Shown piece after piece: positions 1-38,810 of a DNA stretch of 38,810 nucleotides. The position numbers and the translations under genes are program-made. The notes under the pieces are model-generated. The model did not search any database. It was not told the origin of the DNA and saw only the letters and a program-made list of their open reading frames with translations. The stretch comes from an uncultured Bacteroidales bacterium (GTDB taxonomy: Bacteria > Bacteroidota > Bacteroidia > Bacteroidales > Bacteroidaceae): the NCBI GenBank assembly GCA_902802265.1, contig CADCLN010000028.1, positions 1 to 38,810 on the forward strand, given 5' to 3'. The stretch's first letter is position 1. Each line of letters opens with the position of its first letter.

Positions 1-213
1 GCCCACGATGCGGCTGTTGTCCTCCATGAAGGGGTCAACGGCGGGGCTGACGGTTTCTGTCTCCCCTGTGAGGTAGCCGTCGATGAGCAGGGTGACATCC
101 TCCACATCGAGGTTGTCGTTGTGGTTGAGGTCTCCGTTAATCACTTGTGCCTGGGCCGCTGAGTTCAGCACGATGGCTGCAAGGAGCAGCAGGGTAGAAA
201 AAATCTTCTTCAT
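1..213 (-). CDS. Secreted protein with N-terminal dockerin-like motif (3' end outside window)
   Basis: Only the first 71 codons are in the window. The start ATG at 213-211 opens a signal peptide (MKKIFSTLLLLAAIVLNSAA, likely cleaved near AQA). Directly after it, at about residues 25-49, is a dockerin type I-like repeat: a calcium-loop pattern GDLNHNDNLDVED followed by the helix VTLLIDGYLTGE. Dockerin repeats usually sit at the C terminus and usually come in pairs; here one copy sits at the mature N terminus, followed by a T/E/P-rich linker. The enzymatic or binding part lies beyond the window edge, so the function is unknown. The gene follows the GH97 gene on the same strand after an 88-bp gap that contains its own TAnnTTTG element. 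The signal peptide is very similar to that of the gene starting at 38732. The secreted nature is firm; the dockerin label is by pattern only. Confidence 0.75.
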   Translation of the reverse strand, partial: MKKIFSTLLLLAAIVLNSAAQAQVINGDLNHNDNLDVEDVTLLIDGYLTGETETVSPAVDPFMEDNSRIVG

Positions 214-248
214 ACGTAAATTGATTTGCTAAACAGTGATTAATGATT

Positions 249-256
249 CAAAAATA
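249..256 (-). promoter_or_regulatory. Candidate -7 promoter element (TATTTTTG)
   Basis: On the minus strand these bases read TATTTTTG and match the Bacteroidota -7 consensus TAnnTTTG. It lies about 36 bp upstream of the ATG of the dockerin-like gene. No clear -33 TTTG box is seen at the expected spacing, so this is a sequence-pattern call only. Confidence 0.45.
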
Positions 257-301
257 GAAATTGGGATGATTTATTCTTTAGAAAGAAAAGAACCTTTCCG
301 C

Positions 302-2338
302 TTAAAACGTATTCGCGTCGGCCACGATGACGAAGCCTCCCTGGTCGGCCATGGTGAGTTTCACCTTCTGCGGATTGGCAACTTTGAGCGTGGTCTGCTG
401 CGGTTCGCGGTTTTTCAGATTGTCGCTATAGAGTGTAGCTGTCTGGCCCTTCTGCAACATAGGCAGAGAGAGGGTCAGCGTGAGCGGAGCACCTGTGGCA
501 TTGTTGCCAGCTATGTACCACTTGCCACCACTGCGGCGGGCCAGGATGCAGTATTTGCCTGGATAGCCATCGATGAAGACGGTTTCGTCCCAAGTGGTGG
601 GCACCTGGCGCAGGAAGTCCATGCTGAGTGCTGGGGCTACAGCTCCTGGAGCATTGAAGTCGTATTTTGCAGGGATGGCTTCACCCTCGGCAGGGAGGTT
701 TTCGGGTGTAATGGCAAAGTTCTGGATAGGATTCTGAAAGAGTACGCAAGTGGCAAGTTCGTGACAGTCGGTGGTGCGGCGTGTGTTGCCTCCCTTGTTG
801 CCGCGATGGATGTGGCGGTTCATGAAGCAGCCGCCAAACTCCATACAACCGATGGTGTTGCGGATGAAGGGGTGTGTGGCTGCGTCTTTGGCTTCCTTGT
901 CGGCGGCGCCCTGACTGAAGTAAATGTTTTCGCTGGCAAGCACGGCCTCGCTGCCCACGTAGTTGGGGTACATACGTTCCCAGCCGCGAGGAATGGTGCA
1001 GCCGTGGAAGATGACCATGATGCCGCAGTCGTCAGCATCCGTCAGAATCTGTTCGTAGAGACGCATGGTTTCCTGCTTGTCGCCACCGAAGAAATCGACT
1101 TTGATGCCCTTCACACCGAGTTGCTGCATCCAGCGCATATATTGCTTGCGCAGGATGGGGTCGCACATGATGTTGATGGGGCCTTGCTCAATGTCGTTCC
1201 ACCAGCCGCTGGAGCTGTACCACAGAAAGACATCCACGCCCTGCGACTGGGCATAGCGCACAAGTTCTGCCATACGTTCCTTGCCGATGTTGTTGTCCCA
1301 CCAGTTGTCGATGAGCACATACTGGAAGTTCATGCGGCGGGCTAACTGGATGTACTTCACCTGATCGTCCCAGCAGATGGAGTTGTCTTGCCAAACAATC
1401 CACGACCACGTGCCTTTACCATATTTATATGTATGGGCAGACTCGTAGCGAGGTGACACGTAGTTCCAAGCGACGGTGGTCTCGACAATGGGCTTCAGCG
1501 AACTGCCCACGGTGATGGTTCGCCACGGAGTGACACCAGGCAAGGCAAAGGCTGGTTCGATGGTGCCGTTGCCATTGTTTTCTTCGGGCATGGGGAACTC
1601 CAGGGTGTAGAGTCCGTCGTGGCTCATGTCGCTCAGACGCGAAGCGCAGTAGCGGCTGTCAACCCCTGTTTCGGAAACGAGCACCCAGTAGTCGTGTGCG
1701 TTCTGAGGAACACGGAACAGGCAGGGGAAGGTATAGCCGTGGCCGTAGCCAGAGCGTGTGGTCATCGGTTCGTCGTATTGGTAGCCTTCTTCATAGCTGG
1801 GCTTGGTGCCCTTCCAGCCTATCATGGCATGTGACTGCGGAGTGAGGAAGGTGGTGGTCTGCGACGGGAAGTCGAAGCCTGTTGCTTCCTTCATGATGCG
1901 GATGGAGAACTTCTTTTCGTTGGCTCGGTCGGGCTGATTGGGGATGCTGTAACGGAAAGCGATGTCGTTGTTGCTGACACGGAACTCCACGCCGAACTGC
2001 TGACCACGGGCGTTTTTCAGCGTCAGCACAAGCTGATTGGCTTCTACGTGAACTCGGCTGACCTTGCTGCGGTCGAGGGTGTAGTCTGACTTGTAGGCTT
2101 CCTGCTTCTGGTTTTGCAGGGTCAGTCCTTGGGAGAAATCACCCATGTTGGCCACAAATCCCAGCGGCGAAGCGTCGAGCATTTGCTGACCGTCGTAGGT
2201 AACGGAATAGGCGAGTTTGCCGCCATTCAGCTGGAAATCCACCTTCAGTTTGCCATCAGGTCCTGAGACTGTGGCTACCTGAGCCATTGTGACACTTGCA
2301 GCACACAATAGGGCTGCGGAAAGGAATACATGTTTCAT
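302..2338 (-). CDS. Glycoside hydrolase family 97, retaining (alpha-galactosidase-like) subtype
   Basis: This 678-residue protein has a signal peptide (residues 1-19, ending VTMAQ) and the GH97 layout: N-terminal beta-sandwich (about 20-285), catalytic TIM barrel (about 300-560) and C-terminal beta domain. GH97 enzymes act on alpha-glucosides (SusB-type, inverting, with catalytic glutamates) or alpha-galactosides (retaining, with an aspartate nucleophile). Here the strand motif GIKVDFFGGDKQ places Asp415 where retaining members carry the nucleophile; Glu464 and Glu470 in GSEAVLASE are candidates for the acid/base. Residues WSWIVWQDN and VLIDNWWD line the expected substrate side. It lies 9 bp downstream of nrnA and probably shares its transcript, an odd pairing of periplasmic sugar cleavage with nucleotide turnover. 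No SusC/SusD genes flank it, so it is an orphan enzyme. The family is certain; the alpha-galactosidase specificity is inferred from the aspartate. Confidence 0.93.
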   Translation of the reverse strand: MKHVFLSAALLCAASVTMAQVATVSGPDGKLKVDFQLNGGKLAYSVTYDGQQMLDASPLGFVANMGDFSQGLTLQNQKQEAYKSDYTLDRSKVSRVHVEANQLVLTLKNARGQQFGVEFRVSNNDIAFRYSIPNQPDRANEKKFSIRIMKEATGFDFPSQTTTFLTPQSHAMIGWKGTKPSYEEGYQYDEPMTTRSGYGHGYTFPCLFRVPQNAHDYWVLVSETGVDSRYCASRLSDMSHDGLYTLEFPMPEENNGNGTIEPAFALPGVTPWRTITVGSSLKPIVETTVAWNYVSPRYESAHTYKYGKGTWSWIVWQDNSICWDDQVKYIQLARRMNFQYVLIDNWWDNNIGKERMAELVRYAQSQGVDVFLWYSSSGWWNDIEQGPINIMCDPILRKQYMRWMQQLGVKGIKVDFFGGDKQETMRLYEQILTDADDCGIMVIFHGCTIPRGWERMYPNYVGSEAVLASENIYFSQGAADKEAKDAATHPFIRNTIGCMEFGGCFMNRHIHRGNKGGNTRRTTDCHELATCVLFQNPIQNFAITPENLPAEGEAIPAKYDFNAPGAVAPALSMDFLRQVPTTWDETVFIDGYPGKYCILARRSGGKWYIAGNNATGAPLTLTLSLPMLQKGQTATLYSDNLKNREPQQTTLKVANPQKVKLTMADQGGFVIVADANTF

Positions 2339-2347
2339 AATGATAAA

Positions 2348-3424
2348 TTAGGTATTAGTTGAAGAATTCGTTTCGGGGGTTAACAGTTGTTCGCGGAAAG
2401 CTTCCAAGGCTTCTTTTACCCGCTCCATGGCTTGTTCCATCGACAGGTCGAGAAGCCGTCCGCCAGCAGCATTGAAGTGGCCGCCGCCATTGAAAAAGCG
2501 AGTGGCCATGTCTTGTGCGGAGATATCGTCGTAAGAGCGAATGGAAACCCAGATGACAGGCTTTTCGGTGTCTTCGCGCAAGGAGATGGAGAGTTTGTGT
2601 CCACGAATGCCCAAAGGCATATTGACGAGCCCCTCCAAGTCGCCTTTCAGATAGTTGAAGCGCTTGAGTTCTTCTTTGGTAATGCAGAAGACGGAGGCAT
2701 GGAGGTCGGGAAAGATTTGCAGTTTCTCGTAGAGCACAAAGCCCATCAAGCGGAAGCGGTCGGCTGTGTAGAAGTTGTTAAGGTTGCGCACAATGCGGTC
2801 TTTATCAATGCCTTTCTGTAGCAGTTCGGCAATCATCAGGAAGATGTCGGGGTCGTTGCTGTTGAATGCAAAGCCGCCTGTGTCGGTGTACATGCCTGCA
2901 TAGAGATCTTCGGCTCCGTGCAGGGAAAGCTGGTCTATGCCTCCGATGGCGGTAAGAAGGCGGAACAGGAGTTCGCAGGTGCTACTGCTTTCAGGACGCG
3001 AGATGGCTACGTTGAAAAGTTTTCTGTCTGGCTCAAGGTGGTGGTCAATGAGCAGTTTTTTTGTACGGCGTAGTCCTGCAACCACCTTGCCCATTTCTTC
3101 ACCCATACGCGAAAACTCGTTCAAGTCAAGCACACAGACAAGGTCTGCCATGTTCAGGAGGTTGTAAGAGACAGCTTTTCTTCTCTCAAACTGAATGATT
3201 TTGTCCGAAGCACTCATCCATTTCAGAAAGTCGGGAAAGTAGTTGGGCACAATGACGGTGGCATTCTTTCCCTTGCGGGTGAGGTATTCCCACAATGCCA
3301 GCGTAGAGCCAATGGCATCGCCGTCGGGCGACTGGTGGGTGACGATGACCACGTTTTTGCAGCCGTCAAAGAGTTTCTTCACCTGAACGGCTTCTTCTGA
3401 TGATATTTTCGTTTTAAGTGTCAT
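2348..3424 (-). CDS. nrnA: DHH-family oligoribonuclease / pAp phosphatase (NrnA-like)
   Basis: A 358-residue cytoplasmic protein of the DHH/DHHA1 superfamily. NrnA-type enzymes degrade 2-5 nt RNA fragments and dephosphorylate 3'-phosphoadenosine 5'-phosphate using Mn2+. Visible motifs are VTHQSPDGDAIGS (28-40, motif I with the metal-binding His and Asp residues), VCVLDLN (near 96-102), the signature DHH (127-129, in LLIDHHLEP), DTGGF (181-185, substrate/metal region) and the DHHA1 glycine-rich motif GGGHFNAAGG (313-322). The length fits NrnA, not RecJ. The start is the ATG at 3424, 21 bp downstream of a TAnnTTTG promoter element, so the leader is very short. It is the first gene of a probable two-gene unit with the GH97 gene. 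Confidence 0.93.
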   Translation of the reverse strand: MTLKTKISSEEAVQVKKLFDGCKNVVIVTHQSPDGDAIGSTLALWEYLTRKGKNATVIVPNYFPDFLKWMSASDKIIQFERRKAVSYNLLNMADLVCVLDLNEFSRMGEEMGKVVAGLRRTKKLLIDHHLEPDRKLFNVAISRPESSSTCELLFRLLTAIGGIDQLSLHGAEDLYAGMYTDTGGFAFNSNDPDIFLMIAELLQKGIDKDRIVRNLNNFYTADRFRLMGFVLYEKLQIFPDLHASVFCITKEELKRFNYLKGDLEGLVNMPLGIRGHKLSISLREDTEKPVIWVSIRSYDDISAQDMATRFFNGGGHFNAAGGRLLDLSMEQAMERVKEALEAFREQLLTPETNSSTNT

Positions 3425-3444
3425 TTATTGATGTGAATTTTCGG

Positions 3445-3452
3445 CAAAGATA
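3445..3452 (-). promoter_or_regulatory. Candidate -7 element for nrnA (TATCTTTG)
   Basis: The minus strand reads TATCTTTG, a full match to TAnnTTTG. It sits 21 bp before the nrnA ATG and lies back to back with a plus-strand element at 3528, so the 148-bp gap is a divergent promoter region. No convincing -33 box is seen. Confidence 0.5.
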
Positions 3453-3527
3453 TTAAGATTTTGCGGAACATGGCGTGTTTATCACGTTTTTTATTAAAAA
3501 TAAGGTGGTTTTTCCATCGCTTTTCTG

Positions 3528-3535
3528 TATTTTTG
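3528..3535 (+). promoter_or_regulatory. Candidate -7 element (TATTTTTG) for the coiled-coil / rpe / lipoprotein unit
   Basis: A full match to TAnnTTTG, 37 bp upstream of the ATG at 3573. It would drive the three closely spaced plus-strand genes to 5787. No clear -33 box is seen. Confidence 0.5.
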
Positions 3536-3572
3536 CAGCGAATAAACAAAAAACAAGTAAAACGACCCAACG

Positions 3573-4442
3573 ATGAAGAAATCAAACATTGTTCTTTCAG
3601 TCATCATTGTATTGCTGATTGCAGGCTTGGGCTACATTGCCTATTTGCTGATGGAACAGCGTCAAGCCAACAAGGATTTGCAGGAATTGGCAGAACTGGA
3701 CAAACAGGAAATGGCTGACCAATACCGCGAATTTGACATGCAGTATGGTGAACTGCAAAAGCAACTGAGAAACGACTCGCTCATTTTACAGATTGAAGAG
3801 GAACGCCAACACACGCAACAGCTGCTGGAGGAACTGGAACGCACAAAGGCTACGGATGCAGCCGAAATCAGACGACTAAAGAAAGAGATTGCTTCGCTGC
3901 GCGAGGTGCTCAGGAGCTACATCATGCAAGTGGATTCGCTGAACCGTCTGAACGAAACACTGGTGGCTGAAAACACCGAAATGAAGAACCAGGTGACCGA
4001 AGCCAACACACAGATTAGCAACCTCTCTACCGCCAACACACAGTTGAAAGACAAGGTGAACATTGCGGCACAGCTCGACGCCACTGGCTTCTGGGTAACA
4101 CCGAAGAACAAGAAGGGCAAGGAGGCAAAGAAGGTGAAGGACGTGAAGAAGCTGGCGTTTGGCTTCACCATCGTCAAGAACGTGACGGCCAGCAACGGCG
4201 AGCGTGTCATTTATGCCCGCATCCTGAAGCCCGACAACTCGGTGATGGGACAGAAGGGCACGTTCCCCTACGAGAACACCAACCTGGAATATACAGAAAA
4301 GAAGTATATTGAGTATAATGGTGAAGAACAGACCATCACCATGTACAGCGATGTGGAGGAATTTATTGAAGCTGGTACCTACAAACTGTTTGTGTTCTGT
4401 GACAAGCAGATGATTGGGCAGACCAGTTTTACGTTGAAATAA
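3573..4442 (+). CDS. Membrane-anchored coiled-coil protein of unknown function
   Basis: A 289-residue protein. The N terminus is a lysine pair followed by one hydrophobic helix (about 5-26, NIVLSVIIVLLIAGLGYIAY) that looks like an uncleaved anchor. Residues about 30-150 are rich in E, Q, L and K with heptad-like spacing, so a long periplasmic coiled coil is likely. Residues 170-289 form a compact domain rich in beta-strand patterns (FGFTIVKN, ERVIYARILKPDN, GTYKLFVFCDKQMIGQTSFTLK), opening with a lysine-rich stretch. I do not recognise a named family for the C-terminal part. It lies 12 bp upstream of rpe. The arrangement of anchor, stalk and beta head suggests a scaffold or sensor in the envelope, but that is inference. 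Confidence 0.75.
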   Translation: MKKSNIVLSVIIVLLIAGLGYIAYLLMEQRQANKDLQELAELDKQEMADQYREFDMQYGELQKQLRNDSLILQIEEERQHTQQLLEELERTKATDAAEIRRLKKEIASLREVLRSYIMQVDSLNRLNETLVAENTEMKNQVTEANTQISNLSTANTQLKDKVNIAAQLDATGFWVTPKNKKGKEAKKVKDVKKLAFGFTIVKNVTASNGERVIYARILKPDNSVMGQKGTFPYENTNLEYTEKKYIEYNGEEQTITMYSDVEEFIEAGTYKLFVFCDKQMIGQTSFTLK

Positions 4443-4454
4443 ACATAAAAAACA

Positions 4455-5108
4455 ATGGCTATCGTATCACCATCCCTGCTGGCAGCAAATTTTGCCAACT
4501 TGCAAAGCGATATAGAGATGATTAACCATTCAGAAGCCGACTGGTTGCATCTGGACGTAATGGACGGCGTGTTTGTGCCTAACATCAGTTTTGGATTCCC
4601 CGTGCTGGAAGCCGTGGCAAAAATTTGCAAAAAGAAACTGGATGTGCACCTGATGATTGTGGAGCCAGGGAAATTCATCAACGAAGTGAAGGCGCTGGGG
4701 GCTTACATGATGAACGTGCACTATGAAGCCTGTCCACACCTGCACCGCACTGTTCAGCAAATCCACGAAGCAGGCATGAAGGCTGGAGTTACGCTGAATC
4801 CGCACACACCCGTCTGTGTCCTGGAGGACATTATTCAGGATGTGGACATGGTGCTGCTCATGACCGTCAACCCTGGCTTTGGCGGACAGAAATTCATCGA
4901 ACATTCCATCGAAAAAGTTAAAGCCCTGAAGGCATTGATTCAGCGAACACAGTCCCATGCCCTCATCGAAGTGGATGGCGGCGTGAATGGTGACACCGGC
5001 AAACGGCTGGTCGAAGCAGGCACCGATGTACTGGTAGCTGGCAGCTATGTATTCAGAGCTGAAAAGCCAGAAGAAAGAATTATTGAATTAAAGCATTTTA
5101 CACGATAA
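4455..5108 (+). CDS. rpe: Ribulose-phosphate 3-epimerase
   Basis: A 217-residue TIM-barrel enzyme interconverting D-ribulose 5-phosphate and D-xylulose 5-phosphate in the pentose phosphate pathway. Motifs are VSPSLLAANFANL (4-16), LHLDVMDGVFVPN (31-43), DVHLMI (63-68), MTVNPGFGGQKF (136-147, phosphate grip) and EVDGGVN (172-178). The metal-site residues His32, Asp34, His65 and Asp174 are all present, with Asp34 and Asp174 as acid/base pair. Length is normal for the family. It is packed between the coiled-coil gene (12 bp) and a small lipoprotein gene (10 bp), so all three are probably co-transcribed. Confidence 0.97.
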   Translation: MAIVSPSLLAANFANLQSDIEMINHSEADWLHLDVMDGVFVPNISFGFPVLEAVAKICKKKLDVHLMIVEPGKFINEVKALGAYMMNVHYEACPHLHRTVQQIHEAGMKAGVTLNPHTPVCVLEDIIQDVDMVLLMTVNPGFGGQKFIEHSIEKVKALKALIQRTQSHALIEVDGGVNGDTGKRLVEAGTDVLVAGSYVFRAEKPEERIIELKHFTR

Positions 5109-5118
5109 ACGCATAAAC

Positions 5119-5787
5119 ATGAAGAAGGTAAACTTTTTACTGTTCATTTCCTGCCTTTTACTGTGCTGTGCCTCTTGCAAAAAGGGAGAAACATACGCCG
5201 ACATGAAAGACAAGGAAAGAGATGCCATCAACAATTTCCTGGGCTCCAACCGATTTGTCGGCCCCATCACGGTCATCAACGAAGAAACATTCAAAGCACA
5301 GGGGAAAACCACCGCCACAGCAAGCAACCAGTTTGTGCTGTTCGAGGACGATGGCATCTATATGCAAATAGTCAGAAAGGGTTCCGGACAGACGATGGTG
5401 GAAATGGCTAAGGAACAACCCGACAGCACCACCAGCAAAGTCATCCTCTGCCGTTTCCTTGAATACGACATCGAAAATGCCGACACCACCTGTCTCAACA
5501 TCTACTCCTCCGGCATTGTCGATAAGATGCTCTGCACCTATTCCCATCAGGGACGCAGCTACACAGCCTCCTTCACGGAGGGAAAGATGAAATCGAAATA
5601 CGCTTCATCGGCCGTCGTTCCCAAAGGTTGGCTCAAACCCTTAGATTACATCAACCTGGCGAAATCGGCAGGATCAGGCGAAGTGGCGAAAGTGCGCCTC
5701 ATTGTGCCTCACTCTTCGGGCACCTCCAATGCAAGCTCCTACGTACTCCCCTTCTATTACGAAATTACTTATCAATTAGGAAAATAA
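5119..5787 (+). CDS. Small lipoprotein, DUF4827-like
   Basis: A 222-residue predicted lipoprotein. The signal peptide has a lipobox ending CCASC (lipidated Cys20), followed by KKGETYADMKDKERDAINNF. The YADMKDKERDAI stretch with the following beta-rich domain resembles DUF4827, a Bacteroidota-specific family with a peptidyl-prolyl-isomerase-like (FKBP) fold; I assign this from memory of the family pattern, so moderately. No catalytic residue can be named. It lies 10 bp after rpe and ends the plus-strand unit; an inverted-repeat element follows its stop codon. Confidence 0.75.
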   Translation: MKKVNFLLFISCLLLCCASCKKGETYADMKDKERDAINNFLGSNRFVGPITVINEETFKAQGKTTATASNQFVLFEDDGIYMQIVRKGSGQTMVEMAKEQPDSTTSKVILCRFLEYDIENADTTCLNIYSSGIVDKMLCTYSHQGRSYTASFTEGKMKSKYASSAVVPKGWLKPLDYINLAKSAGSGEVAKVRLIVPHSSGTSNASSYVLPFYYEITYQLGK

Positions 5788-5804
5788 TCACAACAACATC
5801 ACAC

Positions 5805-5863
5805 ACCCCCTCATCCTCCCCCACCCACAAAATCCTCCCCCTAAAGGGGGAGTTAGAGGGGGT
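5805..5863 (+). repeat. Nested C-rich/G-rich inverted repeat (dispersed-element type, possible terminator)
   Basis: Two inverted repeats are nested. The inner one is CTCCCCCT (5835-5842) with AGGGGGAG (5845-5852), separated by AA. The outer one is ACCCCCTC (5805-5812) with GAGGGGGT (5856-5863). A CTTTTATTAT tract follows. It lies between the stop at 5787 and the ATG at 5881. Short C-run/G-run palindromes of this type recur between genes in many Bacteroidota genomes; whether this copy terminates transcription is inference. Confidence 0.65.
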
Positions 5864-5880
5864 CTTTTATTATCATCTCT

Positions 5881-7290
5881 ATGTCACTCATTAAATCTAT
5901 TTCTGGCATCCGCGGAACCATTGGCGGGAAAGCCGGCGAGGGACTGAACCCTCTGGATATTGTAAAATTCACCAGCGCGTATGCAACGCTGATTCGCCGA
6001 ACCACCAAGCTTACATCCAACAAGATTGTTGTGGGCCGCGATGCCCGTCTTTCTGGCGAAATGGTCAAGAACGTCGTTTGTGGCACCCTGATGGGGATGG
6101 GCTTCGATGTCGTCAACATCGGATTAGCCTCTACACCAACCACCGAGGTTGCCGTCACCATGGAAGGTGCTTGTGGCGGTATCATCATCACAGCCAGTCA
6201 CAACCCCCGCCACTGGAACGCCCTGAAACTGCTCAATCAGGACGGCGAATTTCTGAATGCCGCTGAAGGCAACGAAGTGCTTCGCATCGCCGAAGCCGAA
6301 GACTTCGACTTTGCCGATGTTGACCATCTGGGTAAATACATCGAAGACAACTCCTACGACCAAAAGCACATCGACCTCGTGCTGGGTCTTGACCTTGTGG
6401 ATGTTCCTGCCATCAAGGCAGCAGGCTTCAAGGTGGCTTTCGATTCCATCAACTCCGTCGGTGGCATCATCCTGCCCAAACTGCTGAAAGCCTTAGGGGT
6501 AGAAGACGTCACCCCACTCTATGCAGAACCAACGGGCGACTTCCAGCACAACCCCGAACCCCTGGAGAAAAACCTCGGCGACATCATGTCGCTGATGCAG
6601 CAGGGAGGCAAGGACGTTGCCTTTGTGGTTGACCCTGACGTGGATCGTCTCGCATTCATCTGCGAAGACGGAAAAATGTACGGAGAGGAATATACCCTCG
6701 TTACTGTAGCCGACTACATTTTGAAACACACGCCTGGCAACACGGTGAGCAACCTCTCTTCCACCCGAGCCCTGCGCGATGTCACGCGCAAATACGGAAA
6801 GGAATACAATGCTGGAGCCGTAGGCGAAGTGAATGTGGTCACAAAGATGAAAGACACCAACGCCGTCATCGGCGGTGAAGGCAACGGCGGAGTCATCTAT
6901 CCTGCAGCCCACTACGGACGTGATGCATTGGTTGGCATCGCCCTCTTCCTCAGCCATCTGGCACATGAACGTCAGCAAAAGGCAGGTTTGACCGTCAGCC
7001 AGCTGCGCAACACCTATCCCAACTACTGCATTGCCAAGAACCGCATCGACCTCGACCCCACTACCGACGTAGATGCCATCCTCCAAAAAGTCAAGGAAAT
7101 GTATCAAAGTGAACCCGACACCGAAGTCAACGACATCGATGGTGTAAAGATAGATTTCCCCGACAAATGGGTACATCTCCGCAAGTCGAACACCGAACCC
7201 ATCATCCGTGTCTATTCCGAAGCCAGCACCATGCAAGCTGCCGACGAAATTGGCAAAAAAATCATGGACATTGTCTATTCCATGAAGTAA
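5881..7290 (+). CDS. glmM: Alpha-D-phosphohexomutase, phosphoglucosamine mutase (GlmM)-like
   Basis: A 469-residue member of the phosphohexomutase family. It has all four family landmarks: catalytic phosphoserine Ser106 in ITASHNPRHWNALK, the Mg2+ loop DPDVDR with Asp251, Asp253 and Asp255, the sugar-specificity loop GGEGNGGVIY (331-340), and the phosphate-binding loop RKSNTEPIIRVYSE (434-447). In Bacteroidota, proteins of this type are annotated as phosphoglucosamine mutase, converting glucosamine 6-phosphate to glucosamine 1-phosphate for peptidoglycan and LPS precursors. SNTEP rather than SGTEP and the GEGNGG loop mean that phosphomannomutase/phosphoglucomutase activity cannot be excluded. 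Start chosen at the ATG opening MSLIKSISGIRGT, the usual family N terminus. A strong terminator follows. Confidence 0.9.
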   Translation: MSLIKSISGIRGTIGGKAGEGLNPLDIVKFTSAYATLIRRTTKLTSNKIVVGRDARLSGEMVKNVVCGTLMGMGFDVVNIGLASTPTTEVAVTMEGACGGIIITASHNPRHWNALKLLNQDGEFLNAAEGNEVLRIAEAEDFDFADVDHLGKYIEDNSYDQKHIDLVLGLDLVDVPAIKAAGFKVAFDSINSVGGIILPKLLKALGVEDVTPLYAEPTGDFQHNPEPLEKNLGDIMSLMQQGGKDVAFVVDPDVDRLAFICEDGKMYGEEYTLVTVADYILKHTPGNTVSNLSSTRALRDVTRKYGKEYNAGAVGEVNVVTKMKDTNAVIGGEGNGGVIYPAAHYGRDALVGIALFLSHLAHERQQKAGLTVSQLRNTYPNYCIAKNRIDLDPTTDVDAILQKVKEMYQSEPDTEVNDIDGVKIDFPDKWVHLRKSNTEPIIRVYSEASTMQAADEIGKKIMDIVYSMK

Positions 7291-7326
7291 AAACAGCTGT
7301 TTTTCACATATTTAAAGACAAACGCC

Positions 7327-7376
7327 CTTGGTGCACAAGTTTATCATCCACAAACTTGTGCACCAAGCTATTTTTT
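7327..7376 (+). terminator. Bidirectional rho-independent terminator
   Basis: A perfect 16-bp stem pairs 7327-7342 (CTTGGTGCACAAGTTT) with 7352-7367, with a 9-nt loop, followed on the plus strand by six T (7371-7376). It sits between two converging genes and overlaps nothing but the stop codon of plsC (7368-7370). For the minus strand the downstream tract is less T-rich, so termination is probably stronger for glmM. Confidence 0.9.
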
Positions 7377-8099
7377 ATACTTCTCCACCAGTCCACTGTT
7401 GATGATGTCGTGGACTTGTTGCATGAGTTGTTTAGTGGGGATTTGTTCGTATTCAGCAGGATAGATGGGGGGATGGATAATCATTTGTAGGGTACCCTGC
7501 TTGACAGAATAGTCGTTGCGAGAAAAGATGTCGAAAGATCCGTTAATGGTGATGGGGACAATGGGGAGGCCTATCTGTCCTGCCAACATGAAGGCTCCTC
7601 GCTTGAAGTCACCCATCTTGCCGGTGCGGGTACGTGTTCCCTCTGGGAATATGGCCATGGATGTACCGGCCTGCAGCGTGGCTTCTGCCTGGCGAACCGC
7701 ATGGGTGATGCTGGCACGACTTTCACCCACAAAGATTTGCCGGCTACGAGCACAAGCCAATCCTACAAAGGGTATTTTGCGAAGGTATTCTTTCATCATC
7801 CATTTGAAGGGGTTGGGCAGGTAACCGTAAAGCAGGAAGATGTCGAAATAGCCCTGATGGTTTGCCAGGAATACGTAGCTCTGTTTGCGGTCAAGCTGTT
7901 CCAGTCCCTCCAGCTTGATTTTATGCAGACAAATGCGGCAAGTGAAACGACTCCACCATCGGGGCAGATACCAAGAAACGTAACGTGTGTCGCCCAGCAT
8001 GGCTGCAATGACGACCAGAAGTGCCACGACGATGGTCACGACCACAAACAGGGGCAGCGGCACCAGATAGGAATATATTTTGTAAAGTATCTTTTTCAT
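7368..8099 (-). CDS. plsC: 1-acyl-sn-glycerol-3-phosphate acyltransferase (PlsC family)
   Basis: A 243-residue membrane enzyme that acylates lysophosphatidic acid to phosphatidic acid in phospholipid synthesis. An N-terminal hydrophobic segment spans about residues 12-35. The acyltransferase motif I is NHQGYFD (80-86; His81 and Asp86 form the catalytic HX4D pair), and motif III is FPEGTRTRTG (151-160), the acyl-acceptor phosphate site. I chose the ATG at 8099 (MKKILYK) over the in-frame TTG two codons upstream. It is the last gene of the four-gene minus-strand operon, 29 bp after the metallophosphoesterase, and its stop codon abuts the terminator hairpin. Confidence 0.93.
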   Translation of the reverse strand: MKKILYKIYSYLVPLPLFVVVTIVVALLVVIAAMLGDTRYVSWYLPRWWSRFTCRICLHKIKLEGLEQLDRKQSYVFLANHQGYFDIFLLYGYLPNPFKWMMKEYLRKIPFVGLACARSRQIFVGESRASITHAVRQAEATLQAGTSMAIFPEGTRTRTGKMGDFKRGAFMLAGQIGLPIVPITINGSFDIFSRNDYSVKQGTLQMIIHPPIYPAEYEQIPTKQLMQQVHDIINSGLVEKYKK

Positions 8100-8128
8100 G
8101 TACAATGAACCATGTACCTTTTATCCTT

Positions 8129-8998
8129 TCACTTTACCCGACGAAGGGTAATGACATTGATTTCCGGCCATGCGCCATAGCGGAAGGGAATGAGGCAGCC
8201 CACCCCTTCGCTGACGTTCAGCACCTGTGCCCCTTCTACGTATGTGCCCGTCCATTCTGGATAGACCCAACTGACGGGTGACCAACCGAAAACCTTGAAT
8301 TGCCCAGCATGGGTATGCCCCGAAAGGGTCAGCTGTATGGAGGTCTTTCCGGTAATATCGTGCCGCCAATGCGTAGGGTCGTGACTGAGCAATATCGTGA
8401 AGTCGCCAGGATGAATGCCCTGCATCGCTTTGGGCAGGTTGGCGAGCTTCGGGAATCGCAATTTTGCATACCCTTGATTCTCCACTCCAGCAATATAGAT
8501 ATGACTATTGCCACGAGTGATTTTTGCATGGTCGTTGAGCAACATCGTCCAACCATAACTACGTTGCCGACGAATCAGTTCAAGTTTGTCCTTCAATCGT
8601 TCACTATTGGTAAAGGAATGGGTATAAAGCGCATAGTCGTGATTCCCCAAGATGGAGTAAACACCATCGGGTGCAGTGATTTCGGAAAGCATACACTGAA
8701 AACCATCCAGTTCCTTCGATTGCCTGTTCACCAAATCGCCCGTAAAAACAACCACATCAGGGTGCTGGTCATTGATCAAATCCGCGATGCGTTGCACTTC
8801 AATTTCATGTCCACCACGGAAGGTTCCGATATGAAGGTCGGAAAACTGCACAATCTTATAGCCATCAAACGCGGCAGGCAAATCGAAGAATCCTATTGTC
8901 TGCTGATGCACCTGATAACGAAAACGCCCCAGATAGTAGCCATAGCACCACAAGAAAACGAGGAATAGCGCACAAGCCATCCAACAGATATGCATCAT
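8129..8998 (-). CDS. Membrane-anchored calcineurin-like metallophosphoesterase
   Basis: With the start at the ATG 8998 the protein has 289 residues: one N-terminal hydrophobic helix (about 4-24) and a metallophosphoesterase domain. The dimetal motifs are complete: FSDLHIG (Asp54, His56), FTGDLV (Gly87-Asp88), GNHDY (118-122), LLSHDP and LSGHTHAG near the C terminus. This set matches the YaeI/YkuE group of membrane-associated phosphoesterases, some of which act on UDP-diacylglucosamine-type lipids; the substrate here is unknown. The reading frame stays open upstream to 9133, but that extension overlaps the pyrC end and precedes the natural membrane helix, so I trimmed it. It lies between pyrC and plsC in one operon, which would suit a role in envelope lipid metabolism. 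Confidence 0.9.
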   Translation of the reverse strand: MMHICWMACALFLVFLWCYGYYLGRFRYQVHQQTIGFFDLPAAFDGYKIVQFSDLHIGTFRGGHEIEVQRIADLINDQHPDVVVFTGDLVNRQSKELDGFQCMLSEITAPDGVYSILGNHDYALYTHSFTNSERLKDKLELIRRQRSYGWTMLLNDHAKITRGNSHIYIAGVENQGYAKLRFPKLANLPKAMQGIHPGDFTILLSHDPTHWRHDITGKTSIQLTLSGHTHAGQFKVFGWSPVSWVYPEWTGTYVEGAQVLNVSEGVGCLIPFRYGAWPEINVITLRRVK

Positions 8999-9059
8999 TC
9001 TATGTTTTCTTTCTTTAATCAAAGGTTGTGAGATTTTGAAGTTATATAGGGTTGTGAGG

Positions 9060-10400
9060 TCAGTGATTAAACACCAGTTCCTTTCCCCGAATTCCATCCA
9101 CGACAATGCCGTCGCAATAGGCTGTTTTGCCATTCACCATAGTACGGCGTACTCGCCATTTGAAAGTACGTTCATCCATCGGTGTCCAGCCACACTTCGT
9201 GTAATACCTTCCAGCCATCACCTGCCAATTCGCATTCGGTTCGACCAAAACAAGGTCAGCATAATAGCCGGAACGAATGAAGCCGCGCTTCTCGATATGG
9301 AACAACTTGGCAGGGTTATGGCTCATGAGGTCAGGCACCCGCACAATGGGCAACACGCCTGCATCGACCATTTCAAGCATAGAAACAAGCGAGAACTGAA
9401 TCATCGGCATACCCGAAGCAGCCTTCAGTGCCCCACCCTCTTTCTCGCTCAGCAAATGGGGAGCATGGTCGGTAGCCACCACGTCGATCAATCCATTCGT
9501 CAAAGCTTTTCGCAAGGCAGCTTGGTCTTCGGATGTTTTCACCGAAGGGTTACACTTTATCTTCGTTCCCAAGCGGTCGTAATCCTCCGTGGAAAACATC
9601 AGATGGGCAATGACCACTTCTGCCGTAATGCGCTTTTCGGCAAGGGGCTTCGTTTCAAACAGGGACAATTCCTTCGCCGAAGAAACATGGGCGATGTGCA
9701 ATCTTGCCCCCGTCTCCTTGGCCAACTGCACCGCAAAGGATGACGATTTATAGCAAGCCTCCACACTGCGTATGCGAGAATGGTAACGCACAGGGAAATC
9801 GTTCTGCCCCTTATATTTCTTGCGGAACATCTTGATGTTATGATTGATAATACCCGTGTCCTCGCAGTGAGCCATCAGCAGCAGCGGCGAAGTCTTGAAC
9901 AACTTAAAGAGTGCCTCTTCCTTATCGACCAGCATATTGCCCGTACTGCTACCCATAAACACCTTCACACCTGGCACACGGTTACGGTCCAGCTGCGGCA
10001 GCAGATCGGCATTGTCATTCGTCGCTCCGAAATAGAAGCTGTAATTCACACGACTCTTGTTTCGGGCAATGTTGAACTTATGGTTCAAGTCTTCCAATGT
10101 AACCGTTTGCGGGTTGGTGTTCGGCATGTCCATATACGAAGTGACACCACCAGCGGCAGCAGTTCGGCTTTCGCTGGCAATGTCAGCCTTATAGTCAAAA
10201 CCTGGTTCCCGAAAATGCACGTGGTCATCGATTACGCCAGGGAAAAGATACAGCCCCGTAGCATCAATCTCATTCTCGTAAGTCTGTGTAGAATCGTCAG
10301 TCGTCAATACGCTCTGAATCATTTCGTCCTCAATCACGACTGAGCCTACAAACAACTTGCCCTCGTTGACGATGGTTGCATTTCTGATGATTGTTCTCAT
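9060..10400 (-). CDS. pyrC: Dihydroorotase
   Basis: A 446-residue cyclic amidohydrolase catalysing interconversion of carbamoyl-aspartate and dihydroorotate in pyrimidine synthesis. Zinc and catalytic residues are visible: DDHVHFREPG (His60, His62), the carboxylated lysine in VKVFMGS (Lys146), AHCED (His178), HIAHVSS (His235, His238) and VVATDHAPH (Asp311). This pattern and length are those of the long dihydroorotase class also found in Gram-positives, not the short E. coli type. The chosen ATG at 10400 overlaps the TGA of the upstream glycosyltransferase as ATGA, so translational coupling is likely; the upstream in-frame extension to 10427 lies inside that gene. Confidence 0.95.
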   Translation of the reverse strand: MRTIIRNATIVNEGKLFVGSVVIEDEMIQSVLTTDDSTQTYENEIDATGLYLFPGVIDDHVHFREPGFDYKADIASESRTAAAGGVTSYMDMPNTNPQTVTLEDLNHKFNIARNKSRVNYSFYFGATNDNADLLPQLDRNRVPGVKVFMGSSTGNMLVDKEEALFKLFKTSPLLLMAHCEDTGIINHNIKMFRKKYKGQNDFPVRYHSRIRSVEACYKSSSFAVQLAKETGARLHIAHVSSAKELSLFETKPLAEKRITAEVVIAHLMFSTEDYDRLGTKIKCNPSVKTSEDQAALRKALTNGLIDVVATDHAPHLLSEKEGGALKAASGMPMIQFSLVSMLEMVDAGVLPIVRVPDLMSHNPAKLFHIEKRGFIRSGYYADLVLVEPNANWQVMAGRYYTKCGWTPMDERTFKWRVRRTMVNGKTAYCDGIVVDGIRGKELVFNH

Positions 10401-11143
10401 TTCGCTTTCGGATACTTCTTGAACCACCCATCCAGGCGGAGTCTGATTACACCGAAGAAGGCTTCACCAAATATTCCGCTATTCATCTTGCTTACGCCTT
10501 CCACTCGGTTCACAAAAACAACGGGCACTTCCTTGATGCGGAAACCGCACTTGTAGGTAGTGAACTTCATCTCTATCTGGAATGCATAGCCCTTGAAACG
10601 TATGGAGTCAAGGTCGATGGTCTCGAGCACCCGACGTTTATAGCACTTAAAACCAGCCGTCGTGTCGTGTACCTTAAACCCTGTGACAAACCGCACATAT
10701 AGACTGGCAAAATAGGACATGAGCACACGTCCCATCGGCCAGTTGACCACATTCACACCTGTAATATACCGCGAACCAATCGCCAAATCATACCCCTCGT
10801 CGGCACAAGCACTGTAGAGTCTTGGCAAATCGGACGGAGCATGGCTGAAGTCCGCATCCATCTCAAAAATATAGTCATACTGATGGGCAATGCTCCATTT
10901 GAAACCAGCAATATATGCCGTACCCAAACCTTGCTTGCCGGCACGTTCAATCAAAAACAGGCGGTCGGCAAACTCTTCCTGCATCAGTCGCTTCACAATG
11001 TCGGCAGTGCCGTCGGGCGACCCATCGTCAATGATCAGGATGTGGAAACACTTCTCCAGTCCGAATACCGCACGGATAATTTTTTCCACATTCTCCTTCT
11101 CGTTGTAAGTAGGAATAATTACTATACTGTCACTTTGATTCAT
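10397..11143 (-). CDS. Polyprenol-phosphate mannosyltransferase-like GT2 glycosyltransferase
   Basis: A 248-residue GT-A fold glycosyltransferase of the DPM1 (dolichol-phosphate mannose synthase) type. It shows the nucleotide-binding IIPTYNEKENV (9-19), the acidic loop IIDDGSPDGT (37-46), the metal-site MDADFSH (95-101) and GSRYITGVNVVNWPMGR, typical of polyprenol-phosphate sugar transferases. There is no C-terminal membrane domain, so it is the single-domain form. The expected reaction is transfer of mannose (or another hexose) from a nucleotide sugar to undecaprenyl phosphate, giving a donor used outside the inner membrane, for example in protein O-glycosylation or LPS modification. The ATG at 11143 is preferred because the longer frame crosses the -7 promoter element. 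It is the first gene of the operon with pyrC, the phosphoesterase and plsC. Confidence 0.9.
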   Translation of the reverse strand: MNQSDSIVIIPTYNEKENVEKIIRAVFGLEKCFHILIIDDGSPDGTADIVKRLMQEEFADRLFLIERAGKQGLGTAYIAGFKWSIAHQYDYIFEMDADFSHAPSDLPRLYSACADEGYDLAIGSRYITGVNVVNWPMGRVLMSYFASLYVRFVTGFKVHDTTAGFKCYKRRVLETIDLDSIRFKGYAFQIEMKFTTYKCGFRIKEVPVVFVNRVEGVSKMNSGIFGEAFFGVIRLRLDGWFKKYPKAK

Positions 11144-11167
11144 GATACTATCATTCCGTATTGGCTG

Positions 11168-11175
11168 CAAAGATA
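11168..11175 (-). promoter_or_regulatory. Candidate -7 element (TATCTTTG) for the glycosyltransferase-pyrC operon
   Basis: The minus strand reads TATCTTTG, matching TAnnTTTG, 24 bp before the glycosyltransferase ATG and within the 64-bp gap after mfd. It would drive the four-gene unit ending at the 7327-7367 hairpin. Confidence 0.5.
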
Positions 11176-11207
11176 ATAGAAATCTTTCATTTAACCCACT
11201 TCGCAGC

Positions 11208-14200
11208 TCACTTTTTTTCTATTTCCTCTAATATTTTCACAGCAGCAGCAATGGTTTTAACATCTTTTACAAGCAAAGAACGTCTATCGCCATCCCTCAG
11301 TTTCGTTTCGCGGGGATGCCACGAAGCGTATGAAATGATTTTACTGAAGGCTTCGCTCTGATAATACAGACTGCTGAAATTGCTTGGCAAATACAACGCC
11401 ATACGTCCCTGCTTCATCGACACCTTTTCGATGCCCAGCCGCTTTCCAGCCCATTTCAGCTGCATCACCTTTATCAGTTCCTCACCCACTTCGGGTATCT
11501 GTCCGAAACGGTCTGTCAGTCTGCTGCGATAGGCATCAATCTGCCGTTGATCGGTGAAGCCGTCCAGTTCTCTGTACAAAGCCATCCTTTCACCGCTGCT
11601 CGGCACATATTCTTCGGGCAAGAATGCAGGAATGTCGCTTTCTATATTTGTTTCATCCACAAACGTTTCACCCGAAATCACACCCTCCTCATTCTTCGTC
11701 TCCTCTGCATACAGTTCCGCAAACTCAGTCTCTCTCAACTCTGCCACAGCCTCGTTCAGCACCTTCTGATACGTCTCGTAACCCAAATCGGCAATAAATC
11801 CCGACTGCTCAGCACCCAGCATATTACCTGCTCCACGAATATCCAAATCCTGCATGGCAATATGAATGCCGCTACCCAAATCCGAGAAATTTTCAATGGC
11901 CTGCAAACGGCGGCGTGCATCGTCGGGCAGTGAAGCCAGCGGCGGAGCAATCAGGTAGCAGAAAGCCTTTCGGTTGCTGCGTCCAACTCGGCCCCTCATT
12001 TGGTGCAAATCGCTCAGTCCGTAAGTGTTAGCCGCATTGATAATGATTGTGTTCGCATTCGGCACATCAATGCCATTCTCCACAATCGTCGTCGAAATCA
12101 TCACATCATAATCGTAATTCATGAAGTCCAGCACAATCTTCTCCAGTTCCTCTGGATTCATCCGTCCATGCCCCACACAAACACGAGCATCTGGCACATA
12201 CTTCTGCACCATCTCTGCCAAACTCTGCAAATTGTTAATGCGGTTGTTCACAATAAACACCTGACCATTGCGGCTCATCTCAAAATTGATAGCCTCAGCA
12301 AACACCTCTGGTGAAAACGTATGTACTTCCGTCTGAATGGGATAGCGGTTTGGTGGCGGAGTCTGAATCACCGACAAATCCCTCGCTCCCATCAACGAAA
12401 ACTGCAAGGTTCTCGGTATCGGCGTTGCCGTCATCGTCAGCGTATCTACATTCACCTTCATCTGCCTCAACTTCTCCTTCACAGCCACACCGAATTTCTG
12501 TTCCTCGTCAATGATAAGCAAACCCAAATCTTTAAACTTCACAGCCTTGCCTATCAACTTATGCGTCCCAATCACAATGTCCACACTGCCGTCAGCCAAT
12601 CCCTGCAAAATCTCCTTCTGCTGTTTGGCAGTACGAGCACGGCTCAAATACTCAATCTTCACGGGGAAATCCTTCAGTCGCTTCGTAAACGTCTGGAAAT
12701 GCTGATATGCCAACACCGTTGTAGGCACCAGCACAGCCACCTGCTTACCATCCGTAGCAGCCTTGAAAGCAGCACGTATCGCCACCTCCGTCTTTCCGAA
12801 ACCCACATCGCCACACACCAATCTGTCCATCGGACGCTCCTTCTCCATGTCTGCCTTCACCTCCTGCGTTGCCTTCAGCTGGTCAGGTGTATCTTCATAC
12901 ACAAAACTTGCCTCCAGCTCATGCTGCATATACCCATCAGGACTATATGCAAAGCCACGCTCCTGCCGGCGTTTGGCATACAGACGAATCAAGTCGCGGG
13001 CAATGTCCTTCACTTTCGTCTTCACCCGCTCTTTCATCCGCTCCCAGGCACCACTGCCCAACTTGCTCACACGCGGAGGCTCACCCTCCTTGCCTTTATA
13101 TTTCGACACCTTGTGCAAGGCATGGATACTCACATAAATCGTACCACCATCGTGGTAAGTAATCTTTATCTTCTCCACCATCGCCCCATTCTCAGGTACC
13201 CTCACCAGTCCGCCGAACCGACCGATGCCATGATCCATGTGCACCACATAGTCGCCCAGTTCAAACTGCTGAATCTCCTTCAACGTCAACGCCACCTTGC
13301 CCTTCCTGGCCTTGTCTGACTTCAGGTTGTACTTATGGTAACGGTCAAACAGCTGATGGTCTGTAAAATAACACCTCTTCTGACTTACATCCACAAACCC
13401 TTCGTGGATAGCTTTGTTCACAGGCTCAAACCTGATTTGTTCAAACTCTTCATTGCCCATCGAACTGAAGATGTCCCTCAAACGTTCAATCTGCTTCTCC
13501 GAGTCGGCAAAAATGCAGATGCCATACCCCTCACTTTGCAACCTGAGAAACTCCTGCTTCACCAAATCAAAATTCTTGTGGAAAAGCGGTTGAGGCAACG
13601 TATTGAACTGGATGTCACCACCCTGTGCTCTCAACTCCACCAGCCGGAAAGCCGAAACACCCTTCACAAAAGCCTCGCCCTGCAACATCACATGTTCCTT
13701 CAGCATGTCATTGCCCTGCCCCAACGCTTTGTCTTCCGTGAAAGCCTGTGCCGAAAAACCTTCCTTATAAATCTGTTCCACCTTTTCACACACATACACC
13801 AGGTCGTGGCTCACCACCACCGTGTCCTTCGGCAAAAACTCCAGAAACGACACATAGTCCGTTTCCGTCAGGTTCAACTCCGGCACCACCGTCATCGTCT
13901 CCACTTTCTCCTGCGACAACTGACTCTGCACATCAAACGTGCGGATGCTGTCTATTTCATCCCCGAAAAAATCCAAACGATAGGGCGTTTCGTTAGCATA
14001 CGAATAAATGTCCACGATGCTTCCACGCACCGCAAACTGACCTGGTTCATACACATAGTCCACAGGCTTCATGCCCAGTTCCACCAACTTTTTCTCCAGC
14101 ACATTCAAGTCAAACACACCGCCAACCCGCATCGTCACCGTATTCACCGACAAGTCACGTTTCGACACCACCTTTTCAGCCACAGCGTCGGGGTAAGTCA

Positions 14201-14576
14201 CCAGCGACAGCCCCCTTTCACCGCTCTGCAACCTTGTCAGCACTTCCGTCCTTAAAATCTCGTTGGCAGCATCCCGCTGATTATAACGGATAGCCCTGCG
14301 ATACGACGACGGGAAAAACAACACCCTCTCATCGCCCAGCATTTGCACCAGGTCATGGTAGAAATACCCAGCTTCGTCGACATCATCCATCACAAACAAC
14401 AGTGTCTCATCGCCCAGACCACCTTCCCGACGCAAAGCAGCAAAAAACAATGCGGCTGACGAACCCTTCAGTCCGCCAACCCGCAATCTGTCAGTCTTGC
14501 TGTTCGTTAATGCTTTTCCAAGCGACTTCGCCTCCTTCGTAGAGGCCATCTGTTTAAGAAGAATGTCTGTAAGCAC
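11208..14576 (-). CDS. mfd: Transcription-repair coupling factor
   Basis: A protein of about 1122 residues that removes RNA polymerase stalled at DNA lesions and recruits UvrA. In order: N-terminal UvrB-like module with GGLKGSSAALFFAAL, the RNA polymerase interaction (CarD-like) domain FELGDYVVHMDHGIGRF near residue 440, the RecG-like translocase with Walker A CGDVGFGKTEVAIRAAF near 590, the Walker B DEEQ in LLIIDEEQKFGV near 690, motifs NGIDVPNANTIIINAA and QMRGRVGRSNRKAFCYL, and the C-terminal TRCF domain (from about residue 955). I propose the GTG at 14576: it gives an N-terminal helix of the usual family length before the conserved LGKAL. The ATG at 14549 and the ATG at 14627 are alternatives; the latter adds an unusual 17-residue extension. 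Function is certain, start is not. Confidence 0.96.
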   Translation of the reverse strand: MLTDILLKQMASTKEAKSLGKALTNSKTDRLRVGGLKGSSAALFFAALRREGGLGDETLLFVMDDVDEAGYFYHDLVQMLGDERVLFFPSSYRRAIRYNQRDAANEILRTEVLTRLQSGERGLSLVTYPDAVAEKVVSKRDLSVNTVTMRVGGVFDLNVLEKKLVELGMKPVDYVYEPGQFAVRGSIVDIYSYANETPYRLDFFGDEIDSIRTFDVQSQLSQEKVETMTVVPELNLTETDYVSFLEFLPKDTVVVSHDLVYVCEKVEQIYKEGFSAQAFTEDKALGQGNDMLKEHVMLQGEAFVKGVSAFRLVELRAQGGDIQFNTLPQPLFHKNFDLVKQEFLRLQSEGYGICIFADSEKQIERLRDIFSSMGNEEFEQIRFEPVNKAIHEGFVDVSQKRCYFTDHQLFDRYHKYNLKSDKARKGKVALTLKEIQQFELGDYVVHMDHGIGRFGGLVRVPENGAMVEKIKITYHDGGTIYVSIHALHKVSKYKGKEGEPPRVSKLGSGAWERMKERVKTKVKDIARDLIRLYAKRRQERGFAYSPDGYMQHELEASFVYEDTPDQLKATQEVKADMEKERPMDRLVCGDVGFGKTEVAIRAAFKAATDGKQVAVLVPTTVLAYQHFQTFTKRLKDFPVKIEYLSRARTAKQQKEILQGLADGSVDIVIGTHKLIGKAVKFKDLGLLIIDEEQKFGVAVKEKLRQMKVNVDTLTMTATPIPRTLQFSLMGARDLSVIQTPPPNRYPIQTEVHTFSPEVFAEAINFEMSRNGQVFIVNNRINNLQSLAEMVQKYVPDARVCVGHGRMNPEELEKIVLDFMNYDYDVMISTTIVENGIDVPNANTIIINAANTYGLSDLHQMRGRVGRSNRKAFCYLIAPPLASLPDDARRRLQAIENFSDLGSGIHIAMQDLDIRGAGNMLGAEQSGFIADLGYETYQKVLNEAVAELRETEFAELYAEETKNEEGVISGETFVDETNIESDIPAFLPEEYVPSSGERMALYRELDGFTDQRQIDAYRSRLTDRFGQIPEVGEELIKVMQLKWAGKRLGIEKVSMKQGRMALYLPSNFSSLYYQSEAFSKIISYASWHPRETKLRDGDRRSLLVKDVKTIAAAVKILEEIEKK

Positions 14577-14754
14577 GAGCAAAAAGTTGAACGAAAAGCA
14601 CGGTGTCCCTGCTTGGATAGAGCGCACGCGGCTTCATGGAGACAATTTTAGACTTTCTTCGTTGTAAGGGAGTAGAATTTACCATAGGCAATCACAGTTT
14701 TAATTCCATTTTCATACTGAGGCTATCTCTAATATTCTAAACGCAACAACCCCC

Positions 14755-15963
14755 TCATTTATTATTCAACCGAATAAAATATTTTATCCGAGGCTGTGTC
14801 AGCATCTCCTCACGCCATGCCTGCAAATAAGTAAACCACTCATCTGCCGAATGATAGCCTTCCTCCTCCATGTCTGCACAAAACGTCACATAATACTTCA
14901 GGAAATGCTGCTTATTCAACCGCAACTTGCACATGTATTGCAAAGAATCCTCAGCCGTTCCTGCAAAAAACGCCTCCGGCACATACACACCCAGCCCCAC
15001 AGCCTCCGGCTTATACAACTCCTTCTTCCCGTAGTCAGGATAATCCGAACCCCACGACGCCGCCAGCCCGTTCTGCCGTGTCCAGCCCACAGGATCAGCA
15101 CCCACCTTCTGCACACCCGTGCACAGTTGCCAATGCCGCAGTGCACCGTCGGCCTGCACCTGAACTTCCACCTCCCTGTGCCCTGCATACATAATATAAC
15201 GAGTCACGACATGATTGCCATTCCAGCCCATATCCTTCATCTCCACCACCGTGCGCAACGGACCATACGCCACCACACGCTGTCCCCTCAATTTCACATC
15301 TTCAATCAACACAGGACCACCATCCTTGAACTCCCTCAACGTGCCACAACCCATGCTGCCGCCAGCCCACAACACATCATTCCCATAACCAGCATCCAAA
15401 TCCTCCTGCACACTGTAGAAATGAGTCTTCTCCAACTCCAACTGCCGCTTACGCTTGCCATAAAGGTCGATGTTCTGCCGATTATCCACATACACACGGT
15501 AAGCCGTCAATTCACTCTCAAACTCTGCCCCGTGCGGATACACATCTTTGAAAATATAACTGTCCCCTGGAGCCTCAATGCCCTGAATCGTCGGCAACTT
15601 CCCATACTTATCATTCAGTCCCATGTGCACATACACCCTCGGCTCATACACCTTCTGCACCCCACGGCTGCTGATGCTCACCTTGTACTTCCGCGTCTGC
15701 ATCGCCTGCACATCAGCCAGGAATACCACCTCGTCCACCTTAAAATCGCCATCCATATCATCCAACTGGCAAGGCACCTCCCGCCCATTCAACGTCACCC
15801 GAGCCGACGCCACATCAAAATGCACCATCCTTACATCCACCACCACAGGCACATCTCGCCTGTTTATCATCGAACCATTCTTCACACGCACCGTAAACGT
15901 GCGCTGCTGTGCCACAACCACCTGGCTCAGCACAAAAAACAATATAATCCAAAACTTTCTCAT
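14755..15963 (-). CDS. Secreted DUF4861-type protein
   Basis: A 402-residue secreted protein. The signal peptide is MRKFWIILFFVLSQVVVAQ, with the start taken at the ATG 15963 (two in-frame upstream ATGs would only lengthen the n-region). The body begins with a beta-sandwich (FTVRVKNGSM..RRDVPVVVDVRM, VTLNGREVPCQLDDMDGD) and continues with large beta-rich repeats containing YPHGAEFESELTAYRVYVDN, LWAGGSMGCGTLREF and VVTRYIMYAGHREVEV. This fits DUF4861, a family common in Bacteroidota polysaccharide-utilization loci near pectin or uronic-acid lyases. No such lyase or SusC/SusD lies beside it here, so its substrate cannot be inferred from context. It is divergent from mtaB. Confidence 0.8.
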   Translation of the reverse strand: MRKFWIILFFVLSQVVVAQQRTFTVRVKNGSMINRRDVPVVVDVRMVHFDVASARVTLNGREVPCQLDDMDGDFKVDEVVFLADVQAMQTRKYKVSISSRGVQKVYEPRVYVHMGLNDKYGKLPTIQGIEAPGDSYIFKDVYPHGAEFESELTAYRVYVDNRQNIDLYGKRKRQLELEKTHFYSVQEDLDAGYGNDVLWAGGSMGCGTLREFKDGGPVLIEDVKLRGQRVVAYGPLRTVVEMKDMGWNGNHVVTRYIMYAGHREVEVQVQADGALRHWQLCTGVQKVGADPVGWTRQNGLAASWGSDYPDYGKKELYKPEAVGLGVYVPEAFFAGTAEDSLQYMCKLRLNKQHFLKYYVTFCADMEEEGYHSADEWFTYLQAWREEMLTQPRIKYFIRLNNK

Positions 15964-16052
15964 AAACATAAAGTTCTTATTAAACAACCCATTTTGCGGC
16001 TATGCTACCAGCCGACGGGAGGTATAACCATGCTTTTAACCATAAATTTCTG

Positions 16053-16060
16053 CAAAAATA
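16053..16060 (-). promoter_or_regulatory. Candidate -7 element (TATTTTTG) for the DUF4861 gene
   Basis: The minus strand reads TATTTTTG, matching TAnnTTTG, 89 bp upstream of the ATG at 15963. It forms a divergent promoter pair with the element at 16104. Pattern evidence only. Confidence 0.45.
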
Positions 16061-16103
16061 AGAGTTTCATTTCAAATAATCACACAAAAATCCAAAAAAT
16101 CCG

Positions 16104-16111
16104 TAACTTTG
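16104..16111 (+). promoter_or_regulatory. Candidate -7 element (TAACTTTG) for mtaB
   Basis: TAACTTTG matches TAnnTTTG and lies 18 bp before the ATG at 16130, implying a very short leader. No -33 box is evident. Confidence 0.5.
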
Positions 16112-16129
16112 CCGAAAAATCACATATCC

Positions 16130-17434
16130 ATGATTGATTCCAGCATTTTACAAGACAAAAAAGCCGCCTACTTTACCCTCGGTTGCAAACTCAACTTCGC
16201 AGAAACCTCCACCATCGGCCAAAACCTCAAAGCCTACGGCGTACAGACCGTCCAGAAAGGCCAGCAAGCCGACATCTGCATCATCAACACCTGCTCCGTC
16301 ACCGAAGTAGCTGACCAGAAATGCCGCCAAGCCATCCGCCGCCTCGTCCGCAGCCACCCCCACGCCCTCGTCATCGTCACCGGCTGCTACGCCCAGCTCC
16401 AGCCCCAGCAAATCAGCGAAATGCCAGGTGTGGACCTCGTATTCGGCACCGACCGCAAAGGAGACATCATACCCGCCATCATGCAAAAACTGTCCGAACA
16501 TTCAGAATATACCGACCACTCCAGCTCTTTCCCCTTCTTCCCCTCCTGCTCCCACGGCGACCGCACCCGCTACTTCCTCAAAGTGCAAGACGGCTGCAAC
16601 TACTTCTGCACCTACTGCACCATTCCCCTTGCCCGAGGCCGTTCCCGCAACGGCAGCATCCAAAGCCTCGTCGAGCAAGCCCGCAATGTTGCACAGGAAG
16701 GAGGCAGGGAAATCGTCATCACCGGCGTCAACATCGGCGACTTCGGGCGCACCACAGGCGAAACATTCCTACAGCTCATCCAGCAACTTGACCAGGTTGA
16801 AGGCATAGATCGATACCGCATCTCCAGCATCGAGCCCAACCTGCTCACCGACGAAATCATCGACTTCTGCGCCCACTCCCGCCACTTCATGCCACACTTC
16901 CACATACCCCTGCAGTCAGGCTCCGACCATGTACTCCAACTCATGCACCGCCGCTACGACACCGCCCTATTCCGCCACCGCATAGAACACATCAAGCAAC
17001 TCATGCCTCACTGCTTCATCGGCGTAGATGTCATCGTCGGCACACGCGGCGAGACAGCCGAACACTTTGAAGAATCACGCCAGTTCATCCAGTCCCTGCC
17101 CATCAGCCAACTCCATGTCTTCTCCTACTCCGAGCGCCCAGGCACCCGTGCCCTGCAAATCCCCCATATTGTCAGCCCGCAGGAAAAGCATGAACGCAGC
17201 CAGCAACTGCTCGCCCTCAGCGACGAAAAACTCCGCCAGTTCTATACCGCCCACATCGGGCAGACCCGTCCCGTCCTCATTGAACATGCCCCCCGCACAA
17301 AACCCATGCACGGCTTCACCGACAACTACATCCGTGTAGAAATACCCAACACCCCAGCCCTTGCTGGCAACATCCAGAACGTCACCCTCGGCGACTTCAC
17401 AACGACGGGCGACGCACTCACCGGCATTCTGTAG
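16130..17434 (+). CDS. mtaB: tRNA threonylcarbamoyladenosine methylthiotransferase (MtaB)
   Basis: A 434-residue radical-SAM methylthiotransferase predicted to add a 2-methylthio group to t6A37 of tRNA. The N-terminal MTTase domain has the three cluster cysteines Cys19 (TLGCKLN), Cys55 (NTCSVT) and Cys86 (VTGCYAQL). The radical-SAM CX3CX2C motif is Cys156, Cys160, Cys163 in QDGCNYFCTYCTIPLARG. The C-terminal TRAM-like region follows about residue 370. The TLGCKLN start and the overall length place it in the MtaB group rather than MiaB or RimO. I start at the ATG 16130 (MIDSSI), downstream of the -7 element that the longer frame would run through. The coding strand is exceptionally C-rich: 32 C against 11 G in 16321-16380. 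Confidence 0.93.
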   Translation: MIDSSILQDKKAAYFTLGCKLNFAETSTIGQNLKAYGVQTVQKGQQADICIINTCSVTEVADQKCRQAIRRLVRSHPHALVIVTGCYAQLQPQQISEMPGVDLVFGTDRKGDIIPAIMQKLSEHSEYTDHSSSFPFFPSCSHGDRTRYFLKVQDGCNYFCTYCTIPLARGRSRNGSIQSLVEQARNVAQEGGREIVITGVNIGDFGRTTGETFLQLIQQLDQVEGIDRYRISSIEPNLLTDEIIDFCAHSRHFMPHFHIPLQSGSDHVLQLMHRRYDTALFRHRIEHIKQLMPHCFIGVDVIVGTRGETAEHFEESRQFIQSLPISQLHVFSYSERPGTRALQIPHIVSPQEKHERSQQLLALSDEKLRQFYTAHIGQTRPVLIEHAPRTKPMHGFTDNYIRVEIPNTPALAGNIQNVTLGDFTTTGDALTGIL

Positions 17435-17446
17435 GGGGAGTAGGAC

Positions 17447-17578
17447 AGTTCTCTCACTACCGTGGCATAGTTCTCCCACTGCGGTGGCACTGCATTGCTA
17501 CCGCAGCGATACTGCATTGTTACCGCAGTGGGAGAACTATGCCACCGCAACGGCAATGCAGTGCCACTGGAACCTGTT
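17447..17578 (+). repeat. 22-bp-period repeat array with a perfect 24-bp inverted repeat
   Basis: Six consecutive 22-bp blocks start at 17447, 17469, 17491, 17513, 17535 and 17557. Positions 9-13 of each block read YACYG or nearly so (CACTA, CACTG, TACCG, TACCG, CACCG, CACTG). Adjacent blocks pair up as near-identical copies (1 with 2, 3 with 4). In addition 17462-17485 is a perfect 24-base inverted repeat of 17522-17545, and 17484-17498 is a perfect 15-base inverted repeat of 17553-17567. The two long stems compete, so alternative RNA or cruciform folds are possible. There are no unique spacers, so it is not a CRISPR array. It starts 13 bp after the mtaB stop codon. Confidence 0.85.
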
Positions 17579-17731
17579 TGGACCCAATTTCCCTGAGGTG
17601 TACTGATTTAGGTTGACAGTTTATACTCTTAATTTCAATACTGGTTTACAAACCTTTTCCCTTAAGGTTTTTTCGAGGTAAAGTTGCACTAAATGGTTTT
17701 CTAACAGAAAATCAGAATAATAAGCCTCAAA

Positions 17732-17775
17732 AAGTTACATTAAAGTTACATCAAAGTTACACCAAAGTTACACCA
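17732..17775 (+). repeat. Four tandem 11-bp direct repeats (AAGTTACAYYA)
   Basis: Units at 17732-17742, 17743-17753, 17754-17764 and 17765-17775 read AAGTTACATTA, AAGTTACATCA, AAGTTACACCA and AAGTTACACCA. The 11-bp step is close to one helical turn, so all copies face the same side of the DNA. This could be a binding site for an oligomeric regulator, though a short minisatellite is equally possible. Confidence 0.85.
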
Positions 17776-17965
17776 TTTTGCCCGAAAAATAAAGATTTTC
17801 GTGCAAAACAAAAAAATTGTCCACAAAAACCTTTTGCTTCCCAAATACATTTGTTTGCAATAAAAGACAATACTTTTCCCATTCGCACAGATTTCGTGTT
17901 AACAAAAAAGGTAAGGTTTGCTAACAAAAGATTAACGTGAGTTCGGTATAAGTAACAAATCACGA

Positions 17966-18007
17966 GTAGTCCACACGCTGAGAAGCGCAGGACTACCCTC
18001 TGTTTTT
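17966..18007 (+). terminator. Tetraloop hairpin followed by U tract
   Basis: GTAGTCC (17966-17972) pairs with GGACTAC (17990-17996); inside, CGCT (17976-17979) pairs with AGCG (17984-17987) around a GAGA tetraloop (GNRA type). The run CCTCTGTTTTT ends at 18007. The form is that of an intrinsic terminator, yet no gene precedes it closely: mtaB ends 530 bp upstream. It may end a small RNA or read-through transcript, or act as a leader element. Confidence 0.6.
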
Positions 18008-18093
18008 GCCATCCTTTAACCGTCGGAAGGGAAAATAATGCGGTTTTATAGTTATTTAACAGAATTGTTAAGCAGAGATAAGATAAAAAAAAC

Positions 18094-18101
18094 TAATTTT
18101 G
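18094..18101 (+). promoter_or_regulatory. Candidate -7 element (TAATTTTG) for the FAS1-SusCD operon
   Basis: TAATTTTG matches TAnnTTTG and lies 68 bp upstream of the first FAS1 gene. A TTG at 18065-18067 is the nearest -33 candidate, but its spacing of 26 bp is longer than the usual 19-21. It would drive seven genes over 17 kb. Confidence 0.5.
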
Positions 18102-18169
18102 CGGCACTTTCAGAATTTAACCCAACAACCTATAACCGAGAGATTTTTGTATCTTACTAACTTATAATC

Positions 18170-21127
18170 ATGAGAAAAGTTTTTTATGGAGCCGTATTCT
18201 TCGGCACTTTGCTGGCGTGTTCTTCCTGCGAAAATACGTTCAAGGACGTGTATGGCGATGTGAACGAGGAATCTAAACCCGAATGGCTCGGGGGGAGCAT
18301 CTACTCCGAACTGCAGAACCCAGACGGCGAGAAGTTGACAGGGTCTTTCTCGAACTATCTGCGGCTGATTGACGACCTGGGCTATGCCGAGACGTTGAAC
18401 CGCACGGGTAGTAAAACGATTTTCCCTGCCAACGACGAGGCGTTTGCGCGTTTTTTTGCCCAAAACGACTGGGGCGTTTCGAGTTATGAGGAACTGACCT
18501 TTGCACAAAAGAAGTTGCTGCTGTATTCATCCATGCTGGACAATGCCCTGCTGGTGAATATGCTGGCAAACGCAAGTGCGGGCAGAGACATCACCGAGGG
18601 TGTTGCCCTGAAGCATCCGACGAACATCAGCGTGATTGACTCGATTGAATATATCGATCCTGCAAAGATGCCGAAAAACAACAAGTATTGGGACCAGTGG
18701 CGAAACGGAACCCAGGGCGTTTATGCCGTGAGGGACAACACGACGCCGATGATGGTGCATTTCACCCGCGAGCAAATGGTGAACAATGGCATCACGACGA
18801 CGGGCGAGGGATCGGACTTTGAAATCCTGACTGGCGAAAAATATAATGTGGAAGAAAATAATGTGTATATCTTCGACAACAAGGTTATCAAGGCTGACGT
18901 GACGTGCCTCAACGGCTACATCCATCAGGTGCAGAACGTGATGATGCAGCCTGGGAATCTGGCTCAGGTGATTGCCAAGCAGGGAAACACGAAGTATTTC
19001 AGCCATATCCTGGACTATTACGCCATGCCGTATCTGGATGCAGTGGTCACACGAAATTATAATGACTGGGTGCAGCAGAACCAGGAGGAGGCTGCAAAAT
19101 ATGGCTATGCACAGCACGACTCGGTGATGCAGGTGCGATACCTGAGTTCACGCTCACAGAATGCGCCCCTGGTGACTGACCCTAACGGGGCAAGCAAGGC
19201 GACGACAGAGGTGTTGCGCTTTGACCCAGGCTGGAACCAGTATTACCCCAGTTCCGCCTATAATCTGGGCGGCGACCAGACGCAGATTTCAGACATGGCG
19301 GCGATATTTGTGCCAACGGACGAGGCTTTCGAGAAGTATTTCCTGAAGGGCGGCGCGGGCGAATATATCATCGAAGTGTATGGCAAGAAACCGAACACAA
19401 AGGAGAACCTGATGGAAAACCTGGACACGCTGTTCGCCGCTCGTCCGCAGATTCTGACGGCGTTTGTGCGCAACCTGCAGCAGGCTTCGTTTGTCAGCAC
19501 CGTGCCCAGCAAGTTTGAGTCAATCATTAACGACGCCAGCGAAAACCTGGGCATGAACAAGACGAAGTTGCAGGTGAGGGAAGATGGCAAGTATGACATC
19601 AAGATTGCCAACAACGGTGTGGTTTACAAACTGAATCAGATGATTGCTCCGGACGAATACAGCGCAGTGCTGGCTCCGTCTTCCACATACAAGGATATGT
19701 TGACGATGAACTGGGCGGTGCAGGACTGGCATTCTTCTTCGACAACAAGTTACCTGTCGTTGGACTTCAAATACTTCCTGCTGGCCATGAAGGCTAACTA
19801 TGCGTTCTTCATCCCCGACGACCAGGCGTTTGACTGCTATTACTTAGACCCCACCACGCTGGGCCATGCTCAACCCGAAATGCTGCATATCTATTATGAC
19901 ACGGAAAAGAAGGGTGAGCCGAAGATTCAGGCAGAGTCGTTCAGTTATGACGTGAAGACGCAGACCGTTGGCGAGCGTCTGAGCACGGTGGAAATCGGCA
20001 ATGTGTCGGCACCGAATCCGCGCATCAAGTCGGCGTTGACGGATATCCTGAATTACCACACGGTGGTGCTGACTCATGGAGACACCATCGGCATCACGAA
20101 TAAGAATCATTATTACAAGACAAAGCATGGTGCCGAACTGTATATTGACTACGGGTCAAACCCCAGGCAGAAGATGGAAATCAAGAGCGGTGCCGCCCTG
20201 GACAACGGACTGCCTGCTGCCAACATGTATGGTGCAGATGCGGGCAAGGCTTCTTATTTCAGCCAGGCTAACGGTACGGCTTACCGCATTGACCACATCA
20301 TCCAGCCTACCATCCGCAGTGTGTCGGAGGTGCTGCGCACCACTCCGCGCTTCTCGGCTTTCCACGAGGCTTGCGGCGGTTTTGCCAACGCCGAACTGAT
20401 GAGCTGGATTGGGTTTTCTGACCAGGAGGATGAGTTCCACCGCACAGAACAGGATCAGTATCTCATTTTCAGTCAGCAGGATGGCGACTACAGTTCGCTG
20501 GATGCTGTGGATGGCAACGTCAGAATGTTCAATACATATAATTATACGCTGTATGCTCCAAACAACGAGGCAATGGAAAAGGCTTATGCTGCAGGATTGC
20601 CCAGCTGGGAGGACATCTTGGGTGTGTTTGAGAAACATGCCGAGCAGTTCCCCGACAGTTGTCCTGAGCCTTACGCCACGGTGCTGAAGGCTAAGGTGAC
20701 GGCGTTGAAGAATTTCTGCCGCTATCATTTCCAGAACATTTCGCTGTATGCAGACAACACGGTGGAAGGAGGCACGTACCAGAGCCTCTACACCAATAAT
20801 TATGGTTTGGCTCAGGAGTACAAGGTTTCGGGTGGCAGCGGTGTCATCACCGTAAGGGATGCTGCGGGTGTGGATCATCACATCGATGCCAATGATGCCA
20901 GCAAGATGACAAATGTGATGACTCGCGACTACTGGCTGAACACCGACCGCAAGACGGCCACGTCGATTGCCACGTCGTCGTTCTGTGCCGTGCACGAAGT
21001 GACGGAGCCTTTCTACTCTGCGAAGTCGAAGCGGTATGATGCTGCGTGGGCTGAGAACGACATTACTCAGGACAGTGACTGGTCGGCTGCGAAAAGACGT
21101 GTGGCTGCCAAGAGAACAAGACATTAA
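18170..21127 (+). CDS. Surface lipoprotein with four FAS1 (fasciclin)-like modules
   Basis: A 985-residue predicted lipoprotein; the signal peptide ends in LLAC (lipidated Cys17). Four copies of the FAS1 strand motif are seen: TIFPANDEAF (83-92), AIFVPTDEAF (378-387), AFFIPDDQAF (545-554) and YTLYAPNNEAM (792-802). Each module ends with the FAS1-type closing strand, such as GYIHQVQNVMM (249-259), NNGVVYKLNQMI (481-492) and NGTAYRIDHII (701-711). The modules are longer and more divergent than animal fasciclin domains. FAS1 domains mediate adhesion in many organisms; in Bacteroidota they accompany SusC/SusD pairs, but the ligand is unknown. First gene of the operon, 20 bp before susC. The C terminus is basic (KRRVAAKRTRH). 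Confidence 0.85.
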   Translation: MRKVFYGAVFFGTLLACSSCENTFKDVYGDVNEESKPEWLGGSIYSELQNPDGEKLTGSFSNYLRLIDDLGYAETLNRTGSKTIFPANDEAFARFFAQNDWGVSSYEELTFAQKKLLLYSSMLDNALLVNMLANASAGRDITEGVALKHPTNISVIDSIEYIDPAKMPKNNKYWDQWRNGTQGVYAVRDNTTPMMVHFTREQMVNNGITTTGEGSDFEILTGEKYNVEENNVYIFDNKVIKADVTCLNGYIHQVQNVMMQPGNLAQVIAKQGNTKYFSHILDYYAMPYLDAVVTRNYNDWVQQNQEEAAKYGYAQHDSVMQVRYLSSRSQNAPLVTDPNGASKATTEVLRFDPGWNQYYPSSAYNLGGDQTQISDMAAIFVPTDEAFEKYFLKGGAGEYIIEVYGKKPNTKENLMENLDTLFAARPQILTAFVRNLQQASFVSTVPSKFESIINDASENLGMNKTKLQVREDGKYDIKIANNGVVYKLNQMIAPDEYSAVLAPSSTYKDMLTMNWAVQDWHSSSTTSYLSLDFKYFLLAMKANYAFFIPDDQAFDCYYLDPTTLGHAQPEMLHIYYDTEKKGEPKIQAESFSYDVKTQTVGERLSTVEIGNVSAPNPRIKSALTDILNYHTVVLTHGDTIGITNKNHYYKTKHGAELYIDYGSNPRQKMEIKSGAALDNGLPAANMYGADAGKASYFSQANGTAYRIDHIIQPTIRSVSEVLRTTPRFSAFHEACGGFANAELMSWIGFSDQEDEFHRTEQDQYLIFSQQDGDYSSLDAVDGNVRMFNTYNYTLYAPNNEAMEKAYAAGLPSWEDILGVFEKHAEQFPDSCPEPYATVLKAKVTALKNFCRYHFQNISLYADNTVEGGTYQSLYTNNYGLAQEYKVSGGSGVITVRDAAGVDHHIDANDASKMTNVMTRDYWLNTDRKTATSIATSSFCAVHEVTEPFYSAKSKRYDAAWAENDITQDSDWSAAKRRVAAKRTRH

Positions 21128-21147
21128 CCTTCAAACAAACTTTCACT

Positions 21148-24100
21148 ATGAATAATAATATAATAAGTATAGGCAAAAACAGAATCGGTGCCCTACTCTC
21201 AGCAATGCTGTTGTGCCTGTTCCCTATGGTTACAATGGCTCAGGGGACACGCATTTCGGGAACTGTCGAGGATGACATGGGCCCTGTGATGATGGCAAAC
21301 GTGGTGGAACGGGATAACAACAACCGTATCATCAATGCCACAACGACCGACTTTAACGGTAACTTTGCTCTGGCTATCAAAAGTACAAAGAACAGGCTGG
21401 TGGTTTCTTATGTGGGCAACAAGACACACTCTGAGGTCATTGGCAACAAGAAGGTTTTCAAGATTTTCATGGAATCGGAAACCCAACTGCAGGAGGTTGT
21501 GGTAAAGGCCGAGAAGAAGTCAAGCGTGGGCGGACTGAATATCCCTGTCAGGGAGATGACGGTGGCTACGCAGACTTTCAACATGGAAGATGTGGAGGGT
21601 CTGTCGTTCACCAGTGCCGACGAGGCTTTGCAGGGTGAAATTGCGGGTCTTGACATTGTGGCCAATTCGGGTAATCTGGGTGCCGGCACTCAGATGCGTC
21701 TGCGTGGTGTGACGACCATCAACGGCGATGCGAACCCGCTGATTGTGGTGGATGACAAGATTTTCGACAACCCTGATGAGAATTTCGACTTCCAGAGTGC
21801 CACGGAGGAACAGTATGCGTCGCTGCTGTCTGTGAATGTGGACGATATTGCAAAGATTGACGTACTGAAGGATGCTGCTGCCACAGCTGTGTGGGGTGCT
21901 TACGGTGCGAATGGTGTGATTCAGATTACAACCAAGCGTGGTATTCGTGGCAAGACGAAGGTGGCTTTCTCGTATAAGTTTACAGGTACGTGGATGCCGA
22001 AGGGCTACAACTTGCTGAACGGTGACGACTACACCATGATGCTGAAGGAAGAGTTTTATAATCCAAGTCAGAGCAGTACGGCAACAGCTAACATGGCTGA
22101 GTTGAATTATGACCGGTCGTGGGCTGATTTTGAAAACTGGAACAACAACACAGACTGGGTGAAGGAGGTTTCAGATTTTGGTAAGTTGCAGAATTTCAAT
22201 CTGAACATTACGGGTGGTGGTGAAAAGGCTCGTTTCCGTATTTCGGGTAGCTATGACCACCAGACGGGTTCTATCATCCAGCAGAAATTGAATCGTCTAA
22301 CGACAAGATTGGTGCTGGACTATGATGTGAGTGACCGTATTCGTTTCTCGACGAACTTTGCCTTGACTTACACAAATAATGACAAGAATTACAGCGACTT
22401 GTTGGCTATTGCTCAGCAGCAGGCTCCGAACATGGCTGTGTATCGGCAGAATGCGGATGGTTCAGATACGGACGAGTATTACAAGATGAATCCGAGCGGC
22501 AATCCGTATGCTGGCAATTATTCTTCCAACAATTTGTCGGGATTGCTGCGACTGGGTAACCCTGTTGCCATTGCCCACCAGGCTTGGAAGAAGGAATCGA
22601 CTTATCGTATTACTCCCGACTTCACGCTGAGGTATGAGTTGTTGGGCAAGGATGCTGACAGCCACCGACTGACACTGTCGGCCAACGTGGATTTCGATAT
22701 CTATGCCAACAGTTCGCCGACATGGTATCCTGCCGACTTGACAGCTGGTTCAAATGCTGGTAATGGATGGGAAAGCAACATGTATAATGCAAGCACCAGT
22801 TCGGAGAGTAACCGCTTCAAGATTGGTGCTGAGGGAAAGCTGACGTTTACTCCGCATTTCAACAATGAAAACTGGTCGGCAATGGCAATGTTGCGCTATC
22901 AGATGCACACATCGAAGAGTAACAGCCAGGCGGTGAAGATTTACAATCTGCCTCCCCATATTGTTTCGACAACGGCTGAGGGTGGAAATGCTGACATGGC
23001 AAGTGCTACCAGCCGGTCGGCTGACGAGAATATTCTGTTCAATGCTCATGCTTCGTACAAGAGTATCTACAGTTTAGGTTTCAGTATGCGTCTGGATGGT
23101 AACTCCAAGTTTGGCCCTTCACACAAATGGGCTGCTTTCCCAGGTATTTCGGGACGTTGGAATCTGATCGACGAGAAGTTTATCCGCAGTTGGATGCCAG
23201 AAGTGGTTTCAATGCTGGCTCTGCGTCTGAGTTATGGTATCAACGGACGTGCTCCTTCAACGGATTACCTTTATTATAATAAGTATAACACAAGTGCCGG
23301 TTTCTACGGAAGAGGTAGCAGTCAGGCTGCCTATGCTACTGTGGACGGCATGAAGCTGGATGACCTCCGCTGGGAGAAGACGACTTCTATCAACATCGGT
23401 GGTAACTTGAATTTCTTTGAGGACAGGTTGACCATTGACTTTGACTATTATCGCAAGAATACGTCTGACTTGCTGATGACGGATGTGAAGATTCCGACTT
23501 CGACGGGCTACAGTGCTTTGTCCTGGTATAATGCCGGCAAGATGACCAACGATGGTTGGGAACTGAATGTCAGCGGCAGGGACTTCGTGAAGGTTGGCAA
23601 GGATTTCTCCATCAGTGCGAACTTCAACATTGCACAGAATGTGAACAACATCAAGGAGATGGACGAAAGGGTGCTGAGTGCCATCAACTCTAATTGGGCG
23701 GCTGACAGCAGGGGTACTTACCTGAACCGCATCCAGGAGGGCAATCCGCTGGGTTCCATCTATGGCTTGCGCTATAAAGGTGTTTACCAGTATAGCTATT
23801 CTTATCTGGAGAATTACCGCAAGGAGAATAATCTTTCAACAGAGGAATATCGTGCCTGGATCAACGACCAGCTGGATGCAGGCAAGACCTTCCCTGTAGC
23901 TGTGGACGATAAAGGTCATGTGCTGATGACGAATCAGGGTACTCCTCAGCGAATGGTTTACAATTATGAGAATGGTTCGCCAACGTATCAGTTCAATGGC
24001 GGTGATGCCATTTATGAGGATATCAACAATGACGGACAGATTAATGCACTCGACGTGGTTTACCTGGGTAATGCCATGCCAAAAATTAACGGTGGTTTCA

Positions 24101-24567
24101 GCCTTACGTTCAAGTATAAGAGTTGGAAACTGATTGCTCGTTTCAACTACCGTGTGGGCAACAAGATTGTGAATGCGGCTCGCATGAATTTGGAGAATAT
24201 GTACACCACGAACAATCAGACTACGACGGTGAATTATCGTTGGCGTAAGGACGGTGACTCCACCCCTATTCCACGTGCACTGTATGGCCAGGGTTACAAC
24301 TGGCAGGGTTCAAGCCGATACGTGGAGGATGGTTCATTCTTGCGTTTCCAGAACCTACAGCTTTCTTATTCTTTCCCACAGAAAAAGTTAAAGAAGTTAG
24401 GCATCAGTACGCTGGCTCTTTATTTCTCAATGAACAATTTGTATTGCTGGACGAAGTACAGCGGTGTTGACCCAGAAGTGTCCATTGGTGGATGGGGTGT
24501 TGCGGTAGATAATTCGAAAACGCCTCGCTCCAAGCAGTTTACAGCTTCTTTAAATATCGGATTCTAA
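21148..24567 (+). CDS. SusC/RagA-type TonB-dependent transporter (first)
   Basis: A 1139-residue outer-membrane importer. After the signal peptide (about 1-32, ending VTMAQ) comes a carboxypeptidase-regulatory-like beta domain (TRISGTVEDD..TTDFNGNFALAI), then a TonB-box-like LQEVVVKAEKK, the plug (LRGVTTINGDANPLIVVDD, VLKDAAATAVWGAYGANGVIQITTKRG) and a 22-strand-type barrel ending in SLNIGF, with the C-terminal aromatic residue typical of outer-membrane barrels. There is no N-terminal secretin/TonB signalling domain, so it should not signal directly to an anti-sigma factor. With the SusD encoded 15 bp downstream it should form a lidded importer. Substrate unknown. Confidence 0.96.
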   Translation: MNNNIISIGKNRIGALLSAMLLCLFPMVTMAQGTRISGTVEDDMGPVMMANVVERDNNNRIINATTTDFNGNFALAIKSTKNRLVVSYVGNKTHSEVIGNKKVFKIFMESETQLQEVVVKAEKKSSVGGLNIPVREMTVATQTFNMEDVEGLSFTSADEALQGEIAGLDIVANSGNLGAGTQMRLRGVTTINGDANPLIVVDDKIFDNPDENFDFQSATEEQYASLLSVNVDDIAKIDVLKDAAATAVWGAYGANGVIQITTKRGIRGKTKVAFSYKFTGTWMPKGYNLLNGDDYTMMLKEEFYNPSQSSTATANMAELNYDRSWADFENWNNNTDWVKEVSDFGKLQNFNLNITGGGEKARFRISGSYDHQTGSIIQQKLNRLTTRLVLDYDVSDRIRFSTNFALTYTNNDKNYSDLLAIAQQQAPNMAVYRQNADGSDTDEYYKMNPSGNPYAGNYSSNNLSGLLRLGNPVAIAHQAWKKESTYRITPDFTLRYELLGKDADSHRLTLSANVDFDIYANSSPTWYPADLTAGSNAGNGWESNMYNASTSSESNRFKIGAEGKLTFTPHFNNENWSAMAMLRYQMHTSKSNSQAVKIYNLPPHIVSTTAEGGNADMASATSRSADENILFNAHASYKSIYSLGFSMRLDGNSKFGPSHKWAAFPGISGRWNLIDEKFIRSWMPEVVSMLALRLSYGINGRAPSTDYLYYNKYNTSAGFYGRGSSQAAYATVDGMKLDDLRWEKTTSINIGGNLNFFEDRLTIDFDYYRKNTSDLLMTDVKIPTSTGYSALSWYNAGKMTNDGWELNVSGRDFVKVGKDFSISANFNIAQNVNNIKEMDERVLSAINSNWAADSRGTYLNRIQEGNPLGSIYGLRYKGVYQYSYSYLENYRKENNLSTEEYRAWINDQLDAGKTFPVAVDDKGHVLMTNQGTPQRMVYNYENGSPTYQFNGGDAIYEDINNDGQINALDVVYLGNAMPKINGGFSLTFKYKSWKLIARFNYRVGNKIVNAARMNLENMYTTNNQTTTVNYRWRKDGDSTPIPRALYGQGYNWQGSSRYVEDGSFLRFQNLQLSYSFPQKKLKKLGISTLALYFSMNNLYCWTKYSGVDPEVSIGGWGVAVDNSKTPRSKQFTASLNIGF

Positions 24568-24582
24568 AAAACAGTCTATCAC

Positions 24583-26352
24583 ATGAAAAAATATATTTAT
24601 TTTATCCTTTCAAGTCTTCTTGCTGTATCGTGTGTGGATACGGCCTTGCTCCCAGACGATAAGACTGTGGATGAAGATTTCTGGAAGACGAAGTCAGATG
24701 TGTCACTGATGGTGAATGGTGCATACGCTCAGATGCTGAACAGAGATTTGCTGACAGACTTGATTGTCTGGGGCGATTTCCGCAGTGACGAACTTGTGCA
24801 GTCTTCGGGCATACTGAGTGGCAGTGTGTTTGAAGCTTTGCGACAGATTGGCACGGCAAACATTGAGACAACCAACACTTATACAAACTGGCAGCCGTTC
24901 TACTCGGTCATCAATTATTGCAATATTGTGATTATGAAGGCTGGTGATGTGATGGGTGTTGACCCGAATTACACAGAGGGTGACTATCAGAATGACATTG
25001 CCCAAATGAAAACTTTGCGTGCGCTTTGCTATTTCTACCTGGTTCGTAATTTCCGCGATGTTCCGTATATTACAACGGGGTATATGCAGAACAGCCAGGA
25101 AATGAATGTTCCTCAGACGGCTCCCGAAACGGTGTTGAATGCTTGCATTGCTGACCTGAAGGAGGCTGCAAACCACATTGTTGACCCCACGGCATACAGT
25201 GACTGGAAGGCAAAGGGCTGGCTGAACCGCAATGCGGTATATGCATTGCTGGCTGACATTTATCTGTGGAAGGCTTCGGTCCATCACAATGATGCCAACT
25301 ATAATGCTGCAGCTGATTATCAGCAGTGTGTTGATTATTGCAACCTGGTGATTGACTCAAAGAATGCTGCCCACCGTTATGGACCCATGGAGATTGTGGA
25401 TGAAACAAACCTCTACCCCGCAATGGCGAAGTATGGCAATGACTACAACGATTTGTTCATTGACCAGAACGGCGAGGAGAGTATTTTTGAATTGCAATAT
25501 GACGGTACAAATAACAGCAATGCTGCGCTGTGCAGTATGTTGTACAAGTATGGTGGCAATACTGCCAACTATGGTTATCTGAAGGCTCCACAGATGTTTG
25601 GCATCAGCGGAACCACGAACAATGTGTTCCCTCAGCAGTATGACGGCCGGAAAATCAAGTTCATCTTTAGTGCAAACAACAATGAGGCCTTGGAGCAGTA
25701 TGATGTAAGGAAGATGATTGTCTCGAACAATTCGCTGTCATACGGTGCTCCGACAAGTACAGGACAGAGTAGGCAAAGTGACCGCAGCAACACGCGATTT
25801 GCCCAGAACTATATCGTTTACCGCTTGACGGATGTCATGCTGATGAAGGCTGAAGCAATGGGGCAACTTGCCAACGGCGATGAGGATATCATGCTGAGAC
25901 AGGCTTTCAACATCGTAAAGGCTATCAATGACCGTGCACATCCCGAAGGGCTTTATTCTGATACGCTGCGTTTTGCTACGACCAAGAGCGTGCAAGGTAC
26001 TGCCGTAAACACGAAGGCTGGTTTTGAGGAACTGGTACTGGAAGAGCGTTTGCGCGAACTTTGCTTCGAGGGCAAGCGCTGGTATGACTTGCTTCGCTAT
26101 AATTACCGTCACACTGAAGGTGTAAATTATAACACCATCCTGGCAGACTTGGGTGGAAACTACCCTGTGAATTTCCGCCCGATGCTCACGCTGATGGCAA
26201 GAAAGATTGAGTCGCCCGACGGTCTGATTTCAAAGATGCCGACTGAACCTTATCTGTATATGCCTATCAGAGAGGGTGAAATGGACGTGAATCCTGAACT
26301 GAAGCAGAATCCTGTGTATAGTTCTTCTGACAAATGGGAAAAGAATTATTAA
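24583..26352 (+). CDS. SusD/RagB-type surface lipoprotein (first)
   Basis: A 589-residue SusD-family ligand-binding lid for the SusC at 21148. The lipobox ends LAVSC (Cys17). The N-terminal region has the family pattern (DDKTVDEDFWKTKSDVSLMVNGAYAQM), the helical TPR-like scaffold includes MKTLRALCYFYLVRNFRDVPYIT and LNRNAVYALLADIYLWKA, and the C-terminal SusD motif is ELVLEERLRELCFEGKRWYDLLRY. The end reads like a complete protein (VYSSSDKWEKNY). It presumably acts on the cell surface and closes over the SusC barrel. Confidence 0.96.
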   Translation: MKKYIYFILSSLLAVSCVDTALLPDDKTVDEDFWKTKSDVSLMVNGAYAQMLNRDLLTDLIVWGDFRSDELVQSSGILSGSVFEALRQIGTANIETTNTYTNWQPFYSVINYCNIVIMKAGDVMGVDPNYTEGDYQNDIAQMKTLRALCYFYLVRNFRDVPYITTGYMQNSQEMNVPQTAPETVLNACIADLKEAANHIVDPTAYSDWKAKGWLNRNAVYALLADIYLWKASVHHNDANYNAAADYQQCVDYCNLVIDSKNAAHRYGPMEIVDETNLYPAMAKYGNDYNDLFIDQNGEESIFELQYDGTNNSNAALCSMLYKYGGNTANYGYLKAPQMFGISGTTNNVFPQQYDGRKIKFIFSANNNEALEQYDVRKMIVSNNSLSYGAPTSTGQSRQSDRSNTRFAQNYIVYRLTDVMLMKAEAMGQLANGDEDIMLRQAFNIVKAINDRAHPEGLYSDTLRFATTKSVQGTAVNTKAGFEELVLEERLRELCFEGKRWYDLLRYNYRHTEGVNYNTILADLGGNYPVNFRPMLTLMARKIESPDGLISKMPTEPYLYMPIREGEMDVNPELKQNPVYSSSDKWEKNY

Positions 26353-26372
26353 GAGAAAGGAGTAAGAAAAAT

Positions 26373-28472
26373 ATGAAAAAGAACAGATTATTCATTAAGA
26401 TACAGACAATATTCTGTGTGACAGCCATTGCTCTTACTTCTTGCAGCAATGAGCCTGATGGTGAGAATCTCTATACCGCTACGGGTAAAACCATTACGGA
26501 GTATTTGCAGGAAGACCCTGAGCTGTCTTCTTTCCTGAGCATTTTAGGAAAAGTGGAACTGGACAAGTCGCTTGCTGCTTACGGTGAATTTACATGCTTT
26601 GCTCCGACCAATGCGGGTTTGGCTGTGTATATTGACAGCCTTTACAACGATGCTCATGCTCCTGTGCCTCACAATGGCATGACCAGCAATTCGTTGCAGG
26701 GTGTGCTGGACAATGATAGCCTTTGCAATGACATTGCCAAGTATCACCTTTCATCGGGCATTCACAATATTGTGGACATGAGTGGCGAAGGTAGTACCAT
26801 CAACACGATGCTGGGCTACCCCATGTCAACCTCGATTGATTCAGAAGGACGCACAACGCTCAACAGCGTGGCTCACATCATCAGTGCTGACAACGAGGCT
26901 GTCAACGGCGTTTTCCACAAAGTTGACAATGCTATTGCAAGAGACACCCGCCTTTTGCCAGATGTGCTTCACAGTCTGGATGGTTACACCATTTTCTACC
27001 AAGCACTGATTAAAACTGGACTTTGTGACTCTGTAAAGAAAAAGGACAAAGGAGTGATTTACACACTGAAAGACAAGACCGACACCAATGGCGATGAACT
27101 TTTCAGTCCGACAGAGTGCAAGATTCGCTATACCATTTTTGCAGAATCGGACGAAGTCATGGCAAAAGCAGGCATTCATTCTTTGGCCGATCTGCAAGAG
27201 TATGCCAACAGAGTGTATGGAAACGCTGCTAATTGGTATCACTATCTCAACGAGAAAGGGCTGACTGTCAACAAGGACACGACAGAAAAAGCTTGCAAAT
27301 TGCGCTACAACACGCTGAACATGTTCGTTGCCTACCACATTCTCTATGCAGGAATGTCGAAAGACCAGATGGTTTTTGAAAAGCGTTCAAACAACAAGTG
27401 GAACTATAATGTGAACCAATGTGGCGGTGAGCCTTACGACTATTATGAAACGATGCTGCCCAACACATTGATAAAGATTTGGGAGCCTCAACCTGGTACG
27501 TCGCTCTACATTAACCGATGGAGACTGAACAACACGCTGACCAACGAAGTGGGCACAAGAGGTTCTGCCGATATGCACCCACTGCAAACCGCTGGTGGCG
27601 TGAGGGGCGGTGTGAGGATTGACCCATCACTGAATAAATCTGCTCACAATGGTTATATCCACGCCATCAACAGCATGCTGATTTATGACACGAATGTCCC
27701 CAACGGCGTGCTGCATGAACGTATGCGCTTTGAAGCAACCACTTTCCTTGTTGAGTTTATCAACAATGGTTTCCGCTATAACAGCATGGCAGAGATATCG
27801 GCCATGAATGCTGGCGGCTCGGGTGCTCGTATTGCTTTCCCCGTAAATTATTTTGACAATGTTTATTGCTATAATGGAGAAGACACGAAAGTGCGCTACA
27901 ATGTGAATGGTGACTACCGTGCTTACCAGGCAAATGCTTTCCAGGGCTGGGGACAATATGACATTGCCGTGAAGTTCCCGCATGTACCAACAGGTACTTA
28001 CGAATTGCGCTTGTTCTACTCCCCGATGGATCATGGTGGTTTCATGCAGTTCTATCTGGGTACCAGCAAGAATGTACAGGAAATGCAAGTGCTGGGACTG
28101 CCATTGGATGTGCGTGTTCCTGGACGTGATGAACGCATTGGCTGGACAGATGCCAGTACGGAAGAAGACCTTGGCATCGCAACAGACAAGGCTCTCCGCA
28201 ACCGTGGATATATGCGTGCTCCATACAGTTTCCGTGGACACCCCGACACACAGGATGAAGGAACATCGGGTGCTGGCAACTGCCGCACAGATGGCATTAT
28301 CACACTGCGCAAATTGTTTGACCCCATGGTATTCAAACAGAGTGAAGATTACTGGTTCCGCTTCAAAAACATGATTTCGGATGACTCCGACCTGAAATGG
28401 CAGTTGGACTTCATCGAATTGGTTCCAGTGGACATTATCAATAATGACCAGTACGAAGAAGACTGGATGTAA
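26373..28472 (+). CDS. FAS1-domain lipoprotein with C-terminal beta-sandwich (second)
   Basis: A 699-residue lipoprotein. I start at the ATG 26373 because AGAAAGGAG (about 26353-26361) sits upstream as a Shine-Dalgarno-like site and a signal peptide with lipobox ALTSC (Cys24) follows; the longer frame would overlap the susD end. CSNEPDGEN after the cysteine is acidic, as in surface-exported lipoproteins. FAS1 module 1 carries FTCFAPTNAG (about 73-82) and closes with NGVFHKVDNAIA; module 2 carries YTIFAESDEVM and closes with NGYIHAINSMLIYD. Residues about 440-699 form a carbohydrate-binding-like beta-sandwich (FPHVPTGTYELRLFYSP, DLKWQLDFIELVPVD). Some Bacteroidota FAS1 proteins carry an accessory domain there. 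Ligand unknown. Confidence 0.85.
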   Translation: MKKNRLFIKIQTIFCVTAIALTSCSNEPDGENLYTATGKTITEYLQEDPELSSFLSILGKVELDKSLAAYGEFTCFAPTNAGLAVYIDSLYNDAHAPVPHNGMTSNSLQGVLDNDSLCNDIAKYHLSSGIHNIVDMSGEGSTINTMLGYPMSTSIDSEGRTTLNSVAHIISADNEAVNGVFHKVDNAIARDTRLLPDVLHSLDGYTIFYQALIKTGLCDSVKKKDKGVIYTLKDKTDTNGDELFSPTECKIRYTIFAESDEVMAKAGIHSLADLQEYANRVYGNAANWYHYLNEKGLTVNKDTTEKACKLRYNTLNMFVAYHILYAGMSKDQMVFEKRSNNKWNYNVNQCGGEPYDYYETMLPNTLIKIWEPQPGTSLYINRWRLNNTLTNEVGTRGSADMHPLQTAGGVRGGVRIDPSLNKSAHNGYIHAINSMLIYDTNVPNGVLHERMRFEATTFLVEFINNGFRYNSMAEISAMNAGGSGARIAFPVNYFDNVYCYNGEDTKVRYNVNGDYRAYQANAFQGWGQYDIAVKFPHVPTGTYELRLFYSPMDHGGFMQFYLGTSKNVQEMQVLGLPLDVRVPGRDERIGWTDASTEEDLGIATDKALRNRGYMRAPYSFRGHPDTQDEGTSGAGNCRTDGIITLRKLFDPMVFKQSEDYWFRFKNMISDDSDLKWQLDFIELVPVDIINNDQYEEDWM

Positions 28473-28515
28473 GCATTTCATCCAAACATTAACCCTCAAC
28501 ATTTATTGACCGATT

Positions 28516-30309
28516 ATGAAAATAAGTAAATATATAGGTTACACCATGGTGGCTGTAGGTATGCACACCGCAACATCTTGTTCTGACTGGAATGATTGGA
28601 ACACTGTGCCATCGGATGTAAACATGGCGGCAGAAAGGACTCTGTGGGAGAACATTACAGAAAAGCCCGAGCTGCAGAACTTCAAGCAGATTCTGGAAAA
28701 GGTTGGTGCACAAGAGGTGTTCAATACAAACCGATATTATACGGTTTGGGCACCGACACTGACTAATTTTCAGCGAGACTCGATTCTGGCTCTTGACAGT
28801 GCCGTCATTGTGAATCAGTTTGTCAACAACCACATTGCTGAGTATAATCATCAAGCCTCGGGCATTGTTTCGGAACGAATCCATACGCTCAATGAGAAGT
28901 CGTACAGTTTCTCCGGAGAAAATGGCGTCTATAAATTTAATGATGTGGATGTCATCGAGAAAAATATTCCAAACAACAATGGTACGCTGCACATCTTGAG
29001 CAGCAAATCACCTTTCCTGCCTAATGCTTACCAAAACATCTGGATGGCTAACGATGTGGATTCACTTGCCAATTACTTCAAGAAATATGAATTAACAGTA
29101 TTGGACGAAAGCAAATCCGTAGCAGGTCCGATGGTGAATGGTAAACAGACTTACATTGACTCAGTAATGGTGACATACAACTCTATGGCAAACAGCATCA
29201 GAGCAAAACTCGACTCGGAAGACTCTGTTTACACGTTCATCATGCCAAACAATGAAGCGTACAAGAAACTGTATGACAAGATTGCTTCGCTCTACACGTA
29301 TGTAAATGGCATTCAGGCTCAAGATGTCATCACTTCGACTTCGGCATCGAGTTATACAACCCTGACTGCTCCATCTATAGACATGAGTTACCTAAAAGAT
29401 TCGCTGATTCGCCGTCAGATTGTTAACAATTTGGTTTATAGTCACAACAACAAGTATAATGCCAAATTCTTTGACGGCATTGAATACAGCTATAAAGGAG
29501 CTGGTGTGCCAGAAGACACGATTGTTTCCACTTATCGCAATTGGTTCACTGATCCAGAAATGATTTTTGGCCCAGCACACATCAAGGAAAACATCAAACT
29601 CTCCAACGGTAAAGCTGTCGTCGTGGATTCCATGATGTTCAAGTCATGGGAAACATTCAATCCAGAAATCACGGTGCCAGGTATTAGCACTGTCCGCGCT
29701 TTATCGGGAACACCTTCTTTCGTCAGAGTAACTTACCCTGACAGTTCAAAAGTTGATTTGACAGATGGAAAACGTGTCATTTATGCACAAGTTGAGCCAA
29801 CATCTTCTTTTGGAAAACCCGAAATGGATTTCTATCTGCCCAATGTGCTTTCTGGCACTTACCGCATCTATGCTGTCATTCCACCTGTGAACGTCAGCCT
29901 TGAAGATACGACTGCGGTAAAACCCAATTGGCTGAACTTCACGTTGAACTATTATAATCCCAAGACTGCAAAGTTGACAGATTATACGTTTACCAACAGC
30001 CGATTTGTCAGTGGCAGCGAAATCATCACTTACAGCGACAAGGGGAAGGAAGTGAAAACCGCTATCAAAGATACGGACTTCTTTAATGACACGACGAAGG
30101 TAGATACCCTCTTGCTCGGAGAATTCACATTCCCATGCTGCTACAAAGGCATCGGTGAGTATTATCCCAACATCAAAACAACAATATCTTCTTCGTTCAA
30201 AACATTGAAGTCTTCTGGACATCTGGATGCTTTTGACCGCACCATTCGCATTTGCGCCATCATCCTTCGTCCTGTTGAGTATGATAAATATCTTAAAGAT
30301 GAAGAGTAA
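28516..30309 (+). CDS. FAS1-domain lipoprotein with C-terminal beta-sandwich (third)
   Basis: A 597-residue lipoprotein with lipobox TATSC (Cys22) followed by the acidic SDWNDWN. FAS1 module 1 carries YTVWAPTLTNF (75-85) and closes with NGTLHILSSKSPFLPN; module 2 carries YTFIMPNNEAY (239-249). The C-terminal part (about 390-597) contains VIYAQVEPTSSFGKPEMDF and YLPNVLSGTYRIYAVIPPV, matching in layout the C-terminal module of the gene at 26373, so the two are likely paralogues. It lies 43 bp after that gene and 15 bp before the second susC, mirroring the position of the first FAS1 gene ahead of the first susC. Confidence 0.85.
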   Translation: MKISKYIGYTMVAVGMHTATSCSDWNDWNTVPSDVNMAAERTLWENITEKPELQNFKQILEKVGAQEVFNTNRYYTVWAPTLTNFQRDSILALDSAVIVNQFVNNHIAEYNHQASGIVSERIHTLNEKSYSFSGENGVYKFNDVDVIEKNIPNNNGTLHILSSKSPFLPNAYQNIWMANDVDSLANYFKKYELTVLDESKSVAGPMVNGKQTYIDSVMVTYNSMANSIRAKLDSEDSVYTFIMPNNEAYKKLYDKIASLYTYVNGIQAQDVITSTSASSYTTLTAPSIDMSYLKDSLIRRQIVNNLVYSHNNKYNAKFFDGIEYSYKGAGVPEDTIVSTYRNWFTDPEMIFGPAHIKENIKLSNGKAVVVDSMMFKSWETFNPEITVPGISTVRALSGTPSFVRVTYPDSSKVDLTDGKRVIYAQVEPTSSFGKPEMDFYLPNVLSGTYRIYAVIPPVNVSLEDTTAVKPNWLNFTLNYYNPKTAKLTDYTFTNSRFVSGSEIITYSDKGKEVKTAIKDTDFFNDTTKVDTLLLGEFTFPCCYKGIGEYYPNIKTTISSSFKTLKSSGHLDAFDRTIRICAIILRPVEYDKYLKDEE

Positions 30310-30324
30310 AACCATAAAAGCACG

Positions 30325-33300
30325 ATGATTATGACAAAGTTTTTTGATAACATACAATGCCAGAGCCTACGCCTTTCCGTCTGTGCTCTTATGATTGCCT
30401 CTGCCACTGCTGTTTGTGCTCAAGACGAAGCTGAAGAGCAGGCTCCGACGCAGAAGCCTGCAAAGCGAGAGAAAGTGGAGAAGAAATATCCCACCGTGAC
30501 ACTGAAGGGAAACATTGTTGACCTTGGCACGAAGGCTCCACTTGCAGGTGTACAAATTCAAGCCTTAGGCAATAACAAATATACTGCCTTGAGCGACGAA
30601 GAGGGTAATTTTACCATTCAAGTGCCTAAGTTCGTCACTTCGCTCTATGTATTCTCACCAGAATACCTCAGCCAGCAGGTTGCCATCAATCCGAGTGACC
30701 CAGAAAGTGAAATCTGTATCAAGATGCTCAGCGACCAATTCGGAAAGATGTATGACAATAGTACGTCTTACACAGCATCGAAAAAGATTGGCATAGAATC
30801 GCACGACGCTACCATTGACGGTGACATCACCAAACAAATGAATGGAGATGTGCGTTCCATCACTCGTTCCGGTGCCATAGAAAACGGTGCTGCCATGTTC
30901 ATTCGAGGACTTAACTCGCTGAATGCAAATGCGCAGCCTCTCATTGTGATTGACGGCATAGAACAAGACATGATGCTGGATCGTGGTGCATTGCATGACG
31001 GACAATTCATGAATGTGCTTGCCAACATTTCGCCGAGTGACATTGAAAGCGTAGAAGTGCTTAAGAATGCCACAGCTCTGTACGGTGCCCGTGGTGGCAA
31101 TGGTGTGATTCTCATTAACACCAAACGAGGACACTCCATGGCAACCCGCATTGATGCCGACATCTATGCTGGGGTGCAGCTCATCCCTGCCCTGCCCACG
31201 ATGATGAATGCAGCTCAATACCGCACGTATGCTACGGAAATGATTGGTTCCATCATGGAACAGCAAAATTATGCAAAGAGTATTTCGTTCAATTTCCTGA
31301 ACGATGACCCTACGGGTTTTTATTACAATATGTATCATAACGACACAGATTGGACCAAAGAAGCTTACCGCAATGCCATTACCCAAAACTACAACATCAA
31401 TGTGCAGGGTGGCGATGATGTGGGTATGTACAACTTGTCGTTGGGTTACAGGAAGTCACAAAACACAGCAAAGGAAAACGACTTTGACCGCATGAACATT
31501 CGTTTCAACACGGATATTGAAATAATCAAACAACTCAAGACCAAGTTTGACCTTTCTATTTCACGCACAAACAGCAATGTGTTTGACATGGCGATACCAG
31601 CCAACTTGACACAGGGTACCGTTACGTCACCAACCTTCCTTTCTCTCATCAAGTCTCCATTGGTGGCTCCTTATGAATATAATGCCATCATCAAGGATTA
31701 TTCAAACATTCTGAGCAGCTACGACGACATCTTTGAGCAGCTTAACACAGTTCAAAGCGGTCTGGGACGTGCACAATCTCTGGCTAACCCCACGTCAATC
31801 CTTGAATACGGAAAAGGCGACAACAAAAACAAAAATGAAAACACGTATTTCAATGTGCTGCTGGCACCTACATTGGAAATCAACAAACATCTGAAATTGA
31901 CAGAAACCATCAGCTACTCACTGACACGTAATTCTCAGCGTTATTTCCGTCCCAACACGGGTGTTCCAAGTTTCACCATTAGTGATCTCGGCACAGTGTA
32001 TTCCAAGGTGATGTCTTTCCAAGCCAAGGAAAATAACATTGTTAGCAACACACGTATTGATTGGGAGCAGCTTTATGGTAGCCATTCCATCAAAGTCTTT
32101 GGTGGTTTCCGTTACAACCGATTCAAATATGATTGCACCTCGTTGGCTACAGAATACACAACGAATACAGGCAACGACAAGAACCCGACCCTTTCATCTA
32201 CTTCAGGCTACCCCACTTCAACAGGTGCTGCTGATGTCTGGAAACAGATACAATGGTATGCAAATGCCGACTACAATTATCAAAACAGATTCTTTGCCAC
32301 GGTATCACTCTTGGCTGAATCAAACAGCCGCTTCGGAGCTAACTCAGGTCAGAAGATTTTCGGTGTTGGGTGGGCTTTCTTCCCCAGCATTCAGGCTGGA
32401 TGGATTCTGACCAATGAAAAATGGTTCAAGAAGAACAAAGGAGTGAATTATCTGCGTGTTAATGTAGGCTTCGATACCAGCGGAAATGACAACATTTCCA
32501 ATTATGCCGCTCAAACATCCTATTCCTCTATACGTTACAACTACAATGCCATTGGTGCACAACTTACCAACATTGGTAACGATAATATCAAATGGGAGTT
32601 GACCAAGAAATTTAATGCTGGCGTTGAAGGAAACTTTATAGATAACCGCATTTCATTTGCATTCAATTACTACATCCACAATACCAACGACTTGCTTACG
32701 CTCAAGACGTTTGAAAATCCTATTGGCGGCATCAACCGTTATTGGACAAACGGTGGTTCGCTCCGCAACGAAGGATTTGAAACCACTGTCAGCTTCAAGC
32801 CTGTAGTCACAAAAGATTGGCACTTTGAAATCGGGGCTACTGTTGGTCACTACAAGAATAAAATCACGGCATTACCTGATGGAGACTACACATCTTCTAT
32901 ATATGGGAACAACAATATCCTCACAGCTGTGGGTCGTCCTGCAGGGCTTTTCTATGGATATGAAACAGCCGGAGTGTTTGCCAATGCCGACGAAGCAGCC
33001 AAATATGGGAAATCGCACGAAAACGTAAACCACCAGGCAACGACAAATCTATACATGATCAATGCCGCTGGCCAGAAAATCGATTTCCAGGCAGGCGATG
33101 TTCACTTTGTGGATCAAAATGCAGACGGTGTCATCAACGAAAGCGACAAGGTTGTCATTGGAGACCCCAATCCTGACATTTATGGAAACATTTTTGCTAC
33201 GCTCAACTGGAAACGTCTTACATTTGGACTGAATTTCAGTTATAGTCTGGGCAATGACATTTACAATTATCAGCGTGCCATTCTCAATGCTGGCAGCAAT

Positions 33301-33666
33301 TTCTATAATCAGCAAGTGGCAGAAACAAGCCATTGGCGTTACGAAGGTCAGCAGACCGACATCCCACGCCTCAATTACGGAGACCCGCTGGGCAACAACC
33401 GTTTCAGCGACCGTTGGATTGAAGATGGCAGTTACCTTCGCCTGAAGAACATCAATCTCACTTACAAAATTCCAGTGCCAACTTCTTGGTCATGGTTGCA
33501 AGGACTTTCTGTATGGGCAGAAGCACGCAATGTGTTCACACTTACAAAATATCTCGGTGCAGACCCAGAGTTTAGCATTGCCAATGGCGTGCTCTACCAA
33601 GGCATCGATGCTGGCAACCTGGCACAAGGCCGTCAGTTCCTCGTTGGTGTAAAAATTAACCTCTAA
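30325..33666 (+). CDS. SusC/RagA-type TonB-dependent transporter (second)
   Basis: A 1113-residue outer-membrane importer. The signal peptide (ending TAVCAQ, about residue 33) is followed by an unusual charged linker rich in E, K and P (DEAEEQAPTQKPAKREKVEKK), then the carboxypeptidase-regulatory-like domain (VTLKGNIVDLGTKAPLAGVQI, SDEEGNFTI). The plug is clear (AMFIRGLNSLNANAQPLIVIDGIE, VEVLKNATALYGARGGNGVILINTKRG), and the barrel ends in GVKINL. The usual LxEVVV TonB-box pattern before the plug is not seen; IGIESHDATIDGDI occupies that region. An in-frame ATG two codons downstream is an alternative start. The SusD partner follows after 15 bp. Confidence 0.95.
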   Translation: MIMTKFFDNIQCQSLRLSVCALMIASATAVCAQDEAEEQAPTQKPAKREKVEKKYPTVTLKGNIVDLGTKAPLAGVQIQALGNNKYTALSDEEGNFTIQVPKFVTSLYVFSPEYLSQQVAINPSDPESEICIKMLSDQFGKMYDNSTSYTASKKIGIESHDATIDGDITKQMNGDVRSITRSGAIENGAAMFIRGLNSLNANAQPLIVIDGIEQDMMLDRGALHDGQFMNVLANISPSDIESVEVLKNATALYGARGGNGVILINTKRGHSMATRIDADIYAGVQLIPALPTMMNAAQYRTYATEMIGSIMEQQNYAKSISFNFLNDDPTGFYYNMYHNDTDWTKEAYRNAITQNYNINVQGGDDVGMYNLSLGYRKSQNTAKENDFDRMNIRFNTDIEIIKQLKTKFDLSISRTNSNVFDMAIPANLTQGTVTSPTFLSLIKSPLVAPYEYNAIIKDYSNILSSYDDIFEQLNTVQSGLGRAQSLANPTSILEYGKGDNKNKNENTYFNVLLAPTLEINKHLKLTETISYSLTRNSQRYFRPNTGVPSFTISDLGTVYSKVMSFQAKENNIVSNTRIDWEQLYGSHSIKVFGGFRYNRFKYDCTSLATEYTTNTGNDKNPTLSSTSGYPTSTGAADVWKQIQWYANADYNYQNRFFATVSLLAESNSRFGANSGQKIFGVGWAFFPSIQAGWILTNEKWFKKNKGVNYLRVNVGFDTSGNDNISNYAAQTSYSSIRYNYNAIGAQLTNIGNDNIKWELTKKFNAGVEGNFIDNRISFAFNYYIHNTNDLLTLKTFENPIGGINRYWTNGGSLRNEGFETTVSFKPVVTKDWHFEIGATVGHYKNKITALPDGDYTSSIYGNNNILTAVGRPAGLFYGYETAGVFANADEAAKYGKSHENVNHQATTNLYMINAAGQKIDFQAGDVHFVDQNADGVINESDKVVIGDPNPDIYGNIFATLNWKRLTFGLNFSYSLGNDIYNYQRAILNAGSNFYNQQVAETSHWRYEGQQTDIPRLNYGDPLGNNRFSDRWIEDGSYLRLKNINLTYKIPVPTSWSWLQGLSVWAEARNVFTLTKYLGADPEFSIANGVLYQGIDAGNLAQGRQFLVGVKINL

Positions 33667-33681
33667 AAAACTTTTCCGAAC

Positions 33682-35550
33682 ATGAAAAATTATCATATAA
33701 AGAGCCAAAGCATTGCAACACTGTTTGCTTTCTTCATTCTTCATTCTTCATTCTTCATTCTTTCATCCTGTTCCGACATGATGGAAACGGATAGTGACCG
33801 ACAAAGCATCGAACCAGAGTTGAACACCAAAACCGACTCCGTTTTCTATGCATTCGGTATTGCACAAGCCATGCAACAATTGGCCGACCAATATTTCTTT
33901 CAGGGAGAAATGCGAGGAGAACTTGTCACCACCACAGACAAAACGGACATCAACCTGCGTCAGTTAGCTAATTTCAGTGCAGACATAACCAACAAGTATG
34001 ACAGCGCTTACGTCTATTATCGCGTCATCAACAATTGTAACTACTACTTGGCTCATCGTGACACAACCTTGCTTACCGGCTCGACGGATGTTACCCGCCG
34101 TGAATATGCAGCAGTAAAGGCTTACCGTGCATGGGCTTACCTACAATTAGCACGTAATTACGGCAAAGTGCCATTCTTCACAGAACCATTGACCACCATC
34201 TCTCAGATCGACGACAACAAATTTCCAGAATACGGCATCGAGGAAATTGCCGCTAATCTGTGCCCAGACCTTGAAACCTATTCAGGAACTTCCGTTCCCA
34301 ACTATGGTACAAGCATCTCCTGTGGTTTCACAAACTTTGGACTGTCAAAAACAATGGACACACGCAAATGTTTCATCCCTGTAAATGTCATTTTGGGCGA
34401 TCTTTATCTTGAAACGGGTCAATACCAGAAAGCCATCAACAGCTATGTCACCTATCTCACAACAGAAGAAGTCAGATCGCCCTCAGTCATTGCGCCATTT
34501 AAACTCCGCAATAAAGAAGACCAAAACCCAACCAACATGAGAGGTGTCATTGCCAGCAGTCCAAACTACGGCGACATCTATAATAATAATAATGTGACAG
34601 ACATTGTCACTTACATCCCCATGTCAGTAAGCAGAGTGCGCGGTACTACGACCAACGTGCCCAACACATTTGGCTATGACTATTATGCACTCACAACTGC
34701 TGCTTGCTGGAAAGAAGACATCCAGCTGCTGCCATCAGAAGCTTACAACACACTTACCGAAGACCTTACTTACTATTATTACGAGAATGTGCTCGGTGGC
34801 ACCCCAAACCGTGACGTAACTTCTGGTCCATACGGCGACATGCGTTCTTTAGCCATTATGCACACACGACAGCAAGCTTCAAATCTTCAGACCGATGACG
34901 AAGAAGATCTGCAGTGGATTGACAAATTCCAAAGCGGCAACATCATCCTCTATCGAATTTCGACCATTTACCTGCACCTTTGTGAAGCACTTAACCGCGC
35001 AGGACTGCCCGATGCCGCATTTGCTTTCTTAAAAGAAGGTATCAACAGCAATGACACGATCCAGGCCAATACTTGGCTTTCAGAGGCAGGCAAACAATTC
35101 TTCCGCACCACGTTCCTCAATGAAAAGAACGGGGAAATCTTCTACAATAATTCACAACCAATCCACCAAAGAGGTTGCGGCGTAACCAGCGACAGACAAT
35201 ACCCTGGTGCACAAGGCGCATCACCCTATCAGTTTGCCACAGAAATTGGAAACAAATTAAAGAAACTGGCAGAAAACGCAGCACTTTATCCTGGACTGGC
35301 AAGCAGAGTTACCGCTAATGCAACAACAAAAGCAGACACCATCATGGCGATGGAAGAATTACTTTGCGATGAAGAAGCCATGGAATTCTGTTTTGAAGGC
35401 TCACGATGGTACGACCTCATGCGTTTTGCTAAACATAAAAATCGCGCCGGATTGCAAGGAAATGCATGGCTGGCAGATAAACTAAAAGCAAATGCACCCA
35501 CCAAAGCACTCACTGATGAACAAAATTGGTACCTTCCATTCAAAAAATAG
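33682..35550 (+). CDS. SusD/RagB-type surface lipoprotein (second)
   Basis: A 622-residue SusD-family lipoprotein pairing with the SusC at 30325. The signal peptide contains an internally repeated hydrophobic stretch (FFILHSSFFILSS) and ends in the lipobox LSSC (Cys30), followed by acidic SDMMETDSD. The family core is visible: YYRVINNCNYYLAHRD, VKAYRAWAYLQLARNYGKVPFFT, YLHLCEALNRAGLPD and the C-terminal LLCDEEAMEFCFEGSRWYDLM. The codons for residues 18-27 consist of four perfect 7-bp repeats, a slippage-prone tract. Last gene of the operon; a T-rich tract (35565-35625) without a strong GC stem follows. Confidence 0.95.
   Translation: MKNYHIKSQSIATLFAFFILHSSFFILSSCSDMMETDSDRQSIEPELNTKTDSVFYAFGIAQAMQQLADQYFFQGEMRGELVTTTDKTDINLRQLANFSADITNKYDSAYVYYRVINNCNYYLAHRDTTLLTGSTDVTRREYAAVKAYRAWAYLQLARNYGKVPFFTEPLTTISQIDDNKFPEYGIEEIAANLCPDLETYSGTSVPNYGTSISCGFTNFGLSKTMDTRKCFIPVNVILGDLYLETGQYQKAINSYVTYLTTEEVRSPSVIAPFKLRNKEDQNPTNMRGVIASSPNYGDIYNNNNVTDIVTYIPMSVSRVRGTTTNVPNTFGYDYYALTTAACWKEDIQLLPSEAYNTLTEDLTYYYYENVLGGTPNRDVTSGPYGDMRSLAIMHTRQQASNLQTDDEEDLQWIDKFQSGNIILYRISTIYLHLCEALNRAGLPDAAFAFLKEGINSNDTIQANTWLSEAGKQFFRTTFLNEKNGEIFYNNSQPIHQRGCGVTSDRQYPGAQGASPYQFATEIGNKLKKLAENAALYPGLASRVTANATTKADTIMAMEELLCDEEAMEFCFEGSRWYDLMRFAKHKNRAGLQGNAWLADKLKANAPTKALTDEQNWYLPFKK
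33733..33760 (+). repeat. Four tandem TTCATTC heptamers in the signal-peptide codons of susD
   Basis: TTCATTC occurs at 33733-33739, 33740-33746, 33747-33753 and 33754-33760 without mismatch, followed by the near-copy TTTCATC. Seven is not a multiple of three, so gain or loss of one or two units shifts the reading frame, whereas three units (21 bp) keep it and change the peptide by seven residues. Confidence 0.95.
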
Positions 35551-35655
35551 CCTCTGAACATGATTTTTTAATCAAAAATACTGCAAAATGCATTTTTTTC
35601 GTGTTTTTTTTCGATTTTTTCTCAAAAGTATTTTAGGAATTTCAAAAAATAACAC

Positions 35656-35663
35656 TAAATTTG
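35656..35663 (+). promoter_or_regulatory. Candidate -7 element (TAAATTTG) for the 931-residue secreted protein
   Basis: TAAATTTG matches TAnnTTTG, 172 bp before the ATG at 35836, which implies a leader of about 165 nt. The 285-bp gap after the operon is very A/T-rich; its first part has several T runs (35565-35625) that may end the upstream transcript. Confidence 0.5.
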
Positions 35664-35693
35664 CGCCCAAATCCCGAAATGGGAACAAAAAAT

Positions 35694-35722
35694 CATAACC
35701 CAACACCATGTTCGGTGTTATG
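35694..35722 (+). other. Alternative hairpins in the 5' leader
   Basis: AACACC (35702-35707) can pair with GGTGTT (35714-35719); alternatively CATAAC (35694-35699) pairs with GTTATG (35717-35722) with AACA/TGTT inside. The structures exclude each other in part. This sits about 30 nt into the predicted leader and could stabilise the transcript. No riboswitch class is recognised. Confidence 0.4.
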
Positions 35723-35835
35723 TTGCACCGCGACAACAATCAAAAACCATATTTGAAATGTTGAAGCCTTGCGACACAAAAACAAAGTAAGAGAAATTTC
35801 TATACAACTAATTTATTAACCAATTAACAAACCTT

Positions 35836-38631
35836 ATGAAGAAATTATTACTTTCACTTGTAGCTGTTCTCGCGACTTCCACATCATTCGCATACGAAGT
35901 TGACGATTACCTCTACACAAAAGATGCAAAATTCAAAGTCATCAGCAATGATGGCATTGGTGCATTGAACACCTGGAATGGCGCAGATGACGTTGACGTT
36001 TGGTCTGTATATACAGGCGAAGATGCAACAGACAACTGCCTGAAAAGCCTTGATGGCGGTGAAGGGGCAACATTACTTTTTACAAATAAAGAACTTGCTT
36101 ATGGTTCTAAGTATGTCTTTACACTGAAAATCAAAGGCGTTGCAGTCACTACATCTTCCATTACAGCGGGAGCGCAGAACGAAATCAACGCTTTCGTTAC
36201 AACAACACCTTCTGCAGACGGTGTTATTGCAGGCACAGCAAACACTGACTATATTCAGGTAGCTTCTACTGCAAACATTCTTAATGATGAATGGACAGAA
36301 ATTTCATTCTCATACGAAAATGCCGACACCCTTTTTGCTGAAGATGCAACTCGTTACCTCAACATTACACTGGGACGTCTCACGACAGGAACAGTTATTG
36401 CTGATGCACAGATTTGCGAAGTAATCTCCGTGTTCGACACACGTATCACTGACCGCAAAATTGAGTTCATCAATAAAATCCTCTCTGACGAGAATTTCAG
36501 TGGCGGCGATTCAGAAGAAGTTGAACAATGGCTGGAAATGTATGCTGAAATGGTAGAGGAAGGTGCTACAGATGACATTTCTGAAATGGAAGGCTTTGTC
36601 GAAACACTCGATGATGCTTTGGCTGCTTTCATGGATGAATCATCAAGTGACCTTTCTGGTGAATTTCAGTTTATAGATATCTTCAGCATGGGTCGCTATA
36701 ACCGTGGTGGTATTAGTAATGCTCAAGTTATTGGTGGACTCAAATTTTATGGTGATAACTGGCTACACTCCTGGGGTAAAAATGCAGATGGCAAATATGA
36801 TGAAAGTTTAAGTACATATTATCTTGCAAAGCAGATTCAAGGTACTTATGAAAATAATGCAGGTGCTGTTGCACTTTACAACACCACTTTACCCGAAGGC
36901 AAGTATTATATTGCAGCTGAAATGAGAAACGCAAATTGTGACAAGAACTATAACTTAACATTTACACTTGAAAAGGCTGTAAAAGCTTTCGTCGGTTCAG
37001 ATACAATAGAGTTGGGCACCATTGTTGGCGAAGATTTCCAGAAATTCTATTATGTAGGTGAATATAAAGGCGGAGAAGCATTTGAAGGTGGTTTCTGGTG
37101 GGAAGGTACAACTGCCGGATCTACTTTCCAGATTCAGAATTTTGAAATCCGCTCAATAAATGAAGGAGGTGAATCAGTAGAAGAAAAGATTGAACGTCAG
37201 AAAATAGTAAATGATTTCCTCAATCAATGGAATGCTGCCACTTCTCAACGTAATGCTTTGCTCCAAAAGCAAGCTGATAAAGAAACTTATCCTTGGGAAC
37301 AAGATTCTATTCAGAACGCACTTAATACTTGGGATCCATACTATCAGAAAGTTCTCGCAGACGGTTGGGTAGATGCAGAAGGCAACGTAGCAGGCAAGTC
37401 TGTTGTATCAAACGATCAACTGATTGAATGGACAAAATACCAAGGTGTAGAACTCTTCAATGAAGAAGGTACACAATTGGAATTCCAGTTGGTTCGTAAT
37501 TTCCAGTGGGCAAACAACTTTGTTGCTGAACAGAATCAGCCAGTCGCTGACCTGAAAGCAAAGATTGCAGAAGCAAAGACCATCAAAGCTAATCCAGACT
37601 TTGCAAGTGGTGACTTTAGTGACTTCGATTCTATTTTGGAAGCAGCTGAAGAAATGATTGCAAACATCAGTGATGTAAATCAGGGAGAAGAATTCAAAGC
37701 AACAACACAAGCACTTGACGATGTAATCAAGGAATTCCTCGACGGTTTTGCATCCTACAAGTATCCATTAGCTTTGAACGTTATCAACGGTGATTTCCAA
37801 GACGTTTCTGGCAGATCAAAAAGTTCGGATGGTTATCGTACAAGAGGTGGACAGGTTGACGAATGGAACGGATGGACATACTATTCAAACGTTGGAGATG
37901 AATATTTCCGTATCAATGATGCTGGCACAAATGCAGACGGTGAATATATCTTTGAAGGTCACAACCGTGCAGGAATGTGGCGTGGTTGGTCTGGTAACCC
38001 ATGCGGTTCTGCAACACAGGAAATCACAGTTTCAAAGCCAGGTATGTATGTATTCAGATGTCAGGCATATTGCATTGGTGATGGTGACTCTAAGAAAATC
38101 CTTGCTGGTGTACGCAAAATCAACATTGAAACTGAAACTCAATACATCGAAGATGAAGAGGGCGAATGGGTTGAAGAAGAAGTTGAAATTTCTCGTGATA
38201 CCATTTATATGTCAGGCGTAAAACTCATCTTCGGTTCAACAGCTGCAGAAAAGCTCGATTCTCTTGAAATTTGGACACAAGGTGAAGGTGACAGCGGAAA
38301 CTACACTCCACAATGGTTTACAATGGAATACGACAAGAAGACTGCTGGCGAAGAAGTCATCAAGTTCGGTCTTGACGGATTTACAATACAAGAATATGCA
38401 AATGCAGGTATTTACCAATATGGTCCTAATGCTTACGGCATCGGCTCTGTAACAGTTAGCTACGGTGGTGCAACCGATAAATATCTTGAAGACAAGAAGA
38501 AGGCAGAAGAAGAAGCTACGAAAGTTACATTAGCAGATATCACAGACCTCATTGACAAATATCTTGACGGTGTAGCGGGTATCACAGTTGAAACCATCAC
38601 CAGTCTCATTGACAAATATCTTGCTCAATAA
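35836..38631 (+). CDS. Large acidic secreted multi-module protein, function unknown
   Basis: A 931-residue protein with a signal peptide (ending TSFAYE). I see no catalytic motif. The layout is beta-rich module (about 20-205, with FTNKELAYGSKYVFTLKIKG), acidic linker, second beta module (about 280-445, with LPEGKYYIAAEMRN and STFQIQNFEI), a helical stretch (about 450-640, with LKAKIAEAKTIK and ILEAAEEMIANI, resembling FIVAR-type three-helix spacers), a third carbohydrate-binding-like beta module (about 645-890, with INGDFQDVSG, VDEWNGWTYYS, SKPGMYVFRCQAYC) and a tail with two copies of LIDKYL. It is strongly acidic and A/T-richer than its neighbours. It has its own promoter and a long leader directly after the FAS1-SusCD operon. 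A glycan-binding or surface-layer-like role is inference only. Confidence 0.8.
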   Translation: MKKLLLSLVAVLATSTSFAYEVDDYLYTKDAKFKVISNDGIGALNTWNGADDVDVWSVYTGEDATDNCLKSLDGGEGATLLFTNKELAYGSKYVFTLKIKGVAVTTSSITAGAQNEINAFVTTTPSADGVIAGTANTDYIQVASTANILNDEWTEISFSYENADTLFAEDATRYLNITLGRLTTGTVIADAQICEVISVFDTRITDRKIEFINKILSDENFSGGDSEEVEQWLEMYAEMVEEGATDDISEMEGFVETLDDALAAFMDESSSDLSGEFQFIDIFSMGRYNRGGISNAQVIGGLKFYGDNWLHSWGKNADGKYDESLSTYYLAKQIQGTYENNAGAVALYNTTLPEGKYYIAAEMRNANCDKNYNLTFTLEKAVKAFVGSDTIELGTIVGEDFQKFYYVGEYKGGEAFEGGFWWEGTTAGSTFQIQNFEIRSINEGGESVEEKIERQKIVNDFLNQWNAATSQRNALLQKQADKETYPWEQDSIQNALNTWDPYYQKVLADGWVDAEGNVAGKSVVSNDQLIEWTKYQGVELFNEEGTQLEFQLVRNFQWANNFVAEQNQPVADLKAKIAEAKTIKANPDFASGDFSDFDSILEAAEEMIANISDVNQGEEFKATTQALDDVIKEFLDGFASYKYPLALNVINGDFQDVSGRSKSSDGYRTRGGQVDEWNGWTYYSNVGDEYFRINDAGTNADGEYIFEGHNRAGMWRGWSGNPCGSATQEITVSKPGMYVFRCQAYCIGDGDSKKILAGVRKINIETETQYIEDEEGEWVEEEVEISRDTIYMSGVKLIFGSTAAEKLDSLEIWTQGEGDSGNYTPQWFTMEYDKKTAGEEVIKFGLDGFTIQEYANAGIYQYGPNAYGIGSVTVSYGGATDKYLEDKKKAEEEATKVTLADITDLIDKYLDGVAGITVETITSLIDKYLAQ
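38548..38623 (+). repeat. Exact 19-bp direct repeat encoding the duplicated LIDKYL tail
   Basis: CTCATTGACAAATATCTTG occurs at 38548-38566 and again at 38605-38623, spaced 57 bp (19 codons). It encodes LIDKYL in VTLADITDLIDKYL and ITVETITSLIDKYL at the C terminus. The wider units are less alike at DNA level, so the exact core is either a recent duplication or under strong constraint. Confidence 0.9.
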
Positions 38632-38679
38632 AACAAATTAAAATAATTCAATTAACAACAATTCATTTATTATTAACCC

Positions 38680-38709
38680 TGTTTCCCGTCCGTCAAAAGA
38701 CGGGAAACA
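38680..38709 (+). other. 11-bp stem-loop between two secreted-protein genes
   Basis: TGTTTCCCGTC (38680-38690) pairs perfectly with 38699-38709 around an 8-nt loop. The bases after it are A-rich, not T-rich, so it is not a standard plus-strand terminator. It lies 23 bp before the next ATG and could be a terminator variant, an mRNA 3'-end stabiliser or a leader structure. Confidence 0.6.
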
Positions 38710-38731
38710 CAAAAAACAAATTAAAAACATT

Positions 38732-38810
38732 ATGAAAAAGATTTTTTCTACTCTCTTCGTCCTGTTCGCAGGAATGACAGCATTCGCTCAGACTCTTTCA
38801 GTTGATGACG
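38732..38810 (+). CDS. Secreted protein, N-terminal fragment (3' end outside window)
   Basis: Only 26 codons are present. They encode a signal peptide MKKIFSTLFVLFAGMTAFAQ with a likely cleavage after AFAQ and the first mature residues TLSVDD. The n-region MKKIFSTL is identical to that of the dockerin-like gene at 1-213. Its placement 100 bp after the 931-residue gene suggests a cluster of secreted proteins. No function can be given. Confidence 0.7.
   Translation, partial: MKKIFSTLFVLFAGMTAFAQTLSVDD

What the first reader, a model, noticed from the sequence alone, without database searches (positions are those of the whole stretch)
18170..35550. Seven-gene FAS1-SusCD operon with two importer pairs, three fasciclin lipoproteins and no enzymes
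Seven same-strand genes with gaps of 15-43 bp run FAS1, SusC, SusD, FAS1, FAS1, SusC, SusD. Classical polysaccharide-utilization loci add hydrolases, lyases or sulfatases and a regulator; none is present here or in the flanking 1 kb. This suggests uptake of a ligand that needs no surface cleavage (a cofactor complex, peptide, small glycan or host-derived molecule), or a mainly adhesive/receptor role with FAS1 modules capturing the ligand. The order looks like two FAS1-SusC-SusD units plus one extra FAS1 gene. What is seen is the layout; the function is inferred.
Basis: partly seen in the sequence, partly recalled or inferred. Interest (0 to 1): 0.8.

Follow-up and report, generated by a model that had tools for sequence, protein, structure and literature searches.

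The report
Conserved FAS1-SusCD plant-glycan uptake cassette
Seven neighbouring genes in a gut bacterium encode two outer-membrane sugar importers and three fasciclin-type surface proteins; the same seven genes in the same order recur in distantly related bacteria, often beside pectin- or xylan-cutting enzymes, so they most likely form one conserved unit for capturing and importing plant cell-wall fragments.

Summary
The layout is real. Window 18170-35550 holds FAS1, SusC, SusD, FAS1, FAS1, SusC, SusD on one strand, gaps 15-43 bp, with no enzyme domain over a Pfam cut-off. It is not a local oddity: of 108 fetched loci with a relative of the middle FAS1 gene, 76 show the same seven-gene order, 9 more are cut by an end but consistent, 1 is half a cassette, 22 are solo, none is rearranged. 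The order also holds in six genomes of other orders of the class. The 'no enzymes' reading misleads: relatives sit beside rhamnogalacturonan lyases, GH28, pectinesterase, GH88 and GH115, and a second copy in the same genome lies in a xylan-type locus, although 16 of 35 cassettes with wider flanks showed none of the seeded enzymes. PL11 lyases are enriched near the cassette, less clearly once loci seen beforehand are left out; GH10 xylanases are not. Two FAS1 proteins are predicted as FAS1 pairs plus a beta-sandwich resembling carbohydrate-binding modules. Best reading: a plant cell-wall glycan (for this copy probably pectic) capture-and-import unit. Substrate and FAS1 role are untested.

The parts
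18170..21127 (+). FASa: 985-aa predicted surface lipoprotein with several FAS1 domains
   Evidence: Pfam Fasciclin 65 bits, 2 stretches; three FAS1-like regions 59-132, 213-258, 784-829 with i-E below 1e-4; Cys-containing signal read from sequence
21148..24567 (+). SusC1: SusC/RagA TonB-linked outer-membrane importer
   Evidence: TIGR04056 690 bits; nearest PDB chain 8aa4
24583..26352 (+). SusD1: SusD-like lipoprotein
   Evidence: PF07980 88 bits, PF14322 52 bits
26373..28472 (+). FASb: lipoprotein, FAS1 pair plus C-terminal beta-sandwich
   Evidence: Pfam Fasciclin 61 bits; model pLDDT 83.5; Foldseek TGFBIp/periostin and carbohydrate-module hits; start at Met14 from alignment
28516..30309 (+). 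FASc: lipoprotein, FAS1 pair plus C-terminal beta-sandwich
   Evidence: Pfam Fasciclin 51 bits; model pLDDT 86.0; Foldseek
30325..33666 (+). SusC2: second SusC/RagA importer, 24% identical to SusC1
   Evidence: TIGR04056 571 bits
33682..35550 (+). SusD2: second SusD-like lipoprotein
   Evidence: PF07980 34 bits
35836..38631 (+). X (P0008): 931-aa secreted protein of unknown family, companion of the window-type cassette
   Evidence: Homologues beside window-type cassettes: downstream in L044, L045, L046, upstream in L065, L067, L143, L145, L148; no Pfam match over cut-off

Best explanation
A conserved seven-gene outer-membrane module for capturing and importing plant cell-wall oligosaccharides. 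Three FAS1 lipoproteins act in the place of SusE/SusF-type surface glycan-binding proteins: the FAS1 domains form a spacer or assembly platform and the C-terminal sandwiches bind glycan. They hand fragments to two SusD lids, and two TonB-driven SusC barrels import them. Cutting is done by enzymes encoded next to the cassette in many relatives but elsewhere in this genome. The window copy most likely serves a pectic, rhamnogalacturonan-I-like glycan; the copy on contig C2 serves an acetylated glucuronoarabinoxylan. Shown: gene content, order, conservation, enzyme neighbours in relatives. Predicted: domain folds. Inferred: surface location, binding by FAS1 proteins, substrate, co-operation of the two importers.
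For: Order kept in 76 of 108 judged FASb loci, none rearranged, and in 6 genomes of the same class but other orders. Gap medians 12-30 bp in 64 cassettes. Window-type relatives: GH67 (L065), GH28 + pectinesterase (L067); GH2 and GH35 (L143), PL11 next to X (L145), PL11 (L146); GH28 in L146, GH43 in L143 by seed search; 6 of 10 window-type cassettes with wider flanks had a seeded enzyme (L024, L062, L065, L066, L067, L081). Other orders: rhamnogalacturonate lyase and GH115 (L166), GH2, SASA/GDSL esterase, GH88; GH28, PL22, GH95, GH106 in a tally. Own C2 copy: GH43, SASA esterase, arabinofuranosidase (GH51 type), GH67. PL11 within 20 kb of FASb 15 of 125 (expected at most 4.8), GH10 1 of 62; without the four contigs where PL11 had been seen before, 10 of 124 (at most 4.4, p 0.016) and 16 within 30 kb (at most 6.3, p 0.0009). 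The 4 genus genomes with a window-type cassette hold 5, 7, 7, 5 PL11 genes against a mean of 2.5 in 22 others, and 4 GH28 each against 1.7. Hybrid two-component regulators by 6 cassette loci. Fold hits to CBM6, CBM35 (one solved with anhydrogalacturonate) and Xyn10B.
Against: In this genus the window-type cassette has no enzyme beside it: none by seed search with L025/L045 and L026/L046, and in G014 only a pectinesterase-like gene about 8 kb beyond X. Of 35 cassettes with wider flanks, 16 had none of the seeded enzymes, and several of the 19 positives are the very loci the seeds came from. Neighbours point to more than one glycan (pectin, xylan, a GH5 beside L172). Some carriers (G060, G064, G068) lack PL11, and G060 and G068 lack GH43. 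PL11 was chosen after it had been seen in four of the 28 genomes; leaving those genomes out, 7 of 105 lie within 20 kb (at most 4.0 expected, p 0.11) and 13 within 30 kb (at most 5.8, p 0.006), and PL11 genes cluster, so these p-values are too small. PL11 and GH28 counts are not corrected for kinship; one genome without the window-type cassette also has 5 PL11, and two have 4 GH28. The carbohydrate-module matches have E of 2e-4 to 1e-2, no ranges were printed, and non-carbohydrate sandwiches score alike.
Confidence: 0.6

Rival explanations
1. Uptake of a ligand that needs no surface cleavage (cofactor complex, peptide, host-derived molecule).
For: No enzyme in the seven genes or next to them in the window; 16 of 35 cassettes with wider flanks have no seeded enzyme nearby. 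RagA chains are among the solved relatives of both SusC proteins.
Against: Enzymes for pectin and xylan beside many relatives, including the window clade, PL11 enrichment, carbohydrate-module-like folds. The best-scoring solved SusC for both is 8aa4, well ahead of RagA, though the calls do not tell its substrate.
Confidence: 0.1
2. The window copy serves xylan rather than pectin.
For: Own C2 copy lies in a locus with arabinofuranosidase and GH67; L065, close to the window by FASb identity (54%), has GH67 next to it; solo FASb genes sit by GH8 and GH43.
Against: GH10 is not enriched near FASb (1 of 62) while PL11 is; most enzymes named near window-type cassettes are pectic or galactan/arabinan types (GH28, pectinesterase, PL11, GH2/GH35). 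GH67 in the genus lies on a cassette contig in only 2 of 19 genomes.
Confidence: 0.2
3. Primarily adhesive: FAS1 lipoproteins tether cells to plant fibre, import is secondary.
For: FAS1 pairs resemble TGFBIp/periostin; solo FASb genes exist without a same-strand SusCD in 22 of 108 loci.
Against: Two complete SusCD pairs are locked into the order; solo FASb genes in several loci sit by GH8 and GH43, i.e. in degradation loci.
Confidence: 0.15

Closest known systems
Polysaccharide utilization loci (Sus-like systems) of Bacteroidota
   Same: SusC/SusD pairs, extra surface lipoproteins, tight operon; enzymes and hybrid two-component regulators beside relatives
   Different: Fixed seven-gene unit with two dissimilar SusCD pairs and three FAS1 lipoproteins; no enzyme or regulator in the unit
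Tandem SusCD xylan systems (xusABCD of Prevotella bryantii; PUL17 of Segatella copri DSM18205)
   Same: Two SusC/SusD pairs serving one plant glycan (passages of PMC8002723, and PMC11784079)
   Different: No FAS1 gene is mentioned in the passages read (0 hits for FAS1 in PMC11784079); GH10 xylanases belong to those systems but are not enriched near this cassette
FAS1 gene in a Gramella portivictoriae cellulose/hemicellulose-like PUL (PMC4891872, Fig. 6 legend, passages read)
   Same: A FAS1-domain protein inside a Bacteroidota PUL
   Different: Only the legend was seen, not the figure; gene number and order could not be compared, so it may be the same cassette
Eukaryotic FAS1 proteins (TGFBIp, periostin)
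   Same: Tandem FAS1 fold
   Different: Bacterial lipoproteins with a C-terminal sandwich, linked to importers

Membership tests
SusC/RagA family | TIGR04056 above curated cut-off (368 bits), plug and signature motif | tested here: met
   690 and 571 bits; signature TIGR04057 49.8 bits, met for SusC1, 45.9 against 46.2, just under for SusC2
SusD family | SusD_RagB / SusD-like_3 above cut-off, next to susC | tested here: met
   SusD1 88 and 52 bits; SusD2 34 bits for SusD_RagB, 23.5 under 27 for SusD-like_3
FAS1 (fasciclin) domain family | PF02469 above cut-off (22 bits) | tested here: met
   65, 61, 51 bits
Classical PUL | susCD pair with adjacent carbohydrate-active enzymes | tested here: not met
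   No enzyme in or beside the cassette in the window; met for the C2 copy and many relatives
Classical PUL | linked regulator (HTCS, ECF or similar) | tested here: not met
   None next to the cassette by Pfam (small ORFs were not scanned); HTCS beside L088, L093, L105, L110, L123, L130
Surface glycan-binding proteins (SusE/F position) | lipoprotein encoded by susD that binds glycan | tested here: inconclusive
   Position (next to susD) met for FASb and FASc; invariant Cys in 31 FASb and 26 FASc sequences; binding not testable here
Tandem xylan (xus) system | two SusCD pairs tied to GH10 xylanase | tested here: not met
   Two pairs present; GH10 near FASb in 1 of 62 cases
Known CBM families | sequence match of the C-terminal domain to a CBM profile | tested here: not met
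   No CBM Pfam match in FASb/FASc; only fold resemblance

The most novel reading that the evidence does not exclude
The seven proteins build one fixed outer-membrane machine in which FAS1 lipoproteins physically bridge two different SusCD gates, so that two chemically different parts of one branched glycan (for example RG-I backbone and side chain) are captured by a shared scaffold and imported by separate gates. This would be a second, FAS1-based architecture of glycan 'utilisome', kept since the ancestor of several orders.
Probability: 0.25. Interest if true: 0.8.

Novelty: new variant of a known kind. Interest (0 to 1): 0.6.

Why it matters
It gives a function-linked home to FAS1 proteins of Bacteroidota, for which my searches listed no described role beyond one figure legend, and names a conserved import unit of gut and rumen bacteria that enzyme-centred PUL prediction could split or overlook. 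It also makes a clear test possible: whether FAS1 domains are glycan receptors or assembly parts, and why two unlike SusCD pairs have stayed locked together over such divergence.

Tried and rejected
Enzyme hidden in the FAS1 genes: none over cut-off by Pfam or NCBIfam. RNA element or clear promoter: no Rfam match at gathering score in the window; promoter and terminator scans near chance; the Bacteroidota -33/-7 pattern (recalled) gave 2 hits against 0.9 expected, none upstream of the operon. Solved-structure sequence search for FASb and FASc gave FAS1 proteins of animals, algae, cyanobacteria and other bacteria, none of Bacteroidota by name. Simple 'GH67 linkage' was dropped: in the genus 2 of 19 GH67 genes share a contig with a cassette. 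Phylum search with the FASb profile: 8 of 395 genomes including the own one, but only two candidates per genome were scored, so a lower bound. A first gene-order count misfiled L077, L098, L110, L023 and L133 because the longest antisense ORF had been kept; a six-frame recount corrected them. Loci judged are those fetched, not all that exist: searches list more FASb places. Dropped before the 108 count: duplicates L064 and L136, the continuation L022, small loci L001-L020 and L162-L165, flank-only loci, and L125, which I left out as a copy of the small L017 although L017 was left out too (L125 is a solo FASb by GH8; with it 109 and 23 solo). Some solo loci have under 2 kb on one side. L101, L103 and L127 have a weak SusD2 match, and L139 a weak SusC1 match, on the opposite strand. 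Of the seven other genomes matched I looked at six (not G271) and at one of two places in G322. Distance matrices of the seven proteins correlate at r 0.83-0.95 over 64 cassettes; I do not lean on it because kinship alone would give much of that. Literature: searches; only the PMC library was searched, searches listed 15 of 237 and 15 of 353 papers, and 'SusC' also matched words such as susceptible. The one paper holding fasciclin, SusC and SusD (PMC10199937) has fasciclin only in its reference list.
Full report
The window is contig C28 of a 2.88 Mb draft genome, 86% complete. That RUG stands for rumen genomes is recalled. No species name is shown for the window.

Observation. The seven ORFs, their strand, order and short gaps are as described. 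FASb starts at Met14 of the listed ORF. A 735-bp gap lies upstream, after an MtaB gene; a 285-bp gap lies downstream, then gene X. The three FAS1 proteins and both SusD proteins have lipoprotein-like N-termini (read from the sequence printed); the Cys is invariant in 31 FASb and 26 FASc sequences.

Conservation. Relatives of FASb occur in 24 of 25 genus genomes, the own one included, with two more cassettes in the own genome, on C2 and C15 (the C2 one read over L021 and L022). A scan of named genomes gave 80 loci, many with titles from ruminants and other herbivores, but also Bacteroides nordii, Prevotellamassilia timonensis, Paludibacter and Paraprevotella (the best 80 of at least 281). 108 FASb loci were judged in six frames: 68 with the exact seven genes in order, 8 with the order kept but a gene split or duplicated, 9 cut by an end and consistent, 1 half cassette (L091), 22 solo FASb, 0 rearranged. 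Six of these loci (L166-L171) are from genomes of the same class but other orders, found in a phylum sample; L172 is from the same order; all seven are complete, while an eighth fetched stretch, L173, holds a solo FASb-like gene. Identities of the window proteins to those of L166 are 22-36% over the aligned parts. In L166-L172 each slot matches its own slot best, so the two SusCD pairs were already different before these orders split.

Enzymes. The window's own cassette has none beside it, and the seed search found none in the flanks of its G001 and G007 orthologues (GH97 apart); the G014 orthologue has a pectinesterase-like gene about 8 kb beyond X. But the C2 cassette sits between GH43 + MFS transporter and SASA esterase, arabinofuranosidase and GH67. 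Near window-type cassettes: GH67 in L065; GH28 and pectinesterase in L067; GH2, GH35 in L143 (flank of L062); PL11 beside X in L145 (flank of L065); PL11 in L146 (flank of L066). L062, L066, L067, L068, L081 and L089 form one clade with the window, L024 and L025 (support 1.0); L065 and L026 were not in that tree and are placed by FASb identity (54% and 67%). Of ten window-type cassettes with wider flanks, six had a seeded enzyme and four (L025, L026, L068, L089) had none. The nearest neighbours of L062 (PD40 protein, tRNA synthetase), L066 (MucBP-like, fn3/PATR) and L068 (SpoIIE-type regulator) are not carbohydrate enzymes. In other orders: rhamnogalacturonate lyase and GH115 (L166), GH2 (L169), SASA/GDSL esterase (L170), GH88 (L171); in L172 GH5; L167 and L168 showed no seeded enzyme apart from a GH97. 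A 60-protein tally of their flanks lists GH28 (2), PL22 (2), GH95 and GH106 (1 each); a 60-protein control from arbitrary places in the same genomes lists GH130 (3) and GH53 (1); each shows the first 25 of 73 families. With seeds taken from such flanks, 19 of 35 cassettes with wider flanks had at least one seeded enzyme and 16 had none; 0 of 10 control stretches had any. The seeds came from these loci, so this contrast is biased. HTCS-type regulators lie beside six cassettes (L088, L093, L105, L110, L123, L130).

A fairer test used positions of whole families in 28 named genomes: of 125 PL11 places, 15 lie within 20 kb of a FASb gene (at most 4.8 expected) and 23 within 30 kb (at most 6.8); of 62 GH10 places, 1 (2.4 and 3.4 expected). 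The 23 fall on 13 contigs, PL11 genes cluster, and the PL11 list was cut by the tool, so the p-values are too small. PL11 was chosen after it had been seen by cassettes of four of these genomes. Leaving out those four contigs, 10 of 124 (at most 4.4, p 0.016) and 16 of 124 (at most 6.3, p 0.0009) remain; leaving out the four genomes, 7 of 105 (at most 4.0, p 0.11) and 13 of 105 (at most 5.8, p 0.006). The enrichment stands at 30 kb and is weak at 20 kb.

Within the genus, 26 of 26 genomes have PL11 and 25 of 26 GH28. The four with a window-type cassette have 5, 7, 7, 5 PL11 genes (22 others: mean 2.5, maximum 5) and four GH28 matches each (others: mean 1.7, maximum 4) (Mann-Whitney p 0.0009 and 0.0016, not corrected for kinship).

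Folds. FASb (31-sequence alignment, pLDDT 83.5) and FASc (26 sequences, pLDDT 86.0) are predicted with a beta-rich C-terminal region after the FAS1 part. Foldseek gives TGFBIp and periostin (E to 1e-15 and 8e-11); for FASb also 7ehg 'MiXBM' (8e-4), CBM6 2cdp (4e-3), CBM35 2w1w/2w47 (4e-3, 1e-2), and for FASc Xyn10B 2wys (2e-4) and a galactanase 7bys (1e-3). Ranges are not printed; that these hits are to the C-terminal region is my inference. The lists also hold non-carbohydrate sandwiches (Eph receptors, gingipain adhesin domains, Cry proteins), so the fold alone does not prove sugar binding. The planned second structural alignment was not available.

Mechanism. Most likely: FAS1 lipoproteins capture and present fragments at the surface, SusD lids and SusC barrels import them, enzymes are supplied from other loci or from neighbours. 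The substrate of the window copy is probably pectic, of other copies partly xylan. Why there are two unlike SusCD pairs is open.

Solo FASb genes lie beside GH8 in L038, L040, L043, L100, L101, L103, L114 and L127 of the 22 solo loci, and in L125, which was outside the count; GH43 lies by four of them and an FGGY sugar kinase by L100 and relatives. This is consistent with FASb being a glycan-binding part that can serve alone.

Known work. PMC4891872 names a FAS1-domain gene in a Gramella PUL figure legend (passages read). PMC8002723 and PMC11784079 describe tandem SusCD pairs for xylan (passages of the former; passages and the whole pectin section of the latter). PMC10807430 describes pectin PULs with PL11, GH28 and GH106 (passages; FAS1 not mentioned). 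PMC6032426, a FAS1 review, treats bacterial FAS1 mainly in host contact in the passages read. No paper in the listings of the fasciclin/FAS1 searches describes the seven-gene unit; two of these listings were partial, subscription papers are not covered, and PULDB was not available. Family labels GH51, PL4, PL22 and CE8 for the Pfam names shown, and HTCS for the regulators, are recalled.

Noticed in passing
window 17462-17569; G000 genome-wide: Long inverted repeat after mtaB (33-nt arms, 91% complementary). Its 24-nt arm has 55 matches (up to 3 mismatches) over the own genome, 0 for the reversed-pattern control, some spaced by 22 or 44 bp: an interspersed REP-like repeat family.
   Followed up: partly
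L023:1564-2220 (G000:C15): A protein with a Cohesin domain (27.6 bits, cut-off 24.1) is encoded just upstream of the C15 cassette.
   Followed up: no
L038, L040, L043, L100, L101, L103, L114, L127: Solo FASb genes, without same-strand SusCD, beside a GH8 gene, four also with GH43.
   Followed up: partly
L113:8298-17606: Five FASb-like genes in a row, the last cut by the contig end, no SusCD.
   Followed up: no
L091, L092: Two FASb genes next to very long ORFs (1611 and 1626 aa); L091 keeps only FASb-FASc-SusC2-SusD2.
   Followed up: no
window 35836-38631: Gene X: 931-aa secreted protein without a Pfam family, conserved beside window-type cassettes but on either side of them.
   Followed up: partly
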